Assembly: GCF_001280005.1 (NCBI RefSeq)
Contig: NZ_LGDW01000348.1
Location: forward strand, 1 to 64,000
Length of the DNA: 64,000 nucleotides
Origin: Streptomyces sp. NRRL WC-3618
GTDB taxonomy: Bacteria; Actinomycetota; Actinomycetes; Streptomycetales; Streptomycetaceae
Reading direction: 5' to 3'
Positions within the stretch are counted from its first letter, which is position 1; every line of letters starts with the position of its first letter. A program made the translations under genes and the position numbers. Of this stretch, positions 1-64,000 are shown piece after piece. The notes beneath the pieces were generated by a model. The model was not told where the DNA came from. It saw nothing but the letters and a program-made list of their open reading frames with translations, and made no database searches.

Positions 1-777
1 GGTGCCGACCTCGCGGGCGACCCGGGTGACCTCGTCGGCGAAGCCGGACAACTGATCCACCATCGTGTTGATGGTGTTCTTCAGCTCCAGAATCTCCCCC
101 CGGGCATCCACAGTGATCTTCTGGGAGAGGTCGCCCTGAGCCACCGCCGTGGTCACCTGAGCGACGTTGCGGACCTGGGAAGTGAGGTTGCCCGCCATGA
201 AGTTGACCGAGTCGGTCAGATCGCGCCAGACACCGCCGACGCCGGGCACCTGGGCCTGTCCGCCGAGCCGCCCCTCACTCCCGACCTCGCGGGCCACCCG
301 GGTGACCTCGGCGGCGAACGACGACAGCTGGTCGACCATCGTGTTGACGGTCTCCTTCAGCTGCAGGATCTCGCCCCGCGCGGGGACGTCGATCTTCTGC
401 GACAGGTCGCCCTTGGCGACGGCGGTCGCCACCTGCGCGATGTCGCGCACCTGAGTGGTCAGGTTGCCCGCCATCGCGTTGACCGAATCGGTCAGGTCGG
501 CCCAGGTGCCCGAGACCCCCGGCACCTCCGCCTGCCCGCCGAGCGTGCCCTCGGTACCCACCTCGCGCGCCACCCGGGTGACTTCGGAGGTGAACACGGA
601 CAACTGGTCCACCATGCCGTTGAAGACCGTCGCGATGTCGCCGAGCAGACCCTCACCGTCGGACGGCAGCCGGGTGCCGAAGTCGCCGTCCCGTACAGCG
701 GTCAGTCCGGCCAGGAGTTGCCGCAGCTCCTGGTCGCCCGGGGCCCGGTCGACGGCCTCGGTCGTCCTGCTGTTCAT
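1..777 (-). CDS. Multi-HAMP signalling protein, N-terminal part (truncated by window edge)
   Basis: The reading frame is open from the ATG at 777 down to base 1, giving 259 residues without a stop; the rest lies outside the window. After about 75 residues the protein shows a repeating unit of about 92 residues (276 bp). Each unit holds LTDSVN, MAGNLT, VA.GDLSQKI, RGEI..LK.T.NTMVDQL and [10 protein letters not shown]. This pattern is known from large actinobacterial sensors with long HAMP arrays ahead of GAF and histidine-kinase modules, where the arrays relay conformational change. No membrane segment or kinase domain is visible in this part. The family is clear; kinase identity is inferred from known relatives. 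Confidence 0.85.
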
Positions 778-1120
778 GCGCACCCTCGTTCCGCTCCCCA
801 AGAGCCCTCACCCCGAGGACTCGGAACCCGCGCCAGGCCCGTGAAAGGCCTTCACACCGACCGCGTTTCCGCAGTTCACGGATCGGCCGGATGAGAAAAT
901 CCGGTGAAGATTAACGCAGTTGCCGTCGGACAGCCAAAGCCTGACGCGAAGCTTTCGGCCGCCACGAAAAGACCCGCACCAGGGGGATTAGACGGGCTGA
1001 CGCGGGGCACTCAACAAGGTTTCACTCCACCTCCAGGGGCGCCTCCCGGGCCGCGTCGCGGGCCGCCCTCGGCAGCCATGCAGGCCTGGACCAATGCCGA
1101 ACGATCCCTCATGATGACGT
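778..1120. other. Intergenic region between divergent HAMP and GH5 genes
   Basis: No convincing coding sequence is seen in this stretch, which separates two divergently read genes and should hold both promoters. It is slightly less GC-rich around 895-960 than its surroundings. I see no clear operator palindrome or strong -35/-10 pair. Confidence 0.5.
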
Positions 1121-3109
1121 ATGCATGACAATGCGAATGCGCGTCTCAGGATGGTGACCGTGCGCGGAGTCCTCGTCAGGTCCAGGGCCGCACTGGCCGC
1201 CGTACTCCTCGTCGTGGCCCTGTCGCCCGTCGCGGAGGCGGCAGCCGGAGGACAGGCCACCCCCGAAGCCGCCGCCGAGGCCGGTGCCCCATCCGGGATC
1301 GCCGCGACCGAGGCGGACTGGAAGCCGCCGCTCAGCACGCGGGGACGGTGGATCGTCGACGCGGACGGCGACCGCTTCAAGCTGCGGTCCGGCAACTGGC
1401 ACGGCGCCAGCGGCACCTGGAACGGCTCGGGAAGCCCGGACACGGACGCCGACCACCACGCCGGGGAGAACTCCGGCAGGATCCCGCTCGGCCTCGACCG
1501 AGCCCCCATGGCCGAGATCATCGCCGGTTTCCAGGAGCTCGGGATCAACAGCGTCCGGCTGCCCTTCTCCAACGAGATGATCCACGACAGTCGCCCCGTC
1601 ACGGACGAGTCCGTCGCCGCCAACCCGTCCCTGCGTGGCCAAAAACCGCTCCAGGTGTACGACGCCGTGGTGCGGGAACTCACCGCCGTCGGGCTCGCGG
1701 TGATCCTGAACAACCACACCGGCACCACCCGCTGGTGCTGCGCGGTCGACGGCAACGAACGCTGGAACACGAGCCGGTCCACCGCGGCCTGGGAGAACGA
1801 CTGGCTCTTCATGGCCCGCCGCTACCGGGACAACCAGCGCGTCGTCGGCGCCGACCTCTACAACGAGGTGCGCCGCAACGTCCTCGACGACCCCAACTGG
1901 GGTCTGGGCGACGACCACGACTGGTTCGCCGCCTCGCAGCACTTGGGTGACCGCATCCTGACGGAGGCCGACCCCGATCTCCTGATCATCGTCGAGGGCA
2001 TCAACTGGACCGGCGTCCCCGTCGACGGTCTCACCCATGAACGCCCCACCCTGGAGCCCGTACGCCGTCTGTCGCACACCCTCGTCGACTCCGGCAAGCT
2101 CGTGTACTCCGCCCACTTCTACGACTACACAGGCCCGCACCACAGCGGTGCCACCGGAACCGGTGAGACCTCCGACGCCCGCTACCGTGATTTCAGCCCC
2201 GCCGAACTGATCGACGTACTGAACCGGCAGGCCTTCTTCGTCACCGCCGAGCAGGACCGGCACTTCACCGCTCCCCTGTGGATCAGCGAGTTCGGGATCG
2301 GAGGCCGCGACGAGACGGGCGTGAAGCAGCGCGCCTGGTTCGAGAACTTCGTCAGCCAACTGATCCGTACCGACGCCGACTTCGCGTACTGGCCGCTCGT
2401 GGGATGGCACGAGAACCGCAGAGGCAACGGCTGGGCCCTGCTCCACTGGGACTCGTCGGGTCACCGCATGGGCCTCTACGACGGCGACGACTGGCGGGCC
2501 GCCGCCTGGACCCGGCTCATCGGGGCGCCCGGCCGCACCGGTCGGATCGCGCCCGTGACCGACTGGTCGATGCTCAGCCCGGACCACGGCGACTTCGTCG
2601 CCTCGCGGCGCATGCGCGCGCTCCCCGACTGGGACTCCGGTGCCCGCAAGGCCGCGTGTCCCGACGGGCAGCGCCTGGTCGGCCTCAGCCACACGGGCAA
2701 CCGGGGCCTGTGCTCCGACGTGACCACCGGCCCGCTGCGGGACCCGGCCGGCGGGCACGAGGTGGTGACGGACGAGCGCCACGTCGGGCCGGGCGGCGAC
2801 TGGGCGTCCGGATACACCAAACTCCAGTGTCCCGACGGTTACTTCCTCACCGGTTACAGCGTCCGTGGCGCCGCCGTCTCGGCCGCCCTGTGCGCGGCCG
2901 CTCCGGCGGGCAGGCTCGGCACGGGCGGCCGTACGGTCTGGTTCGACCGGGGTGACAACAGGGGCGCGGCCCCCAGCGGCGGCGACTTCGCGGACGGCCG
3001 CCACAAGGGCCAGTGCGCGGACGACGAGTACGCGGCCGGGATCGCGTACACCGGCCGAGTGGGCTCGGCACGGACTCCGGACGCGCTGTACTGCCGGAAA
3101 CCGAGCTGA
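1121..3109 (+). CDS. Secreted GH5-family glycoside hydrolase with Cys-containing C-terminal repeats
   Basis: The N-terminus has a basic stretch and the hydrophobic run AALAAVLLVVALSPVAEAAA, a Sec signal peptide, so the protein should be exported. The catalytic (beta/alpha)8 region carries LYNEV with Glu249, likely the acid/base, and WISEFG with Glu390, likely the nucleophile, in the arrangement of clan GH-A family 5. The acid/base motif reads NEV where most relatives have NEP. The last 150 residues contain repeated Cys-bearing blocks (CPDGQRLVGLSHTGNRGLC, CPDGYFLTGYSVRG, CADDEYAAGIAYTG) that look like a small extracellular module of unknown ligand. Starts at 1151 (ATG) or 1160 (GTG) are also possible because no strong ribosome binding site precedes 1121. 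Cellulase-type activity is a guess; the family is not. Confidence 0.8.
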   Translation: MHDNANARLRMVTVRGVLVRSRAALAAVLLVVALSPVAEAAAGGQATPEAAAEAGAPSGIAATEADWKPPLSTRGRWIVDADGDRFKLRSGNWHGASGTWNGSGSPDTDADHHAGENSGRIPLGLDRAPMAEIIAGFQELGINSVRLPFSNEMIHDSRPVTDESVAANPSLRGQKPLQVYDAVVRELTAVGLAVILNNHTGTTRWCCAVDGNERWNTSRSTAAWENDWLFMARRYRDNQRVVGADLYNEVRRNVLDDPNWGLGDDHDWFAASQHLGDRILTEADPDLLIIVEGINWTGVPVDGLTHERPTLEPVRRLSHTLVDSGKLVYSAHFYDYTGPHHSGATGTGETSDARYRDFSPAELIDVLNRQAFFVTAEQDRHFTAPLWISEFGIGGRDETGVKQRAWFENFVSQLIRTDADFAYWPLVGWHENRRGNGWALLHWDSSGHRMGLYDGDDWRAAAWTRLIGAPGRTGRIAPVTDWSMLSPDHGDFVASRRMRALPDWDSGARKAACPDGQRLVGLSHTGNRGLCSDVTTGPLRDPAGGHEVVTDERHVGPGGDWASGYTKLQCPDGYFLTGYSVRGAAVSAALCAAAPAGRLGTGGRTVWFDRGDNRGAAPSGGDFADGRHKGQCADDEYAAGIAYTGRVGSARTPDALYCRKPS

Positions 3110-3248
3110 CGGACAGGCATCCCCAGGGCTTTCCCGTCGTGGTGGGCGCGCCCGGCCGTTCTCGGTGCGGCTCGCCTCAAGGTGTGTGTCCTGTCGGTCA
3201 GTTGTCGGTGCGCGCCGGGGCGGAGCGGTTCCCGCTTCGACCGCGTCA

Positions 3249-4496
3249 TCAGCTGTCGACGGCGCCCGTCCGGGGCTGTCGGTAGGGCCGTACCGCGCGG
3301 CGCGCGATGGCGAAACGGTGGGTCTCCGACGGGCCGTCGTAGATCCGGAAGGGCCGGACCTCCCGGTACAGGCGGGCCAGCGGGGCGTCGGCGGTCGAGA
3401 TACCGAGGGCTCCGCAGATCTGCACGGCCCGGTCGACCACCCGGTTCACCGCCTCCGCCACGAAGGTCTTGGACACGGAGGTGAGCTGTGAGGCGGCGGC
3501 GGAGCCGGTGTCCAACTCCCAGGCGGTACGCAGGATCAGGGCGCGGCTCGCCTCGATGTCGATCTCGGAGTCGGCCAGCATCTGCTGGACCATGCCGAGG
3601 TCACCCAGCGCCGAGCCGAACGCCATCCGGCTCCCCGCCCGCTCAAGCGCCACGTCCTGGGCTCGGCGCGCCGCGCCCAGCCAGCGCATGCAGTGGGTCA
3701 TCCGGGCGGGACCGAGCCGGATCTGGGCGCCCTCGAAACCGTGGTCCACCACGCCGAGCAGCTGCTCCTCCCCCACCACGCACTCCTCGAAGACGATCTC
3801 GCTGTGCCCGGCGAAGAGCGACTCGTCGAGGGTCTCGATGTTGCGGACGATGCGCATACCGGGATTGCCGGCGTCGACCAGGAACATGGTGGCGCCGCCC
3901 GGGTCGCCGGGGCTGCCGGAGGTGCGGGCCATGACGATGGCGAAGCCGGCTCCGTCGGCGCCGGTGATGAACCACTTGTGGCCGTCGATACGCCAGCCTC
4001 CGGGCACCCGTGTCGCGGTGGTGCGCAGGGAGCGGGGGTCGGCGCCCGCTCCCGGTGCCGGTTCGGTCATGGCGAAGCAGGAACGGGTGTCGCCCGCGGC
4101 CAGCGGACGCAGGTACTTCTGTTGCTGTTCCTCGGTGGCCAACTTCTCCAGCAGGTGCATGTTGCCCTCGTCCGGGGCCGCGCAGTTCAGCGCCAGCGGT
4201 CCGAGCAGCGAGTAGCCCGCCGCTTCGAACACCACCGCCTGTCCGCGCAGGTCCAGCCCGTGTCCGCCCCACCGCGTCGGTACGTGCGGAGCGAACACGC
4301 CCGCCTCACGGGCGGCTTTCTGCAGGGTCCGGCGAAGGTCCTCGGGTGCGTCGTGCACGGACCCGCCGCACTCACGCTCGGCCGGTATGACCACCTCGCG
4401 CACGAACTCGGCCGTCGACGCGGCGAGTTGGGCGACAGTCGGATCGACATCGAACTGGATGGGCACGGGGCCTCCCGCCGACGGGCGTACGGGCAT
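3249..4496 (-). CDS. Acyl-CoA dehydrogenase
   Basis: This 415-residue protein has the full acyl-CoA dehydrogenase layout: a helical N-domain, a FAD-contacting beta domain (CFAMTEPAPGAGADP, KWFITGADGAGFAIVMART) and a helical C-domain ending in QICGALGISTADAPLARLYREVRPFRIYDGPSETHRFAIARRA. It should oxidise an acyl-CoA to the 2-enoyl-CoA and pass electrons to ETF in the cytoplasm. GGGAG lies just upstream of the ATG and supports this start. It diverges from the enoyl-CoA hydratase at 4620, and the two would supply consecutive beta-oxidation steps. The intervening 123 bp carry a candidate operator at 4519-4537. Chain-length or ring specificity cannot be read from sequence. Confidence 0.9.
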   Translation of the reverse strand: MPVRPSAGGPVPIQFDVDPTVAQLAASTAEFVREVVIPAERECGGSVHDAPEDLRRTLQKAAREAGVFAPHVPTRWGGHGLDLRGQAVVFEAAGYSLLGPLALNCAAPDEGNMHLLEKLATEEQQQKYLRPLAAGDTRSCFAMTEPAPGAGADPRSLRTTATRVPGGWRIDGHKWFITGADGAGFAIVMARTSGSPGDPGGATMFLVDAGNPGMRIVRNIETLDESLFAGHSEIVFEECVVGEEQLLGVVDHGFEGAQIRLGPARMTHCMRWLGAARRAQDVALERAGSRMAFGSALGDLGMVQQMLADSEIDIEASRALILRTAWELDTGSAAASQLTSVSKTFVAEAVNRVVDRAVQICGALGISTADAPLARLYREVRPFRIYDGPSETHRFAIARRAVRPYRQPRTGAVDS

Positions 4497-4518
4497 CGGC
4501 TCCCGTCGCGTTCTAGAA

Positions 4519-4537
4519 ACTGTATAGCGTCTTTAGT
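4519..4537. promoter_or_regulatory. Candidate operator, ACT-N13-AGT type
   Basis: The sequence is ACTGTATAGCGTCTTTAGT, in the middle of the divergent intergenic region between the acyl-CoA dehydrogenase and the enoyl-CoA hydratase. It matches 15 of 19 positions of ACTGAACAGCGTCTCTAAT at 17118-17136, upstream of the E1alpha gene. Its half-sites ACTGTA and TTTAGT are imperfect inverted repeats, as expected for a TetR-family site. Binding by one of the TetR proteins at 11.8-13.2 kb is inference. Confidence 0.45.
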
Positions 4538-4619
4538 ATCTTGCCGGGAAGCACCTGGAACGGAAAGCGCCCGGCGCGGGGAGTCACCCGACGGCGGGAA
4601 GACGACGGGAAAAGCACCC

Positions 4620-5408
4620 ATGAGCCTCCCCCTGAGCACCGACCCGGTCCGGATCGTCCGCCACCCCGACGGAGTCGTCGAGCTGAGGCTGGACGACCCT
4701 GGGCGGGGCAACGCCCTGGACCTGACCACGGCCGAGGCACTGCGGGACAGAGCCTTCGAGGTGGCCGCGGACCCGGGCGGAGCGGTGCTGCTGCGGGCAC
4801 CGGGTGGCAGCTTCTGCGTGGGCGGTGACCTGCGCTCATTCACCGGCCGTGGCGCGCAGACCGGCGCCTATGTGCACGCCGTGGCGAGCGCCGCGCACAC
4901 CGCGATACAGGCCCTGTACGAGCTGCCGGTCCCGCTGGTGACCGCGGTGAGCGGCGCCGCCGCCGGCGGCGGGATCGGGCTCGCACTCGTGGGTGACATC
5001 GTTCTGGCGGCGCGCTCGGCGCGCTTCCGGCTGGCGTACACGGCGATCGGGCTCACGCCGGACTGCGGGGCCTCGTGGTTCCTGCCGCGCCTGGTGGGCC
5101 CCCGTCGGGCGGCCGATCTGATCCTGACCAACCGGGTCCTGACCGGGGACGATGCCGAACGATGGGGCTTGGTCTCCCGGTGTGTGGACGACGGGGAACT
5201 GGATGAAACGGCACACCGTACGGCGACCGGCCTGGCCGCCGGCGCCACTGACGCGCTGCGCGCCGCGAAGGGTCTGCTGCGCGCGGGCGCCGGTGACGAT
5301 CTGCGCCGCCACCTCGCTGAGGAGGCCCGCTCGATCGCCGCCCTGGCGGACGGCCGGGAGGCCCAGGACCGCATGGCGTCGTTCCTCGCTCCGAAAAGTG
5401 TTTCTTGA
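4620..5408 (+). CDS. Enoyl-CoA hydratase/isomerase (crotonase) family protein
   Basis: The 262-residue protein has the crotonase fold signatures: NALDLTTAEALRD, the oxyanion-hole segment GGSFCVGGDL and the second conserved block AAGGGIGLALVGDIVLAARSARFRLAYTAIGLTPDCGASWFLPRLVG. It should act on CoA thioesters, most simply hydrating the product of the divergent acyl-CoA dehydrogenase. The usual paired catalytic Glu residues are not both obvious: where hydratases often have E in the GLVPEGG-type segment this protein has GLTPDCGAS. Isomerase or other crotonase chemistry is therefore possible. GACGGGAAAAG upstream is a plausible ribosome binding site. Confidence 0.85.
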   Translation: MSLPLSTDPVRIVRHPDGVVELRLDDPGRGNALDLTTAEALRDRAFEVAADPGGAVLLRAPGGSFCVGGDLRSFTGRGAQTGAYVHAVASAAHTAIQALYELPVPLVTAVSGAAAGGGIGLALVGDIVLAARSARFRLAYTAIGLTPDCGASWFLPRLVGPRRAADLILTNRVLTGDDAERWGLVSRCVDDGELDETAHRTATGLAAGATDALRAAKGLLRAGAGDDLRRHLAEEARSIAALADGREAQDRMASFLAPKSVS

Positions 5409-5479
5409 GTCCCTCTTCACTAACATGCCCCTCCGGGCGTAACCTCCGGGCAACACAGGACCGAGCAAAAGGTGTGGCG

Positions 5480-6112
5480 ATGCAATCTGCTGCCGTGGAC
5501 CTTCCGGACACGTTCGACGAGCCCCTCACCGAAGCCGTCGTCGATCTCGTGCTGCGGGGTATGTGGCGCGGCCGGCCGGAGTCCGAGCACCGTCCACTGG
5601 TCGACGCCGGACTGGCGATGGTCAAGGGGCCCGTGGTGCTGCCGACCGAGCGGGCCAAGGCCGCCGCCGCGCAACTTCTGCGGGTTCCCGCAGGTGGTGA
5701 GCAGGAAGAGCGGATCACCGGGGCATACGAGGCGTTCCTGCCGGTCAACCGGAAGATCCGCGATGTGTGCACGGCATGGCAGTGCCGCCCCGACGGCACC
5801 GCCAACGACCACTCCGACGACGTCTACGACGCCGGAGTGCGCGAGTCGCTGGAAGACGTGCACGAGGCCATCCAGCCCGTCCTGCGCAGACTGGACCTGG
5901 TACTCGCGGGCAGCGGACGGTATCTGACGGCCCTGGAGGAAGCCCTCGACCGTTTCGACGACGGCGCGCCGGCCTGGCTGGCCTCGCCGCTGTGCGACTC
6001 ATACCACACCGTCTGGATGCGGCTGCACCAGGAGCTGCTGCTCGTCCTGGGCATCAGCCGGGCCGAGGACGAGGCCCGCGAAGAGGAACTGGTCACCAGG
6101 AGCCGGGGTTGA
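5480..6112 (+). CDS. Helical protein of unknown function, coupled to the PEP-utilising enzyme
   Basis: This 210-residue soluble protein has no signal peptide or membrane segment. It has conserved-looking blocks around residues 90-120 (AFLPVNRKIRDVCTAWQCRP followed by NDHSDDVYD) and 180-195 (CDSYHTVWMRLHQELLL). I recall similar helical segments near actinobacterial PPDK-like proteins, but I cannot name a family. AAAAGG precedes the ATG, which decides this start over upstream in-frame codons. Its TGA overlaps the TTG start of the next gene by two bases, so the two are translationally coupled and probably work together. A role as regulatory or substrate-binding partner is inference. Confidence 0.6.
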   Translation: MQSAAVDLPDTFDEPLTEAVVDLVLRGMWRGRPESEHRPLVDAGLAMVKGPVVLPTERAKAAAAQLLRVPAGGEQEERITGAYEAFLPVNRKIRDVCTAWQCRPDGTANDHSDDVYDAGVRESLEDVHEAIQPVLRRLDLVLAGSGRYLTALEEALDRFDDGAPAWLASPLCDSYHTVWMRLHQELLLVLGISRAEDEAREEELVTRSRG

Positions 6113-8706
6113 GCGTCACCGACCGCGAGGCGGGCCCTCGCGCACACTCAGAGGCGGCCTCCGAGGCGGCCTTTGCGGCCCCCAGCCGGATCCTCGTGCC
6201 CTACGGGCAGGGACGGATCCGGGGCCTCGACGCCGAGGAGCTGGGCGCGCACGGCGCGGCGATGGACCGGCTGGTGGCCCTCGGACTGCCGGTCGTGCCG
6301 GGGCTCACCGTGCCCGCCGGCGCCGCCGCGTCGCTGTGCGGGACCGACACCGCCGAGGCCGCCGTACAACTGGTCGAACAACTCTCGGGGCGGCACATCG
6401 GCGACCCGGCCCGGCCGCTGCTGCTGCGGCTGTCGGCGAGCGCGCCCACCGAGATCGCCGGACTGCCGCCCGACCTGGCCTGCCTCGGCGTCACCCCCGC
6501 CGGTGCCGGCGACCTGTGCGCCGTCATCGGGCGCGCGGACGCGCTGTACGACGTGTGGGGCACCACCGTCCGCATGATCGCCGAGTACGCCCTCGACGTA
6601 CCCGGGGCAGTGCTCGACGACGCCCTCCTGGACACGCCCGGACCGCGGGAACGGGTGGCGGCGCTGCTGTCCCTGGTGGCGGAGCACGGCTCCCGGCCCT
6701 TCCCCGACGACCCGGCGCAGCAGCTCGCGCTGGCCGCCCGCGCCCTCCTCGCCCGGTGGGACTCGCCGCGTGCGAGAAGGTCCCGCCGGTCCCAGCGGCT
6801 GCCCGCCGAACTGGCCGTCGCCCTGCATGTACAGGCCCTGCGCATCGGCCCGGCGGACCACTCGGGCCACGGCACGGCCGTCAGCCGCGATCCCGAGACC
6901 GGGCGCCTCGCTCCGCAGGGCGCCTTCTTCCGAGGGGTGCGCCGCAGCGCCCCGCCGCCGCACACCGGGGAACCCCTGGACCGGCTCGCGGGCGGCACCG
7001 CACTCCTTGAGCACTCCCTGCTCACCCTGGAGCGCCATCTACGCGCCCCGGTGTCGGTCGACTTCGAGGTGCGCGACGACGAGATCTCCCTGCTCGCCGC
7101 CTCGGCGCAGCTCCGGCCGCCACTGCGGGCCTCGGTGTGCCTGGCCGCGGACCTGGCCCGGGACGGGGCGATCGGCCACCACGAGGCCGTACGCCGGATC
7201 ACGCCCGCGCAGGTACAGGAACTCCTGCACCCCCAACTGCGGTTGACCGGCGGTGAGGAGCTCCTGGTGAAGGGGCTGCCGGCGTCGCCGGGAGCCGCGA
7301 CCGGCGCGGTCGTCCTGACCAGTGAACGTGCTCTCGAACTGGCCGCGGACGGTACACGGGTCGTGCTCGTGGCCGCCGAGACGACCCCGGCGGACGTCCC
7401 GGGGATGCTGGCGTCCGTGGCCGTACTGACCGGCAGCGGTGGCATCGCCTCGCATGCCGCCGTGGTGGCCCGGGGCGCCGGCAAGCCCGCGGTGTGCGGC
7501 GCCGAGGGACTGCGCGTGGACGTGGCCGCCGGGACGGTCCGCTTCGGGGAGCGGGTCGTCCGCGAGGGCGACCCCGTCTCGCTGGACGGCCGGACCGGCG
7601 CCGTGTACGCGGGGACGCTCAGCGTCAGTGTCGCCGGACCGCCGCCCGAGCTGTCCACCCTGCTGGAGTGGGCGGACGGCACCCGCCGGCTGGGCGTACG
7701 CGTCAACGCCGACACGGCCGCCGAGGTGGAAACGGCCCTCGCCCTGGGCGCGGAGGGTGTCGGTCTGTGCCGTACGGAACACCAGTTCCTCGGCGATCGG
7801 CTGCCGCTGATCCGCCGGATGCTGCTGGCCGCCGACCCGGCCGCCCGCGACGAGGCGCTGTCGGCGCTGGAGCGCGCCCAGCACGAGGACTTCCGCGCCC
7901 TGCTGACCGCCGTGGGCGACCGCCCGGTGACCGTGCGCCTGCTGGACGCGCCGCTGCACGAGTTCCTGCCCGCGCCCGGTCACGCCCTGGACGCGGCCGA
8001 GGAGCAGCGGGCCGCCGCGCTGCGCGAGGCGAACCCGATGCTCGGGCTGCGCGGGGTACGGCTGGCGCTGCTGCACGAGCGGCTCTACCCGGCGCAGGCC
8101 GAGGCGCTGTTCACCGCCTGGGCCGAGGTCGCCGCCACCGGCGTCCGGCCGGCGCTGGAAGTGATGATCCCGCTGGTCAGCCTGCCCGAGGAACTGGCCG
8201 CCGCGGCCGCGTACGTACGCGGTGCCGCGGACGCGGTCGCTGCCCGCACCGGGGTGGAGGTCCCCTACCGGCTCGGCACGATGATCGAGACGCCGCGGGC
8301 CGCGCTGCTGGCCGGCGAACTCGCCGAGCACGCCGAGTTCTTCTCCTTCGGCACCAACGACCTCACTCAGCTCACCTACGGGTTCTCCCGGGACGACGTC
8401 GAGCGGCAGGTACTCGCCAACTACCAGGAGCGCGGATTCCTGACCGCCAGCCCGTTCGCGCGGCTCGATCCGCACGGGGTGGGCGCGCTGATCGCCCTGG
8501 CGGTCGAGCGGGCGCGCCAGGCGCGGCCCGGTATCAAGCTGGGCGTGTGCGGTGAGCACGGCGGGGACCCCGAGTCGATCGCGTTCTGCGACGACCTCGG
8601 CCTCGACTACGTCTCCTGTTCCGCGCACCGCGTGCCGGTGGCCCGGATGGCGGCAGCGCACAGTGCCCTGCGGGAGCGGTACGACGACAGCGGGAGCGCA
8701 CGATGA
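6109..8706 (+). CDS. PEP-utilising enzyme related to pyruvate phosphate dikinase, degenerate ATP domain
   Basis: Translation is placed at the TTG at 6109, preceded by AGGAG and overlapping the previous stop, giving 865 residues, close to PPDK length. The central swivelling domain has the phospho-acceptor motif GGIASHAAVVARGAGKPAVCG with His449. The C-terminal PEP/pyruvate barrel is intact: EGVGLCRTEHQF, EVMIPLV, GTMIETPRAAL, SFGTNDLTQLTYG and GVCGEHGGDPESIAFCDDLGLDYVSC with the catalytic Cys837. The N-terminal nucleotide-binding domain is degenerate. The family's GGKGA is GAHGA here (His48 in place of Lys), the SMPGMMDTVLN block is missing, and the QDIEFT...LQTR segment is not preserved. It may move phosphate between PEP, its own His and a partner or substrate without normal ATP binding. 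That is inference. Confidence 0.75.
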   Translation: MSVTDREAGPRAHSEAASEAAFAAPSRILVPYGQGRIRGLDAEELGAHGAAMDRLVALGLPVVPGLTVPAGAAASLCGTDTAEAAVQLVEQLSGRHIGDPARPLLLRLSASAPTEIAGLPPDLACLGVTPAGAGDLCAVIGRADALYDVWGTTVRMIAEYALDVPGAVLDDALLDTPGPRERVAALLSLVAEHGSRPFPDDPAQQLALAARALLARWDSPRARRSRRSQRLPAELAVALHVQALRIGPADHSGHGTAVSRDPETGRLAPQGAFFRGVRRSAPPPHTGEPLDRLAGGTALLEHSLLTLERHLRAPVSVDFEVRDDEISLLAASAQLRPPLRASVCLAADLARDGAIGHHEAVRRITPAQVQELLHPQLRLTGGEELLVKGLPASPGAATGAVVLTSERALELAADGTRVVLVAAETTPADVPGMLASVAVLTGSGGIASHAAVVARGAGKPAVCGAEGLRVDVAAGTVRFGERVVREGDPVSLDGRTGAVYAGTLSVSVAGPPPELSTLLEWADGTRRLGVRVNADTAAEVETALALGAEGVGLCRTEHQFLGDRLPLIRRMLLAADPAARDEALSALERAQHEDFRALLTAVGDRPVTVRLLDAPLHEFLPAPGHALDAAEEQRAAALREANPMLGLRGVRLALLHERLYPAQAEALFTAWAEVAATGVRPALEVMIPLVSLPEELAAAAAYVRGAADAVAARTGVEVPYRLGTMIETPRAALLAGELAEHAEFFSFGTNDLTQLTYGFSRDDVERQVLANYQERGFLTASPFARLDPHGVGALIALAVERARQARPGIKLGVCGEHGGDPESIAFCDDLGLDYVSCSAHRVPVARMAAAHSALRERYDDSGSAR

Positions 8707-9821
8707 CAAGCACCGTCACCGACGGCACGGCTCCGTCGGACACCGAACTGGACGACCTGCGCGAGACCGTCCGGTCGGTGTGCGCCGACGCCGGCGGCAC
8801 CGCCGCGGTACGCCGGCTGTCCGAGGAGGCGCCCGGCATCGACGCCGGTCTGTGGGACGCCCTCGGCCGGCAGGTCGGTCTCGCGGGCCTGGGCCTGCCC
8901 GAGGCGGCGGGTGGAATCGGCGGTCTCGCCGAGATCGCCGTGGTCTGCGAGGAGTTGGGCAGGACGCTGGCACCGGTACCGCTGCTGTCCTCCACCGTGC
9001 TGGCCGGGCAGGTGCTGGCCGCCTGCGGTACGGCCGACAAGGCGCTGGCCAGGCTGGCCGAGGGCACCGTGCACGCCCTCGCGGTGACCGCGCCCGACGG
9101 GACGTGGCGGTCCGACGCCGTGCCGGTGACCGTCTCCTGGCAGGGCGGTGTCCCGTCGCTGGACGGCACCGCGCCGTTCGTCCTCGACGGCGCCGACGCC
9201 GAGGCGCTGGTGGTCGCCGCGGCCGGGACCGACGGCGTCGACCTCTTCCTGGCCGACCCGCGCGAGCCCGGCGTCACGGTGCGCCGGGTGCCCACCCTGG
9301 ACCTCAGCCGGGGCCAGGCGGTGGTCACCTTCTCCGGCGCCCGGGTCCGGGCACTGACCGCCGGCGGCGAGGGGGCGGACATCGTCTCCCGCGCCCTGGA
9401 CGTGGCCCTGGTGGCGCTGGCCGCCGAGCAACTCGGCGGCGCACAAGCCGCGTTGGACATGACGGTGGCCCATGTGCGCGACCGTACCCAGTTCGGCAGG
9501 GCGATCGGCGGCTTCCAGGCCGTCAAGCACGCCTGCGCCGACATGCTCCTCCAGGTAGAGGCCGCGCGGTCGGCCGTAGTACGTGCCGTCCGGACCGACG
9601 GCTCGCCTCCGGCGCTGGCCGAGGCGGCGGCGGTGGCACAGGCGTGGTGCGGCGAGGCGTTCGTCTCCGTCGCCGCCGAGTGCGTGCAGTTCCACGGCGG
9701 GATGGGCTTCACCTGGGAGCACGACGCACACCTCTACTTCCGGCGCGCCCAGTCCGACGCGGTGCTGCTGGGCGGCGCCGCACACCATCGGGAACGGCTG
9801 GCCGGCCTGTTGGGCTGGTGA
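8703..9821 (+). CDS. Acyl-CoA dehydrogenase (short FadE type)
   Basis: This 372-residue protein overlaps the previous gene by ATGA. It has the helical N-domain (GLWDALGRQVGLAGLGLPEAAGG), a weakly conserved beta domain, and a C-domain with VRDRTQFGRAIGGFQAVKHACADM and VQFHGGMGFTWEHDAHLYFRRAQ. That form is common among actinobacterial FadE proteins that work as one subunit of a heteromer with a longer partner, as described for steroid side-chain dehydrogenases. A possible longer partner is at 31274-32509, not adjacent. It probably dehydrogenates a CoA thioester intermediate made within this operon. Confidence 0.85.
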   Translation: MTSTVTDGTAPSDTELDDLRETVRSVCADAGGTAAVRRLSEEAPGIDAGLWDALGRQVGLAGLGLPEAAGGIGGLAEIAVVCEELGRTLAPVPLLSSTVLAGQVLAACGTADKALARLAEGTVHALAVTAPDGTWRSDAVPVTVSWQGGVPSLDGTAPFVLDGADAEALVVAAAGTDGVDLFLADPREPGVTVRRVPTLDLSRGQAVVTFSGARVRALTAGGEGADIVSRALDVALVALAAEQLGGAQAALDMTVAHVRDRTQFGRAIGGFQAVKHACADMLLQVEAARSAVVRAVRTDGSPPALAEAAAVAQAWCGEAFVSVAAECVQFHGGMGFTWEHDAHLYFRRAQSDAVLLGGAAHHRERLAGLLGW

Positions 9822-9846
9822 CACAGAAGGAAGGGAGGGACGGAAC

Positions 9847-10299
9847 ATGTCCACGAGGCTGGTCGACGAGTCCCTGTTCGAGATCCAGGAGTACGGCACC
9901 GCCAGAAGGCCCGACGACGGGGAGCCGCCGCGTCTCGAGGGCGCCCGCTGCTCCGGTTGCGCAACCGTCGTCTTCCCCCGGCAGGACTCGTGCCCTCGCT
10001 GTTCGGAGGGGACGATGTCCGCACAGGTACTGCCGGTGCGCGGGCGCGTGTGGTCGTGGACGCGCCAGGCGTTCCCGCCGAAACCGCCGTACCGGACGCC
10101 CGCGGACGGCCACCTGCCCTATCACGTGGGCTATGTGGATCTCGGTGAGGTGCTGGTCGAGGCGCTGCTGACGGTTCCCCGTACGGAGATCCGGATCGGT
10201 CTGCCGGTGCGGCTGACCACGGCGCCCGCCTACCGGGAAGACAACGGGACCGACGTGGTGACCTTCGCGTTCCGTGCGGAGCGGGAGGGGGAGCGATGA
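9847..10299 (+). CDS. Zn-ribbon OB-fold (DUF35) protein
   Basis: The 150-residue protein has a rubredoxin-like zinc ribbon, Cys35-x2-Cys38 and Cys49-x2-Cys52, followed by an OB-fold (VLPVRGRVWSWTRQAF, LPYHVGYVDLGEVLVEALL). Proteins of this family bind CoA thioesters and pair with SCP2-type thiolases or with MaoC-like hydratases. Its stop overlaps the start of the thiolase gene by ATGA, matching the DUF35-thiolase pairs that form retro-aldolases in actinobacterial steroid degradation. GAAGGGAGGG upstream of the ATG at 9847 fixes the start. Confidence 0.88.
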   Translation: MSTRLVDESLFEIQEYGTARRPDDGEPPRLEGARCSGCATVVFPRQDSCPRCSEGTMSAQVLPVRGRVWSWTRQAFPPKPPYRTPADGHLPYHVGYVDLGEVLVEALLTVPRTEIRIGLPVRLTTAPAYREDNGTDVVTFAFRAEREGER

Positions 10300-11450
10300 G
10301 CCGGCGCGACGACGTGTACGTGGTCGGCTGCGGCATGCGTCCCTTCGGCCGCGACGAGAGCGTCACCGGAATGGACATGGCCGAGGGCGCGATACGCGAG
10401 GCGCTGGCCGACGCCGGCTTGGCCTGGCAGGACATCGGTTTCGCGGCCGGCGGCTCCGACGTGTCCGGCAAGCCCGACACGCTGGTGGGCCGGCTGGGCC
10501 TGACCGGCGTTCCCTTCGTCAATGTGCAGAACGGCTGCGCGACCGGTGCCTCCACCGTCCTCGCGGTGGCGAACGCGCTGCGCGCGGGCGAGGCGTCCGT
10601 GGGACTGGCGGTGGGGTTCGACAAACACGAGCGGGGCGCGTTCCATGTGTCCGCGGCCCGCTACGGCCTGGGCGACTGGTACGCCGAGACCGGCATGATG
10701 CTCACGACGCAGTTCTTCGCGCTGAAGACCCAGCGGTACCTGTACGAGCACGGGATCTCGGAACGGGCACTGGCGATGGTCGCCGCGCGGGCCTTCCGCA
10801 ACGGCTCGCACCACCCCCTGGCCTGGCGGCGCAAGCCGCTGACGGAGCAGGAGATCCTCGACTCCGCCGAGGTCAGTCCCCCGCTCACCCAGTACATGTT
10901 CTGTTCGCCCGGACAGGGCGCGGCGGCCTTGGTGCTGGCGCTCGGCGACCGTGCGTTCGACCTGTGCGAACGACCCGTCAAACTGGCGTCGTTGGCCTTC
11001 CGGACCCGCCGGTTCGGCTCGTTCGAGGTGTTCTCCCCCTGGCTGCCGCCCGGTCCGCACCACAGCCCGAGCATCGACGCCGCGGAGGCGGCCTTCCGCA
11101 CGGCGGGGGTGCGACCCGCCGACGTCCAGGTCGCCCAGTTGCAGGACACCGACAGCGGCTCGGAGCTGATCCACCTGGCGGAGACCGGCCTGTGCGGCCA
11201 CGGCGAGCAGGAGGAGCTGCTGGCCGCCGGCGCCACCGATCCCACGGGCCGGATACCGGTCAACACCGACGGCGGCTGCCTCGCCGGCGGGGAACCGGTC
11301 GGCGCCTCCGGGCTGCGCCAGTTCCACGAGGTCGTACGGCAGTTGCAGGGCCGGGCGCCGGGTGCGCAGGTTCCGGACGCTCCCCGGGTGGGCTTCACCC
11401 ATGTGTACGGGGCGCCCGGGATCAGCGCGTGCTCGGTCCTGACGGTATGA
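10296..11450 (+). CDS. SCP2/Ltp-type thiolase, probable retro-aldolase subunit
   Basis: The 384-residue protein belongs to the thiolase superfamily. The nucleophile region is QNGCATGAST with Cys81, and the C-terminal blocks are NTDGGCLAGGEPVGASGLRQ and HVYGAPGISACSVLTV, the pattern of lipid-transfer-protein-like thiolases. The HP of the usual GGHPIGASG loop is replaced by GGEPVGASG. These enzymes often catalyse retro-aldol cleavage of beta-hydroxyacyl-CoA instead of CoA-dependent thiolysis when paired with a DUF35 protein, as encoded directly upstream with a 4-base overlap. A carbon-carbon cleavage step in the island is therefore the best assignment. Confidence 0.85.
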   Translation: MSRRDDVYVVGCGMRPFGRDESVTGMDMAEGAIREALADAGLAWQDIGFAAGGSDVSGKPDTLVGRLGLTGVPFVNVQNGCATGASTVLAVANALRAGEASVGLAVGFDKHERGAFHVSAARYGLGDWYAETGMMLTTQFFALKTQRYLYEHGISERALAMVAARAFRNGSHHPLAWRRKPLTEQEILDSAEVSPPLTQYMFCSPGQGAAALVLALGDRAFDLCERPVKLASLAFRTRRFGSFEVFSPWLPPGPHHSPSIDAAEAAFRTAGVRPADVQVAQLQDTDSGSELIHLAETGLCGHGEQEELLAAGATDPTGRIPVNTDGGCLAGGEPVGASGLRQFHEVVRQLQGRAPGAQVPDAPRVGFTHVYGAPGISACSVLTV

Positions 11451-11466
11451 GGGGCGGAGGCGAGCC

Positions 11467-11592
11467 GTGCGGCACGGTGACAGAACCGCGCTGGTGACGG
11501 GCGGGGCGAGCGGAATCGGCCTGGAGATCGGCCGGCAGCTCGCGGAGCGGGGTCTTCAGCCTGGTCGGGGCGCGCACGCACGGGGGCTGACC
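11467..11592 (+). pseudogene. Short-chain dehydrogenase stub (5' remnant)
   Basis: Seventeen bases after the thiolase stop, a GTG begins RTALVTGGASGIGLEIGRQLAERG, the unmistakable NAD(P)-binding start of a short-chain dehydrogenase. After about 30 residues the similarity ends abruptly in every frame and no YxxxK site follows before the TetR gene on the other strand. The end given here is approximate. It looks like the 5' end of an operon gene whose remainder was lost when the regulator region was joined. The remaining 11593-11780 shows nothing recognisable. Confidence 0.6.
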
Positions 11593-11780
11593 GGCGGGAT
11601 CGACGTCCTGGTACGCGCCAGGCGCCGGCTCGACCCGCAGGGGCATGGGCGGCCCGGCCGCCCCGCGCGGGCCGGAGGAGGGTGCCGACACCCCGTTCTG
11701 GCCGGCGGCTCCGCCCGAGGCGACGGGAACCGGCGGGCGGACTGTTCGCCGACCGCGGGCCACTGCCCTGGTGAACCGCC

Positions 11781-12467
11781 TCAGGTCCGTGACGTGGCCG
11801 GCTTCTTCGGCTGCGTGGGCTGCGTCGTCGGCTCCTGCTCGGTGGCGACGATGCGCAGTGCCAGTTCCCTGACCGCCTCCAGCACGGACCGGGAGGGCAG
11901 TTGGGACAGCGGTCCGCCCTCCGCCCGCAGCGCGGTGACGAGCATCGTCGTACTGATCAGTGTGCGGACCGCGAGCGCCTGTGCCGCGTGCCTCGCCTTC
12001 GCCGCCCGGGGGCTGCGGGTGGTGCCCTCGGGCAGATAGTCGTAGCCGCGCTGGATGTGGCGCTGCTCGAACTCGTCCCGCAGCACCTTGACGCTGCCGT
12101 TGGCGGAGGCCACCTGGACCTGGTAGAGCCGGGCCTCGTCCGGGTTCTGTTCCACCCACTCCCACACGGCGTCGATGACGCGGACCAGGCCCTCCGCGTC
12201 ACCCGGCTCGGACTCCGGCCTGGCCGCCTCCACGACCGCGTTGAGCTGGTCGAAGACCCGGCGCATGGCGAGTTCGAGCAGTTCCTCCTTGCCGTCGAAG
12301 TGGTAGTAGACGGCGGTGGGCACCACCTGGGCCTCGTCGGCGATGTCCTGGATGCTGGTCTCCGCGAAGCCGCTGCGGCCGAACACCCGCACGGCGGCGG
12401 TGATGATGTGCAGCCGCCGCGAGGGTCGGTGGGCGGGCTGCTTGCCGTTCTTCGTGGTGGCCATCAT
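11781..12467 (-). CDS. TetR/AcrR family transcriptional regulator
   Basis: The 228-residue protein has a TetR helix-turn-helix (RRLHIITAAVRVFGRSGFAETSIQDIADEAQVVPTAVYYHFDGKEELL) in its first 70 residues and an all-helical ligand domain behind it. CAGGGAG lies 7 bases before the first of two adjacent ATG codons (12467, 12464), so longer N-terminal versions are unlikely. The upstream region holds the palindrome ACTGATCAGT at 12513-12522, a natural autoregulatory site. It diverges from a second TetR gene. Its likely targets are the neighbouring catabolic operons; this is context, not proof. Confidence 0.88.
   Translation of the reverse strand: MMATTKNGKQPAHRPSRRLHIITAAVRVFGRSGFAETSIQDIADEAQVVPTAVYYHFDGKEELLELAMRRVFDQLNAVVEAARPESEPGDAEGLVRVIDAVWEWVEQNPDEARLYQVQVASANGSVKVLRDEFEQRHIQRGYDYLPEGTTRSPRAAKARHAAQALAVRTLISTTMLVTALRAEGGPLSQLPSRSVLEAVRELALRIVATEQEPTTQPTQPKKPATSRT
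11950..11963. promoter_or_regulatory. Second copy of the GTACTGATCAGTGT element inside the TetR gene
   Basis: The 14 bases GTACTGATCAGTGT recur exactly as at 12511-12524, and the preceding C also matches. The two copies are 561 bp apart, one inside the minus-strand TetR gene and one just upstream of it. Both contain the perfect palindrome ACTGATCAGT. Chance is possible, but two identical palindromic sites could support DNA looping. Confidence 0.35.
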
Positions 12468-12510
12468 GCTCCCTGCCGGCTGGCGTGAACCCCGTGTCCG
12501 TGGGCCCTGC

Positions 12511-12524
12511 GTACTGATCAGTGT
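12511..12524. promoter_or_regulatory. Palindromic candidate operator ACTGATCAGT upstream of TetR gene
   Basis: A perfect 10-bp palindrome (12513-12522) sits about 45 bases upstream of the TetR start at 12467. That position would block its promoter. The flanking bases extend the near-symmetry to TACTGATCAGTGTA. Confidence 0.45.
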
Positions 12525-12595
12525 ATCCAGTAACTCCGACCGTCCATCCGCGTAATTCCTGCTGCGTATGGCCTCCGGGGCACCGGGATCCCGGC

Positions 12596-12609
12596 ATACT
12601 TGACAGTAT
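12596..12609. promoter_or_regulatory. ATACT-N4-AGTAT inverted repeat over the TetR start codon
   Basis: ATACTTGACAGTAT is a perfect inverted repeat with a 4-base spacer and overlaps the ATG at 12608. CATACT, about 10 bases before the ATG, resembles a -10 hexamer. The message would then be leaderless or nearly so, and a bound repressor would cover the promoter and start. Confidence 0.45.
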
Positions 12610-13228
12610 GACGACATCCGGATCCGGAACCCGCGCCGCTCATCGCCCTTCGCGCAAGCAGTGGGTGATCGAGGCCGCCACGGAGCTGTTCGCCACGCAG
12701 CCGCCGGACGAGGTGACGGTGGCCGACATCGCCGCGCGTGCCGAGATGACGTCGGCGGCGGTCTACTACCACTTCTCCTCCAAGGACCAGGTCCTGGCGG
12801 AGGCCATGCGGGCGTTCGCCGCCGCGCTGCGCGAGCAGTTGCAGGCGATCACGGAGGCCCACGAGCCGGGCTCGGACATCGGAGCGTCCGTCACCGCGCT
12901 GCTGGCCTGGATGGGCGAGCACCGGTCGGCCGCCACCGTGTTCTTCGTGTCGTCGGCCGGGATGAGCCAGGACGCGGAGGCGCTGCGCCAGCAGAGCCGT
13001 ACGGAGCTGCTGGAGGAGCTGGTGCGGTTGATCCGTAAAGCCCGGGGGGCGGCATCCGACGCCGAGGCGGCGGTGGTGGGCCTGGGGCTGCTGGCCCTGC
13101 TGGAGACCGCGGCGATCTCGCAGGTGCGGGGCGACGACGTCTACCGGTCGCTGGGGCACCGCTCCTTCGTCCGCGAGATCGGCGATCTCGCGGAGCGGAT
13201 CGCGGCCCCGGCCACACAGGCCTCGTAG
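12608..13228 (+). CDS. TetR family transcriptional regulator
   Basis: The 206-residue protein starts with a basic tail and a TetR helix-turn-helix (KQWVIEAATELFATQPPDEVTVADIAARAEMTSAAVYYHFSSKDQVLAEAM). A helical effector domain follows. The chosen ATG has no ribosome binding site but lies just downstream of a -10-like CATACT, so a leaderless transcript is likely, which is common in Streptomyces. Its gene end is 26 bases from the end of the E2 gene on the other strand. It is a candidate repressor of one side of the island. Confidence 0.87.
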   Translation: MTTSGSGTRAAHRPSRKQWVIEAATELFATQPPDEVTVADIAARAEMTSAAVYYHFSSKDQVLAEAMRAFAAALREQLQAITEAHEPGSDIGASVTALLAWMGEHRSAATVFFVSSAGMSQDAEALRQQSRTELLEELVRLIRKARGAASDAEAAVVGLGLLALLETAAISQVRGDDVYRSLGHRSFVREIGDLAERIAAPATQAS

Positions 13229-13254
13229 ACCTCATAGACCTCATCGGTCGCGGT

Positions 13255-14934
13255 TCACACCAGCAGGCGGAGGGGTTTGCTCAGCAACTCACCGACCGTG
13301 CGCAGGTATTCGGCGGCGGGTGCACCGTCGACGGCACGGTGGTCGAAGGTGAGGCTCAGGGTGAGCACCCGTGTCCGCAGCGGTCGGTCGTCCACCCACT
13401 CGACGCCGTCCCTGAGCCTGCCCACCCCGAGGATCGCGACATTGCCGGGGTTGACCACCGGGGTGAAGAAGTCGACGCCGTATCCGCCGAGCGAGGTGAC
13501 GGTGAAGGTGGCCCCTTCCAGTTGGGTGGGGGAGATCCGGCCCTCGCGCGCGGCCTGGGCCAGCGCCTTCGACCTGCGGGCGATCTCGGGCAGCGGCAGG
13601 GCAACCGCGTCCTCGATCACGGGGACCATGAGGCCGCCCGGAACGGCCACCGCGAATCCCAGGTGGACGTCCTCGAGCAGATGGACGCCGTCCTCGCGCA
13701 CCGTCGCGTTGAGCAGTGGGTGCTCGCGCAGGGCCAGGGCGGCGGCCTTCAGCAGGAAGTCGTTGAAGCTCGGCACCGGCAGGTCGCTGTCGGCCCATTC
13801 CTCCTTGAGACGGTCCCGCAGCGAGACGACGGCGTCCAGCCGCACCTCGTAGCCGTGCGTCAGCTGGGCCATCTCCTGGAGGCTGGCGTGCATCCTGCGG
13901 GCGATGGTGCCGCGCATCCCGGTGAGCGGGATGACGTCGCCGGGCTGAGGAGCAGCCGCGGGACGACGGACAGGCGCCGGGGTGACGGCGTCGAGGTCGG
14001 AGCGGCGGATGCGGCCGCCGGGCCCGGTGCCGTTGATGCCGGAGAGGTCGATACCCCGTTCCTTCGCCAGCTTGCGGACCAGCGGCGAGGTGCCGGTACC
14101 TGTGCCGCCCGGCGGGACCGGCACTACGAGGTCGCCGGAGGCCACGTCGGGCAGGGCAGCGAGGAACTCCTCCACGTCCTCGGAGACGATCCGGCCACCT
14201 GGCCCCGTCCCGCGTACGGCGGTGAGGTCGACGTCGCCGGCCACGGCGACGCGCCGGGCGTTCGGGGAGGACAGCAGGCGGCCACCGTGGCCGTTGACGG
14301 AGGGCGCCGAGGAGGCAGCGCCGGTGCCGGGGCCCGCACCGACGCGGGTGAGGGCCGACGGGGCGCCCGTACCCGCAGCGCCGCCGAGGCCAGGCACGGC
14401 ACCCGCACCCGCACCCGCACCCGCACCCGCACCCGCACCCGCACCGCCAACGTCGGCGGGCAGCGCGCCCAGACCCGCGAGGCCACCGTCCGGGCCGGGC
14501 ACAGCGGCCCCGCCGCCACCACCGCCCAGGCCAGGTACGCCGGTCGCACCCGCGCCACCGGCGGGCCGCGCGCCCAGCTTCGGGTTCGGGTCCGCAGGAT
14601 CGGCGTCCAGGGCGGATCCGGCGGCCGTTTCCGTGCCGGCCCCCGTTCCGGTCGGTGCCGGGGCGCCCGCAGCCCCCGGAAGGTGCTCGCCTTCGGCCAG
14701 CAGCCAGCCGATGAGTGCCCCGGCCGGCACGGTGGCTCCCGCCGGGACCACCGGGTGGAACAGTCCCCCGGCCTCCGCCTCGACGTCCACGTCGACCTTG
14801 TCGGTGGCCAGCCGCAGGAGTGCGTCGCCCTCGGCGACGGCCGCCCCGGTGGGCACCAGCCATTCGTCGATCGTGCCTTCCTGCATGGTCAGGCCGATCT
14901 TCGGCAGCAGAATCTCGACCGCCACGTCGGTCAC
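13255..14934 (-). CDS. 2-oxoacid dehydrogenase E2 (dihydrolipoyl acyltransferase) with two E3-binding domains
   Basis: The GTG at 14934 overlaps the E1beta stop (GTGA), giving 559 residues. Domain order is one lipoyl domain (1-80, lipoyl Lys46 in ATDKVDV), a long Ala/Gly/Pro linker (about 85-215), a first peripheral-subunit-binding domain (about 221-258, SPNARRVA...GTGPGGRIVSEDV), a second (about 283-317, SPLVRKLAKERGIDLSGINGTGPGGRI), and the catalytic acyltransferase domain ending with FDHRAVDG (His532, Asp536). Two tandem binding domains behind a single lipoyl domain are unusual. It moves the acyl group from E1 to CoA. No E3 gene is present, so a housekeeping lipoamide dehydrogenase would be used. 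Confidence 0.92.
   Translation of the reverse strand: MTDVAVEILLPKIGLTMQEGTIDEWLVPTGAAVAEGDALLRLATDKVDVDVEAEAGGLFHPVVPAGATVPAGALIGWLLAEGEHLPGAAGAPAPTGTGAGTETAAGSALDADPADPNPKLGARPAGGAGATGVPGLGGGGGGAAVPGPDGGLAGLGALPADVGGAGAGAGAGAGAGAGAVPGLGGAAGTGAPSALTRVGAGPGTGAASSAPSVNGHGGRLLSSPNARRVAVAGDVDLTAVRGTGPGGRIVSEDVEEFLAALPDVASGDLVVPVPPGGTGTGTSPLVRKLAKERGIDLSGINGTGPGGRIRRSDLDAVTPAPVRRPAAAPQPGDVIPLTGMRGTIARRMHASLQEMAQLTHGYEVRLDAVVSLRDRLKEEWADSDLPVPSFNDFLLKAAALALREHPLLNATVREDGVHLLEDVHLGFAVAVPGGLMVPVIEDAVALPLPEIARRSKALAQAAREGRISPTQLEGATFTVTSLGGYGVDFFTPVVNPGNVAILGVGRLRDGVEWVDDRPLRTRVLTLSLTFDHRAVDGAPAAEYLRTVGELLSKPLRLLV
14401..14442. repeat. Seven tandem ACCCGC hexamers within the E2 linker
   Basis: Seven exact copies of ACCCGC follow one another and encode, on the minus strand, the GAGAGAG stretch of the E2 linker. 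Hexamer gain or loss would change linker length in frame, so this is a likely length-variable site between strains. Confidence 0.85.
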
Positions 14935-15974
14935 GACCTTTCGAGGAGACGCCGGCAGCCCTGGGCGATACGGGCGCGATCGGGCACGTACGCCTTCTCC
15001 AGGACGGGAGAGAAGGGCACCGGGGAGAAGGGGGCGCCGATGCGCAGGACGGGCGCGTCGAGGTAGTCGAAGACGACGTCCTGGATCTGGGCGGCGATCT
15101 CCGCTCCCAGCCCGCCGAAGGTGACCGCCTCGTGCACCACGAGCACCCGGTTGGTGCGGCGGACGGAGGCGAACATCGTCTCGGTGTCCAGGGGTTGCAC
15201 GGTGCGGGGGTCGATCACCTCGATCTCCACGCCCTCGGCGGCGAGTTCCTCCGCCGCCGCGAGGGCCTCCCCCACCATGCGGCCGAGGGCGATCACGGTG
15301 ACATCGGAGCCGTGCCGGGCCGTGTGCGCCTGCCCGAGCGGGATGCCGTAGATCTCCTCGGGCACCTCGCTGGTGCTGCCGAGCAGGACCTTGTTGAGCA
15401 TGACGACGACCGGGTTGTTGTCCCGGATGGCGGAGACGGTCAGGCCCTTGGCGGTGTACGCGTCGCTCGGCATCACCACCTTGAGGCCGGGCACATGGGC
15501 CAGCCAGGCCTCCAGGCTCTGGCTGTGCTGGGCCGCGGCGCCGAGGCCCGCGCCGGAGGCGGTGGTGATGGTGAGCGGCACGGACAACCCGCCGCCGAAC
15601 ATGTACTTCATCTTGGCCGCCTGGTTGACGATCTGGTCGAGGCAGACACCGATGAAGTCCATGAACATCAGGTCGACGACGGGTCGCAGACCCCGCGCGG
15701 CGGCTCCCACGCCGAGGCCGACCAGGGCGGCTTCGGAGATCGGGGTGTCGATCATGCGTCGGGGGCCGAACTCTTCGAGCAGGTTGTCGAACATGCGGAA
15801 CACTCCGCCGTATCCGGCGACGTCCTCGCCGGCGACGAAGACGTTCTCGTCCTCGCGCATGGCCTGCGCGAGACCCTCGTTGAAGGCCTTGACGTAGCTG
15901 AGTCTGCGCGCGGCGGGCACGGCGGCGACAGCGGGTGCTTCGGTGGACGTGGTCATGGCAGTCATGGCGGTCAT
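14931..15974 (-). CDS. 2-oxoacid dehydrogenase E1 beta subunit (TPP-dependent)
   Basis: The 347-residue protein is the pyrimidine-binding half of an alpha2beta2 E1: GEDVAGYGGVFRMFDNLLEEFGPRRMIDTPISEAALVGLGVGAAARGLRPVVDLMFMDF, then the transketolase C-domain (VIALGRMV, EVIDPRTVQPLD, HEAVTFGGLGAEIAAQIQ). The ATG at 15974 overlaps the E1alpha stop (ATGA); in-frame ATGs at 15965 and 15956 cannot be excluded. The sequence style resembles acetoin and pyruvate dehydrogenase E1beta more than branched-chain E1beta. It works with the adjacent E1alpha and E2. Confidence 0.9.
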   Translation of the reverse strand: MTAMTAMTTSTEAPAVAAVPAARRLSYVKAFNEGLAQAMREDENVFVAGEDVAGYGGVFRMFDNLLEEFGPRRMIDTPISEAALVGLGVGAAARGLRPVVDLMFMDFIGVCLDQIVNQAAKMKYMFGGGLSVPLTITTASGAGLGAAAQHSQSLEAWLAHVPGLKVVMPSDAYTAKGLTVSAIRDNNPVVVMLNKVLLGSTSEVPEEIYGIPLGQAHTARHGSDVTVIALGRMVGEALAAAEELAAEGVEIEVIDPRTVQPLDTETMFASVRRTNRVLVVHEAVTFGGLGAEIAAQIQDVVFDYLDAPVLRIGAPFSPVPFSPVLEKAYVPDRARIAQGCRRLLERS

Positions 15975-17035
15975 CCCGAATAGACGTTGAGCAGCAGGTC
16001 GGCGGGGTCGGGCAGCGGGCTCGCCTCCGCGTACGCGATGGCCTCGGCGATCTCGTCGCGCGTGCGCTGCCATACGTCGTCCAGCTCCGCACGGGTCGCG
16101 GTGCCATCGGCGACCGCCCGGGCCTCGATCAGGTCGATGGGGTCGCGGGTCTTCCACTCGGCGACCTCCTCGTCCGAACGGTAGGGATGCCGCAGGCCCT
16201 TGACGCCCTGGTGGTCGAAGAAGCGGTAGGTCTTGGCCTCGATCATCATCGGCCCCTCGCCGCGCCGGGCCCGTTCGACGGCTTCGGTGGCGGCGCGGTG
16301 GACGGCGACCGCGTCCATGCCGTCGACGATGACGCTGGGCATGCCGTAGGCGGCGGCCCGGTCGGCCACGTCGGTGATCAGCATGTGCGCGGACTGCGGG
16401 GTGAACTCGGCGTAGCCGTTGTTCTCGCAGACGAAGACCACGGGCAGGCCGAGGATCGCGGCCATGTTGGCGCCCTCGTGCCAGGCGCCGATGTTGGTGG
16501 CGCCGTCACCGAAGAAGGTCACGGCGACGCTGTCCTCACCCTTGTAGCGGGCGGCGAAGGCCGCGCCCACCGCGATCGGGACGCCGGCCCCGACGATGCC
16601 GTTGGCGCCGAGCATGCCGCGGGTGAGGTCGTTGATGTGCATGCTGCCGCCGCGCCCGAGGCAGGCGCCGGTGACCCGGCCGTACAGCTCGGAGTACATC
16701 TCACGGAAGCCGACTCCCTTGGCCACGGCGTGCCCGTGGCCGCGGTGCGTGGAGGTGATCTGGTCGTCGTCGCGCAGGGCCGTCATCACTCCGGCGGCCA
16801 CGGCTTCCTGGCCGACATAGAGATGCAGGAAGCCGGGCAGTTTGCCCGCCTCCATGAGTTTGCCCGCCTCGGTCTCGAACAGCCGGATGCGCACCATGCG
16901 CTCGTGCAGGTCCTTGAGGACCCGCGGGCCGATCTGTGGGCTGACCTGCTGGGTGACCTGCTGGGTCACCTGTGGGGCGACATGTGCGGTGACCTGCGGG
17001 GTTTTCTTCGACGCCGTCGACGCTCGTTGAGCCAT
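15971..17035 (-). CDS. 2-oxoacid dehydrogenase E1 alpha subunit (acetoin/pyruvate type)
   Basis: The 354-residue protein binds thiamine diphosphate through GDG(176-178)...NN(205-206) and carries RGHGHAVAKGV and GRGGSMHINDLTRGMLGANGIVGAGVPIAVGAAFAARY, typical of the acetoin-dehydrogenase-like E1alpha class. It decarboxylates a 2-oxoacid or acetoin-like substrate and reductively acylates E2. AAGGGG before the ATG at 17035 supports the start over an upstream in-frame codon. Residues 13-37 form an odd Q-V-T repeat, absent from typical members. It is the first gene of the E1alpha-E1beta-E2 operon, and its upstream region holds a candidate operator. Confidence 0.9.
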   Translation of the reverse strand: MAQRASTASKKTPQVTAHVAPQVTQQVTQQVSPQIGPRVLKDLHERMVRIRLFETEAGKLMEAGKLPGFLHLYVGQEAVAAGVMTALRDDDQITSTHRGHGHAVAKGVGFREMYSELYGRVTGACLGRGGSMHINDLTRGMLGANGIVGAGVPIAVGAAFAARYKGEDSVAVTFFGDGATNIGAWHEGANMAAILGLPVVFVCENNGYAEFTPQSAHMLITDVADRAAAYGMPSVIVDGMDAVAVHRAATEAVERARRGEGPMMIEAKTYRFFDHQGVKGLRHPYRSDEEVAEWKTRDPIDLIEARAVADGTATRAELDDVWQRTRDEIAEAIAYAEASPLPDPADLLLNVYSG

Positions 17036-17094
17036 CGTCCGCCCCTTCGTCCGAGGGAGGTTGCCAAGCAATCGGACTTACTTGTGCCGGTCTA

Positions 17095-17136
17095 CAGTAA
17101 CCAGCACGGGGCACCTTACTGAACAGCGTCTCTAAT
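17095..17136. promoter_or_regulatory. Operator candidates upstream of the E1alpha operon
   Basis: Two overlapping signals lie here. CAGTAA (17095-17100) and TTACTG (17116-17121) are exact inverted arms around 15 bases. ACTGAACAGCGTCTCTAAT (17118-17136) matches 15 of 19 bases of the element at 4519-4537. The position, 60-100 bases upstream of the E1alpha start, fits repressor control of the dehydrogenase operon. Confidence 0.45.
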
Positions 17137-17592
17137 TACTATGCCCCGGACCCGGGTCGCCGCCGCGCGCGTCCACCAGCTCCACGACGCCGCCCTCCGG
17201 ATCCGACCAGAAGCCGATCCGCCGACCGCGCGCGAGGACGACGACAGGGTCCGACAGGGGCCGGGCACCCGCGGCCGACAGCGCCTCCACCACCGGGCCC
17301 AAGTCGTCCAGATGGAAGGGGAGATACGACAGCCCCATACGCCCGGCCGGCAAGGGCGTCCCGCATGCCGACACCGCACCCGACCGGGGAAGGATCAACT
17401 GACACACCCCCCGGAAGGCACCCGCAGCCAGACGACCGCGAGCTCGCCGCCGAGCACGGCAGGCCCGCCGATCGACTCGGGCACGCACGAGCGGCGCTCG
17501 ACACGGCAGCCGATGACGTCACGGCAGAAGCGCTCCATCAGCGCCAGATCCCGCACCACCACACCCACCTCGAACGGCCGCGTCACGACCAT
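17132..17592 (-). pseudogene. Frameshifted VOC/glyoxalase-like protein
   Basis: Reading minus from 17592, VVTRPFEVGVVVRDLALMERFCRD to VVWLRVPSGG is the first half of a vicinal-oxygen-chelate protein. The second half (QLILPRSG, GLSYLPFHLDDLGPVVEALSAAGA, GFWSDPEGGVVELVDARGG) continues in another frame to 17132. The switch falls at the six-G run (plus-strand C run 17407-17412), and one added base would restore an uninterrupted protein of about 153 residues. Either the gene is broken or the base run was misread. Its 3' end runs into the operator region of the E1alpha gene. Intact relatives bind a metal and act as lyases, dioxygenases or isomerases. Confidence 0.7.
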
Positions 17593-17740
17593 CACACCCA
17601 CCCCCACGTGACACCGAGCGGCGACTTCGACACTTTCTATTGACAGAGCACACTAAGTCCTGTTGTCGTTTCGGACACAACCCAGCTGTCGCGTTCAGAA
17701 CCGGTCACCGGCTCGCGGCTGGGAGGATTGTGAGGACATC

Positions 17741-19057
17741 GTGGTCCAGACCAGTTCGCCGGAGATTCGGGAACCAGGCGCCGAGCGCAGGTCGCCGGTC
17801 TCGGCGCCCTCCGCCCCGTCCGCCCCCTCGACCCCCGAATACTCGTCGTGGATCAGCCAGGACCGATCCACTGACGCGGCATCGCGAACGATGCGGCGGG
17901 AGGCGGCGGAACTCGTCGAGCGGGTGACGGCGCACTACCGCGACAACACCACGCACCAGGCGGACGGCCAGTGGACGGAACCCGTGGCCAACTACCTCGA
18001 CGCCGACCGCTGGCAGCGCGAGACGGACGCCGTCCACCGGAGCGTCCCGCTGCCGCTCGCCATGTCCTGCGAGCTGCCGGGGCCGAACACCTACAAGGCG
18101 ATCGACGTGCTCGGCATCCCCGTGCTGATCACCCGTGACCGACAGGGCACCGTGCACGCGATGATCAACGCCTGCCGGCACCGGGGGGCCAAGCTCCTCG
18201 AACCCGGCTGCGGGGTGTCCAAGCGGCTCACCTGCCCGTACCACTCCTGGTCGTACGACCTGGCCGGCGAGCTGCGGGGCGTGTATGCCGAGAAGACCTT
18301 CGGTGAGGTTCCGCGCGAAGGCCGCAGTCTCGTCGGACTTCCCGCCGGGGAGCGGGCGGGCATCGTCTTCGTCTCCCTGGACCCGGCGGCCGAGCCCGAC
18401 CTGGACGGCTGGCTGGGCGATCTGCTGCCACTGCTGGAGGGCATGCGGCTGGCCGACTGCCACCACTACTCCACCAGCTCGCTGACCAGTCCCAACTGGA
18501 AGGTCACCCTCGACGGATATCTGGAGACGTACCACTTCGCCTCGCTGCACCCGAAGACGGTGTTCGAGACGAACCTCTCCAACATGATGGCCCACGACAC
18601 CTGGGGCCCTCATCAGCGCATCGCACCGGCCCTGCGCCCGATCGCGCAGGCGGTCGAGCTGCCGCCGGACCAGCGCGACCCCGGGGAGTGTGTCGGCCCC
18701 ATCTACTGGCTCTTCCCGGGCCTCGCCATCGCCGGCGGCTGGCGCCAGAAGATCGCCGTGTCCCTGGTACTCCCCCGGACGGCGACCGAGTCGGTGACCC
18801 AGCAGATCATCCTGCTGCGGGAACCGGCGGTCACCGACGAGGAACGCCAGGTCGCCGACCGGTTCGGCGAGTGGTTCCACGAGGTGGTCCGCGACGAGGA
18901 CTACGCGACCACCTACGGAGTCCAGCAGGGTCTGAAGGCCCTGGCCGGGACCGACTTCGTCTTCGGACGCAACGAGCCCGGACTCCAGCACCTCCACCGC
19001 ACCATTCACCAGCACCTGGACGCAGCCGCCACAGCAGCCCCCAGAGCCGCACGGTGA
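17741..19057 (+). CDS. Rieske non-heme iron oxygenase, large (alpha) subunit
   Basis: The 438-residue form starts at the GTG at 17741, preceded by GAGG. The Rieske domain ligands are Cys145-x-His147 and Cys165-x2-His168 (CRHRG, CPYHSWSYDL). The catalytic domain has DGYLETYHFASLHP, giving His265 and His270 as mononuclear iron ligands. It should hydroxylate or demethylate a substrate with O2 and electrons from a ferredoxin or reductase; candidates are encoded at 23383 and 36236. It lies 30 bases upstream of an SDR, a common pairing in which the SDR oxidises the hydroxylated product. No beta subunit is present. Confidence 0.9.
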   Translation: MVQTSSPEIREPGAERRSPVSAPSAPSAPSTPEYSSWISQDRSTDAASRTMRREAAELVERVTAHYRDNTTHQADGQWTEPVANYLDADRWQRETDAVHRSVPLPLAMSCELPGPNTYKAIDVLGIPVLITRDRQGTVHAMINACRHRGAKLLEPGCGVSKRLTCPYHSWSYDLAGELRGVYAEKTFGEVPREGRSLVGLPAGERAGIVFVSLDPAAEPDLDGWLGDLLPLLEGMRLADCHHYSTSSLTSPNWKVTLDGYLETYHFASLHPKTVFETNLSNMMAHDTWGPHQRIAPALRPIAQAVELPPDQRDPGECVGPIYWLFPGLAIAGGWRQKIAVSLVLPRTATESVTQQIILLREPAVTDEERQVADRFGEWFHEVVRDEDYATTYGVQQGLKALAGTDFVFGRNEPGLQHLHRTIHQHLDAAATAAPRAAR

Positions 19058-19086
19058 ACAACCAACAAGACTCGCGGGAGAACACC

Positions 19087-19878
19087 ATGGTGGCTAAGGG
19101 CAGCCTCGACGGACGTGTCGCGGTGATCACGGGCAGTACGCGCAGCATCGGCCGCGCCATCGCCGAGGCATTCCTCGCCGACGGGGCCACGGTCGTCGTC
19201 AGCGGCCGTTCCGAAGTCAAGGGCAAGCAGGCCCTGGAGGAGATGGGCGCCGGGGACCGGGCCGTCTTCCACCCCTGCGACGCCAACAGCCAGGCGGACA
19301 TCGAGGGCCTCGCCGACTTCGCCGCCGAGCGCTTCGGCAGGCTCGACATCTGGGTGAACAACGTGGGCGGCAGCTCCGGCTTCGCCCCCATCCACCAGCT
19401 CAGCGACGAGGCGTGGCACGACGCCCTCAACCTGAACATCAACGGCTACTTCTACGGCACCCGCCGGGCGCTGCCGAAGATGCTGGCGGGCGGCTGGGGC
19501 CGCATCATCAACATCTCGTCGGTGGAGGGCAAGCAGGCCAACAAGCCCGCGATCAGCCACTACATCACCAACAAGCACGCCATCCACGGCCTGACGAAGG
19601 CGACCGCCTTCGAGTACGGCACCCAGGGAATCACCTGCAACGCCATCTGCCCCGGCGCCGTCGACACCGACCTCATGCGGGCCGCGGGTCCCGCGGCGGC
19701 GGCGGCCGAGGGCATCTCGTACGAGGAGTGGCTGGGCCGGTTCGCCGAGCACGCCGCCACCAAGACGATCACCACCGTGGAGCAGGTCGCGGCGGTCGCC
19801 TCGCTGCTCGCGAGCGACGCCGGGGCGGGTATCACCGGCACGCTGATCAGCGTCGACGGCGGTACGGCGCAGTGGTAG
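19087..19878 (+). CDS. Short-chain dehydrogenase/reductase
   Basis: The 263-residue classical SDR has the nucleotide motif TGSTRSIGRAIAEAFLADG, NNVGG, the Ser of INISSVEG and the catalytic YITNK, with a C-terminal VDGG. It should oxidise or reduce an alcohol/ketone with NAD(P)H in the cytoplasm. CGGGAG before the ATG at 19087 supports the start. It is directly downstream of the Rieske oxygenase and probably acts on its product. Confidence 0.9.
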   Translation: MVAKGSLDGRVAVITGSTRSIGRAIAEAFLADGATVVVSGRSEVKGKQALEEMGAGDRAVFHPCDANSQADIEGLADFAAERFGRLDIWVNNVGGSSGFAPIHQLSDEAWHDALNLNINGYFYGTRRALPKMLAGGWGRIINISSVEGKQANKPAISHYITNKHAIHGLTKATAFEYGTQGITCNAICPGAVDTDLMRAAGPAAAAAEGISYEEWLGRFAEHAATKTITTVEQVAAVASLLASDAGAGITGTLISVDGGTAQW

Positions 19879-19930
19879 GCCGGGGACGGTCAGGGGCGGG
19901 CACCGGTACGGACGGCGGGAGATGTCGGGT

Positions 19931-21667
19931 ATGAAGAGCTGGATCACGGACTGGCAGCGCAGTGAGCGGCTGCCGCACTACACCCGGGCCAACGCGGGCG
20001 AAACCCTGCCGGAGCCCGCCAGCCCGCTGGGCTGGACTCTGGTCTGGGGGCGGGGCCTGCGGGGCTGGCGGCGCGGCTTCGTCGGATTCGGGATCTACCG
20101 CGACGAGGAGGTGGCCGGGCCCCGACCGCCGTTCGTCGGCATGTTCGGCGGCTACTTCTACCTGAATCTGTCCCACATGCGGCTGTTCGGTATCCGGATG
20201 GGCCAGACGTCGGACCAGATCGACGCGGCCTTCGTCGGTCAGCGCTCCGACACGCCCGTGCACGCGGCGCACCCGGACGACCAGGACCAGGAGCTCACCG
20301 CAAAGGCGGGCGCGACGCTGGGGCGGATGCTCGGCCAGGCCGGTTTCCCGGAGGCCGACGCCGACCGGGAACGGCTGCGCGCCCTGCGCCACTCCCGCCC
20401 CGACCTGACGGGGCTGTCCGACACCGAACTGGTGGCACACGCACGGTCGTTGCTGGACGAGGTGGAGACCACCTTCCAGCGGCACGTCGAGTCGTCGCTG
20501 CCCGCGTCCGTCGGACCGGCGATCCTCGGCCCGCTCTGTACGAGTGTGGACCGCCCCGGCGCCATGCTCGACCTGATCGGCGGTCTCGGCGACGTCGACT
20601 CCGCCTCCCCCTCGACCGGGCTGTGGACGCTGTCCCGCCAGGTGGCGGCCTCGGCGGAGCTGACCGCCCTGTTCGACCGGGGTACGGCCGCGGTGGAGCA
20701 GGCGCTCGACGCCGCGACCGGGGACGTGAAGGCGTTCCGGGACTCCTTCGAGGAGTTCCTGGCAGAGTCCGGCGACCGCGGTCCCAACGAGTGGGACATC
20801 CACGCGCTGTCCTGGGAGGCGGCGCCCGTCCAGGCGCTGGCCCTCGTCGACCGGATCCGGCGCAGCCCCGACGACGACTCCCCGGCCGCCCGCCGAACGC
20901 GGCTGACCGAGGGGCGTGAACGGACGGCCCGGGAGATCCGGGCCGCGCTGCCCGAGGAGACGCGGCCCATGTTCGACGCCGGCATGCATGCCTCCCAGGT
21001 GTGGATCCCGGCCCGCGAGCGCACCAAGGCGAACTGCGTCACCGTCGTCAACGAGATCCGGATGGCCGTACGGGAACTCGGTCGCCGGGGCGTCGAGGCA
21101 GGGCTGTTCGCCCGGCCCGAGGACGTGATGATGCTGCTGGAGACCGAACTGGACGACTATGTCGCCGCCCCGGAGTCCTTCGGCCCCGTCATCGCGCGGC
21201 GGCTGGAGGAGTACGCGGGCCTGCACGAGCTGGAGCCGCCGTTCTTCGTCGCCGACGACGCGGGGACCGAGATCGACACCTGGTCGCGCCGCGCCGAGGA
21301 GCGGACCCCGGCGGCCGTCGAGGGTGATGTGCTCGGGGGTGTGGGCGGCAGCCAGGGCACGTACACCGGCAGGGTGCGGGTGGTCACCGACCCGGCCTCG
21401 TGCGAGGCGCTGGAGCCCGGGGAGGTGCTGGTCGCCCCGATCACGGACGCGGCCTGGACCCCGCTGTTCCTGGTCGCCGGTGCGGCCGTCGTGGACGTGG
21501 GCGCGCTCAACAGCCACGCCGTGGTGGTCTGTCGTGAGCTGGGCATCCCGGCCGTGATCTCCGTCGAGAGCGGGACGCGACGGCTGCGGGACGGCATGGT
21601 GATCACGGTCGACGGCGAGCGGGGAACGGTCACCGTGGACAGCGTCCCGGCGTCGCTCGGCAGTTGA
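19931..21667 (+). CDS. PEP-utiliser-like protein with C-terminal phospho-histidine domain and novel N-terminal region
   Basis: The ATG at 19931 has GGGAG 10 bases upstream; the in-frame ATG at 19922 sits directly on that motif and is less likely. The 578-residue product ends in a swivelling domain (VLVAPITDAAWTPLFLVAGAAVVDVGALNSHAVVVCRELGIPAVI) whose His529 is the expected phospho-acceptor of PEP-utilising enzymes. There is no ATP-grasp domain and no PEP-binding barrel. Residues about 1-480 are mostly helical with a Trp/Tyr-rich start (DWQRSERLPHYTRAN, FGGYFYLNLSHMRLFG). The middle resembles the substrate-recruiting part of rifampin-phosphotransferase-like proteins only loosely. It could be the substrate-handling half of a split phosphotransferase with the protein at 6109-8706. 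That is inference. Confidence 0.65.
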   Translation: MKSWITDWQRSERLPHYTRANAGETLPEPASPLGWTLVWGRGLRGWRRGFVGFGIYRDEEVAGPRPPFVGMFGGYFYLNLSHMRLFGIRMGQTSDQIDAAFVGQRSDTPVHAAHPDDQDQELTAKAGATLGRMLGQAGFPEADADRERLRALRHSRPDLTGLSDTELVAHARSLLDEVETTFQRHVESSLPASVGPAILGPLCTSVDRPGAMLDLIGGLGDVDSASPSTGLWTLSRQVAASAELTALFDRGTAAVEQALDAATGDVKAFRDSFEEFLAESGDRGPNEWDIHALSWEAAPVQALALVDRIRRSPDDDSPAARRTRLTEGRERTAREIRAALPEETRPMFDAGMHASQVWIPARERTKANCVTVVNEIRMAVRELGRRGVEAGLFARPEDVMMLLETELDDYVAAPESFGPVIARRLEEYAGLHELEPPFFVADDAGTEIDTWSRRAEERTPAAVEGDVLGGVGGSQGTYTGRVRVVTDPASCEALEPGEVLVAPITDAAWTPLFLVAGAAVVDVGALNSHAVVVCRELGIPAVISVESGTRRLRDGMVITVDGERGTVTVDSVPASLGS

Positions 21668-21738
21668 GGACCGCCGTGGGCCCGTCGCTGACTCCCCATC
21701 AGCGGCGGGCCCGCGGTCACGACCGCGAAAGGAATCGC

Positions 21739-22062
21739 GTGACGGGCATGGCTGAGGAAATCATCGTCGCCGGCTGGATGGACTACGAGCCCGGCGACCG
21801 CGACACGATGCTGGGGCATCTCGTCGAAGTGGGTCACCGGACCCGCGAGGAGGAGCCGGGTTGTCTCGACTACGCCATGACGGCGGACCCCGGCGACGAG
21901 CGGCGCATCCGGGTGTACGAGCGGTGGGTCTCGCAACAGGCCCTCGACGAGCACTTCGGCACCCCGCACATCAAGGAGTTCAGGGCCGCGTCGGCCGGAC
22001 TGACCCGGGTGGGCGTCTCCTTGGAGGTCCACACGGTCGCCGGGTCCCGGCCCATGCGCTGA
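21739..22062 (+). CDS. Antibiotic-biosynthesis-monooxygenase (ABM) domain protein
   Basis: This 107-residue protein is a single ferredoxin-like ABM domain (IIVAGWMDYEPGDRDTMLGHLVEVGHRTREEEPGCLDYAMTADPGDERRIRVYERWVSQQALDEHFGTPHIKEF). Such proteins dimerise and act as cofactor-free quinol monooxygenases or bind small aromatic ligands. AAAGGA lies 5 bases before the GTG at 21739; an ATG at 21748 is the alternative. Its stop codon is inside the long inverted repeat that follows. Confidence 0.85.
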   Translation: MTGMAEEIIVAGWMDYEPGDRDTMLGHLVEVGHRTREEEPGCLDYAMTADPGDERRIRVYERWVSQQALDEHFGTPHIKEFRAASAGLTRVGVSLEVHTVAGSRPMR

Positions 22063-22129
22063 CATCTGACACGGAAACGGCGCCGCCCCTCTCAAGGAGG
22101 GTCGGCGCCGTTTCCGTGTCAGATGTCAG
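22059..22129. terminator. Bidirectional terminator: perfect 27-bp inverted repeat containing both stop codons
   Basis: The arms 22059-22085 and 22103-22129 are exact inverted copies (27 bp each) around a 17-base spacer. The spacer itself contains CCCTC and GAGGG half-sites. The TGA of the plus-strand ABM gene (22060-22062) and the TGA of the minus-strand oxidoreductase (22128-22126) occupy equivalent places in the two arms. The hairpin therefore serves both convergent genes. Confidence 0.9.
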
Positions 22130-23163
22130 TCACCCAACCGCACCAGCATCTTGCCGACGTTGCCCCCGCCGAGCAGGGACAGCAGTGCCCCCGCGGCGTT
22201 GTCCAGGCCTTCCACGACCGTTTCGCGTGCGGTGATCCGGCCCTCGGCGAGCCAGCCCGCGACCCGCTGCTCGAACTCCGGCCGCAGGTCGTCGTGGTCG
22301 CGGACGATGAACCCGCGCAGCGTCAGCCGCTTGAGGACCGCCTGGATCAACTGGTTGATGTCTGCGGACCGTCCGTCGCCGCCGAACTGCGACATCATGC
22401 CGCACAGGGCGACCCGGCCGCCGGTGCGCAACGCGTGCAGGGCGGCGCCCAGTTGCTCACCGCCGACGTTGTCGAAATACACGTCGACGCCGTCGGGTGC
22501 CAGCCGGGCCAGCGCCTCGCGCACCGGCTCGGCGCGGTAGTCGGCGGCGTCGTCGTAGCCGAACTCCTTCACCAGCAGGGCGCACTTGTCCGGCCCTCCG
22601 GCGGTCCCGACGACGCGGCCCGCGCCGAGCCGTCGCGCGAACTGGCCGGCGGCGGTGCCGACGGCGCCGGCCGCCGCCGACACGAGGACGGTGTCGCCGG
22701 GGCGCAGTTGCGCGATCCGGGTCAGGCCCACGTACGCGGTGAACCCGGTCTGGCCGAGCAGGCCCAGCCACGTGGGCAGTGGGGCGAGTTCGGGGTCGAT
22801 GCGGCCCGCGCCGTCGGTGTCGGCGGCGTCCACCACGGCCCGCTCCCGCCAGCCGAGTTGATGACGTACGTACGTGCCCGGCGGCACCGCCTCGCAGCGG
22901 CTCTCCTCCACGACGCCGAGAGCGCGGCCGTCCAGCGGCGAGCCCGGGGTGAAGTTGTGCGTGTAGTGCTTCTCGGTGCTCTCCAGGCGCCCGCGCATGG
23001 ACGGGTCGACGCTCATGTACAGGTTGCGCACGAGGAGTTGCCCCTCTTCCAGGGGCGGCAGCGGGCGTTTTTCGACGGCGAAGTCACCGGGGAGCGGCTC
23101 GCCGTCGGGCCGGCGCACCAGACAGACCACCGGGGTCGTACGAGGCGGCGTCACGGGGTTCAC
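22126..23163 (-). CDS. MDR-superfamily NAD(P)H-dependent oxidoreductase (leukotriene-B4/curcumin-reductase type)
   Basis: The GTG at 23163 overlaps the upstream stop (GTGA), giving 345 residues. The protein lacks zinc ligands and has the MDR signs: LLVRNLYMSVDPSMRGRL at the N-terminus, the dinucleotide motif VSAAAGAVGTAAGQFARRLG, and DVYFDNVGGEQLGAALHAL. Relatives reduce the double bond of enones using NADPH. It sits in an operon with a Rieske oxygenase, a ferredoxin and a small unknown protein, so it may reduce an unsaturated ring or side chain formed in that pathway. Confidence 0.88.
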   Translation of the reverse strand: MNPVTPPRTTPVVCLVRRPDGEPLPGDFAVEKRPLPPLEEGQLLVRNLYMSVDPSMRGRLESTEKHYTHNFTPGSPLDGRALGVVEESRCEAVPPGTYVRHQLGWRERAVVDAADTDGAGRIDPELAPLPTWLGLLGQTGFTAYVGLTRIAQLRPGDTVLVSAAAGAVGTAAGQFARRLGAGRVVGTAGGPDKCALLVKEFGYDDAADYRAEPVREALARLAPDGVDVYFDNVGGEQLGAALHALRTGGRVALCGMMSQFGGDGRSADINQLIQAVLKRLTLRGFIVRDHDDLRPEFEQRVAGWLAEGRITARETVVEGLDNAAGALLSLLGGGNVGKMLVRLGD

Positions 23164-23375
23164 TGCTCCGGCTGTGGGGGCGTACGCCGCTGGGCGAGGC
23201 GGCCGACCCAGCCGGCCATCTGGAGGTCGGCGTGGCGCAGGTCGCCCGACTGCCACCGGGCCTGGAAGTCGAAGACGCCCCGCGCCCCGGTCCTGGGATC
23301 GGTCACCTCGACCAGTCCGTCCTCGGTGAGCCGGTACACATGCCCGGTCAGTGGGTGGGTCACTTGCTTGGACAT
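23160..23375 (-). CDS. Small protein of unknown function (71 aa)
   Basis: This is a compact soluble reading frame with AGGAG upstream of the ATG and a GTGA overlap with the oxidoreductase behind it, so it is translated. The sequence (QVTHPLTGHVYRLTEDGLVEV, then FDFQARWQSGDLRHADLQMAGWVGR) has no Cys, no membrane segment and no motif I recognise. Its place between the ferredoxin and the reductase suggests a small accessory subunit or docking protein for the Rieske system, but this is only context. Confidence 0.7.
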   Translation of the reverse strand: MSKQVTHPLTGHVYRLTEDGLVEVTDPRTGARGVFDFQARWQSGDLRHADLQMAGWVGRLAQRRTPPQPEQ

Positions 23376-23382
23376 GGGGGTC

Positions 23383-23697
23383 TCACTCCTGCACTCGGCG
23401 GCGCACGCCGCGCTTGGTCACGGTCACCGGGCCGTCGACCCGGAGCCGGCAGGCGAGCCGGGTCAGGCCGTCGACGGGCCTGCGCAGGGACTCGATGCCC
23501 TCGCGTTCCAGCGGGCCCACCGGGGAACAGTTCTCGGCGCCCTCCTCCACCTGGACGAAGCAGGTACGGCAGGTGCCCTTGCCGCCGCAGAGGGTGGGCC
23601 AGCGGTAGCCGAGCCGCTGGGCGGCGGTGAACAGGTCCTCGCCGTCGAGGACTTCGAGCTCGACGCCGGAGGGTCTGACCGCCACCCGGTGGGTCAC
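23383..23697 (-). CDS. 2Fe-2S ferredoxin
   Basis: The 104-residue protein starts at a GTG overlapping the Rieske oxygenase stop (GTGA). Cluster ligands are Cys37-x5-Cys43-x2-Cys46 and Cys83, the plant/adrenodoxin-type pattern (CGGKGTCRTC). It should carry electrons to the Rieske oxygenase encoded immediately upstream. No dedicated ferredoxin reductase is adjacent; the flavoprotein at 36236 has its own 2Fe-2S domain and is a different type. Confidence 0.92.
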   Translation of the reverse strand: MTHRVAVRPSGVELEVLDGEDLFTAAQRLGYRWPTLCGGKGTCRTCFVQVEEGAENCSPVGPLEREGIESLRRPVDGLTRLACRLRVDGPVTVTKRGVRRRVQE

Positions 23698-25103
23698 TTC
23701 TCCATCCACTGGTCGAGCGTCCGGTTGAAGTGGCGGATGCGGCTCTCCTGGTAGTTGGCCAGCGTGATGCCGGGTTTGCGCATCGCCTTCAGGCCCTGCT
23801 GGACGTATGGCAGGTTCTCGCAGTCCTGGTCGAAGACGGGCCCGAGGACGCCCAGTTCGGGGATGTCGGCGAAGAGCATGTCCTCGGGCACCCAGCGGAT
23901 CTTCGCCGGGGGCGGGAACTCGCCGGGCTGCTTCGGGGAGGACATGAAGATGATCTCAGCGGTGCAGGAGTCGGGGTCGAGGCCGTGGGGCCGGAACCGG
24001 TAGATGATGTTGGACTTGGCGCCGCCCCAGGGGTTGAAGTTGGGAAACAGCAGGTAGTTGATGGCATCCAGCAGTTCGGTGTCCGGGGTCTTGGAGAAGT
24101 CCTGCGTCGAGGTGGCCGCCAGTTGCGCGCGCATCCGCTCGGCGAGGACCTGACGGGCGGTGCCGCCGGGTGGGATCGCCGGCATTTCGTCGCCCTCCTG
24201 GATCACCAGGTCACGGCCCTGGGCGGCGGCGTAGAACGCGCGGGAGTCGTAGAAGGTCTCCAGGACGTCCTCCTCCGTGACGGAGTCCGCCACGTGCGGG
24301 CTGGGGGCACCCTGGATGTTGATCATCCGGTTCCAGTTCGGCTGGTCCGCCATGACGTCGTACTGCGAGTTGGCGTCGGCGAGCCACGGCAGCATCTGCG
24401 GGTGGGTGGCGATCACATGGAAGGACTCGATGAACGCGTCCTGCGCGACCTTCCAGTTGCAGGGCAGCACCTTGCCGATGTGCAGGGACTTGTAGCGGTT
24501 CTCCAGCGGCCAGATGTAGTAGTCGTCGAAGGTGCCGCGGTAGCTGTCGAAGGACTCGGCGTACGGGTCCATGTTGATGAAGACGAAGCCGCGCCAGCTG
24601 GCCACCCTGGCCTCGGGGAGGGCGAACTTCTCCGGGGTGACGTGCGGGAAGTCCCAGGCGCAGGGCGGGGTCCGCATCGTGCCGTCGAGGTTCCAGGCGA
24701 AGCCGTGGAACGAGCAGCGGAACTCTCCGACGTTGCCGCCGCTCGTGCGCAGTTTGCGGCCCCGGTGCAGGCAGACGTTGACGTAGGCGCGGATCTCGTC
24801 GGGGGCTGTACGGACGACGATCAGGGAGTCGTCGCCGATCTCGTAGACCTCGTGGTCGCCGACCTCGGGGATCTCGCTCTCCAGGCAGGCGAACTGCCAG
24901 ACGCGTCGCCAGACCTGCCGCATCTCGCGCTCGGCCCACTCCCGGGAGGTGAAGCGGGCGTGGTCGATGTCCTCGCTGCCGAGGTGGTCGTTCCGCTCGT
25001 ACCGCAGGGCGGGGGGAACGGGGCGGCTGTCCCGGTCGAGGTAGTCCTGGACGCTGGGCCCGGGGCACCGCGCAGTGGCTGGCTCCGACGTTTCGTCCAT
25101 CAT
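23694..25103 (-). CDS. Rieske non-heme iron oxygenase, large (alpha) subunit
   Basis: The start at 25103 (first of two ATGs) is preceded by GGAGGAG; the product has 469 residues. Rieske ligands are Cys111, His113, Cys130 and His133 (CLHRG, CSFHGFAWNL). The iron-site segment is DAFIESFHVIATHP with His229 and His234. It should form an oxygenase with the ferredoxin encoded next. It is clearly a different lineage from the Rieske protein at 17741, so the island probably performs two distinct oxygenations. Upstream lies a 374-bp divergent region facing the ABC importer genes. Confidence 0.92.
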   Translation of the reverse strand: MMDETSEPATARCPGPSVQDYLDRDSRPVPPALRYERNDHLGSEDIDHARFTSREWAEREMRQVWRRVWQFACLESEIPEVGDHEVYEIGDDSLIVVRTAPDEIRAYVNVCLHRGRKLRTSGGNVGEFRCSFHGFAWNLDGTMRTPPCAWDFPHVTPEKFALPEARVASWRGFVFINMDPYAESFDSYRGTFDDYYIWPLENRYKSLHIGKVLPCNWKVAQDAFIESFHVIATHPQMLPWLADANSQYDVMADQPNWNRMINIQGAPSPHVADSVTEEDVLETFYDSRAFYAAAQGRDLVIQEGDEMPAIPPGGTARQVLAERMRAQLAATSTQDFSKTPDTELLDAINYLLFPNFNPWGGAKSNIIYRFRPHGLDPDSCTAEIIFMSSPKQPGEFPPPAKIRWVPEDMLFADIPELGVLGPVFDQDCENLPYVQQGLKAMRKPGITLANYQESRIRHFNRTLDQWMEK

Positions 25104-25477
25104 TTCTCCTCCGGCAGAAACTTTAGAGTGAGTGTAGTTACCAGTGACGGCCTGGAGCAACACTCGCGTCGGCGATACAGCACCGCACCTTCCGAGTTCA
25201 CCTCGTGATTCCAATACAATCGAGGAATTTCTTGCGGCGAACCTCTCCCCAAGCCCGCCGGGGCATGCCACACTCCGACCCACTTGAGGCTGTAGTGCCT
25301 CATAAGTTTCTAGGCCTGGGTCGATCTTCACCCGTCCCGGCCCGGCACCGCGGCGTTCCCGCCCCGGTGCACCACAGAATCGGTCCGCCCGACCGAGCCG
25401 AGCGCCGCGGACGCGGAATCAACGCGAAACGACGCGGGTGCCGGCAGCTCAGGCGACACACTCGGGAGTACTCAACG
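25104..25477. promoter_or_regulatory. Divergent intergenic region, Rieske operon versus ABC importer
   Basis: No gene is seen. The minus-strand side is AT-richer, with ACTTTAGAGTGAGTGTAGT at 25120-25138. That element has the same ACT-N13-AGT frame as the one at 4519-4537, but only about 10 of 19 bases agree. It lies 17 bases upstream of the Rieske start and could be an operator; support is weak. Confidence 0.35.
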
Positions 25478-26620
25478 ATGAGTTCCAGACCCCGTCGCGC
25501 GGTCCGCCGCGCCCTCACCGCGACCGTCCCCGTCACCGCCCTGCTCACCCTGGCGGCGTGCGGCAACGGCACCACTCCCGCCGCCGACTCGACGCAGGCG
25601 GCGGCGCCCGGCTCCCCCGGCCTGTCGGCGGCCCGCGCGGCCCTGGCGAAGTACTCCGAGCGCCCGGCCACGATCTCCGTGACCCAGCCCGTCGGCAAGC
25701 CGATCCCCAAGGGCAAGAAGATCGACTTCATCCTCTGCGGCGTCCAGTCCTGCAAGGATCTCGCCGACTTCTTCACCGAGGCCGCCGGGCAACTCGGCTG
25801 GCAGGTGAAGCAGATCGCCACCCAGGGCACCCCGGAGTCCGTCCAGGCCGCCTACGAGCAGGTTCTGCGCGACAAGCCGGACGCCGTCATCGCCTCCGGC
25901 TTCCCCCGTGCCGTCTACGCCAAGCAGCTCGCGCAGCTGAAGGCGGCCGGCATCCCCGTCCTCCAGTCGAACGCCGACGACGTGGTGGGCGACGGCATCT
26001 CCCTGCTGAAGAACGGGCCGAAGGACGTGGCCGTCCAGGGCGAGATGCTCGCCTCATGGGTGGTGTCCAACAGCGACGCCAAGGCGGACACCGTCTACTT
26101 CGATCTGCCGGCCTACACGATCCTGAAGCCCGTCAAGGACGCGTTCGCCGCCAAGTACAAGGAGTGGTGCGACAGTTGTGCGCTGGACAACGTCGACGTG
26201 CCGATCACCTCGGTGGGCAAGGACATGCCGGACCGCGTGGTGTCGTACCTCCGGTCGCACCCGAAGGTGACCCATGTCGTGTTCTCCCTCGGCCTGCTCA
26301 ACGTGGGCGTGCCCGCCGCGCTGAAGACCGCCGGCCTCAGCGGCAAGCACATCGTCGTCAACGTCGGTGACGCGCAGAACTATCAGTACATCCAAAGTGG
26401 TCTCACCGACGGCGCGATGGCGCTGAACTCCCACGAGGCGGCCTGGCTCCAGGCCGACGCGCTGGCCCGTCAGTTCACCGGCGGGTCCATGGACGTGGAC
26501 CAGCAGGCCGTACTGCCCAACATGCTCGTCACCAAGGACAACCTGCCCTCGGCCGACGGCGACTTCCCGATCGTCGAGGGGTACCAGGCGCAGTTCAAGG
26601 CGCTGTGGGGGCTGAGTTGA
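25478..26620 (+). CDS. ABC importer substrate-binding lipoprotein (ribose/PBP1 type)
   Basis: The 380-residue protein has an Arg-rich start, a hydrophobic run and the lipobox LAAC, so it is a membrane-anchored lipoprotein. The mature part is a type-I periplasmic-binding fold (KIDFILCGVQSCKDLADFFTEAAGQLGWQVKQIATQGTPESVQAAYEQVLRDKPDAVIASG). CGGGAG precedes the ATG at 25478. It opens an operon with a two-domain ATPase and one permease. Although this family usually binds sugars, the surrounding genes are for CoA and Rieske chemistry, so the ligand may be the island's substrate. Confidence 0.9.
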   Translation: MSSRPRRAVRRALTATVPVTALLTLAACGNGTTPAADSTQAAAPGSPGLSAARAALAKYSERPATISVTQPVGKPIPKGKKIDFILCGVQSCKDLADFFTEAAGQLGWQVKQIATQGTPESVQAAYEQVLRDKPDAVIASGFPRAVYAKQLAQLKAAGIPVLQSNADDVVGDGISLLKNGPKDVAVQGEMLASWVVSNSDAKADTVYFDLPAYTILKPVKDAFAAKYKEWCDSCALDNVDVPITSVGKDMPDRVVSYLRSHPKVTHVVFSLGLLNVGVPAALKTAGLSGKHIVVNVGDAQNYQYIQSGLTDGAMALNSHEAAWLQADALARQFTGGSMDVDQQAVLPNMLVTKDNLPSADGDFPIVEGYQAQFKALWGLS

Positions 26621-28155
26621 CCGGCACGTCGGTGCCGGCCGGGCCAGTACTGCGGGTGGCCGCCCTGTCGAAGAGATTCGGCGGCACCCTGGCCCTCGAC
26701 GATGTCGACCTCGAGGTGTCACCCGGCGAGATCCACGCCCTGATCGGGCCCAACGGCTCCGGCAAGTCCACCCTCATCAAGATTCTCGCCGGGTACCACC
26801 ACGCGGAACCCGGCGCGGTGGCCGAACTCGACGGCGAGCCCTTCGACCTCGGCCAGGTCACCGCCTCCCGCCATGACCGGCTGCGCTTCGTCCACCAGGA
26901 GCTGGGGCTGGTGGGCGAGTTGAGCGCCATCGACAACCTGGCCCTCAGCCACGGCTTCGCCCGCACCGCCCTGGGCAACATCCGCTGGGCGGAGATGGAG
27001 AAGCGGACGAGCGCCCTCGTCGAACGGTTCGGCCTCGGCATCGACGTACGCCGACCCCTGTCGACGGCGACCCCCGTCCAGCGCACGGTGGTGGCCATCG
27101 CCGCCGCCCTGCAGGGCTGGGAGGGCCGCCGCGGGGTCCTGGTGCTCGACGAGCCCACCGCCGTCCTCCCGCCCGGCGAGGTGGCCCGCCTCTTCGACAT
27201 CGTGCGGGAGGTCCGCGACGCCGGCGCCGGAGTGCTGTACGTGTCGCACCGGATGGACGAGATCTTCGCGCTCGCCGACCGGGTCACCGTGATCCGCGGC
27301 GGACGCCGGATCGCCACCCGCCCCGTCGCCGAACTCACTCCGCGTTCGCTGGCGGAGCTGATGGCGGGCGAGGAGATGGAGACCGACCACCGTCCGGCGC
27401 CTCCTTTCGACCCCGCCGGCCCTGCCGATCCCGTGCTGGAGGTACGCGACCTGTGGGCCGGGCAGCTGCGGGGCGTCGGCTTCGACCTGGCCAAGGGCGA
27501 ACGCCTGGGGATCACCGGCCTGGCGGGCTCCGGCCACGAGATCGTGCCGTACGCGGTGTGCGGCGCCCATCCGGGGCGGGTCAGCGGCAGGCTGCGGCTG
27601 CCGGAACGGTCGGAGCGCTGGACGCAGGCGCGGGACGCCCACGGCCTGGGCCTTCCCCTGGTCCCGGCGGACCGGGCGGGCGAGGGAGTGATCGGCGACT
27701 TCTCGGTCGGCGAGAACCTCACCCTGCCGCTCCTGGGCCGGCTGCGCGCCCGCTTCGGGCGGCTGCGCCGCCGCGGCGAGGCCGCCCTCGCGGAGGACTG
27801 GATCCGGCGGGTCGGCGTGCGTACGGCAGGGCGCGGGGCCAGGATCACCACGCTCAGCGGCGGCAACCAGCAGAAGGTCGTCATGGCCCGCTGTCTCGCC
27901 CAGCGCCCACCCGTACTGACGCTGTGCGAACCCACGGCCGGCGTGGACATCGCCACCCGCCTGCAGCTGTACGACCTGATAGAGCGTCAGGCGGACGAGG
28001 GCATGGGCGTCATCGTGTCCTCCTCCGACACACAGGACCTGCTCGCACTGTGCACCCGAGTCCTGGTGCTGCGGGACGGCAGGATCGCACGGGAGATCAG
28101 CGGCCGGGACATCACCGAGTCCGCCCTCGTGCACGCCATGGAAGGAACCGAGTGA
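26605..28155 (+). CDS. ABC importer ATPase, two fused nucleotide-binding domains (RbsA type)
   Basis: The 516-residue protein begins inside the end of the previous gene; a TTG at 26617, overlapping the TGA, is an alternative start. Domain 1 has Walker A GPNGSGKST (Lys54) and Walker B VLVLDEPTA, but its signature reads STATPVQ and not LSGGQ. Domain 2 has a degenerate P-loop (GLAGSGHE), a canonical LSGGNQQKV signature and a Walker B that reads LTLCEPTAGVD, with Cys441 where Asp is expected. Asymmetric domains are normal for this family; the Asp-to-Cys change is not. It powers the importer from the cytoplasmic face. Confidence 0.9.
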   Translation: MGAELTGTSVPAGPVLRVAALSKRFGGTLALDDVDLEVSPGEIHALIGPNGSGKSTLIKILAGYHHAEPGAVAELDGEPFDLGQVTASRHDRLRFVHQELGLVGELSAIDNLALSHGFARTALGNIRWAEMEKRTSALVERFGLGIDVRRPLSTATPVQRTVVAIAAALQGWEGRRGVLVLDEPTAVLPPGEVARLFDIVREVRDAGAGVLYVSHRMDEIFALADRVTVIRGGRRIATRPVAELTPRSLAELMAGEEMETDHRPAPPFDPAGPADPVLEVRDLWAGQLRGVGFDLAKGERLGITGLAGSGHEIVPYAVCGAHPGRVSGRLRLPERSERWTQARDAHGLGLPLVPADRAGEGVIGDFSVGENLTLPLLGRLRARFGRLRRRGEAALAEDWIRRVGVRTAGRGARITTLSGGNQQKVVMARCLAQRPPVLTLCEPTAGVDIATRLQLYDLIERQADEGMGVIVSSSDTQDLLALCTRVLVLRDGRIAREISGRDITESALVHAMEGTE

Positions 28156-28156
28156 C

Positions 28157-28186
28157 ATGAGCCCTGGAAGGAACCGGCTGACATGA
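28157..28186 (+). CDS. Nine-codon leader ORF between ATPase and permease
   Basis: ATG at 28157 begins MSPGRNRLT and ends with TGA overlapping the permease ATG (ATGA). It exists because a segment of about 26 bp containing GGAAGGAACC and the start region has been duplicated (28137-28162 and 28163-28188, imperfect). Both copies carry a ribosome binding site. It may couple permease translation to the ATPase, or be a harmless duplication. Confidence 0.4.
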   Translation: MSPGRNRLT

Positions 28187-29298
28187 CGTTCACCCCGACC
28201 CGGGCGGCGGAACTCCCGCCGTCCGCACAGGAGAGTTCCGCGGTGTCCCTGCCGGGAACAGCGGTCCGCCGGGCCATAACCGCCCTGTCGTTCCGCAACA
28301 TCGGCGCCGTGTACGTGTGGCTGGTCATCGTCGTGCTCTTCTCCGTGTGGGCGCCGGACACGTTCCCGACCACCATCACGGTCAAGCAGGTGCTGAACGG
28401 CAACGCCGTCGCGGGGCTGGTGGCACTGAGCGTCGTACCGCCGCTGGCCGCCCGCGTCTTCGACCTGTCGGTCGCGTACACCATGTCCCTCACCAGCGTG
28501 CTGACCGCGCATTTCCTGGTCGCCTCCGGACTGGGCCCCGCCACCGCCGTCACCCTGGCGATGGCCGCCGCGCTGCTGATCGGAGTCGTCAACGGCATCG
28601 TCGTGGTGGTGCTGCGCGTCGACTCGTTCATCGCCACCCTGGCCACCGGCGCGCTGATCCAGTCCTTGATCACCATGGTCACCAACGACAGCTCGATCAC
28701 CGGTGTGCAGCTGCTCGCCGAGCCGTTCGCGAGCATCGCCCAGCTCGACGCGGGCGGTATCACCCTGCCGGTGCTGTACCTGCTGCTCGCCGCCCTCGCC
28801 ATCTGGTTCCTGCTCGAACACACCGCCACCGGGCGCCGGCTGTACGCGACGGGTTTCAACGCCGACGCGGCCCGGCTGCAAGGGGTGCGCACCGACCGGC
28901 TGCGCTTCCTGACCCTGCTGGCCTCCGCGCTGCTCTCCGGTTTCGCGGGCGTCGTCTTCGCCTCCTCGGTCGGCTCCGGATCGCCGACCGCGGGCACCCC
29001 GTATCTGCTGTCGGCCTACGCCGCCGCGTTCGTCGGGGCGACCCAGCTGCGGGCCGGCCGCTTCAACGCCTGGGGCACGGTCCTCGCGGTCCTCCTGCTC
29101 GGCACGGGCATCACGGGGCTCGGTCTCGCCACCAGCGCGCAGTGGGCCACGAGCCTGTTCACCGGCTCGGTCCTCATCGTGGCGCTGGTCCTCACGGGTG
29201 GCCGGATCGCCCTGCCCGCCGTACTGCGCCGCCGGCCGGGGCCCCAGCCGGACACCAACAGCACCAGCACCAGCACCAGCACCAGCAAGGCGAGTTGA
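28183..29298 (+). CDS. ABC importer permease (RbsC/BPD_transp_2 family)
   Basis: The 371-residue protein is strongly hydrophobic with about eight to ten membrane segments. It contains the family block FDLSVAYTMSLTSVLTAHF and RLQGVRTDRLRFLTLLASALLSGFAGVVFASSVGSGSPTAG near the cytoplasmic coupling region. The C-terminus is a low-complexity Ser-Thr tail (TSTSTSTSK) from a CAGCAC repeat. A single permease gene implies a homodimer. It completes the importer with the two genes upstream. Confidence 0.9.
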   Translation: MTFTPTRAAELPPSAQESSAVSLPGTAVRRAITALSFRNIGAVYVWLVIVVLFSVWAPDTFPTTITVKQVLNGNAVAGLVALSVVPPLAARVFDLSVAYTMSLTSVLTAHFLVASGLGPATAVTLAMAAALLIGVVNGIVVVVLRVDSFIATLATGALIQSLITMVTNDSSITGVQLLAEPFASIAQLDAGGITLPVLYLLLAALAIWFLLEHTATGRRLYATGFNADAARLQGVRTDRLRFLTLLASALLSGFAGVVFASSVGSGSPTAGTPYLLSAYAAAFVGATQLRAGRFNAWGTVLAVLLLGTGITGLGLATSAQWATSLFTGSVLIVALVLTGGRIALPAVLRRRPGPQPDTNSTSTSTSTSKAS

Positions 29299-29300
29299 GG

Positions 29301-29504
29301 ATGAAGGCCGTTCAGTACCACCGGGTGGGGCACGCCCCCGAGGTCGTGGAGGTACGGGTGCTCGAACCCGGCCCCGGTGAGGTGCTGTTGAAGGTGACGG
29401 CGGCCGGGATCTGCCACTCCGGTCCGGCGGTGACGGGCTGACCCTACGAGCGGCTGCACGCGGGGGACATCAAGGGCCGCGCGGTGGTGCTGCCGCAGGG
29501 CTGA
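29301..29504 (+). pseudogene. Zinc alcohol dehydrogenase remnant with large internal deletion
   Basis: MKAVQYHRVGHAPEVVEVRVLEPGPGEVLLKVTAAGICHSG is the N-terminus of an MDR alcohol dehydrogenase with its first zinc Cys and His. It stops in frame at 29439-29441. The next codons read PYERLHAGDIKGRAVVLPQG, the typical C-terminus of the same family, in the same frame. About 280 residues between the two ends are missing. The remnant sits two bases after the permease stop, so the intact gene was once the last gene of the importer operon. Confidence 0.75.
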
Positions 29505-29587
29505 GCGTCTCCCGCCCCCGCCGCCCTTACCCGTCCCCTCCCTGGGGGCGCTGCCCTCGAACCCCCTTTGCCGCGCTGAACGCGCTC

Positions 29588-29639
29588 GTCCTCAAACGCC
29601 GGACAGGCTGACATACCAGCCCGTCCGGCGTTTGAGGAC
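29588..29639. repeat. Streptomyces-type intergenic inverted repeat / terminator
   Basis: GTCCTCAAACGCCGGAC (29588-29604) and its exact complement (29623-29639) flank an 18-base spacer. The core GCGTTTGAGGAC is a recurrent intergenic element in Streptomyces genomes. It lies after the alcohol dehydrogenase remnant and before the convergent ThuA-like gene, so it can terminate both. Confidence 0.75.
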
Positions 29640-29648
29640 AAGGCCCGT

Positions 29649-30476
29649 TCAGGGCCGTGGCGGGGGGCTGGCGGCGCAGCCCCCAGGGAGGGCGGCGGGG
29701 GCGGAATCCACCGCCCACTCCACGCACCGGCGCAGCACCGTCAGGAACTCCGGCGTCCGCCACGGCCCCTCGTCCACGCTCCCGGTGTCGGCCACGCCGA
29801 GGTCCTGCATGTCGTAGCGGCCCCGGCAGTGCCCCAGGGTGAAGTAGCAGACCTCCCCGAGACCGTGCCGCTTCAGATACAGCACCGGCCGGGGTCCGTC
29901 GTCGAGAGCCACGGTGTCGCCCTCGGCGAAACCCCTGCACGGCCCCGTGTACTCGGCGTGCAGCAGCACCTCCAGCTCACCGTGCAGCTCGCACACGTAC
30001 AGCTCGTCGGTGACGGTGAACGGTTCGATCCCGGCGACCATCGGATGGTCCGGCCGGGTCACCCTTACCTCGTACGGCTCGATCGGCGGGTGGGCCAGGA
30101 ACTGGCTGCCGAGCACCTGGGCCAGTTCTCCGAGGAGCCGTGGAGTCGAGAACACCCGCGGCCCCTCACCCGTCGGCGGCTCGGTCACCTCGATCACCGA
30201 GTTGGTGCCGTGCAGGGCGAGCCAGCGCCCGCCCCGCTCGACGAACCGGGCCAGCGCGGCCCGCTGCGCCGGGCGGGGCCGGACGTCACAGGTGTAGGTG
30301 ATCAGCAGGTCGGCTCTGTCGAGGGCGGCGACGCAGTCGTAGTCCTGGTACACCGTGGTACGCACCCGCCGATGCTCGCCGAGCAGCTTCAGCAGCCGTA
30401 GCCGCGCGTGGTCGAAGTCGTGCCAGCGCCCGCCGCAGACGAGCACGGCGTCCAGGCGGCCGGCCGGGCCCGCCAC
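29649..30476 (-). CDS. ThuA-like domain protein
   Basis: The 275-residue protein has the class-I glutamine-amidotransferase-like fold seen in ThuA proteins: LDAVLVCGGRWHDFDHARLRLLKLL, ADLLITYTCDV, RFVERGGRWLALHG, HPMVAGIEPFTVTDELYVCELHG, and LGEVCYFTLGHCRGRYDM near the end. ThuA proteins are linked to sugar or polyol oxidation but their chemistry is poorly known. It starts at a GTG three bases after the SDR stop, so it is the second gene of that operon or the third after the acyl-CoA dehydrogenase. Confidence 0.8.
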   Translation of the reverse strand: MAGPAGRLDAVLVCGGRWHDFDHARLRLLKLLGEHRRVRTTVYQDYDCVAALDRADLLITYTCDVRPRPAQRAALARFVERGGRWLALHGTNSVIEVTEPPTGEGPRVFSTPRLLGELAQVLGSQFLAHPPIEPYEVRVTRPDHPMVAGIEPFTVTDELYVCELHGELEVLLHAEYTGPCRGFAEGDTVALDDGPRPVLYLKRHGLGEVCYFTLGHCRGRYDMQDLGVADTGSVDEGPWRTPEFLTVLRRCVEWAVDSAPAALPGGCAASPPPRP

Positions 30477-30479
30477 GGC

Positions 30480-31244
30480 TCAGTACTGGACGCGGGTCAG
30501 CAGCCCGCCGTCCACCACGAGGTTGACCCCGACACAGAAGGAGCCGGTCCGCCCGAGCAGGAACGCCACCGCCGCCGCCACGTCCTCGGCGGTGCCGTAG
30601 CGGCCGATCGGCAGCTTGGCGAGCACCTCCTCGTACACCTCGGGGCGGCTGGTGCGGATGGTCTCCCAGGCGCCGCCCGGGAAGTCGATCGGGCCGGGCG
30701 AGACGGTGTTGACGCGGATGCCCTTGGGCGCGAGGGAGTGCGCGAGGGCCGAGGCGTGCTGGACGACGGCCGCCTTGAGCGCGGAGTACGAGTTCGCACC
30801 GGCCGGGCGCGCGGTGTCGGAGGCGTTGATGGTGCCGATGGCGACGACGGCGGCCCGGTCGGAGGCCTCCAGGTGGGGGAGGGCCGCCTCCACGAGTCCG
30901 GCGAACGGGATCAGGTCGCCGCGCAGGCTGGCCTCCCACGAGTCGGGGCCCTTCACGTTGCCGGCCGACACGTTGGACACCAGTAGGTCGAGGCCGCCCA
31001 GTTCACCGGCCGCCCGTTCCACGAAGCCCGCGAGTGCGGCCGGGTCGGTGACGTCGACCGCCTCCGCGAAGACCGTGGCCCCCTCGCCGCGCAGTTCGGC
31101 CGCCGCCTTGGCGAGTCCTTCCTCGCCCCGGGCGCAGAGGGCCAGTGCGCAGCCCTCGGCCGCCAGTGTCGCGGCGATCGCCCGGCCGATGCCCCGGCTC
31201 GCGCCGGTCACCAGCGCCTTCGCGCCTGCGAGTCCCAGATCCAT
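30480..31244 (-). CDS. Short-chain dehydrogenase/reductase
   Basis: The 254-residue SDR has TGASRGIGRAIAATLAAEG, a cofactor-binding SNVSAG in place of NNAG, catalytic YSALK and the C-terminal VVDGG. AAAGGAG upstream of the ATG at 31244 is a strong ribosome binding site. It is preceded by an acyl-CoA dehydrogenase in the same direction and likely oxidises a hydroxyacyl-CoA or alcohol intermediate with NAD(P). Confidence 0.9.
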   Translation of the reverse strand: MDLGLAGAKALVTGASRGIGRAIAATLAAEGCALALCARGEEGLAKAAAELRGEGATVFAEAVDVTDPAALAGFVERAAGELGGLDLLVSNVSAGNVKGPDSWEASLRGDLIPFAGLVEAALPHLEASDRAAVVAIGTINASDTARPAGANSYSALKAAVVQHASALAHSLAPKGIRVNTVSPGPIDFPGGAWETIRTSRPEVYEEVLAKLPIGRYGTAEDVAAAVAFLLGRTGSFCVGVNLVVDGGLLTRVQY

Positions 31245-31273
31245 CGATGTCACTCCTTTGTGAGATGAGTCTT

Positions 31274-32509
31274 CTAGTTGCCGGGTAGCTGCGAGAAGGG
31301 CGCCCGGTCCACCCGGGGTTCCGGCGGCAGCTTCAGCACCCGCTCGCCGATCAGGTTGCGCTGGATCTGGTCGGTGCCTCCGGCCAGCCGGTAACCGGGG
31401 GCGCCCAGCAGATGCCGCGTCCACGCGAAAGTGCCCGGTTCGCCGGTGTCGGCGCTGATCCGCGCCCCCATCAGCTCGGTGGCGGTCTGTCCCGTGCGGG
31501 TGAGCAGGTCCGACGCCATGAGCTTGGTCAGCGACGCCTCGGGGCCCGGTCGGCCGCCGGCGGCGCTCGTCCTGGCGACGCGGTCGACGGTGGCCGCGCG
31601 CAGGGCGGCCCGTACGTACAGGTCGGCGAGACGCTGGCGGACCAACGGGTCCGACGTCCGGCCGAGGGAGCGGGCGAGTGCCAGTACGTCCGTGAAGGTG
31701 CCGCCCTTGCGGCGGTTTCCGCTTCCGGAGGCCGTGCGTTCGAAGGCGAGGGTGGTGGTGGCGACCTCCCAGCCCTGGCCGGGGCGCCCGATCCGAAGCC
31801 GGTCCGGGACGCGTACGCCGCTGAGGAAGACCTCGTTGAAGGAGGCGCCGCCGCTCATCTGCCGGATGGGGCGGATCTCGACTCCGGGGGCGTCCATCGG
31901 GACCAGGAAGGCGGTGATTCCGGCCTGCTTGACGACGTCCGGGTCGCTGCGGGCGAGCAGCAGGCCGTAGTCGGCGAACTGGGCGCCCGAGGTCCACACC
32001 TTCTGACCGTCTATCACCCACTCCTCCCCCTCCTGCCTCGCGCGAGTGCGCAGGGCCGCGAGGTCGGATCCGGCACCGGGCTCGCTGAACAGCTGGCAGG
32101 CGAGCAGATCCGTGCGCAGGAACGCGCGGGCGTGCTCGTGGAGTTGCCGGTCCGTCCCGAACAGGGAGACGGCCATCGCGACCAGGCGCACGGTGACGCT
32201 GATCAGCTCGGTGGACGGCGGCACCTCGAAGGCGGACTCCTCCTGGGCGAAGACGGCCGTATGAGCGGCCGTCAGGCCCGCGCCGCCCTTCTCCACGGGG
32301 AGGGTCAGCGCCTGGTAGCCCGCGTCGAAGCGGGCCCGGTGGTAGGCACGGCAGCGCTCCAGCAGCAGGCGTTCCTCGTCCTCGGGGAGGTTGTGGAACA
32401 CGGCGAGGTCGGCCTCCACTGCGGCCTGCGGTCCTCGCGCCGGTTCGAGCACGGTGGCCAGCCACTGTCTGACCTGTGTGCGCCATGCGTCCGGATCGGG
32501 CTGGGACAC
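31274..32509 (-). CDS. Acyl-CoA dehydrogenase (long FadE type)
   Basis: The 411-residue protein contains CQLFSEPGAGSDLAALRTRA and WVIDGQKVWTSGAQFADYGLLLARSDP in the FAD-binding beta domain, and GGTDQIQRNLIGERVLKLPPEPRVD at the C-terminus. This type usually carries the FAD-binding half when paired with a short FadE such as the protein at 8703. It diverges from the acyl-CoA ligase gene at 32702, and the shared upstream region contains a motif related to the island's candidate operator. Confidence 0.9.
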   Translation of the reverse strand: MSQPDPDAWRTQVRQWLATVLEPARGPQAAVEADLAVFHNLPEDEERLLLERCRAYHRARFDAGYQALTLPVEKGGAGLTAAHTAVFAQEESAFEVPPSTELISVTVRLVAMAVSLFGTDRQLHEHARAFLRTDLLACQLFSEPGAGSDLAALRTRARQEGEEWVIDGQKVWTSGAQFADYGLLLARSDPDVVKQAGITAFLVPMDAPGVEIRPIRQMSGGASFNEVFLSGVRVPDRLRIGRPGQGWEVATTTLAFERTASGSGNRRKGGTFTDVLALARSLGRTSDPLVRQRLADLYVRAALRAATVDRVARTSAAGGRPGPEASLTKLMASDLLTRTGQTATELMGARISADTGEPGTFAWTRHLLGAPGYRLAGGTDQIQRNLIGERVLKLPPEPRVDRAPFSQLPGN

Positions 32510-32630
32510 GGCTCCTCCTCGGTCACTTACCAGACGGCAGATTCAGTAACAGGGAGGTGAGCGAGCCGCCCATCCCGCCTGAACATGCGGGAATACCTCC
32601 GTATGGAACCAGAGTGTTCCGTACTTTCTT

Positions 32631-32645
32631 GATAAACGCTACAGT
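32631..32645 (-). promoter_or_regulatory. Candidate operator half related to the 4519-4537 element
   Basis: On the minus strand the sequence is ACTGTAGCGTTTATC. It shares ACTGTA and GCGT with ACTGTATAGCGTCTTTAGT but lacks two bases between them. It lies in the divergent region between the acyl-CoA dehydrogenase and the acyl-CoA ligase. The match is suggestive only. Confidence 0.3.
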
Positions 32646-32701
32646 CTCCGCATCTCCTCTCCCTCGAATCGGGAGAGGCCCGAGGAGCCGCCGGAGGAGC
32701 C

Positions 32702-34240
32702 ATGTCGCTGCTGCCACTCGACCGTCGCGCCCAGGAGACACCCGACGAACCCGCCCTGGCGGACGACCTGGGTGTGCTGTCCTGGTCCGGCCTCGCCGAC
32801 CGGGTGGCGCGGGCCGCGGTCCGGCTGCTGGAGTTCGCGCCCGGCCCGGACGACCGGGTCGCCGTCCTCGGCGACAACGCGATTCCTACGCTGGTGGCCC
32901 ATCTGGCGGGCCTGCGCGCCGGCGTGGGGACCGTGGCCGCGTCCCGGAACCTCACCTCGGGCGAGCTCGTCGACCAGATCATCGACGCGGGAGTGACCGG
33001 GATCATCACCGGGCCGGTCGGCGCGGGCGCGGCCCTCGACGCGGCCCGGGAACTGGGGCTGCCGATCGTGACGCACGGGACCCCGGAGACCGGACACGCC
33101 TTCGACTGGGACCTGTGGCTGGCCTCCACGCCCGTCGGACGCACCCTCCCGACGGGCCGGCCCGCCCGACCTCCGCTCGTCTACACCTCGGGAACCACCG
33201 GGCGGGCGCGCGGCACCGAGGTGCGCTGGGTGAGCGGCCCGGTCGCCGACAGCGGTGCCTACCTCGCCGCGATGTCCGCCCGGCCCGGATTCCCGCCGGG
33301 ACCGCACCTGGTGTGCGGCCCCCTGCAACACAACGCGCCCCTGACCTCACTGCGCCATCTGGCGGCCGGTCAGCCGGTGGTCGTGCTCGGCCGGTACGAC
33401 GCGGAGACGTTCCTCAGCCGCGTACAGAGCTGGCAGGTCTCCTCGACGGTCATGGTGCCCACCCACTTCCAACGGCTGCTCGCCCTCCCGGACGAGGTCC
33501 GCGCCCGCTACGACGTCTCCAGCCTGCGCCAGGTGTCCCACACCGGCTCCGCGTGTCCCCCGGACGTGAAGCGAGCCATGATCGACTGGTTCGGTCCGGT
33601 GCTGACGGAGTCGTACGGCGCCAGCGAAGCGGGCACCGTGGCCCGCATCAGCAGCGACGAATGGCTCGCGCACCCGGGTTCCGTCGGGCGGGTCCGGCCA
33701 CCGTTCGAGGTCCTGGTCACCGACGACGACGGCACCCGACTGCCCTCAGGGGAACGGGGGTTGCTGGCGTTCCGGGCGCCCGACGACCAGGGCGTCCGCT
33801 ACCACGCTGACCCGGACAAGACCAAGGCCGCCTATCTCTCCCCCGGCGTCTTCACGCTCGGCGACATCGGTTACGTCGACGCGGACGGCTACATCTTCAT
33901 CACCGACCGGGCCGCGGACGTCGTGGTCTCCGGCGGCGTCAATCTGTACCCCGCCGAGAGCGAGGCGATCCTGCGGCAGCACCCGGCGGTCGTCGAGCTC
34001 GCGGTGATCGGGGTGCCCGACCCGGACTTCGGCGAGGCGCTGCGGGCTCTCGTCGTGGTGACGGGCGACGAGCCGCCGGCCGACGAGCTGGACCGGTTCT
34101 GCCGTGAGCACCTCGCCGCATACAAGTGCCCCAAGTCGTACGAGGTCGTTCCCGAACTCCTGCGCAACGCGATGGGCAAGCTCGACAAGCGCGCGATGCG
34201 CCGCCCCTACTGGAGCTCGGAACGGACCATCGCCGGCTGA
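32702..34240 (+). CDS. Acyl-CoA synthetase (AMP-forming ligase, ANL family)
   Basis: The 512-residue protein has the adenylate-forming motif PLVYTSGTTGRARGTE (about residues 158-173), the ESYGASEAG block, the ADVVVSGGVNLYPAESE hinge region and the C-terminal catalytic Lys493 in NAMGKLDKR. It should convert a carboxylic acid, ATP and CoA to acyl-CoA, the entry step for the CoA-dependent island. GGAGGAGCC precedes the ATG. A histidine-phosphatase gene follows after about 75 bases of pyrimidine-rich sequence. Confidence 0.92.
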   Translation: MSLLPLDRRAQETPDEPALADDLGVLSWSGLADRVARAAVRLLEFAPGPDDRVAVLGDNAIPTLVAHLAGLRAGVGTVAASRNLTSGELVDQIIDAGVTGIITGPVGAGAALDAARELGLPIVTHGTPETGHAFDWDLWLASTPVGRTLPTGRPARPPLVYTSGTTGRARGTEVRWVSGPVADSGAYLAAMSARPGFPPGPHLVCGPLQHNAPLTSLRHLAAGQPVVVLGRYDAETFLSRVQSWQVSSTVMVPTHFQRLLALPDEVRARYDVSSLRQVSHTGSACPPDVKRAMIDWFGPVLTESYGASEAGTVARISSDEWLAHPGSVGRVRPPFEVLVTDDDGTRLPSGERGLLAFRAPDDQGVRYHADPDKTKAAYLSPGVFTLGDIGYVDADGYIFITDRAADVVVSGGVNLYPAESEAILRQHPAVVELAVIGVPDPDFGEALRALVVVTGDEPPADELDRFCREHLAAYKCPKSYEVVPELLRNAMGKLDKRAMRRPYWSSERTIAG

Positions 34241-34315
34241 GGCCCCCTCGCTCCTTCCGTACTTCCGTACTTCCCTCCCTCCCCCTCCCGCTCTCCCGTG
34301 CACGAAGGACCGTCC

Positions 34316-34921
34316 ATGACCGAACTCCTCCTCATCCGGCACGGCCTCCCCTTGGCGGGCGTGTTCGACCCGGGGCTGTCGCCGACAGGCACCGCCCAGG
34401 CCGTACGCCTCGCCGCCTGGCTCGTGCACGAGGACATCGACGCCCTCTACTCCAGCCCGTACCGACGTGCCCGCGAGACGGTGGCGCCCCTGGAGCGACT
34501 GACCGGCATGACCGCGACGGTCCTCGACGACCTGCGCGAATGGGACACGGACGTGTCGCAGCCCTACACCCCGCCGGAACAGATCGGCACGGGCGATCCC
34601 CGGGCGGCGGCGCTCGCCGAGGGACGCTACGAGGACTTCGTGCCTGATCTCGACCGGGATGCCTTCCGGTCGCGTGCCAGGCGGGCCATGGACACCGTCT
34701 TCGACGCCCATCCGGGCGGGCGGGTGGCGGTCGTGTGCCACGGCGGTATTACCAACACCTACCTGGCGACGGTGCTCGGCCTGCCCACGATGTTCTGGTT
34801 CCACCCCGACTACACCTCCGTCAGCCGGGTGCGGCGCATGCCCGGCGGCCGGATCGTTCCGCACTCGGTCAACGAGACGGCCCACATGATCGCCGAACGG
34901 GCCGTCGACGCGGTCGCCTGA
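34316..34921 (+). CDS. Histidine phosphatase superfamily protein
   Basis: The 201-residue protein has the family signature LLIRHG with the phospho-acceptor His9, the YSSPYRRARETV block and the second catalytic His in VVCHGGITNTYLATVLG. It hydrolyses a phosphomonoester in the cytoplasm. Its place between the acyl-CoA ligase and a thiolase in a locus with two PEP-utiliser relatives is interesting: it could remove a phosphate from a pathway intermediate. That link is speculative; many members are general phosphatases. Confidence 0.88.
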   Translation: MTELLLIRHGLPLAGVFDPGLSPTGTAQAVRLAAWLVHEDIDALYSSPYRRARETVAPLERLTGMTATVLDDLREWDTDVSQPYTPPEQIGTGDPRAAALAEGRYEDFVPDLDRDAFRSRARRAMDTVFDAHPGGRVAVVCHGGITNTYLATVLGLPTMFWFHPDYTSVSRVRRMPGGRIVPHSVNETAHMIAERAVDAVA

Positions 34922-35025
34922 CCGTCCCGGTCGCCTGCGAGTCCCGGTCATCCGACCGTCGCCGGCACTCAACCGTCCCGTCGTAGTCCAGTCGCCAGTC
35001 GCCACACCCCCAGGAGGTCACGGTC

Positions 35026-36216
35026 ATGCCCGGATCCGTCATCGTCGCCGGTACCAGGACGCCCATCGGCAAGCTGACGGGCGCCTTGAGCACCCTGTCC
35101 GCCGTCGACCTCGGTGCCCATGCCATCGGCGCGGCACTGGCCGCCGCAGGCCTGGACCCGGCTGCCGTGCAGGCCGTCGTCATGGGGCATGTCGTGCAGG
35201 CCGGGGCCGGCCCCAACTCGGCCCGGCAGGCCGCGATCCGGGCCGGCATTCCGTTCTCCGTCCCCGCGAGCACCGTCAACAAGCTCTGCCTGTCCGGTCT
35301 GCACGCCATCGCTCTGGCCGACCTCATGATCACCTCCGGCCGGCACGAGGTGGTCGTCGCCGGCGGCATGGAGTCCATGTCGGGCGCCCCGCACCTGCTG
35401 CGCGGATCGCGCTCGGGCTGGAAGTACGGTTCGGCCACCGTGGAGGACGCCCTCGACCGGGACGCCCTCGTCTGCGCCTTCGACGGTGTCTCCATGGGCG
35501 CGGCCACCGAGCGCTACCAGCAGCCGTTCGACCTGACCCGGCAGGAACAGGACGAGTACAGCGCGCTCTCCCACCAACGGGCCGCCCGCGCCCAGGAGTC
35601 GGGTGCGTCGGCCGAGGAGATCACCCCTGTCACCGTCGTCGGGCGCCGGGGTGAGACGGTGGTCGCCGCCGACGAGGGCGTACGGCCGGGGAGCACCGCC
35701 GAGAGCCTGGGGCGTCTGAAGCCGGCCTTCTCCGGCGCCGGCACGATCACCGCCGGCAACTCCTCGCAGCTTTCCGACGGCGCCGCCGCCGTCGTCGTGA
35801 TGAGTGCGGAGCGCGCCCGGCGGGAAGGACTGACGCCGCTCGCCGAGATCGGCGCGTACGGCACCGTCGCGGGCCCCGACCCCTCGCTGCTCGTCCAGCC
35901 GGCCGGCGCGGTGCGCGACGCCCTGTCCCGGGACGGCCGGCTGAAGGCCGCCGATCTGGACCTGTTCGAGATCAACGAGGCGTTCGCCGGAGTGTCCCTG
36001 GCCTCCGTGCGGGAGCTGGACCTTCCCCTGGACAAGGTGAACGTCAACGGCGGAGCCATCGCGCTCGGGCATCCGGTCGGCATGACCGGAGCCAGGCTGG
36101 TGCTGACTCTCGCGGCCGAGCTGCGACGGCGCGGGGGCGGCACCGGAGCGGCGGCCCTGTGCGGGGGCGGCGGCCAGGGCGACGCGCTGTTGCTGCACGT
36201 ACCGACACAGGCCTGA
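35026..36216 (+). CDS. Acetyl-CoA acetyltransferase (thiolase)
   Basis: The 396-residue protein is a canonical thiolase: nucleophile Cys88 in STVNKLCLSGL, GGMESMS, EINEAFAG, GGAIALGHPVGMTGARL with the catalytic His, and LCGGGGQGDALL with the second Cys. It should cleave a 3-oxoacyl-CoA with CoA, releasing acetyl-CoA, the last beta-oxidation step. Unlike the SCP2-type protein at 10296, it has complete catalytic residues and no DUF35 partner. Confidence 0.93.
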   Translation: MPGSVIVAGTRTPIGKLTGALSTLSAVDLGAHAIGAALAAAGLDPAAVQAVVMGHVVQAGAGPNSARQAAIRAGIPFSVPASTVNKLCLSGLHAIALADLMITSGRHEVVVAGGMESMSGAPHLLRGSRSGWKYGSATVEDALDRDALVCAFDGVSMGAATERYQQPFDLTRQEQDEYSALSHQRAARAQESGASAEEITPVTVVGRRGETVVAADEGVRPGSTAESLGRLKPAFSGAGTITAGNSSQLSDGAAAVVVMSAERARREGLTPLAEIGAYGTVAGPDPSLLVQPAGAVRDALSRDGRLKAADLDLFEINEAFAGVSLASVRELDLPLDKVNVNGGAIALGHPVGMTGARLVLTLAAELRRRGGGTGAAALCGGGGQGDALLLHVPTQA

Positions 36217-36235
36217 ACCACGGAGCTGAAGCACC

Positions 36236-37240
36236 ATGAACGACCAGTTGCCCCCGGCCCCGACAACCCTCACGGTGGCCTCCCGTGTTCTCGCTGCGGA
36301 CGGCGTCGTCTCCCTCACCCTGCGCCGCCCCGACGGCGGTGCATTGCCCGCCTGGACGCCGGGCGCCCACATCGACGTACACCTGAACCCCGGGAACAGT
36401 GACGACGACGGCAAGGGCAGCGGCTACGACGGCGGGCTGATCCGTCAGTACTCCCTGTGTGGGGATCCGGCCGACCGCGGGGTCTGGCAGATCGCCGTGC
36501 TGCGTGAGCCGCAGGGCCGAGGCGGCTCGGCGTACGTCCACGACCGGCTGCGCGAAGGCTCCGCCGTGCGGGTGCGCGGACCTCGGAACAACTTCGCGCT
36601 GCGGCCCGCCGCCCGCCATCTGTTCATCGCGGGCGGCGTCGGTATCACGCCCATCCTTCCCATGGTCGAGGCCGCCGAGGCCGCGGGCGCCGACTGGCGC
36701 CTGCTCTACGGCGGCCGCACCCGGACGTCCATGGCGTTCCTGGACCGCCTCGCCCCGTACGGGGACCGGGTACGCGTCCGTCCTCAGGACGAGTACGGCC
36801 TGCTGGACCTCACCGCGCACCTCGGCGTGCCGGAAGAGGGCACCCTGGTGCACGCCTGCGGCCCCGAGGCCCTGCTGCGGGCGGTGCAGGAGCGGTGCGT
36901 GGGCTGGCCCCCGGGCACACTGGGCGTGGAACGGTTCGCCCCGGTCCCGACGGCCTCGGCCGGCGCCCCGGGCGAGGCGTTCGAGGTGGAGCTCTCCCGT
37001 TCCGGGCTCACCCTGACCGTGCCGGCGGGCCGCTCGGTGCTCGAAACGGTGGAGGCGGCCGGGATCCCGGTCGACTTCTCCTGCCGGGAAGGCACCTGCG
37101 GCACCTGCGAGACCGACGTACTCGACGGCAGGCCCGACCACCGCGACTCGCTGCTGACCGAGGACGAGCGGGCCGCCGGCGACACCATGCTCATCTGCGT
37201 CTCCCGCTCGTGCGGGCCGCGCCTGGTCCTCGACCTGTGA
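36236..37240 (+). CDS. Phthalate-dioxygenase-reductase-type oxidoreductase (flavin, NAD(P), 2Fe-2S)
   Basis: The 334-residue protein has a flavin domain with RQYSLCGDP (the FMN-type RxYSL motif), an NAD(P) domain with LFIAGGVGITPILPMVEAAEAAG, and a C-terminal plant-type 2Fe-2S domain with Cys283, Cys288, Cys291 and Cys321. Such reductases pass electrons from NAD(P)H straight to a class-IA Rieske oxygenase. The Rieske protein at 17741 has no ferredoxin next to it and is the natural partner. The gene follows the thiolase by 19 bases. Confidence 0.92.
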   Translation: MNDQLPPAPTTLTVASRVLAADGVVSLTLRRPDGGALPAWTPGAHIDVHLNPGNSDDDGKGSGYDGGLIRQYSLCGDPADRGVWQIAVLREPQGRGGSAYVHDRLREGSAVRVRGPRNNFALRPAARHLFIAGGVGITPILPMVEAAEAAGADWRLLYGGRTRTSMAFLDRLAPYGDRVRVRPQDEYGLLDLTAHLGVPEEGTLVHACGPEALLRAVQERCVGWPPGTLGVERFAPVPTASAGAPGEAFEVELSRSGLTLTVPAGRSVLETVEAAGIPVDFSCREGTCGTCETDVLDGRPDHRDSLLTEDERAAGDTMLICVSRSCGPRLVLDL

Positions 37241-37348
37241 CGGTGACCGTTCCGGCGGAGTTCCGTCCGGGCCCGTGAAACGGCACCTGCCCGAAAGCCC
37301 CGCCGCCGCTCCGGCCCGAAGGTCGCTGCGATCTTGTCCCCGAAGATC

Positions 37349-39055
37349 ATGCCGATTAGCGTTATCTCCGTGGAGCAGCATCAGCACTCGGACGAGGTAC
37401 GGCACTTCGACCACTGCCCCTGGCTGTTCGCCGAGGGTGCGACCGAGGAACAACGCGCCGCCCAGCGAGATCGGCAGCGGAGGGCAGGCGGGGACAGCGA
37501 GATCGGCGAGAGGTGCTACGTCGCCGAGTCCGCCGCCGTGTTCCCGGACCGGCTGCGGCTCGGCGACGACTCCTACATCGCCGCGCACGCCTATGTCACC
37601 GGGGAGTTGACCACCGGGACGGACTGCACGCTGAACCCGTTCGTCACGGTCCGGGGCGCGGTCACCCTGGGGAGCGGCGTGCGGATCGGCGCGCACACCT
37701 CGCTGCTCGGCTTCAACCACTCCATGGCACCCGACCGTCCCGTCTTCCAGCAGGCCCACACCAGCCTGGGGATCACGATCGGCGACGACGTGTGGATCGG
37801 CTCGCACGTGGTCGTGGTGGACGGTGTCACCGTCGGCGACCACTGCGTGATCGGCGCCGGTGCGGTGGTGACCAAGGATCTCCCGGCCTGGACGGTGGCC
37901 GCCGGGAACCCGGCCCGCCCCCTGCGCGACCGCCGGGACACGAAGCCCGCCGGCGCGGCCCGCGGCGCGGACACCCTCGCGAGGTTCGCCGACACCGCTC
38001 GCGCCCAGGCCCCGGACATCCTCGCCGGGTGCTGGGACGGCGACCGGTACGTCGACCGCCCGGGGGCGACGGCGACGGTACGGGCGCACTGCGACGCCGT
38101 GGAGATCGCCGACCTGCTGCTGGGCTCAGCGCCCGAGCAGCTGAGCGCCGAGGAACACGTCAAGCGGCTGTCCGCCGCCCAGGACCCGGACACGGGGCTG
38201 GCTCCCGAGCTCGGCGGCCCGCTGCCGACGCCCGACGCCGACGGCTTCGTGGGCGAAGGACCCGCGCTGTACCACGTCCTCTCCCTCGGCTACGCCCTCG
38301 ATCTGCTGGGCGCCCGCTTCCCTCGTCCGGTGCGCGGCGTACGGGAGATGACCGCCTCCCAGCTGGTCGCGCGTCTCGAGGGGCTGCCTTGGCGGGAGGG
38401 GGCCTGGGGTGCCGGAGCATGGGTCGACGCCTGGGCGACGGCGGCGCACTGGAACCTGCGCCACCATGCGGACGACGGTGTGGCGCCCGGCGCTCTGGAG
38501 GCGCTGTTCGGCTGGCTGCTGACCCGGGCGGACCCGTGGACGGGCATGTGGGGCTGCCCCTCGCCTCAGGCCGGACGCCTCCAGGTGGTCAACGGCTACT
38601 ACCGCCTGACCCGCGGGACCTTCGCCCAGTTCGGGGTGCCGGTTCCGCACCCCGAGCGGGTCGTGGACGCCGTCCTGGACCACGCCCGGGACACCCGCCA
38701 CTTCGGGCCGGGACGGAACAACGCGTGCAACGTGCTGGACGTCGCCCATCCGCTGTGGCTCTGCGTCCGGCAGCTCGGCGCCCACGCCAAGGACGGCGGC
38801 TACCGTTCCGCCGAGATCCGCGCCTGGGCCGAGCATCAGCTCGCCGCCGCCCTCCCCCGCTGGCACGGCGGCAAGGGTTTCGGCTTCGGCCCCGGCGCCG
38901 GCGGCCCGGGCGCGGAACCGAGCCTCCAGGGCACCGAGATGTGGCTCGCCATCATCTGGTACCTCGCCGACCTCCTGGGCCGCGCCGACACACTCGGCTA
39001 CCACCCACGCGGCGTCCACCGCCCCGAGCCCGCCCGGACCCCGGGGCAGGCCTGA
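37349..39055 (+). CDS. Hexapeptide-repeat acyltransferase fused to an all-helical toroid-like domain
   Basis: From the ATG at 37349 the product has 568 residues; a TTG at 37334 is also possible and neither has a strong ribosome binding site. Residues about 50-200 form a left-handed beta-helix acyltransferase (SYIAAHAYVTGELTTGTDC, ITIGDDVWIGSHVVVVDGVTVGDHCVIGAGAVVTKDLPAW). Residues about 215-555 are an alpha-rich region with repeated Trp/His segments (WVDAWATAAHWNLRHH, NGYYRLTRGTFAQFG, NACNVLDVAHPLWLC, GTEMWLAIIWYLADLLG) that looks like an alpha/alpha-toroid. The acetyl-transfer role is likely; the helical part could bind or cleave a glycan. I do not recognise a named family for the fusion. 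Confidence 0.75.
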   Translation: MPISVISVEQHQHSDEVRHFDHCPWLFAEGATEEQRAAQRDRQRRAGGDSEIGERCYVAESAAVFPDRLRLGDDSYIAAHAYVTGELTTGTDCTLNPFVTVRGAVTLGSGVRIGAHTSLLGFNHSMAPDRPVFQQAHTSLGITIGDDVWIGSHVVVVDGVTVGDHCVIGAGAVVTKDLPAWTVAAGNPARPLRDRRDTKPAGAARGADTLARFADTARAQAPDILAGCWDGDRYVDRPGATATVRAHCDAVEIADLLLGSAPEQLSAEEHVKRLSAAQDPDTGLAPELGGPLPTPDADGFVGEGPALYHVLSLGYALDLLGARFPRPVRGVREMTASQLVARLEGLPWREGAWGAGAWVDAWATAAHWNLRHHADDGVAPGALEALFGWLLTRADPWTGMWGCPSPQAGRLQVVNGYYRLTRGTFAQFGVPVPHPERVVDAVLDHARDTRHFGPGRNNACNVLDVAHPLWLCVRQLGAHAKDGGYRSAEIRAWAEHQLAAALPRWHGGKGFGFGPGAGGPGAEPSLQGTEMWLAIIWYLADLLGRADTLGYHPRGVHRPEPARTPGQA

Positions 39056-39479
39056 CAGGACGGGCGTGCCGCGCCCGGCCAGGCGACGCACGACCACGAG
39101 CGACGCGTCAAGTATTGGTAATGGTTTCCATATCGATCGGATTCAGACACGCTTCTGACATTCATTTCCATCTGCTGTGGCGGGCACACCCTTTCCGACC
39201 CCCTCTCGTGGAGGATCCATGCCCCCGTCCCCGTCCCGGCGCCTCGCCCTGGGCAGTTCCCTCCCCATCAGCCCGTACGTCACGACGGTCTCGTTCACGG
39301 TCTACGCCCTGTGCCGCGCGGCCGGCACCTACCGCACCCGGCGGTGGGGACACAGGAGAACGGCCCCGCAGCCCGCCCGACACCGGCCCCTTTCCCGGCC
39401 CGCCGGGCTGCGGCCCGAACCCTCCAGCCCTGGTGACGTCTTCACCACCAGGCACCAACTCCCGGTTTCACGTGCCGAG
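39056..39479. other. Intergenic region with a palindromic element and a possible gene remnant
   Basis: This stretch holds TGGTAATGGTTTCCA at 39116-39130, a near-palindrome similar to zinc-regulator (Zur) boxes (11 of 15 positions by my recollection of the Streptomyces consensus). GGAGG then precedes an ATG at 39219 (MPPSPSRRLALGSSLPISPYVTTV), but the reading frame runs on antisense to the next gene and does not look like a real protein past about 40 residues. It may be the front of a lost secreted-protein gene. Confidence 0.4.
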
Positions 39480-40094
39480 TTACAGTCCGTCGCTCACCAT
39501 GGCGGCGACGAGCCGGACATGGCGGTCGGCCGCCGTGCCGGAGAACTCGTTGTCGTAGTTCAGACCGTAGGGCCAGAAGTGGCCGCCGCCCGTGGAGAGT
39601 TTGGCGCTCGCACCGTCGAACTGCCTCACCAGCGCCGTGGCCCGAGCGCCTCTCCAGGTGCCGCTGCCACCGAGGGAGGACCAGCCCGAGCTGGTGCCCA
39701 CCCCTATGGTGTGGGCGATCTCGTGCAGGGCGGTCCGCTCGTTCATGTAACCGCGGTTGCCGCCGAAGCGAATTGTCCCGTTGAGGCTGCCGTCGGCGGT
39801 GGGCACTCCGGGCTCATAGCGGACGGTGAGGCTCTTCCCGAGGTCGCTGAGATTGTTGTACCGGGACACGGCGGCGTTCATGGCGGCGGTGATCAGGTTG
39901 TAGGCATTCTGCTGGTCCGTCGTGGGATTGCCCGCGCGCACGAGGGTCCAGGTGATGGTGGCCGCCGGGGCCCGCTCCCCCGACACCGGGGCGGTCTGCG
40001 GGGCGGCCTCCGCGATGCCGGGGCCTGCCAGCATCGCGGCTGCCAGGGTGGCGACGACCGCCTTGCCACGCCAAGGGACTCGCTGTGAACTCAT
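39480..40094 (-). CDS. Secreted HExxH metalloprotease-like protein
   Basis: The 204-residue protein has a signal peptide (RGKAVVATLAAAMLAGPGIAEAA). The zinc-binding HEIAH lies in TALHEIAHTIGVGTSSGW, preceded by the extended segment GNRGYMNERTALHE. It resembles the small catalytic domains that in Streptomyces are often joined to ricin-type lectin domains, but no lectin domain is present here. It should act outside the cell on protein or peptide. The upstream region contains a perfect palindrome at 40144-40155. Confidence 0.8.
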   Translation of the reverse strand: MSSQRVPWRGKAVVATLAAAMLAGPGIAEAAPQTAPVSGERAPAATITWTLVRAGNPTTDQQNAYNLITAAMNAAVSRYNNLSDLGKSLTVRYEPGVPTADGSLNGTIRFGGNRGYMNERTALHEIAHTIGVGTSSGWSSLGGSGTWRGARATALVRQFDGASAKLSTGGGHFWPYGLNYDNEFSGTAADRHVRLVAAMVSDGL

Positions 40095-40143
40095 GGGGGC
40101 TCCTGTGGGGGGATGAACCGTCGCGTAGGGACGACGGCACCCT

Positions 40144-40155
40144 GAAAGCGCTTTC
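40144..40155. promoter_or_regulatory. GAAAGCGCTTTC palindrome (LacI-type operator candidate)
   Basis: A perfect 12-bp palindrome with the central CG step typical of LacI-family operators. It lies in the divergent region between the HExxH protein and the large GH30 gene, 50 bases from the former's start and 190 from the latter's. It differs from the operators at 47576 and 47632, so another regulator would bind it. Confidence 0.45.
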
Positions 40156-40334
40156 CCAGGTTGGCCCGGAGGCTAGCCATATGTTTCGGACACGTCAACG
40201 GACCGAACCAAGTCCCGTCGCTCCAACGGAACTTGCGCACCATCTTGACGTGTTCATTTTTGTCATCAAGCATGCCGTCAGCTCGATTCCTTGTGTTCGA
40301 TTCTGTTCGCCTCCTCGTTGTGGAAGGGAGTGCC

Positions 40335-43300
40335 GTGTCCTCTCGGCATCGCCATCGCATCGCCCGGGTCCTGGCTCCGACGGTCCCCCTGGCGCTCGGC
40401 GCGGGTCTCCTGATCCCACAGTCCGCGGCGAGCGCGGAAGCGGCGGCCCCGAGCGCCGTCACCGTGCGGATCGACCCGTCGTACCAGCAGCAGGAGTTCC
40501 AGGGCTGGGGGACGAGTCTCGTCTGGTTCGCCAACGCGACGGGCGGCTATCCGGATCCCGTCCGACGACGGCTGGTGGACATGCTGTTCGGCAAGGACGG
40601 GCTCGATCTCAACATCGCGCGCTACAACATCGGCGGCGGCAACGCCCCGGACGTGCGCACCAACTACATGAAGGCCGGCGCGACCATGCCGGGCTTCTGG
40701 AAGGCCCCGGCGGGCACCACCCAGAAGGACAGGGACTGGTGGAACCCGAACGACCCGGCCGACTGGAACTGGGACGCCGACGCGAACCAGCGCTGGTGGG
40801 TGGACCAGATCAAGGACAAGGTGACCACCTGGGAGGCGTTCAGCAACTCGCCGCCCTGGTTCCAGACGGTCAGCGGCTATGTCTCCGGGGGCTTCGACGC
40901 GAACACGGACCAGATCCGCGCGGACCGGGTCGACGCGTTCGCCGCGTATCTGGTGCGGGTGACCGAGGAGCTGGAGAAGCGGCACGGCATCACATTCGAC
41001 ACCATCGATCCGCTGAACGAGCCCAACACCAACTACTGGGGCACCCAGTTGGGCGCCGACGGCCAGCCCACGGGCGGCCGCCAGGAAGGCGCGCACGCCG
41101 GGCCCGGGCTTCAGCAGAAGGTCGTGCTCGCCCTCGACAAGGCGCTCGCCGGTGCGAAGACCGACGCGGCGGTCTCCGCGATGGACGAGACCAACCCGGG
41201 CATCTTCACCCAGAACTGGAACACCTACGGCGCCGAGGCCCGCGCCGCCGTCGACCAGCTCAACGTGCACACCTACGGCACCGGTATGCGCACCAGCGCC
41301 CGTGACATCGCCAAGGGCGCCGACCGGAAGCTGTGGATGAGCGAGGTCGAGGGCACCTGGGGCACCGGGACCGACTTCACGAGCATGGAACCCGGGCTCG
41401 GCATCGCCGGCCGGATGGTCGACGACATGCGTGAACTGGAGCCCTCCGCCTGGGTGTTCTGGCAGCCCATCGAGGACGCGATCCCGCAGGCCGCGGCCGG
41501 CAAGAACTGGGGCAGCATCCACGTCCCGTTCAACTGCACGGCGGCGGACACCCTGGAGACGTGCCCGATCAAGACCAACTCGAAGTTCCACACCATCCGG
41601 AACTTCACCCACTACATCCGGCCCGGCGACCACTTCGTGAAGACCGACGATCCGTCCACGGTCGCCGCCGTGAAGGCGTCCGGCTCCGCCGCGACTGCCG
41701 TGCACGTCAACAGCGGTACGACCGCGCGTTCCGTGACCCTCGATCTCTCGCGCTTCGGCACGATCACGGGCAAGGCCTCCGTCACGCCCGTGGTCACGAG
41801 CGCCGACGGCGCGCTCGTCCAGGGCGCGCCGGTCCGCGTGACCGACCGGCGTGCGACGCTCACCGTCCCCGCGAAGTCGGTCACGACCTTCCTGGTCTCG
41901 GGTGTCAGCGGCGTGGCGAAGGACGCCGCCCTCATCCAGCCCGGGCACGTCTACCGGCTCCAGGGCACCCAGAGCGGCAAGTCGCTCACCCCGTCGGACG
42001 ACGGCACCGGCGTCGTCATCCGCACGACCAATGCGGCGAACCCCCGACAGCTGTGGTCCGTACGGCAGTTGACGCCCGGCACGGGGAACCGTGAACGCTT
42101 CGTCCTCACCAGCGCCGCCACCGGCAAGCGGCTCGCCGTGCGCGACAACGCGGCCGTCCTGGAAAACCCGGACCAGGCGCCCGGCAGCGCCGCCCAGTGG
42201 ATCCTGTCGACCACCGGCGACGGCTCCTGGACGTTCGTCAACGCCGCCACCGGCCGGCTGCTCGACGTCACCGGGCAGTCCTCGGCGGACGGCACGAAGG
42301 TGTCGACGTACACCCCGACCTCGGCGGCGAACCAGCGCTGGGCCGTGACCGACGAGACGGCGCTGCGCACCGAGCCCGCCAAGGCGTTCACCGTCCCGGG
42401 TCTGCGGCCCGAGCTGCCGAACACGGTGACGCCGGTGCTGCGGGACGGTGCCCGGGGCGCCCTGCCCGTCGTGTGGAACCTGCCGTCGGACCGGTCCTGG
42501 CGCAAGGCCGGGACGGTGCGGGTCAGGGGTGCGGCGACCGACGCTCTGGGACGCGTGGTCCCCGCTAAGGCGGTCGTCACCGTCGACACGATCGCCTCGA
42601 CCCTGCCCGGCCGTGCCAAGACGTACGTGGACGGGCAGCCGGAGTTGCCCGCAACAGTCGTCGGCGTCGGCAGGCACGGCGGCCGGACCGATCTTCCGGT
42701 CACCTGGGACCCGGTGACCGACAGGACCTTCGACGCGGCCGGGACCGTCACCCTGCGCGGCGTCGCCGGGATCGTCGGCGGCGGTACGGCCGACGCGACC
42801 GCACGCGTCCAGGTCACGGCACCGGTGGCGACCGACATCGCGCCCGACCCGGACGTCTCCGTCGCCGCCACGTTCACCGAGAGCGGCTACTCGGCGGAGG
42901 GGCTGCGCAACGGCGACCTGTCCGAGAAGGCATGGTCCAACTGGAAGCCGGGGAACACCAAGAACGCCTCCGACACCATCACGTTCACCCTGCCGAAGGC
43001 CCGCGACCTGAGCAGGGTCGTCGCGCACTTCTACCGGGACGGGTCCAGCGCGTCCTTCCCGGAGAGCCTGAAGGTGCAGGTGCGGGCCGCCGACAGCGAC
43101 CTGTGGTCCGACGCGAGCGACCCCGTCCCGGTCGGCACCGAGGGCACGCCGGTGATCGACGTACCGCTGACCACGGGGCCGGTGGCCGAGGTGCGGGTGG
43201 TCATGACGGCGCGCCAGGGCGGTTACCTGACCATGAGCGAGATCGAGGTGTACGCCAAGTCTCCCGGCGTCTCCGCGGACTCCGCCGCAACGTCGGTGGA

Positions 43301-43526
43301 GGTGGCCGGCGTGCCGGTCGCGTCCTTCGACCCGGGGACGACCGACTACCAGGCGGTGACCGGCGATCCGGCACGGGCCGCGGTCACGGCGACGGCCCGC
43401 GACCCCTATGCGAACGTCGCGGTCGAAACGATCCGGGAACACGGCCGCACGCGGGCCGTCGTCACGGTGACCGGCGAGGACGGAACGCGGACGACGACGT
43501 ACCGGATCACACTCGTACGCCGCTGA
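40335..43526 (+). CDS. Secreted multi-domain GH30 glycoside hydrolase, likely beta-1,6-galactanase
   Basis: The GTG at 40335 (GGAAGGGAG upstream) begins a signal peptide (VLAPTVPLALGAGLLIPQSAASA). The GH30 catalytic region has FQGWGTSLVWFANATGGYPD, RYNIGGGNAP, the acid/base Glu229 in DPLNEPNTNYWG and the nucleophile Glu337 in LWMSEVEG. A ricin-like beta-trefoil follows (about residues 530-675), then two bacterial Ig-like domains, an F5/8-type carbohydrate-binding domain and a C-terminal beta domain. Total length is 1063 residues. The catalytic part is paralogous to the protein at 53278. Galactanase specificity is inferred from similarity and the GH42/importer neighbours. Confidence 0.88.
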   Translation: MSSRHRHRIARVLAPTVPLALGAGLLIPQSAASAEAAAPSAVTVRIDPSYQQQEFQGWGTSLVWFANATGGYPDPVRRRLVDMLFGKDGLDLNIARYNIGGGNAPDVRTNYMKAGATMPGFWKAPAGTTQKDRDWWNPNDPADWNWDADANQRWWVDQIKDKVTTWEAFSNSPPWFQTVSGYVSGGFDANTDQIRADRVDAFAAYLVRVTEELEKRHGITFDTIDPLNEPNTNYWGTQLGADGQPTGGRQEGAHAGPGLQQKVVLALDKALAGAKTDAAVSAMDETNPGIFTQNWNTYGAEARAAVDQLNVHTYGTGMRTSARDIAKGADRKLWMSEVEGTWGTGTDFTSMEPGLGIAGRMVDDMRELEPSAWVFWQPIEDAIPQAAAGKNWGSIHVPFNCTAADTLETCPIKTNSKFHTIRNFTHYIRPGDHFVKTDDPSTVAAVKASGSAATAVHVNSGTTARSVTLDLSRFGTITGKASVTPVVTSADGALVQGAPVRVTDRRATLTVPAKSVTTFLVSGVSGVAKDAALIQPGHVYRLQGTQSGKSLTPSDDGTGVVIRTTNAANPRQLWSVRQLTPGTGNRERFVLTSAATGKRLAVRDNAAVLENPDQAPGSAAQWILSTTGDGSWTFVNAATGRLLDVTGQSSADGTKVSTYTPTSAANQRWAVTDETALRTEPAKAFTVPGLRPELPNTVTPVLRDGARGALPVVWNLPSDRSWRKAGTVRVRGAATDALGRVVPAKAVVTVDTIASTLPGRAKTYVDGQPELPATVVGVGRHGGRTDLPVTWDPVTDRTFDAAGTVTLRGVAGIVGGGTADATARVQVTAPVATDIAPDPDVSVAATFTESGYSAEGLRNGDLSEKAWSNWKPGNTKNASDTITFTLPKARDLSRVVAHFYRDGSSASFPESLKVQVRAADSDLWSDASDPVPVGTEGTPVIDVPLTTGPVAEVRVVMTARQGGYLTMSEIEVYAKSPGVSADSAATSVEVAGVPVASFDPGTTDYQAVTGDPARAAVTATARDPYANVAVETIREHGRTRAVVTVTGEDGTRTTTYRITLVRR

Positions 43527-43842
43527 GGGCGCGCTCGGAGCCGAGGAGCATCGCGGCGCCGTTCGTCGCGCCGGGTCCGGGTGGGGTGGCCGCCCGGAGC
43601 CGCCGCCCGCACTGGGCCCGCGCTCGTGGTGTGACTCCACGGACGGACTCGGCGCAGTACACCAGCGGGCCGCACTGGACGACGGCCGTGCCGCACAGGG
43701 CGTCGATGCACGGGTCCGGTGCGATCCAGCGTGACGCCACGGGGAGTTCGAGCCGTATCCCATCGCCGGGCCGGAACGCCAGGGTGACCTGCGCCGTGCC
43801 CGGGGTACGACAGAGGACGTGCCGTCCGGGCCGACCAGGCAC
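43507..43842 (-). pseudogene. GH127 beta-L-arabinofuranosidase C-terminal fragment
   Basis: The minus-strand segment TLAFRPGDGIRLELPVASRWIAPDPCIDALCGTAVVQCGPLVYCAESV matches the C-terminal beta-sandwich of GH127 enzymes, including the characteristic GPLVYC. No catalytic barrel is found upstream on this strand, and after the match the frame degenerates. The gap 43843-44000 holds nothing recognisable. A lost arabinofuranosidase would fit arabinogalactan degradation. Confidence 0.6.
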
Positions 43843-44000
43843 ACCGTGGCGCCCTCCGTCCAGCGGCGCGCCCGGGTCGCGTCACCCGAGCCGGTGTGCC
43901 GGCGGTCCGACACCCACGGCAGGTGCGGGCCGGGCACAGAAGTTCACGGCCCGGAACGCCGCCGGCACACCGGACTTCGGTACGCCGGTGGCGCTCGGCG

Positions 44001-45182
44001 TCACACCGACCGCGCCTTCTGGCGAGTGACCGCCGCTTCGGGAGCCGTGGGCGCGGTGCTCGTCGGTCCGCCCGCCGACGGTTCGGGAACGACCACTTCC
44101 CGGACCGTCGGTTTGCGGATGAGGAGCAGCGCCGCGTCGTCGTGGAGCCGGCCGCCCACATGGGCCAGCAGTTCGTCGTGCAGCGCGTCGAGGGTGCGGG
44201 AGGGCTCGTCGGAGGCGTGGCGGGCCAGTCCTTCGTGGAGCGGGTAGAAGGCGCGGCCCGGGTCGCGGGCCTCGGTGACGCCGTCGGTGTACAGCAGGAG
44301 CTGGTCGCCGTTGCTGAAGGGCAGCACCTGGAGGTCGGGGGTGTGCCCGGTCAGGGCGCGCAGCCCGAGGGGCGGGGCCGGGTGCGTGGGCTCCACGGTC
44401 ACGAGGGCGCCGGAGGCGCGCACCAGCAGCGGGGGCGCGTGTCCGCAGTTCACCACCTCCAGCTGCCCGGTCCTCGGGTATCCGGCGACGACGGCGGTGA
44501 CAAAGTCGTCCGCGCCGAGGTTACGGGCGAGACTCCGCTCGATCCTGTCGACGACGGCGAGGAGGTCGGGCTCGTCGTAGGCGGCCTCCCGGAAGACGCC
44601 GAGCACCAGCGCCGCGGTCCCCACGGCCGGCAGCCCCTTGCCGCGCACGTCGCCGACGATCAGTCTCACCCCGTAGGGCGTCGGTATCAGCGCGTACAGA
44701 TCGCCGCCGATCCTGGCCTCGGCCGCCGCCGCGCTGTAGCGGACGGCCACCTGGAAGGGGCCGACCGTCGCCGGTACGGGGCTGAGCAGGGCGTGCTGGG
44801 CGGTTTCCGCGACCGAGCGGACGGCGTCGAGCACCCGTTCCCGCCGCCCGCGCAGCGCGCTGGCCAGCCCGCTCGCCAGGGTGACGGCGGCCAGGGCGGA
44901 GAGTACGGCGGCCAGTTCCCTGGCTGGTACGCCGTCCCGGGCGCCGAGCGCCGCGCCGAGGGTCCCGGCGAGGAGGCCGACGCCCAGGACACCGCGCGGC
45001 CCGTTGGTGGTGGCGGCCAGCGCGGGTCCGGCGGCGAGCAGCGGCAGCCAGCTCGTCCCGGCGCCGCCGACGAGGTCGACCAGGACGACGGCGGAGACGA
45101 TCAGTACGGGCAGCATGGACACGCGGTTCCTGAACGCTCGTACGCGCCGATGGTCTCCGCCATGGTGTCGGGCCTGACTCAT
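44001..45182 (-). CDS. Membrane-anchored SpoIIE/RsbU-type PP2C phosphatase
   Basis: The 393-residue form (ATG at 45182) has an N-terminal region with about four membrane segments (MLPVLIVSAVVLVDLVG, WLPLLAAGPALAA, VLGVGLLAGTLGAALG, LAAVLSALAAVTLASGLAS). A PP2C-like serine phosphatase domain follows (ARIGGDLYALIPTPYGVRLIVGDVRGKGLPAVGTAA, NCGHAPPLLVRA, LYTDGVTEARDPG, HDDAALLLI). Such proteins dephosphorylate anti-sigma-factor antagonists in stress signalling. It carries no sensor domain other than the membrane part and has no visible link with the sugar genes. Confidence 0.9.
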   Translation of the reverse strand: MSQARHHGGDHRRVRAFRNRVSMLPVLIVSAVVLVDLVGGAGTSWLPLLAAGPALAATTNGPRGVLGVGLLAGTLGAALGARDGVPARELAAVLSALAAVTLASGLASALRGRRERVLDAVRSVAETAQHALLSPVPATVGPFQVAVRYSAAAAEARIGGDLYALIPTPYGVRLIVGDVRGKGLPAVGTAALVLGVFREAAYDEPDLLAVVDRIERSLARNLGADDFVTAVVAGYPRTGQLEVVNCGHAPPLLVRASGALVTVEPTHPAPPLGLRALTGHTPDLQVLPFSNGDQLLLYTDGVTEARDPGRAFYPLHEGLARHASDEPSRTLDALHDELLAHVGGRLHDDAALLLIRKPTVREVVVPEPSAGGPTSTAPTAPEAAVTRQKARSV

Positions 45183-45288
45183 GTTCCGTCCGCAGTCCTC
45201 ACCTGTGTACGGGGCGCGCCCCGAAATGCCTGTTTCGTCCAGACATTCAGGAAACGCGATCACCAGGGCGACAACAAGAAGAGGATTT

Positions 45289-46047
45289 TCAGATAGTGAG
45301 CGAGAGACTCCTGGTCACGCGGTCCGCGGTCGGAAGCAGCCGCGCCCGGATCTCCGGCAGCCGGGCGAGCCGGTCCGCCGGCAGGGAGACGCCGAGCGAG
45401 CCGATCGTGTCGCCCCGGTAGACGGGGACGGCGACACAGACCGTGCCGAGGGAGTACTCCTCCAGGTCCGTGACGGCGGGGGCCACCGGTGAGGAATCGA
45501 TACGCCGGAGCAGTTCCACCCGGCTGGTGATCGTTCTCGGGGTGAGGTCGCTGAGGTGGTGGCGGGAAAGGTAGTCGTCGCGGGAGTTCCCGTCCAGTTC
45601 CCGCAGGACGGACTTCCCGAGGGCCGTGGCGTGTCCCGCGTCCTCGAACCCCACCCAGAGGTCGACGCGGGGCGCCCGGGGACCGTCGACGATCTCGGCG
45701 ACCCGGATCTCGCCCTCCTCGTAGAAGGTGAGGTAGGCGGCGGTCGCCAGCTCGTCCCGCAGCGCGGCGAGCGTGGGACGGATACGGCTGAGCAGCGCCT
45801 GCCCGCCCGCCCCGACCTGCAACGACCCCAGCTTGTCTCCCAGGATGAACCCGCCGTCGTCCAGTTTCCGCAGGTAGCCGTCGTGGACCAGGGTCCGCAG
45901 CAGATGGTAGGCGGTGGCCAGGGGCAGCCCGGTCTCGCGGGCCAGCTGCTTCGCAGGCGCCCCGTTCACATGCGCGCTCACCGCCTCCAGCAGGCGGAAG
46001 GCCCGCTGGACGGAGGTGATCAGCGTAGGGCCGTCGTGCGCAGCCAT
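45289..46047 (-). CDS. IclR family transcriptional regulator
   Basis: The 252-residue protein has an N-terminal winged helix (TSVQRAFRLLEAVSAHVNGAPAKQLARETGLPLATAYHLLRTLVHDGYL) and an IclR effector domain (GHATALGKSVLREL, GTVCVAVPVYRGDTIGSLGVSLPADRL). It is followed by the phosphatase gene on the same strand and preceded by 363 bases without a gene. Target genes are not evident; IclR proteins often control aromatic or short-chain acid catabolism. Confidence 0.9.
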   Translation of the reverse strand: MAAHDGPTLITSVQRAFRLLEAVSAHVNGAPAKQLARETGLPLATAYHLLRTLVHDGYLRKLDDGGFILGDKLGSLQVGAGGQALLSRIRPTLAALRDELATAAYLTFYEEGEIRVAEIVDGPRAPRVDLWVGFEDAGHATALGKSVLRELDGNSRDDYLSRHHLSDLTPRTITSRVELLRRIDSSPVAPAVTDLEEYSLGTVCVAVPVYRGDTIGSLGVSLPADRLARLPEIRARLLPTADRVTRSLSLTI

Positions 46048-46410
46048 AGGACCAGCGTGCGCCCGGCGCGGGGTGTGGGCAAGGCGTGCGGGGCGTCGCG
46101 GGCAACCGAGTCCGTCAAGTGCGGTCGTCCCTGCTGGGGAGCGGCCTCCTGGACGCCGGCGCCCGGCCGGGACGGATCCCCGGGCATGGTGCGCGTGCGC
46201 CCGCCTCCGCGCGCCGCCGGTGCCGGGGTGAGGGCGGCCCGGATGGGCACGGGCGCCTCCGCCCACGTGCGCCCATGAGGAGACGCCACCGGCTCGCGGC
46301 CCGAGGCCCTGGTGGCGAAGAACCCGCACGGCGCCGCAGCCGCCTGTGCTCAGCAGGCCGCCGCCGTTACCGCGTACCACCACTTCGAAGCCGGCGCCCG
46401 CGCCGCCCCC
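46048..46410. other. Intergenic region between LacI and IclR genes
   Basis: I see no protein with recognisable features and no clear terminator here. The first part should contain the IclR gene promoter. The GC-rich reading frames crossing it are shadows without ribosome binding sites. Confidence 0.5.
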
Positions 46411-47490
46411 TCACCGAGACGGCGGCGGCGCCGTACTGTCCCGCAGGACCAGTCGCGTCGGCACGAGCGTCGTCCCGTGTTCCGTCGCGTCCTGGCGCAT
46501 CTGCCGCAGGACGCCCTCCACGCACAGCCGCCCCACCTCGGCGAAGTCCTGGTGCACGGTGGTCAGCGGCGGCAGGAACGAACTCGCCTCCGGGATGTCG
46601 TCGAAGCCGATCACGCTGACGTCCTCGGGCACCTTGCGCCCGCTCTCGTGCAGCGCCCGCAGCAGCCCCAGCGCCATCTGGTCGTTGGCCACGAACACCG
46701 CTGTGCAGTCCGGCAGTGCGGCGATCCGCAGCCCGGCGTGGTAGCCGGACTCCGCCGACCAGTCGCCGCGCACCAGGGGCGGCGCGGTCCGTCCGGACGC
46801 GAGGAGCTCGGCGCGCCAGGCGTCGGTGCGGCGCTGCGCCGCGTACGAGTCCTCGGGGCCGGCCAGATGCCAGACCGTGTCATGCCCGAGGTCCAGGAGA
46901 TGCCGTACGGCGGTCCGGGTGCCGCCCGCCTGGTCGGTGTCGACCACGGTGTAGCGGTCGCCCGCGTCGGAGTCGGCCACGACCACCTGGACGTGCGGCG
47001 GCATGGAGAGGGTCGACGCGTCGAGGAGGTGCACCTCGAGGATGACGATGACGGCGTCGACGGCGAGCTCACCGAGCCGTGAGAAGGCTCCGCGCACCTC
47101 GTCCTGCGTCGGCACGGCGACGGGCAGCAGGGTGACCGAGTACCCCTCCTGCGCCGCGGAGGTGGCGATCGCCTCCAGGGTGCGGACGTTTCCCGTGGTG
47201 GACAGGCCGAAGGTGATGACGCCGATGGTGCGGAACTCTCCGCGTTTGAGGGCACGGGCGGCGCTGTTGGGCCGGTAGCCCAGCTCCTTCATCGCCGCGA
47301 GGACCTGCCGGCGCGTCTCCTCGTTGACGCCGGGGAAGCCGTTCGACACCCGGGAGACGGTCTGCGAGGACACTCCGGCCACCCGGGCGACGTCCGCCAT
47401 GGAGACGCTCTGTGTACGACGGGCAACCCGATTCCTGGTGCGTGTGCGCGCCCGCGTCGGCTCCGCCGAGGTGCCGTCAGCTGCGTTCAC
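46411..47490 (-). CDS. LacI family transcriptional repressor of the galactan/CUT1 operon
   Basis: The 359-residue protein has a LacI helix-turn-helix and hinge (SMADVARVAGVSSQTVSRVSNGFPGVNEETRRQVLAAMKELGYRPNSAARALKRG) and a sugar-binding PBP1-like domain (GYHAGLRIAALPDCTAVFVANDQMALGLLRALHESGRKVPEDVSVIGFDD). The GTG at 47490 has GGGAGG upstream. It faces the transporter operon across 210 bases that contain two perfect operators, so it most likely represses that operon and itself until an oligosaccharide inducer appears. Confidence 0.93.
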   Translation of the reverse strand: MNAADGTSAEPTRARTRTRNRVARRTQSVSMADVARVAGVSSQTVSRVSNGFPGVNEETRRQVLAAMKELGYRPNSAARALKRGEFRTIGVITFGLSTTGNVRTLEAIATSAAQEGYSVTLLPVAVPTQDEVRGAFSRLGELAVDAVIVILEVHLLDASTLSMPPHVQVVVADSDAGDRYTVVDTDQAGGTRTAVRHLLDLGHDTVWHLAGPEDSYAAQRRTDAWRAELLASGRTAPPLVRGDWSAESGYHAGLRIAALPDCTAVFVANDQMALGLLRALHESGRKVPEDVSVIGFDDIPEASSFLPPLTTVHQDFAEVGRLCVEGVLRQMRQDATEHGTTLVPTRLVLRDSTAPPPSR

Positions 47491-47533
47491 CCGTCCACCC
47501 TCCCAGTCCGGTCCAAAGTTACCCCGACGACCC

Positions 47534-47563
47534 TTGACCAGCGTCGGGCGAGCGGTGTAGACA
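47534..47563 (+). promoter_or_regulatory. Promoter of the CUT1 operon
   Basis: TTGACC (47534-47539) and TAGACA (47558-47563) are separated by 18 bases, giving a sigma-70-like promoter read toward the permease genes. The first LacI operator begins 13 bases downstream of the -10 hexamer, over the likely transcription start, as expected for repression. Confidence 0.6.
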
Positions 47564-47575
47564 TGCCGCCATCAG

Positions 47576-47591
47576 ATGTTTACGTAAACAT
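47576..47591. promoter_or_regulatory. LacI-family operator O1
   Basis: ATGTTTACGTAAACAT is a perfect 16-bp palindrome with a central CG. An identical copy lies 56 bp downstream. Both sit between the LacI gene and the first permease gene. Confidence 0.85.
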
Positions 47592-47631
47592 AACAGCCGC
47601 CGACCCTCTCGCGGGGGTTCTGCGTGCAGGG

Positions 47632-47647
47632 ATGTTTACGTAAACAT
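47632..47647. promoter_or_regulatory. LacI-family operator O2
   Basis: This is a second exact copy of ATGTTTACGTAAACAT; here the symmetry extends one more base on each side (GATG...CATC). The 56-bp centre spacing, about five helical turns, would let two repressor dimers bind on one face of the DNA. Confidence 0.85.
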
Positions 47648-47700
47648 CGGGGCGGCGGCGGACCAGCGTCGGTTCCGAGACGGACGAGCGAGGCACGACA

Positions 47701-48627
47701 ATGACAACCCTAGAACCGCCGGTGGCCGTGAAACGCGCCCCGGCCCGCCCCGCGGCGAAGAGGGACCGCCGCTCATGGACGGGATGGGGGTTCGTAGGCC
47801 CGTTCGTGGCGGTGTTCGCCCTCGTCTTCCTGGCACCCATCGGGTACTCGATCTACCTCAGCCTCTTCAGGGACCAGCTGATCGGCGGGACCAGCTTCGT
47901 CGGCCTGGACAACTACACGCAGGCCCTCCAGGACGACCAGTTCTGGGACTCGCTGGCCCGGGTCTCGCTCTTCCTGGCCGTCCAGGTACCGATCATGCTC
48001 GGTATCGCCCTGCTGATCGCCCTGGCCCTGGACAGCGGACGCCTCTTCGGCAAGGACTTCTTCCGCATCGCGATCTTCCTGCCGTACGCGGTGCCCGCCG
48101 TGGTCGCCACTCTCATGTGGGGCTTCATGTACGGCACGAAGTACGGGCTGGTCGGTGACATCAACAGCGCGTTCGACGTGACCCTGCCCGACCCGCTCTC
48201 CAGCGATCTGGTCCTGGCGTCGATCGGCAACATCGTCACGTGGGAGTTCATCGGCTACAACATGCTGATCTTCTACTCCGCGCTGCGGGTGATCCCGCTC
48301 TCGCTCTACGAGGCGGCGGAGATCGACGGCGCCGGGCAGTTCCGGGTGATCACCGCCATCAAGCTCCCCGCGATCCGCGGCGCGCTCGTCATCGCGACGA
48401 TCTTCTCGATCATCGGCAGCTTCCAGCTCTTCAACGAGCCGGCCATCCTGCGGCCCCTGGCGCGCAACGCCATCACGACCGACTTCACCCCGAACTTCTA
48501 CACGTACTCGCTGTCCTTCAACGGCCAGCAGCACAACTACTCCGCGGCGGTCGCCATCATCATGGGGCTGATCACGATGGTCATCGCCTATGTCGTGCAG
48601 CTCCGCGGCATGCGCAAGGGAGCGTGA
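47701..48627 (+). CDS. CUT1 sugar ABC transporter permease (MalF type)
   Basis: The 308-residue protein has six predicted membrane segments and the coupling motif EAAEIDGAGQFRVITAIKLPAIRG near residues 200-225. It pairs with the next permease to form the channel of a carbohydrate importer. The transporter operon lacks an ATPase, which in Streptomyces is commonly supplied by the shared MsiK protein. Operators O1 and O2 lie directly upstream. Confidence 0.93.
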   Translation: MTTLEPPVAVKRAPARPAAKRDRRSWTGWGFVGPFVAVFALVFLAPIGYSIYLSLFRDQLIGGTSFVGLDNYTQALQDDQFWDSLARVSLFLAVQVPIMLGIALLIALALDSGRLFGKDFFRIAIFLPYAVPAVVATLMWGFMYGTKYGLVGDINSAFDVTLPDPLSSDLVLASIGNIVTWEFIGYNMLIFYSALRVIPLSLYEAAEIDGAGQFRVITAIKLPAIRGALVIATIFSIIGSFQLFNEPAILRPLARNAITTDFTPNFYTYSLSFNGQQHNYSAAVAIIMGLITMVIAYVVQLRGMRKGA

Positions 48628-48630
48628 ACC

Positions 48631-49578
48631 ATGAGCAGCTCCGTCACCACCACCTCCCCGTCCGCGTCCGCGCCGGCCGACGGCGCCCCCAAGAGGGCGC
48701 CCCGGCTGCGCACCGGTCATAAGCACACCCCCGGCCGCCCCAAGCGCAGCATCCTGCTGACCGTGCTCACCGGTCTGATCCTGGTCTACACGGTCGTGCC
48801 CCTGATCTGGCTGGTCATCAGCGCCACCAAGAGCATGGACGGGCTGGCCAATTCGAACGGCATGTGGTTCGCCAAGGACTTCGCCCTCTGGCAGAACATC
48901 CACGACACGTTCACCTACCACGACGGCATCTTCGTCCGCTGGCTGCTGAACACCCTGCTGTACGTCGTGCTCGGCGCCGGCGGCGCCACCCTGCTGGCCA
49001 TTCTCGGCGGCTACGCGCTGGCGAAGTTCACCTTCCCCGGCAAGCGCGCCGTGTTCGCCGTGGTCATCGGCGCTGTCGCGGTCCCGGGTACGGCCCTTGC
49101 GGTGCCCACCTTCCTGATGTTCAGCAAGATGGGGCTGACCGACACCCCGTGGGCGGTGATCATCCCCTCGCTCGTGTCGCCGTTCGGGCTGTACCTGATG
49201 TGGGTCTTCGCGTCGGAGGCGATCCCCACCGAACTGATGGAAGCGGCCCGCATCGACGGAGCGGGCGAGGTGCGCACCTTCTTCCAGGTCGCCCTGCCCC
49301 TGCTCGCCCCCGGCACCGTGACCGTCCTGCTGTTCACCACGGTCGCGACCTGGAACAACTACTTCCTGCCGCTGATCATGCTCAAGGACCCGAACTGGTA
49401 CCCGTTGACCCTGGGTCTGGACGCCTGGAACTCGCAGGCCCAGACGATCGGCGGCGACGTCGTCTTCAACCTGGTGATCACCGGCTCCCTGCTCACCATC
49501 ATCCCGCTGATCGCGGCGTTCCTCCTGCTCCAGAAGTACTGGCAGTCCGGCCTCTCGGCCGGAAGTGTCAAGGAGTGA
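48631..49578 (+). CDS. CUT1 sugar ABC transporter permease (MalG type)
   Basis: The 315-residue protein starts three bases after the previous stop. It has six membrane segments and the EAA loop EAARIDGAGEVRTFFQVALPLLAPG. A Ser/Thr/Pro-rich cytoplasmic tail of about 45 residues precedes the first membrane segment. It forms a heterodimeric channel with the MalF-type protein. Confidence 0.93.
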   Translation: MSSSVTTTSPSASAPADGAPKRAPRLRTGHKHTPGRPKRSILLTVLTGLILVYTVVPLIWLVISATKSMDGLANSNGMWFAKDFALWQNIHDTFTYHDGIFVRWLLNTLLYVVLGAGGATLLAILGGYALAKFTFPGKRAVFAVVIGAVAVPGTALAVPTFLMFSKMGLTDTPWAVIIPSLVSPFGLYLMWVFASEAIPTELMEAARIDGAGEVRTFFQVALPLLAPGTVTVLLFTTVATWNNYFLPLIMLKDPNWYPLTLGLDAWNSQAQTIGGDVVFNLVITGSLLTIIPLIAAFLLLQKYWQSGLSAGSVKE

Positions 49579-49664
49579 TCCACCCCCAGACCCCACAAGA
49601 CCCCCTCGGCTTCACCGTATTCAACCCTCACCTGTCCCACCCACGAAGAAGTGGAAGCACCTCG

Positions 49665-51005
49665 ATGCGCAGAACCACCGGCCGCCTTGTGCGCGGCGTC
49701 ACCCTGCTCTCCGTCCTCGCCCTCGGCGCGACCGCCTGCGGCAGCTCCGACGACAGCGGCTCGGAGCAGAAGGCAGTCTCCGCCGGCGACATCCAGGCGG
49801 CCCTCAAGAAGGGCGGCACGGTCAACGTCTGGGCCTGGGAGCCCACGCTGAAGTCGGTCGCCGCCAACTTCGAGAAGAAGTACCCCAAGGTCAAGATCAA
49901 CCTGGTGGCCGACCGGTCCGGTGACAAGCACTACACCGCCTTGTCGAACGCCATCGCGGCCAAGAAGGGTGTCCCGGACGTCGCGCAGGTCGAGTACTTC
50001 GCGCTGAGCCAGTACTCCCTCACCAAGGGCCTGACGGACCTGGCCCCGTACGGAGCCGACAAGCTCAAGGCCAAGTACACGCCCGGCCCGTGGAACGCCG
50101 TGAACGACGGCGCCAAGGTCTACGGCCTGCCGATGGACTCGGGCCCGATGGCGATGTTCTACAACAAGAAGGTCTTCGACAAGTACAAGATCGCCGTCCC
50201 CACCACGTGGGACGAGTACGTCGAGGCGGCCCGCAAGCTGCACAAGGCCGACCCGAAGGTCTACATCGCCAACGACGCCGGTGACGCGGGCTTCACCACC
50301 AGCCTGCTGTGGCAGGCCGGTTCGCGCCCGTACAAGGTCGACGGCACCAAGGTGTCGGTCAACTTCGACGACGCGGGTGCCAAGAAGTACACGGACACCT
50401 GGCAGAAGCTCATCGACGAGAAGCTCGTCTCGCCGATCAACGGCTGGACCGACGACTGGTACAAGGGTCTGGGCGACGGCACCATCGCCACCCTGACCAC
50501 CGGTGCCTGGATGCCCGCCAACTTCGTCACCGGTGTCCCGAAGGCGGCCGGCCAGTGGCGCGCGGCCCCCATGCCGGCCTGGACCAAGGGCGACAAGGCG
50601 AGCGCGGAGAACGGCGGCAGCTCGCTGACCCTGCCCGAGCTGGGCAAGAACAAGGAGCTCGCCTACGCGTTCGTCGAGTACGCGAACGCCGGTGACGGTG
50701 TGCAGACCCGCGTCGACGAGGGCGCCTTCCCGGCGACCACCGCTCAGCTCCAGGACCCGGCGTTCCTGAGCAAGAAGTTCGACTACTTCGACGGCCAGGA
50801 GGCGAACAAGATCTTCGCCGAGTCCGCCGCCAACGTCGCCAGCGACTGGTCGTACCTGCCCTTCCAGCAGTACGCCAACTCGATCTTCAACGACACCGTC
50901 GGCAAGGCCTACGTCTCCGGCGTGAAGCTTCCCGCGGCGCTGAAGACCTGGCAGGACGCGTCCGTCAAGTACGGCACGGAGCAGGGCTTCACCGTCGAGA
51001 AGTAG
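49665..51005 (+). CDS. CUT1 sugar-binding lipoprotein
   Basis: The 446-residue protein has a signal sequence with lipobox ATAC and a type-2 substrate-binding fold (GGTVNVWAWEPTLKSVAANFEKKYPKVKINLVADRSGDKHYTALSNAIAAKKGVPDVAQVEYFALSQY). Aromatic-rich segments (WTDDWYKG, GAWMPANFVTG) are typical for oligosaccharide binding. It is lower in GC and richer in Lys than its neighbours, as usual for highly expressed binding proteins. It delivers galacto-oligosaccharides or similar ligands to the two permeases encoded upstream. Confidence 0.93.
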   Translation: MRRTTGRLVRGVTLLSVLALGATACGSSDDSGSEQKAVSAGDIQAALKKGGTVNVWAWEPTLKSVAANFEKKYPKVKINLVADRSGDKHYTALSNAIAAKKGVPDVAQVEYFALSQYSLTKGLTDLAPYGADKLKAKYTPGPWNAVNDGAKVYGLPMDSGPMAMFYNKKVFDKYKIAVPTTWDEYVEAARKLHKADPKVYIANDAGDAGFTTSLLWQAGSRPYKVDGTKVSVNFDDAGAKKYTDTWQKLIDEKLVSPINGWTDDWYKGLGDGTIATLTTGAWMPANFVTGVPKAAGQWRAAPMPAWTKGDKASAENGGSSLTLPELGKNKELAYAFVEYANAGDGVQTRVDEGAFPATTAQLQDPAFLSKKFDYFDGQEANKIFAESAANVASDWSYLPFQQYANSIFNDTVGKAYVSGVKLPAALKTWQDASVKYGTEQGFTVEK

Positions 51006-51023
51006 CAGTTGGGCAGTAACAGC

Positions 51024-51063
51024 CGAGGAGCGGCCGGGCAGCGTCAAAGCCGGCCGCTCCTCG
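51024..51063. terminator. Intra-operon hairpin between binding protein and GH42 gene
   Basis: The 14-bp arms 51024-51037 and 51050-51063 are exact inverted copies around a 12-base loop, starting 19 bases after the binding-protein stop. The downstream gene starts at 51089 in the same direction. The hairpin probably stabilises or partly terminates the upstream message, giving more binding protein than enzyme. Confidence 0.7.
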
Positions 51064-51088
51064 TACCCCCGTACCTGGAAGGACCACC

Positions 51089-53134
51089 ATGACCTCCGCC
51101 TCCCCGTCCCGTCTGCCGTACGGGCCGGACGGTGACTCCGCGCCCCGTCTCGCCTACGGCGCCGACTACAACCCCGAGCAGTGGCCTCGGGAGGTGTGGG
51201 AGGAGGACGTACGGCTGATGCGCGAGGCCGGCGTCAACATCGTCTCCCTGGGGATCTTCTCCTGGGCCCGTATCCAGCCGGACGCGGACACCTGGGACTT
51301 CGGATGGCTCGACGAGGTCATGGACCTGCTCCACGAGGGCGGGATAGGCGTCGACCTGGCCACCGCGACCGCGTCCCCGCCGCCGTGGCTCACGACCGCG
51401 CACCCGGAGATCCTCCCGGTGACCTCCACCGGCGAGACGGTCTGGCCGGGCGCGCGCCAGCACTGGCGCCCCACCTCGCCGGTCTTCCGCAGCCATGCGC
51501 TCGGTCTGGTCCGGAAGATGGCGGAACGATACGCCAACCACCCGGCGCTCGTGGCCTGGCACATCTCGAACGAGCTGGGCTGCCACAACATCTACGACTT
51601 CTCGGACGACGCCGCCCACGCCTTCCGTGAGTGGCTGCGCGCCCGCTACACCACCCTGGACGCCCTCAACCACGCCTGGGGCACGGCGTTCTGGTCGCAG
51701 CGCTACAGCGACTGGGCGCAGATCCTGCCGCCCCGGCTGGCCGGCTCGCACCCGAACCCCACCCAGCAGCTGGACTTCAAGCGGTTCTCCTCGGACGCGC
51801 TGAAGGACTACCTGGTCGCCGAGCGGGACATCCTGCGGGAGTACACGCCCGAGGTCCCCATCACCACCAACTTCATGGTGATGGGCGGCACGAAGGGCAT
51901 GAACTACCCCGACTGGGCCGGGGAGATCGACTTCGTCTCCAACGACCACTACGTCCACCCGGGCCCGCAGGACCGCGACGAGCTGTCCTTCTCCGCCAAC
52001 CTGACCAGCGGTATCGCGGACGGCCGTCCGTGGTTCCTGATGGAGCACTCCACCAGCGCGGTCAACTGGCAGCACGTCAACGTGGCCAAGCGGCCCGGTG
52101 AGCTGGCCCGCGACTCGCTGCTGCACGTCGCGCACGGCGCCGACGCCGTGTGCTTCTTCCAGTGGCGTCAGTCGGCGGCCGGCGCCGAGAAGTACCACTC
52201 CGCGATGGTGCCGCACGCCGGCGCCGACAGCGAGGTCTTCCGTGCGGTGGCCGCCCTCGGCCAGACCCTGAAGGACCTGGCGCCGATCGCGGGCTCCGAG
52301 CGCGAACCGGCCCGTGTCGGGATCGTGTTCGACTGGGACTCCTGGTGGGCCAGCGAGCAGGACTCGCACCCCACCGCCCTCCTCGACTACCGCCAGGAGG
52401 GGCTGAACTGGTACTCGGCGCTCCTTTCCCTCGGCATCCGCGCCGACGTCGTCACCACGCGCACCGACTTCAGCCGCTACGACGTGCTGATCACCCCGGT
52501 CCTGCACATGGTCCCGGCGACGCTCGCCAAGGAGCTGACGCGGTACGCGGAGACCGGCGGCCATCTGGTCACCACGTACTTCTCCGGTGTCGTCGACGAG
52601 AACGACCACATCTGGCTCGGCGGCTACCCGGGCGCCCTGCGCGACGTACTCGGCATCCGCGTCGAGGAGTTCGGCCCGCTGCTCGAAGGTGAGACGGTCG
52701 AGGTCGACGGCGGCGGTACGGGCACGGTGTGGACCGACCGCGTCGACGTGACCGACCCCGAAGTCGAGGTCCTCGCCCACTACCGCTCGGGCGCGTACAC
52801 GGGCCGCCCGGCCGTCACCCGCCGTACGACGGGTGAGGGTTCGGCGTCGTACGTCTCCACGCGGCTGGGCGCCGACGGCCTCGCGGCGCTGCTGCCGGAG
52901 CTGCTCGCGCCGGCCGGCGTCGACAGCGAGCTGCCCGAACCCGCCCGTGGACGCGTCGAGTTGACCGTACGGCAGGGCGGCGGAAGCCGCTTCCTGTTCC
53001 TGGTGAACCGCAGCGAGGAGGAGGTGCCGCTGCCGGGCCTCGACGGCGAGCGGCTGTACGGCGGTACCGACACCGACGGCGTTCTCGTCCTCGCGCCGAG
53101 GGAAGTCGCCGTAGTGCGCCGACCCGCCCTCTGA
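51089..53134 (+). CDS. GH42 beta-galactosidase
   Basis: The 681-residue protein has no signal peptide. The catalytic barrel begins with YGADYNPEQWPREVWEEDVRLMREAGVNIVSLGIFSWARIQP. The acid/base is Glu162 in HISNELGCHN and the nucleophile is Glu319 in LMEHSTSAVNW. The trimerisation and C-terminal beta domains follow (GHLVTTYFSGVVDENDHIWLGGYPGALRDVLGI). It should hydrolyse imported beta-galactosides in the cytoplasm. AAGGACCACC upstream of the ATG supports the start. Confidence 0.94.
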   Translation: MTSASPSRLPYGPDGDSAPRLAYGADYNPEQWPREVWEEDVRLMREAGVNIVSLGIFSWARIQPDADTWDFGWLDEVMDLLHEGGIGVDLATATASPPPWLTTAHPEILPVTSTGETVWPGARQHWRPTSPVFRSHALGLVRKMAERYANHPALVAWHISNELGCHNIYDFSDDAAHAFREWLRARYTTLDALNHAWGTAFWSQRYSDWAQILPPRLAGSHPNPTQQLDFKRFSSDALKDYLVAERDILREYTPEVPITTNFMVMGGTKGMNYPDWAGEIDFVSNDHYVHPGPQDRDELSFSANLTSGIADGRPWFLMEHSTSAVNWQHVNVAKRPGELARDSLLHVAHGADAVCFFQWRQSAAGAEKYHSAMVPHAGADSEVFRAVAALGQTLKDLAPIAGSEREPARVGIVFDWDSWWASEQDSHPTALLDYRQEGLNWYSALLSLGIRADVVTTRTDFSRYDVLITPVLHMVPATLAKELTRYAETGGHLVTTYFSGVVDENDHIWLGGYPGALRDVLGIRVEEFGPLLEGETVEVDGGGTGTVWTDRVDVTDPEVEVLAHYRSGAYTGRPAVTRRTTGEGSASYVSTRLGADGLAALLPELLAPAGVDSELPEPARGRVELTVRQGGGSRFLFLVNRSEEEVPLPGLDGERLYGGTDTDGVLVLAPREVAVVRRPAL

Positions 53135-53277
53135 GCGACACCCCGCGCCACATCCGTACCACCCTGAACTCCCCTGATTGAAGGGGCACACCGTCGTGCC
53201 CCGTGTCCGTGCGCAGCCGCGTGCGGTGCGGGCACGGCGGTCCACCGCAGCGACCACATCTGAGTTGGGAGCACACG

Positions 53278-55329
53278 TTGGCACGTCGTACCCGCACACG
53301 ACACCTTCTGGGAGTCGTCGGCATCACCGCTCTGGCCACTTCGGCCGCCCTGGTCAGCGCGCCTTCGCCGGACGCCCAGGCGGCCGTCGAGGCAGCGGCC
53401 TCGTCCGTCACGGTCACCCCCGATCCCTCCTACAGCCAGGAGAAGTTCGAGGGCTGGGGCACCAGTCTGGTCTGGTTCGCGAACGCGACCGGCGACTACC
53501 CCCCGGCGGTCCGCGAGAAGCTCGCGAAGCTGCTGTTCGGCGACGACGGGCTGGCGCTGAACATCGCCCGTTACAACATCGGCGGCGGCAACGCCCCCGA
53601 CGTGAAGGACTATCTGCGGGCCGGCGGGGCCGTCGAAGGCTGGTGGAAGGCGCCCGTGGGCACCACCCGCACGGACACCGACTGGTGGAGCGCCGACGAC
53701 CCGGCCGACTGGAACCCGAAGGCGGACAAGACCCAGCGCTGGTGGGTGGACCGCATCAAGAAGGACATCACCCACTGGGAGACGTTCAGCAACTCGCCGC
53801 CCTGGTTCATGACGGAGAGCGGCTATGTCTCCGGCGGTTTCGACGCCAACACCGACCAGCTGAAGGCCGATTCGGTCGACGACTTCGCCGCCTACATGGC
53901 GGGGGCGACGAAGCGGCTGGAGAAGGCCGAAGGCATCAAGGTCGACACCGTCGACCCGTTCAACGAGCCCAACACCAACTACTGGGGCACCAAGCTGGGC
54001 GCGGACGGCCTGCCCACGGGCGGCCGTCAGGAAGGCGCCCACATCGGCCCCGCGCTCCAGCAGAAGGTGCTCGCCGCGCTGGCTCCGGCCCTGAAGAAGG
54101 CCAAGGTCAGGTCCGGGATATCGGCGATGGACGAGACCAACCCGTCCATCTTCGCGAACAACTGGAACTCCTACTCGCAGGATTCCAAGGACCTCGTCGA
54201 CCAGATGAACGTCCACACCTACGGCACCGGCCAGCGCACCACCGTGCGCGACCTCGCCAAGGCGGCCGACAAGCCGCTGTGGATGAGCGAGGTCGAGGGC
54301 GACTGGGGCGACGGGCAGAGCTTCACGGACATGCGTCCGGGTCTCGGTCTCGCCCAGCAGATCGTCGACGACCTGCGTGAACTGGAGCCCAAGGCCTGGG
54401 TCTTCTGGCAGCCGGTCGAGGACTACGACAACATGAAGCCCGGCGGCGAGTCCGCCAAGGGCGGCAACTGGGGCAGTGTCCAGCTGTCGTTCAGCTGCAA
54501 GAAGACGGACACGCTGGCGTCGTGCCCGATCTACACGAACACCAAGTTCGACACCGCCCGCAACTTCACGCACTTCATCAAGCCCGGCGACAAGCTGATC
54601 AAGGTGGACGACACCTCCAGCGCCGCCGCCGTGACGAAGGACGGCAAGGGCGTCTCGCTCGTCCACGTCAACAGCACCACCGCGGCCCGTGACGTCACCA
54701 TCGACCTCTCCAAGTTCCGCACCGCCAAGGGCAACGCGACCGTCACGCCGACCGTGACCAGCGCCGACGGCAAGCTCAAGCAGCAGGCCCCGGTCAAGGT
54801 CGTCGGCGGCAAGGCGACGTACACCGTCCCCGCCCAGTCGGTGACGTCCTTCGCCGTCAAGGGTGTCTCGGGTGTCGCGAAGAACGCCGGCCTGTTCAGC
54901 AAGGGCCACTCCTACACGCTGACCGGTGTGCAGAGCGGCAAGGCCGTGACGGTCGCCGCCAATGGCACGAGCCTGGTCCTCGGCTCGGCCAACGGCACGG
55001 TCGCGCAGAACTGGCAGCTCGACGCCCGGCACGGCAAGAAGGGCGCCCGCCAGCGGTTCGTGTTCGCCAACCCCGCCGAGGGCAAGCGACTGGCCGTCCG
55101 CGACAACGTCCCCGTGGTGGAGCCCGACACGGGCAAGCGCGATCCGGCCACCGAGTGGATCATGTCGACCACCGGTGACGGGACATGGACCCTGATCAAC
55201 GCGGCCACCGGCCGCCTTCTGGAGGTCGGCGGCCAGGCGACCAATGAGGGCGCCGCCGTCACCACCTGGATGGCCAACTCCGGCTCGAACCAGCGCTGGA
55301 GGGTCACGGACGTGACCGCCCGGAAGTGA
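53278..55329 (+). CDS. Secreted GH30 glycoside hydrolase with ricin-like domain, likely beta-1,6-galactanase
   Basis: The TTG at 53278 has GGGAG 7 bases upstream and opens a signal peptide (LLGVVGITALATSAALVSAPSPDAQA). The catalytic domain is a close paralogue of the one at 40335: FEGWGTSLVWFANATGDYPP, acid/base Glu230 in DPFNEPNTNYWG, nucleophile Glu338 in LWMSEVEGDWG. A single beta-trefoil ricin-like domain (about residues 540-680) replaces the longer C-terminal array of the paralogue. The gene lies 143 bases after the GH42 gene in the same direction and probably shares its regulation. Confidence 0.92.
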   Translation: MARRTRTRHLLGVVGITALATSAALVSAPSPDAQAAVEAAASSVTVTPDPSYSQEKFEGWGTSLVWFANATGDYPPAVREKLAKLLFGDDGLALNIARYNIGGGNAPDVKDYLRAGGAVEGWWKAPVGTTRTDTDWWSADDPADWNPKADKTQRWWVDRIKKDITHWETFSNSPPWFMTESGYVSGGFDANTDQLKADSVDDFAAYMAGATKRLEKAEGIKVDTVDPFNEPNTNYWGTKLGADGLPTGGRQEGAHIGPALQQKVLAALAPALKKAKVRSGISAMDETNPSIFANNWNSYSQDSKDLVDQMNVHTYGTGQRTTVRDLAKAADKPLWMSEVEGDWGDGQSFTDMRPGLGLAQQIVDDLRELEPKAWVFWQPVEDYDNMKPGGESAKGGNWGSVQLSFSCKKTDTLASCPIYTNTKFDTARNFTHFIKPGDKLIKVDDTSSAAAVTKDGKGVSLVHVNSTTAARDVTIDLSKFRTAKGNATVTPTVTSADGKLKQQAPVKVVGGKATYTVPAQSVTSFAVKGVSGVAKNAGLFSKGHSYTLTGVQSGKAVTVAANGTSLVLGSANGTVAQNWQLDARHGKKGARQRFVFANPAEGKRLAVRDNVPVVEPDTGKRDPATEWIMSTTGDGTWTLINAATGRLLEVGGQATNEGAAVTTWMANSGSNQRWRVTDVTARK

Positions 55330-55350
55330 CCCGGTAGGACGTCCGTCCCC

Positions 55351-55406
55351 CGAAGGCCGCCTCACCGTGCACCCCCGACACTCGGGTCACGGAGGGGCGG
55401 CCTTCG
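55351..55406. terminator. Hairpin terminator after GH30 gene
   Basis: CGAAGGCCGCC (55351-55361) and GGCGGCCTTCG (55396-55406) are exact inverted arms with a 34-base loop, starting 22 bases after the GH30 stop. It probably ends the galactan operon. There is no T run, which is usual in this genus. Confidence 0.6.
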
Positions 55407-55480
55407 CCGTGCCCGGCCGTGCGCCGCGGCAGCCCGCAACCCTCTCGCAACGTCCCGCGCGGTCCACTCGGGCGGTGAAG

Positions 55481-55840
55481 ATGCCCGAAGAGATCCCGCG
55501 CGTCGAACTGACCCCGGCCGCCGCCGAACTGCTGCGGCGGCTGCGCGCGGCGCACGGCCCGCTGATGTTCCACCAGTCGGGCGGCTGCTGCGACGGCAGC
55601 GCGCCCATGTGCTTCCCGGCGGGCGAGTTCCGGACCGGCGACTCCGACGTCCTGCTCGCCGAACTGGTGGTCGAGGGGGTCACCGAACCGGTGACGTTCT
55701 GGATGTCCCGCAGCCAGTTCGAGGTGTGGTCCCACACGCGCCTGACGGTGGACGTCGTACCGGGCCGGGGCAGCGGTTTCTCCCTGGAGGCACCCGAGGG
55801 AGTGCGCTTCCTGATCCGTTCCCATGTAGTCAACACCTAG
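55481..55840 (+). CDS. DUF779 family protein
   Basis: The 119-residue protein shows the family block LMFHQSGGCCDGSAPMCFPAGEF with a Cys cluster and FWMSRSQFEVWSHTRLTVDVVPGRGSGFSLEAPEGVRFLIRS. DUF779 genes usually sit next to an aldehyde dehydrogenase, but none is encoded nearby. Function is unknown; the Cys cluster suggests metal binding or thiol chemistry. A GTG at 55475 is an alternative start. Confidence 0.85.
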   Translation: MPEEIPRVELTPAAAELLRRLRAAHGPLMFHQSGGCCDGSAPMCFPAGEFRTGDSDVLLAELVVEGVTEPVTFWMSRSQFEVWSHTRLTVDVVPGRGSGFSLEAPEGVRFLIRSHVVNT

Positions 55841-55927
55841 GCTCCCGCGCGCCCCCGGCGCGGCTCATCGTCATCTGGTGTGCTCCCCCAGCGCCCTGCA
55901 ACAGTTGACGGGACATCAGGGGGCGGA

Positions 55928-57163
55928 ATGCGTCAGCGGCGACGGTTCAGAACAGTGAGATCCGCGGTTTCGGCAGTCGCGGTGATCGGAACGCTGGCCG
56001 GTGCGGCCCTGACAGGGGCGGCACCGGCCAGCGGCGCGCCGAGAGCCGCTCAGATCGCACCGGGCGTGCTCTACGCCCAGTTCGACATCACGGCGGCCAA
56101 GGGGGTGACCCATGCCCACCTGCTGAGCGTGGACCTCGCCAACGCGCGGGTCCGGGTCAACCTCCTCCACCCGGGGGCGGTGGCGGCACGGGCCGCCGTC
56201 TCCACGATGACCGACGCCCAGGGCGCTGTCGCGGGCGTCAACGGCGACTTCTTCAACATCAACGAGACCCAGCATCCCGGGGTCCCCGCCACGGGCGCGT
56301 CCGTGGGCCCGACGATCGCGAGCGGCATGGTACTCAAGGCGGCGGTGCCGGGCGGCCAGCGTTTCGGGCCCTCGATGCCACCCGGCGTCACCACCGGTGC
56401 AGTCCTCGGTGTGGGTGTCGACAGAAGGGCCCGGCTGGACGACCTCACCCTGTCGGGCAGTGTCAGAACACCGGCGGGACGCTTCGCGCTCGGCGGTCTC
56501 AACCAGTACGCGCTGCCGACGGGGTCCATCGGCGCCTACACCCAGGTCTGGGGCAGCGTCTCCCGGGCGCGGACGGTGTGCGGCACGGACACCGACCGGG
56601 CCGCCCCGTGCAGCGCGGACACCTACGAGGTGACCGTGCGGCGCGGCAAGGTCGTACGGATGGCGGACTCCCCCGGCCTCGGCGCCATCGCCGCGGACAC
56701 CACGGTTCTGGTGGGCCGGGAGGCGGGCGCGCAGCAGTTGCGGAAGCTGTACGTCGGCGCGAAGGTCAAGGTCAAGAGCCGTCTCGTGGCGGCCAGGAGC
56801 CGCGTCCCGTACCGCTTCGCCCTCGGCGGCTACCCGGTGCTGCAGGACGGGCGGCCACTGACCGGCCTCGACACCAACACCTCCGCCGTGCGCACCGCCG
56901 TGGGCATCGCGAACAGCGGGCGCAAACTGCTGCTGCTCGCGGTGGACGGTGCGCCCGGCTACCGCAGCGGCCTGACGATCGCCGAAGTCGCCGCCACCAT
57001 GCGGAAGTTGGGCTCGGTGGACGCCTTCAGCCTGGACGGCGGCGGCTCCACGACCTTCGTGGCGAGAGCACCGGGAGCGAGCAGGGTCACCGTACGCAAC
57101 CATCCGACCGGCGGCGCCGAGCGACCCGTCCCGAACGCCATCGGAGTCTTCCTGACGTCCTGA
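55928..57163 (+). CDS. Secreted phosphodiester glycosidase (NAGPA-like) domain protein
   Basis: The 411-residue protein has a signal peptide (VRSAVSAVAVIGTLAGAALTGAAPASG). The domain includes VLYAQFDITAAKGVTHAHLLSVDLANARVRVNLLHPG, GAVAGVNGDFFNINETQHPG, RTAVGIANSGRKLLLLAVDG and the signature DAFSLDGGGSTTFVARAPG. Related domains remove GlcNAc from phosphodiesters in animals; in bacteria they are linked to cell-wall glycopolymers. GGGGGCGGA precedes the ATG. Confidence 0.88.
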   Translation: MRQRRRFRTVRSAVSAVAVIGTLAGAALTGAAPASGAPRAAQIAPGVLYAQFDITAAKGVTHAHLLSVDLANARVRVNLLHPGAVAARAAVSTMTDAQGAVAGVNGDFFNINETQHPGVPATGASVGPTIASGMVLKAAVPGGQRFGPSMPPGVTTGAVLGVGVDRRARLDDLTLSGSVRTPAGRFALGGLNQYALPTGSIGAYTQVWGSVSRARTVCGTDTDRAAPCSADTYEVTVRRGKVVRMADSPGLGAIAADTTVLVGREAGAQQLRKLYVGAKVKVKSRLVAARSRVPYRFALGGYPVLQDGRPLTGLDTNTSAVRTAVGIANSGRKLLLLAVDGAPGYRSGLTIAEVAATMRKLGSVDAFSLDGGGSTTFVARAPGASRVTVRNHPTGGAERPVPNAIGVFLTS

Positions 57164-57185
57164 CGGCGACCTCAGGGTGTGAGGG

Positions 57186-57380
57186 TCAGGGCCTGAGGCT
57201 GCTCACCATGTCGGTCGTCGCCGTGAGCCCGCTGTGGATGGTCGGCGCCATGTTCGTGCTGGCCAGATAGAACCCGAGCAGCACACAGACCACGGCGTGG
57301 CTGGGCTTCAGCGCTCCGTTGCGCAGAAAGACCACCGCCAGGATCAGGAGCAGCACCACCACAGAGATGGAAATGGCCAT
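57186..57380 (-). CDS. Small two-segment membrane protein (64 aa)
   Basis: GGAGG lies before the ATG at 57380. The protein has two hydrophobic segments (ISISVVVLLLILAVVFLR and SHAVVCVLLGFYLAS) followed by MAPTIHSGLTATTDMVSSLRP. I have seen similar short proteins in Streptomyces but know no function. It is transcribed toward the end of the phosphodiester glycosidase gene. Confidence 0.75.
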   Translation of the reverse strand: MAISISVVVLLLILAVVFLRNGALKPSHAVVCVLLGFYLASTNMAPTIHSGLTATTDMVSSLRP

Positions 57381-57537
57381 CGTCAACCTCCTCCGCCACG
57401 CCGGTTTCGCGGCTTTAGGCCGCAAGTGTGGCGTAGCGGAGGGTTCGTCCGTGCGGCTGACGTGTCGGCCGAACGTGTGGTCTCTCACGAGTACTACGGC
57501 ATGACTACGGCACGACGACGCCATGCCTGCACCACGC

Positions 57538-58401
57538 CTACGGCGTCTCGTGGCCGTCGAGGAACGCTTCGAGCCCGGTCAGGTCGTCCGTGTTGAGGTA
57601 GTCGACCCCGGCGGCGAGGAGTTCGCCCCAGAGCGCGTCCCGAGCCGGGCCGGCCGCGTCGGGCGTGGCCCAGAAGCGCACCTGCTGCCCACGGGCATGG
57701 GCCGCCGAGACGATGCCGTTCAGCTTGGCGCGCTCGGCCTCCGGGAACGTACCGATGCCGAGCCAGGTGAAGTTGAGCGTCCAGTTGTCGGAGATCAGCG
57801 GCACGAAGGAGGCGGGCGCCGACGTGGCGAGGTCGGCGAGACGCCCGTCGTAGAAGGCCCGCCGTACGCTCTGGGCCTCCATGGGCCCCCGGGCGGCGCG
57901 GTCGCCCGAGATCACGGCGGTGACCGGGCCGGGATGGACGCGGCCGTGGGCGTACGTGGTGAACAGGCCCGGGTAGCGGCGGAGATGGCGGTCGAGTTCG
58001 CGATACGTCGACGAGCCCTCGGTCTTGATGTCGACGAGGAGCTGGAGCGGCCGACGGTAACCCCGGTACACGGAGCCGTGGTTGGCCTTGACGCGGGCGG
58101 CGAGGGTGTCCAGGTAGAGGGATTCGAGGGTACGGGCCGGGTCGAGGTCCGCCGGGTCGTGGGCGACGAGGAGCTGGTCGCCGGCGAGGTGGATGTCGGC
58201 CTCGACGCTGTCGAAGCGGTGGTCGAGGGCGTCGAGGAGGGGACGTGGGTGCTCGTAGTCGTTGTGGGCGTGGGCGCGCCACAACGGGCGCGGACCGTAT
58301 GTCGGTTCTCCAGCGACGGCACGCGCGGCGGGCAGGGCGACGCTGCCCGCGAGGACGGCACCGAAGGCGGTGAGGGCTCTGCGACGGGTGGTGGGGGCCA
58401 T
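57538..58401 (-). CDS. Secreted GDPD/PI-PLC-like phosphodiesterase
   Basis: The 287-residue protein has a twin-Arg-like leader (TTRRRALTAFGAVLAGSVALPAARAVA), so export may use the Tat path. The fold resembles glycerophosphodiester or phosphatidylinositol phosphodiesterases: WRAHAHNDYEHPRPLLDALDHRFDSVEADIHLAGDQLLVAHDP, LLVDIKTEGSSTYRELDRHL and a late DYLNTDD. His, Glu and Asp residues expected at a metal site are visible in these blocks. It probably cleaves lipid-derived phosphodiesters outside the membrane. Confidence 0.85.
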   Translation of the reverse strand: MAPTTRRRALTAFGAVLAGSVALPAARAVAGEPTYGPRPLWRAHAHNDYEHPRPLLDALDHRFDSVEADIHLAGDQLLVAHDPADLDPARTLESLYLDTLAARVKANHGSVYRGYRRPLQLLVDIKTEGSSTYRELDRHLRRYPGLFTTYAHGRVHPGPVTAVISGDRAARGPMEAQSVRRAFYDGRLADLATSAPASFVPLISDNWTLNFTWLGIGTFPEAERAKLNGIVSAAHARGQQVRFWATPDAAGPARDALWGELLAAGVDYLNTDDLTGLEAFLDGHETP

Positions 58402-58534
58402 GCGGCTGCCTCCCGGGTGGGGCCGGTGGTGGACCCACCGAGTATGCGAGCCGGAAGGGGGCAAGGGGCAGCGCCGGACGGGGAGTTGGCCGGACCAACG
58501 TCGTTCGTTCACTTGGCCGGCCGTACCAGCACGG

Positions 58535-58564
58535 GAAAGCCCGCCCCGGTTGGGGCGGGCTTTC
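58535..58564. terminator. Terminator of the acyl-CoA dehydrogenase operon
   Basis: GAAAGCCCGCCCC (58535-58547) and GGGGCGGGCTTTC (58552-58564) form a perfect 13-bp stem with a GGTT tetraloop, 22 bases beyond the stop of the minus-strand operon at 58587. It is a strong intrinsic-type terminator. Confidence 0.9.
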
Positions 58565-58586
58565 ACCGCGCTTCTCCAGGTGTACG

Positions 58587-59669
58587 TCAGGGGGCGCGCA
58601 GGTCGACCAGGTCGGCCAGCGCCTCCCGGTGGGCGCCCGCCGTGCCGTACGCGAGGGAGTCGGCCTTCGCCCGCTTCAGGTACAGGTGGACCGGGTGCTC
58701 CCAGGTCATCCCGATCCCGCCGTGCAGTTGCAGCGCCTCCTCGGCCGTGCGGACGGCGACGGGGGCCGCGTAGGCCTGGGCGACGGCGACCGCCACATCG
58801 GCGTCGACTCCGTTCGCCAGGGCGTCGGCCGCGTTGCGGGCGGCGGCCCGCAGGCTGACGACCTCCAGCCACAGCTGGGCGAGCCGGTGCTTGAGCGCCT
58901 GGAAGCCGCCGACGGGCCGGTTGAACTGCGTGCGCTCCTTGAGATAACGGACCGTCTCGGTCAACGTCCACTCGGCGAGGCCGAGTTGCTCGGAGGCGAG
59001 CAGTCCGGCCCCGGCCCGCAGGGCCCGGCGTACGGCGGGTTCGGCGTCGCCCAGCAGCCGGGCCGGCGCTCCGTCGAGGGTGACCGTGGCGACCGGCCGG
59101 GTGAGGTCGAGGGAGACCTGCGGGGTGACGGTGGCCGCGGCGGCGTCCACCGCGTACAGGCCGCCGTCGTCGGCGGGCACCAGCAGCACATCGGCGACGG
59201 CCGCGTCCGCGATGCCGGTCAACTCCCCATGCAGGCCGCCGTCCTCGAACCGTACGACCTTGTAGGCACTGCCGGCGGGAACGCTCAGCGAGACCGCGAG
59301 GGCGCCGATCGTCGTCGCGGACGCCAGCTGGGACAGCAGGTCCTCGGTCCCGCACTCCAGCAGCGCCTCGGTGGCGACGACGGCACTGGTCAGATACGGG
59401 ACGGGGGCGACCGCACGCCCCAACTCCTCCAGCACGACGGCGACTTCCCGGTGGGTGGCGCCCTGACCGTCCAGTTCCTCGGGGACGAGCAGGCCGGCGA
59501 GGCCCATTCCCCCGGCGAGGGCCTTCCAGAGCGGGATGTCGTGCGGGGTGTCCGACTCGACGCGCGCGATCACACCGGCCGCGTCGCAGTGGTCGGCCAG
59601 CAGGTCGCGGACGGCCGCGCGGAGGGCGTCCTCCTCCTCCGAGTACAACAGGTCGGGCTGCGTGCTCAT
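58587..59669 (-). CDS. Acyl-CoA dehydrogenase (short FadE type, paired)
   Basis: The 360-residue protein starts with an ATGA overlap on the partner gene. It has the divergent beta domain and the helical C-domain with YLKERTQFNRPVGGFQALKHRLAQLW and LQLHGGIGMTWEHPVHLYLKRAKADSLAYGTAGAHREALADLV. Together with the longer protein encoded upstream it fits the heteromeric FadE pairs of actinobacterial lipid and steroid catabolism, in which only one subunit carries the usual catalytic base. Confidence 0.9.
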   Translation of the reverse strand: MSTQPDLLYSEEEDALRAAVRDLLADHCDAAGVIARVESDTPHDIPLWKALAGGMGLAGLLVPEELDGQGATHREVAVVLEELGRAVAPVPYLTSAVVATEALLECGTEDLLSQLASATTIGALAVSLSVPAGSAYKVVRFEDGGLHGELTGIADAAVADVLLVPADDGGLYAVDAAAATVTPQVSLDLTRPVATVTLDGAPARLLGDAEPAVRRALRAGAGLLASEQLGLAEWTLTETVRYLKERTQFNRPVGGFQALKHRLAQLWLEVVSLRAAARNAADALANGVDADVAVAVAQAYAAPVAVRTAEEALQLHGGIGMTWEHPVHLYLKRAKADSLAYGTAGAHREALADLVDLRAP

Positions 59670-60883
59670 CGGGCGAGGTCCTTCCAGGCGACGTCCTTGT
59701 CGGTGCGCGGTTCGCTGGGCAGGCCCAGGACGCGTTCGGCGACGATGTTCAGCAGGACCTCGCTGGTCCCGCCCTCGATGCTGTTGCCCTTGGAGCGGAG
59801 GTAGCGGTACCCGGCGTCGCGGCCGACGAAGTCGACCAGTTCGGGCCTGCGCATGGTCCAGTCCTCGTACAACAGGCCTTCCTCGCCGAGGAGTTCGACC
59901 TCCAAGCCGCTGATCTCCTGGTTGAGGCGGGCGAAGGAGAGCTTCATGCCCGCGCCCTCGGGACCGGGCTGGCCGACGACGAGCTGCTGGCGCAGCCGCT
60001 CCCCCGCCAGCCGGGCGACCTCGGCCTCGACCCACAGCTTGAGCAGGCGTTGATGCAGGTCGGGGGTGCGCAGCTCCGGGCGCTCGCGCCAGGTCTTCGT
60101 GACCGGGCCGATCATGCCGCCCTCGCGGGGCAGCCGCATTCCGCCGATGGCCACGCGTTCGTTGTTCAGCGTGGTCTGCGCGACCCGCCAGCCGTCACCG
60201 ACCTCACCGAGGCGATGGGCGTCCGGGATACGGACGTCGGTCAGGAACACCTCGTTGAACTCGGCCTCGCCGGTGACCTGCCGCAGCGGCCGCACGTCGA
60301 CGCCCGGGTCGGTCATGTCGCAGACGAAGTAGGTGATGCCCTTGTGCTTGGGCACCTCCGGGTCGGTGCGGGCGATGAGGATGGCCCAGCGGGCGAGATG
60401 GGCGCTGGACGTCCACACCTTCTGCCCGTTGACGATCCAGTCTCCCCCACTCTGGGCTTCGCTCGAGCGGGAGGGGCCCCCATCGGACCGCACGGCCCGA
60501 GTGCCCAGCGCGGCGAGGTCGGAGCCGGCCCCCGGCTCGGAGAACAGCTGGCACCAGACCTCCTCCCCCACCCACAACGGCCGCAGGAACCGCCGCTTCT
60601 GCTCCTCCGTGCCGTAGCGGAGGATGGTCGGGGCGGCCATGCCCAGGCCGATACCGATGCGCCGGGGGTCGTTGTCGGGAGCCCCCGCGGCCTCCAACTC
60701 GGCGTCCACGACGGCCTGGAGGGCGCGTGGCGCACCGAGCCCGCCCAGCCCTTCCGGGTAGTGCACCCAGGCGAGCCCGGCGTCGAAGCGGGCCTTGAGA
60801 AAGTCGATCCGGTCGGTACTGGCAGGCGGCTTCGCAGCCAGCAACTCCCGTGTCCGGCGGGTGAGTTCAGCGGCGTCGGTCAT
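59666..60883 (-). CDS. Acyl-CoA dehydrogenase (long FadE type, paired)
   Basis: The 405-residue protein has CQLFSEPGAGSDLAALGTRAV, DWIVNGQKVWTSSAHLARWAILIARTDP and the C-terminal RSKGNSIEGGTSEVLLNIVAERVLGLPSEPR. A short Ser/Gly insertion (SDGGPSRSSEAQSGG) lies between the first two FAD-contacting blocks. Its ATG overlaps the stop of the quinone oxidoreductase gene and its stop overlaps the next gene, so all three are translationally coupled. Confidence 0.92.
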   Translation of the reverse strand: MTDAAELTRRTRELLAAKPPASTDRIDFLKARFDAGLAWVHYPEGLGGLGAPRALQAVVDAELEAAGAPDNDPRRIGIGLGMAAPTILRYGTEEQKRRFLRPLWVGEEVWCQLFSEPGAGSDLAALGTRAVRSDGGPSRSSEAQSGGDWIVNGQKVWTSSAHLARWAILIARTDPEVPKHKGITYFVCDMTDPGVDVRPLRQVTGEAEFNEVFLTDVRIPDAHRLGEVGDGWRVAQTTLNNERVAIGGMRLPREGGMIGPVTKTWRERPELRTPDLHQRLLKLWVEAEVARLAGERLRQQLVVGQPGPEGAGMKLSFARLNQEISGLEVELLGEEGLLYEDWTMRRPELVDFVGRDAGYRYLRSKGNSIEGGTSEVLLNIVAERVLGLPSEPRTDKDVAWKDLAR

Positions 60884-61857
60884 GCGGCGGCTCCGTTCTC
60901 CAGCGACGGCAGCACGGCGACCCGGCCGGTGGTGACGCCGTCGGCGACGCGCTGCACGGCGGCCGAGGCACCGCTCAGCGGCACGCGCTCGCTCACCAGC
61001 GGCGTGATGGCGCCCCGGGCGGCCAGCTCGGTGAGCTGCTCGTGGCAGTGCTGGACCAGCTTGGGGTTCTTGGTGTTGTACAGGCCCCAGTGCAGTCCGA
61101 GGATCGAGTAGTTCTTCACGAGGGCGTGGTTGAGGGCAGGGCTGGGAATGGCCCCGCTCGCGAACCCGACGACCACGATCCGCCCCTCGAAGGCGACGAC
61201 CTTGGTGGACTGGGTGTAGGCCTCCCCGCCGACGGGGTCGTAGACCACGTCGACACCGCGTCCGCCGGTGGCCTCCTTCACCGCGCCGACGACGTTCTCC
61301 GTACGCCGGTCGATGACGATGTCGCAGCCCAACTCCCGTGCCACGGACACCTTCTCGGCTCCGCCGACGACGCCGATGACGGTGGCCCCGGCAGCCTTCC
61401 CGAGCTGTACGGCCGCGCTGCCGACCCCGCCCGCGGCGGCGTGCACGAGCAGTGTCTCGCCCGCTTCCAGGGCGGCCCGCCGGTGCAGTCCGAACCAGCC
61501 TGTCTGGTAGCCGATGAGGAGGGCGGCGGCCTCGGCGTCGTCCAGCGACTCGGGGGCCGGGAACAGCCCGCGGGAGTCCGCGACGACGTACTCGGCGAAA
61601 CCGCCGTACGGCAGCGCGGGGTTCCCGATCACCCGGCGGCCGTCCTCGGTCTCGCCGCAGATCTCCACCCCGGGAGTGAACGGCAACGGCGGCCTGACCT
61701 GGTACTCCCCACGGCACATCAGCACGTCCGGGAAGTTGATGGTCGCGGCACGCACCTTCAGCAGCACCTGGCCCTCGCCGGGCACCGGCCGCTCCACGTC
61801 ACCGAGAGCCATCACCTCGCCCGGCTCACCGTTCCGGTGCACTTGCCATGCCTGCAT
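60880..61857 (-). CDS. NADPH:quinone oxidoreductase / enoyl reductase (MDR superfamily)
   Basis: The 325-residue zinc-free MDR protein has the N-terminal block VRAATINFPDVLMCRGEYQVRPPLPFTPGVEICG, the cofactor motif VHAAAGGVGSAAVQLGKAAGATVIGVVG and DVVYDPVGGEAYTQSTKVVAFEGRIVVVGFASG. It should reduce a quinone or an enoyl thioester with NADPH. As first gene of the operon with two FadE subunits, an enoyl-CoA role is plausible. The 21-bp palindrome at 61905 lies 47 bases upstream. Confidence 0.9.
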   Translation of the reverse strand: MQAWQVHRNGEPGEVMALGDVERPVPGEGQVLLKVRAATINFPDVLMCRGEYQVRPPLPFTPGVEICGETEDGRRVIGNPALPYGGFAEYVVADSRGLFPAPESLDDAEAAALLIGYQTGWFGLHRRAALEAGETLLVHAAAGGVGSAAVQLGKAAGATVIGVVGGAEKVSVARELGCDIVIDRRTENVVGAVKEATGGRGVDVVYDPVGGEAYTQSTKVVAFEGRIVVVGFASGAIPSPALNHALVKNYSILGLHWGLYNTKNPKLVQHCHEQLTELAARGAITPLVSERVPLSGASAAVQRVADGVTTGRVAVLPSLENGAAA

Positions 61858-61904
61858 GGGGGGCCTCCAACGGGACTGCGTTCGCTTGTTCGCCTGACCG
61901 GACT

Positions 61905-61925
61905 CGACCGCATACTAAGCGGTCG
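61905..61925. promoter_or_regulatory. CGACCGC-N7-GCGGTCG palindromic operator
   Basis: Perfect 7-bp arms flank ATACTAA. On the minus strand the spacer reads TTAGTAT, which could overlap a -10 region. The element sits upstream of the oxidoreductase-FadE operon and resembles TetR-family sites that govern lipid catabolism genes. No TetR gene is adjacent, so the regulator would be encoded elsewhere. Confidence 0.65.
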
Positions 61926-61974
61926 CTTGCAGATCAGGGAACCGTCGAGGGCAGGTCCGCTCCCGTCACGTACG

Positions 61975-62592
61975 TCACGCCTGCTCGCCTCTCGCACGGG
62001 CGGGGCGCGCCCGTACGTGCATCCGCTCCCCCTGCGGCCCGAACAGGCTGAGGAACTCCGCGGGGCCCTCCCCGGTCGCCCCGAACCAGTGCGGCACGCG
62101 GGTGTCGAACTCGGCGGCCTCCCCCGGCCCGAGCACCACGTCGTGCTCGCCGAGCACGAGCCGCAGCCGCCCCGCCAGCACGTACACCCACTCGTACCCC
62201 TCGTGCGTACGCGGGTCCGGCTCCTGATTGCTCTCCGGCAGGATCACCTTGAACGCCTGGAGGCCGCCCGGCTGCCGGGTGAGCGGGAGATACGTCCGCC
62301 CGTGCCGCACGATCGGCTTTGCCCGCACCCGGGGGTCGTCGACCGGCGGGGCGCCGACCAGCTCGTCGAGAGCCACCCGGTGCGCCCGCGCGATGGGCAG
62401 CAGCAGCTCCAGACTGGGGCGCCGCAGTCCCGACTCCAGCCGCGACAGCGTACTGACGGAGATCCCGGTGGTGGCCGACAGCCCCGCGAGCGTCGCCCCC
62501 CGCTCCTTGCGGATCCGCCGCAGCCGGGGCCCCACGTCGGCAAGAACCTGGTCGGTGGCGAGGCCGTCGTTCGTGTCGTTCGTGTCGTCCAT
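61975..62592 (-). CDS. XRE-family regulator with cupin sensor domain
   Basis: The 205-residue protein has a Cro/C1-type helix-turn-helix (GPRLRRIRKERGATLAGLSATTGISVSTLSRLESGLRRPSLELLLPIARAHRVALDELVG) and a C-terminal cupin (HEGYEWVYVLAGRLRLVLGEHDVVLGPGEAAEFDTRVPHWFG) that likely binds a small ligand. It diverges from the flavoprotein gene at 62670, its probable target. A TTGC-N7-GCAA site lies between them. Confidence 0.9.
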   Translation of the reverse strand: MDDTNDTNDGLATDQVLADVGPRLRRIRKERGATLAGLSATTGISVSTLSRLESGLRRPSLELLLPIARAHRVALDELVGAPPVDDPRVRAKPIVRHGRTYLPLTRQPGGLQAFKVILPESNQEPDPRTHEGYEWVYVLAGRLRLVLGEHDVVLGPGEAAEFDTRVPHWFGATGEGPAEFLSLFGPQGERMHVRARPARARGEQA

Positions 62593-62599
62593 GCCGTCA

Positions 62600-62614
62600 T
62601 TGCAGTTTCGGCAA
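62600..62614. promoter_or_regulatory. TTGC-N7-GCAA inverted repeat
   Basis: A short palindrome in the 77-bp divergent region, 8 bases upstream of the XRE gene start and 56 bases upstream of the flavoprotein start. It is a plausible site for the XRE-cupin protein. Confidence 0.4.
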
Positions 62615-62669
62615 AGAGGTTTGTCAATACGGCAGCACCGGCGTGACGCTCGCGGTGGAGGTGGTCACC

Positions 62670-63611
62670 ATGACCGAGCAGTACGAGGCCGACGCATACG
62701 AGGTCGTCGTCATCGGAGGCGGTGCGGCCGGGCTGTCGGCGGCGCTGGTCCTCGGCCGGGCCCGTTGCCGCACGCTGGTCGTCGACGCGGGCGAGCCGCG
62801 CAACGCTCCGGCGGCGCACATGCAGGGCTATCTGTCCCGCGACGGCATGCCACCGGCCGAGTTCCTGGCGGTGGGGCGCGAGGAGATCGCGCGGTACGGG
62901 GTGGAGCTGGTCGCGGGCAGGGTGATGGACGTCGCCAAGGGCGAGGACTTCACGCTGACGCTGGCCGACGGGGACCGGACCGTACGTGCCCGACGGCTCG
63001 TCGTCGCGACGGGGCTGCGGGACGAACTCCCCGCCGTACCTGGCGTCGCCGAGCATTTCGGGCGGGACGTGCTGCACTGTCCGTTCTGCCACGGCTGGGA
63101 GGTGCGGGACCGGGCGTTCGGCGTGCTGGCCTCGACCTCGGCCGGCGTGCACCAGGCGATGCTGGTCGCCCGGTGGTCGAAGGACGTGACCCTGTTCCTG
63201 CACACGGTCACGGAGGACGAACTCACCGACGAGGCCCTGCGCGGGCTCGCGAGGGCAGGGGTGACGGTCGTCCCCGGCGAGGTCGAGCGCCTGACGACGG
63301 ACGCCGGCCGGGTCACCGGCGTACGCCTCAGGAACGGCACGACGCACGCCCGCGAGACGGTGTTCGTCGCACCCCGGGCCGTTCCGCGCAACGCCCTGTT
63401 CGAGACCCTGGGCGCGGAACTGACGGAAACCCCGTTCGGCACGTACCCCAAGGTGGACGCGACAGGCCTGACGACCGTGCCGGGTGTCTGGGCGGCGGGG
63501 AACGCGATCGGCTTCGCCGAGCAGGTGATCCACGCGGCGAGTGGCGGCTACCGCGCGGCCGCGGCGATCGTGGCGGACCTGGTGTTCGCGGAGGTGCCGC
63601 CGGGCGCGTGA
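62670..63611 (+). CDS. Thioredoxin-reductase-like FAD/NAD(P) oxidoreductase
   Basis: The ATG at 62670 has GGAG 9 bases upstream and is preferred to the GTG at 62643. The 313-residue protein has a FAD motif (VVVIGGGAAGLSAALVLGRARCRTLVVDAG), the redox pair Cys137-PF-Cys140 in HCPFCHGWEV, and the late FAD block VWAAGNAIGFAEQVIHAASGGYRAAAAI. The NAD(P) glycine motif in the middle is degenerate (VLASTSAGVHQAM). It resembles the thioredoxin-reductase-like proteins that often lie beside XRE-cupin regulators. No thioredoxin is encoded nearby. Confidence 0.87.
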   Translation: MTEQYEADAYEVVVIGGGAAGLSAALVLGRARCRTLVVDAGEPRNAPAAHMQGYLSRDGMPPAEFLAVGREEIARYGVELVAGRVMDVAKGEDFTLTLADGDRTVRARRLVVATGLRDELPAVPGVAEHFGRDVLHCPFCHGWEVRDRAFGVLASTSAGVHQAMLVARWSKDVTLFLHTVTEDELTDEALRGLARAGVTVVPGEVERLTTDAGRVTGVRLRNGTTHARETVFVAPRAVPRNALFETLGAELTETPFGTYPKVDATGLTTVPGVWAAGNAIGFAEQVIHAASGGYRAAAAIVADLVFAEVPPGA

Positions 63612-63698
63612 GGCGTCCAGGAACTGGCCGTCGTCCCTGTATGCGGCGCTTGGATGGGTGACACCGTGAACCACTGCGTCAACGGCAACGTGCTCTCC

Positions 63699-63750
63699 CA
63701 CCAGGAAGTCGCACCAGGAAGTCGCACCAGGTAGTCGCACCAGGTAGTCA
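63699..63750. repeat. Four tandem copies of a 13-bp unit
   Basis: CACCAGGAAGTCG occurs twice, then CACCAGGTAGTCG and CACCAGGTAGTCA follow without gaps. The array lies between the flavoprotein and the DNA ligase gene. It is noncoding and probably varies in copy number among strains. The rest of 63612-63862 shows nothing else recognisable. Confidence 0.85.
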
Positions 63751-63862
63751 GTCGCACGAGGGAGTCGCCATCCCGCCCCGGCGGCCTGAGCACCGGCCGC
63801 CGGGGCGGGGCACCGATGCCCGCCCGGATGTGCATCCGCCACCCCCGTTGCACCATGGCTGC

Positions 63863-64000
63863 ATGCTGCTGAGCAGGCTCGCCCACGTGTCCCAGGAGGT
63901 CGCCGCCACCTCCGCCCGGTCGCACAAGATCGCCCTGCTGGCCGAGCTGTTCCGGGACGCCGGCCCGGAAGACGTTCCGATCGTCATCCCTTATCTCGCC
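63863..64000 (+). CDS. ATP-dependent DNA ligase, N-terminal part (truncated by window edge)
   Basis: The 46 codons from the ATG at 63863 read LLSRLAHVSQEVAATSARSHKIALLAELFRDAG and VPIVIPYLA, the N-terminal helical domain of Streptomyces ATP-dependent DNA ligases. The catalytic KxDG motif lies beyond the window. Actinobacteria carry such ligases in addition to NAD-dependent LigA, for repair. Confidence 0.75.
   Translation, partial: MLLSRLAHVSQEVAATSARSHKIALLAELFRDAGPEDVPIVIPYLA

Follow-up and report, generated by a model that had tools for sequence, protein, structure and literature searches.

A catabolic island of Streptomyces encoding a candidate PEP-driven small-molecule kinase

Gene content of the island

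The stretch of DNA analysed here (64,000 nucleotides, referred to as the window) belongs to the 9.3-Mb genome of Streptomyces sp. NRRL WC-3618. Two relatives of PEP-utilising enzymes are encoded on its forward strand: an 865-residue relative of PPDK (6109-8706) and a 578-residue HpeH/RPH-like protein (19931-21667; an in-frame ATG is found three codons upstream of this start). Both open reading frames were confirmed, as was their separation by about 11 kb within one catabolic locus, which the original prediction had reported. Because of this distance, and because the genes in between lie on both strands, the two genes do not form one operon. A third gene, p210 (5480-6112, forward strand, 210 residues), was absent from that prediction and lies directly 5' of the 865 gene. 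The latter starts with TTG, and its start overlaps the stop of p210 by four bases (TTGA).

The surrounding genes form a conserved catabolic island at approximately 3249-37240. When 60-kb regions of six other Streptomyces were searched with tblastn, all 28 tested genes were found in five of the regions and 27 in the sixth (G331), the gene missed there being the histidine phosphatase; ten genes beyond the borders of the island gave one weak match altogether. Pfam matches within the island include two Rieske oxygenases and a 2Fe-2S reductase, acyl-CoA dehydrogenases, thiolases with a ChsH2-like partner, and short-chain and zinc dehydrogenases. E1 alpha and beta subunits, an AMP-binding ligase, a histidine phosphatase, two TetR regulators and a sugar-type ABC transporter were also matched; reading frames for an enoyl-CoA hydratase and an E2 were named by eye. 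Upstream of the 578 gene lie a Rieske oxygenase alpha subunit (17663-19057, forward strand; these are the coordinates of the reading frame and the start is provisional) and, immediately 5', a short-chain dehydrogenase (19075-19878, forward strand). A second Rieske oxygenase alpha subunit is encoded on the reverse strand (23694-25331). The histidine phosphatase (branch 1; 34316-34921, forward strand) had been predicted at 34316; it has an ATG there together with the RHG motif, and is a candidate phosphate remover.

An SCP2-type thiolase, preceded by a ChsH2-like zinc ribbon/OB protein, was observed at 9820-11450 of the window. This pair resembles the aldolase pair of steroid side-chain breakdown, and hints at a branched or ring substrate.

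Domains and motifs of the encoded proteins

The 865-residue protein matches PPDK almost end to end, and its best match in the PDB is maize PPDK, with the same domain order: a decayed ATP-grasp domain, a phospho-His domain and a PEP barrel. Its TIGR01828 score (693.7 bits) falls below the cut-off of 843.45. Pfam recognised PEP-utilizers and PEP-utilizers_C in this protein, with no PPDK_N match at E 0.001. The GGKGA motif of canonical PPDK is replaced by GAHGA (residues 46-50; 6244-6258, forward strand), and the SVRSGA, PGMMDT and LQTR motifs are absent. The original prediction had pointed to the GAHGA replacement and to the loss of PGMMDT; the decay extends to the other two motifs. Lacking the ATP-site motifs of a competent PPDK, the protein is not an ordinary member of that family. 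The phospho-His residues of both proteins had been placed correctly, that of the larger one being His449 (codon 7453-7455, forward strand). An intact PEP barrel with Cys837 had also been proposed. The barrel motifs are indeed present, and the Cys of CGEHGG, which we take to be the active-site Cys of PPDK, is Cys814 (codon 8548-8550, forward strand); 837 is a later Cys.

For a comparison across the 865 type, 16 members were aligned together with the canonical PPDK of this genome and six short PPDKs; the members came from Streptomyces, from other actinobacteria and from metagenome contigs. SVRSGA and LQTR are missing in all 16 members, as is GGKGA (15 rows span this motif, and the sixteenth, G633, was judged from its full reading frame). 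CRTEH, VRLLD, GTND, the Cys of CGE-GG and the swivel His are retained in 16 of 16. The residue two positions before the swivel His is Ala throughout the type, where canonical PPDK has a Thr that we take to be regulatory. Among 15 of the aligned rows of the type, 142 of 360 positions are invariant in the barrel versus 62 of 380 in the decayed ATP domain. Most of this family is named 'PEP-utilizing enzyme' in the databases. Judged by its motifs, the 865 protein appears to be a PPDK relative that lacks an ATP site and has kept the PEP-barrel motifs and phospho-His449.

The decay of the ATP domain would also fit a different role, in which the 865 protein, as an inactive PPDK, would have been retained as a partner with a structural or sensing function, while the 578 protein would exchange phosphoryl groups between substrates. 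There is a precedent for the second half of this idea, as HpeH alone transfers phosphate from 4-phosphoacetophenone to acetovanillone, according to the accessible text of PMC12167813. However, the universal retention of the PEP-barrel motifs and the swivel His, and the many invariant barrel positions, make this role very unlikely, and exchange alone would yield no net phosphorylation.

The 578-residue protein had been described as a phospho-His domain (His529; codon 21515-21517, forward strand) following about 480 residues that could not be assigned. The former part of this description stands, PF00391 being the sole Pfam match in the copy that was scanned, while the latter does not. In the family models of RedH, PigC, RPH and 'PEP synthase', it is the region after the ATP-grasp domain that matches the protein; RPH/RedH/PigC-type sequence matches begin at residue ~231, and the predicted RPH fold extends throughout. 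The AlphaFold2 model, built with 34 sequences, has a mean pLDDT of 92.0 and a pTM of 0.91, and its best solved relatives over the whole protein are RPH structures (TM 0.71 by query length). Arg362, Glu363 and Lys366 align with RPH Arg666, Glu667 and Lys670, residues with a role in phosphoryl transfer (PMC4844700, accessible part). Arg362 and His529 are invariant, and Glu363 nearly so, in 34 rows of the 578 family. The fold and the catalytic Arg-Glu are thus shared with RPH, RedH and PigC; unlike these enzymes, the 578 polypeptide has no ATP-grasp domain. The model and alignments indicate that it is the substrate-binding half, with the C-terminal swivel domain, of an RPH/HpeH-type kinase. HpeH is described likewise, with the ATP-grasp part residing in HpeI, in the accessible text of PMC12167813. 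The analogy originally drawn with anaerobic phenylphosphate synthase, whose PEP-synthase-like domains are divided between subunits, fits the fold of the 578 protein (same source).

For p210, neither Pfam nor NCBIfam gave a family match, and it is therefore not a recognised HPr. Its model (pLDDT 92.3) combines a winged-helix-like N-terminal part with a bundle of long helices, for which fold searches returned generic helical bundles only and no family. Across 31 rows, no variation was seen at Phe86, Asn90, Tyr148, Gly162, His176, Trp179, His183 and Arg194. The p210 gene is located immediately 5' of the 865-type gene in eight of nine non-Streptomyces loci, the exception being G708. Relatives lie immediately 5' of a short PPDK in five loci, and adjoin a 578-type gene in G212 and G471. 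Hence p210 adjoins either donor type (865 or short PPDK). It may be a carrier, a docking helper or a regulator.

Proteins of ~770-800 residues with a swivel-like N-terminal part, a middle part and a p210-like C-terminal part were observed in three loci (L236:4354-6660, L237:4056-6431 and L240:5703-8030). The N-terminal part gave a PF00391 match for G708, and was read as swivel-like by eye for G471 and G441.

The winged-helix-like part of p210, and the fact that some database entries name its relatives transcriptional regulators, bring up a regulatory role for the 865 protein. It could be a PEP-driven protein phosphotransferase that senses, for example, PEP/pyruvate and phosphorylates p210 as a regulator, with the 578 protein not being fed at all. 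Enzyme-I-type proteins do have regulatory roles. This explanation is nevertheless quite unlikely, as p210 relatives also occur as the C-terminal part of the swivel-containing fusions, and the 865 type co-occurs with the 578 family as strongly as with p210.

Co-occurrence and possible phosphoryl donors

The original prediction depended on the two genes being found together in other genomes, which is the case. Among 391 Streptomycetales genomes, an orthologue of the 578 protein (at least 84% identity) is present in 16, and the 865 type is present in the identical 16, the pair lying on one contig and one strand, where 13 to 16 kb separate the two starts. One further member of this order, G212, has a 40% relative of the 578 protein without the 865 type. 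Of 394 Actinomycetes genomes, 14 carry the 865 type (E ≤1.6e-71; next match 3.6e-38), 18 the 578 family (E <1e-60), and 13 both. The exceptions are G708, with the 865 type only, and G402, G424, G441, G456 and G471 (five of the 18), with the 578 family only. Five genomes (G000, G030, G032, G038 and G048) are shared by the Streptomycetales and Actinomycetes samples. In a tree of 34 rows of the 578 family, a subset of the relatives found, neither partner type forms a single clade: six label changes are needed for the 865-type genomes and three for the short-PPDK genomes. Six of the eight short-PPDK rows fall in one clade (100/100), and the other two are on long, unsure branches.

In distant genomes, the genes of the island are present in altered order. 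Five small genomes have four 578-type genes apiece, G550 and G633 have two, and G407 has one. Within the fetched stretches of 865-type genomes, some of which end at contig ends, a Rieske gene is found at most 5 kb from 16 of 25 578-type genes, and a histidine phosphatase gene from 15 of 25. Neither gene was found beside nine listed 578-type genes of the genomes with the 578 family only. In L205, L206, L212, L217 and L218, 578-type paralogues occur as pairs separated by a few kb, and a histidine phosphatase gene lies next to or within the pair; a Rieske gene is present in four of these five loci.

The idea that one ATP dikinase had been split in two could not be upheld. No gene for an ATP-grasp subunit was found in the window using Pfam and a whole-genome PPDK_N search; the locus encodes a PEP-binding protein instead. 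In this genome, PPDK_N matched only the canonical PPDK (contig C236) and a free-standing 393-residue protein (contig C457). On the latter contig (L010:7000-10085), the 393-residue ATP-grasp gene adjoins a gene for a 612-residue HpeH-like protein, which shares 31% identity with the 578 protein over 290 columns. This pair looks like a separate, ordinary split dikinase. Since a free-standing ATP-grasp gene is present beside an HpeH-like gene, an ATP donor from elsewhere in the genome is possible. The 578 protein could accordingly be a subunit of an ordinary ATP kinase that receives its phosphate in trans from a distant ATP-grasp protein (the HpeI-like one on C457 or the canonical PPDK), and the 865 protein would have another job. 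A loose partnership of this kind would be normal, as HpeH and HpeI form no stable complex in the accessible text of PMC12167813, and ATP-type short PPDKs are found in the genomes with the 578 family only.

The distribution of PPDK_N makes charging in trans unlikely. Among the 25 genomes with the 865 type that formed the base of this comparison, G633 (5.5 Mb, rated 100% complete with 0% contamination) carries both types and gave no PPDK_N match, while 13 of 14 named genomes matched as a positive control. The four swivel-domain matches of G633 are two 578-type genes, the 865-type gene and one PtsI-sized reading frame. In G187, G289, G536, G550, G638 and G708, the matches listed are only pieces of one PPDK-sized reading frame each, taken as the canonical PPDK by the HMM pieces and the length of the frame (two of three pieces for G550); all but G708 carry both types. 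In the fetched stretches near the 25 578-type genes of non-Streptomyces 865-type genomes, the 865-type gene was the only ATP-grasp gene found, and the seven ATP-grasp matches there lie within this gene itself. Charging in trans would also leave the co-occurrence of the two genes unexplained. PtsI-like proteins could act as alternative PEP donors; the one in the window's genome (C16) was identified by reading.

Genomes with the 578 family only appear to use another arrangement. PPDK-type ATP-grasp reading frames of 442-580 residues are present in all six (G212 included). Six short PPDKs were aligned (from G402, G424, G456 and G471, together with G001 and G452), and the ATP motifs are present in six of six and the barrel motifs in none; those of G441 and G212 were judged by reading-frame length and HMM range only. 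As the aligned short PPDKs have ATP motifs and no barrel motifs, the donor seems to be one or the other remnant of PPDK: PPDK minus the ATP site, or PPDK minus the barrel. The short PPDK and 578-type genes are loosely linked: they share a locus in G471, are about 30 kb apart in G212, and in the remaining genomes lie at a great distance or on different contigs. In L235, L241, L242, L243 and L244, a short PPDK with ATP motifs and without PEP-barrel motifs is directly 3' of a p210-like gene.

A possible PEP-driven kinase and its precedents

On balance, the 865 and 578 proteins probably form a PEP-driven small-molecule kinase. The best reading of the sequences and the model is that the 865 protein would charge the 578 protein from PEP, and the 578 protein would phosphorylate a substrate of the Rieske/CoA pathway. 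PEP would phosphorylate His449 in the manner of PPDK or PTS enzyme I, and the phosphoryl group would then pass to His529, either directly or via p210; a phosphate relay between the two proteins had been raised in the original prediction. The swivel domain of the 578 protein would dock back on its own pocket to phosphorylate a substrate hydroxyl. A Rieske oxygenase and a dehydrogenase would next act on the phosphate-tagged substrate, after which the histidine phosphatase may take the phosphate off ahead of the CoA-dependent steps. Alternatively, this phosphatase may reset a phospho-His, as SixA does on NPr (PMC7948535, accessible part). The order of tagging, oxidation and dephosphorylation is proposed by analogy to the Hpe pathway, where the carboxylase accepts the compound only in its phosphorylated form and a phosphatase acts afterwards (PMC9618137, accessible part). 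Where several 578-type paralogues accompany one 865-type gene, a single donor may serve several substrate-specific acceptors.

This PEP-driven reading is supported by the predicted loss of the ATP site across the 865 type, which retains the PEP and His motifs, the RPH fold and catalytic residues of the 578 protein, the co-occurrence of the two, the lack of PPDK_N in G633, the lack of an ATP-grasp neighbour in the fetched stretches, the short PPDKs of 578-only genomes and the position of p210 beside either donor. DhaKLM, a PEP-fed soluble small-molecule kinase, is a precedent for the use of PEP instead of ATP (PMC6643234, accessible part). The lack of a common operon for the 865 and 578 genes, the ATP-grasp gene on C457, the 578-only genomes, G708 and the PtsI-like proteins count against it. 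A more detailed version is a PEP phosphorelay running from His449 of an enzyme I-like 865 protein to an invariant His of an HPr-like p210, and from there to His529 of several 578-type kinases. This would be a soluble PTS-like system for the activation of catabolic substrates that arose from PPDK when the ATP site was lost, and other actinobacteria would have an ATP-fed sister form (short PPDK and p210); in this full form the reading is tentative and rather unlikely.

The aerobic route had been thought new in itself, which no longer holds: aerobic split kinases that use ATP, HpeHI and CreHI, have already been published (accessible parts of PMC12167813 and PMC9618137). The novelty would therefore lie in PEP replacing ATP. 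Searches of the open-access literature revealed no account of an RPH/HpeH-type kinase served by a PEP donor that derives from PPDK. As far as the accessible accounts go, HpeHI, CreHI and PpsAB (phenylphosphate synthase) resemble the present system in their RPH-type substrate subunit with a C-terminal swivel domain, the phospho-His near the C-terminus and the catabolic gene setting. They differ in that the 578 locus has no HpeI-type ATP-grasp gene, and a PPDK relative with a PEP barrel is found there instead. Compared with PPDK, the 865 protein is alike in domain order, sequence, swivel His and PEP-barrel motifs, yet is set apart by the missing ATP motifs, the Ala in place of Thr before the His and the score under the TIGR01828 cut-off. 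As in the PTS and DhaKLM, PEP would feed a phospho-His chain to a small-molecule kinase; in contrast to them, the acceptor is an RPH-type domain and the donor a PPDK relative. Phosphorylation of rifampicin by enzyme I has been reported in vitro, where ATP served as the donor and PEP did not (PMC13099321, accessible part).

If correct, the PEP-driven reading would extend the split small-molecule kinases, a newly recognised group, by a PEP-fed branch. It would also provide a natural switch of energy donor, with one site decayed and the other kept, and an ATP-fed sister arrangement for comparison. The reason why such catabolic routes start with phosphorylation is unclear according to the accessible text of PMC12167813, and the island makes the purpose of this initial step testable in ordinary streptomycetes. 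A testable role would be given to the 'PEP-utilizing enzyme' family and to the unannotated p210 family.

Among 61 loci from named genomes, 42 have a 578 orthologue at 82% identity or more, and three of the 42 belong to Lentzea. In these three (L083, L085 and L091), the 578 gene is 84% identical to that of this Streptomyces; the island has therefore probably moved between families by horizontal transfer.
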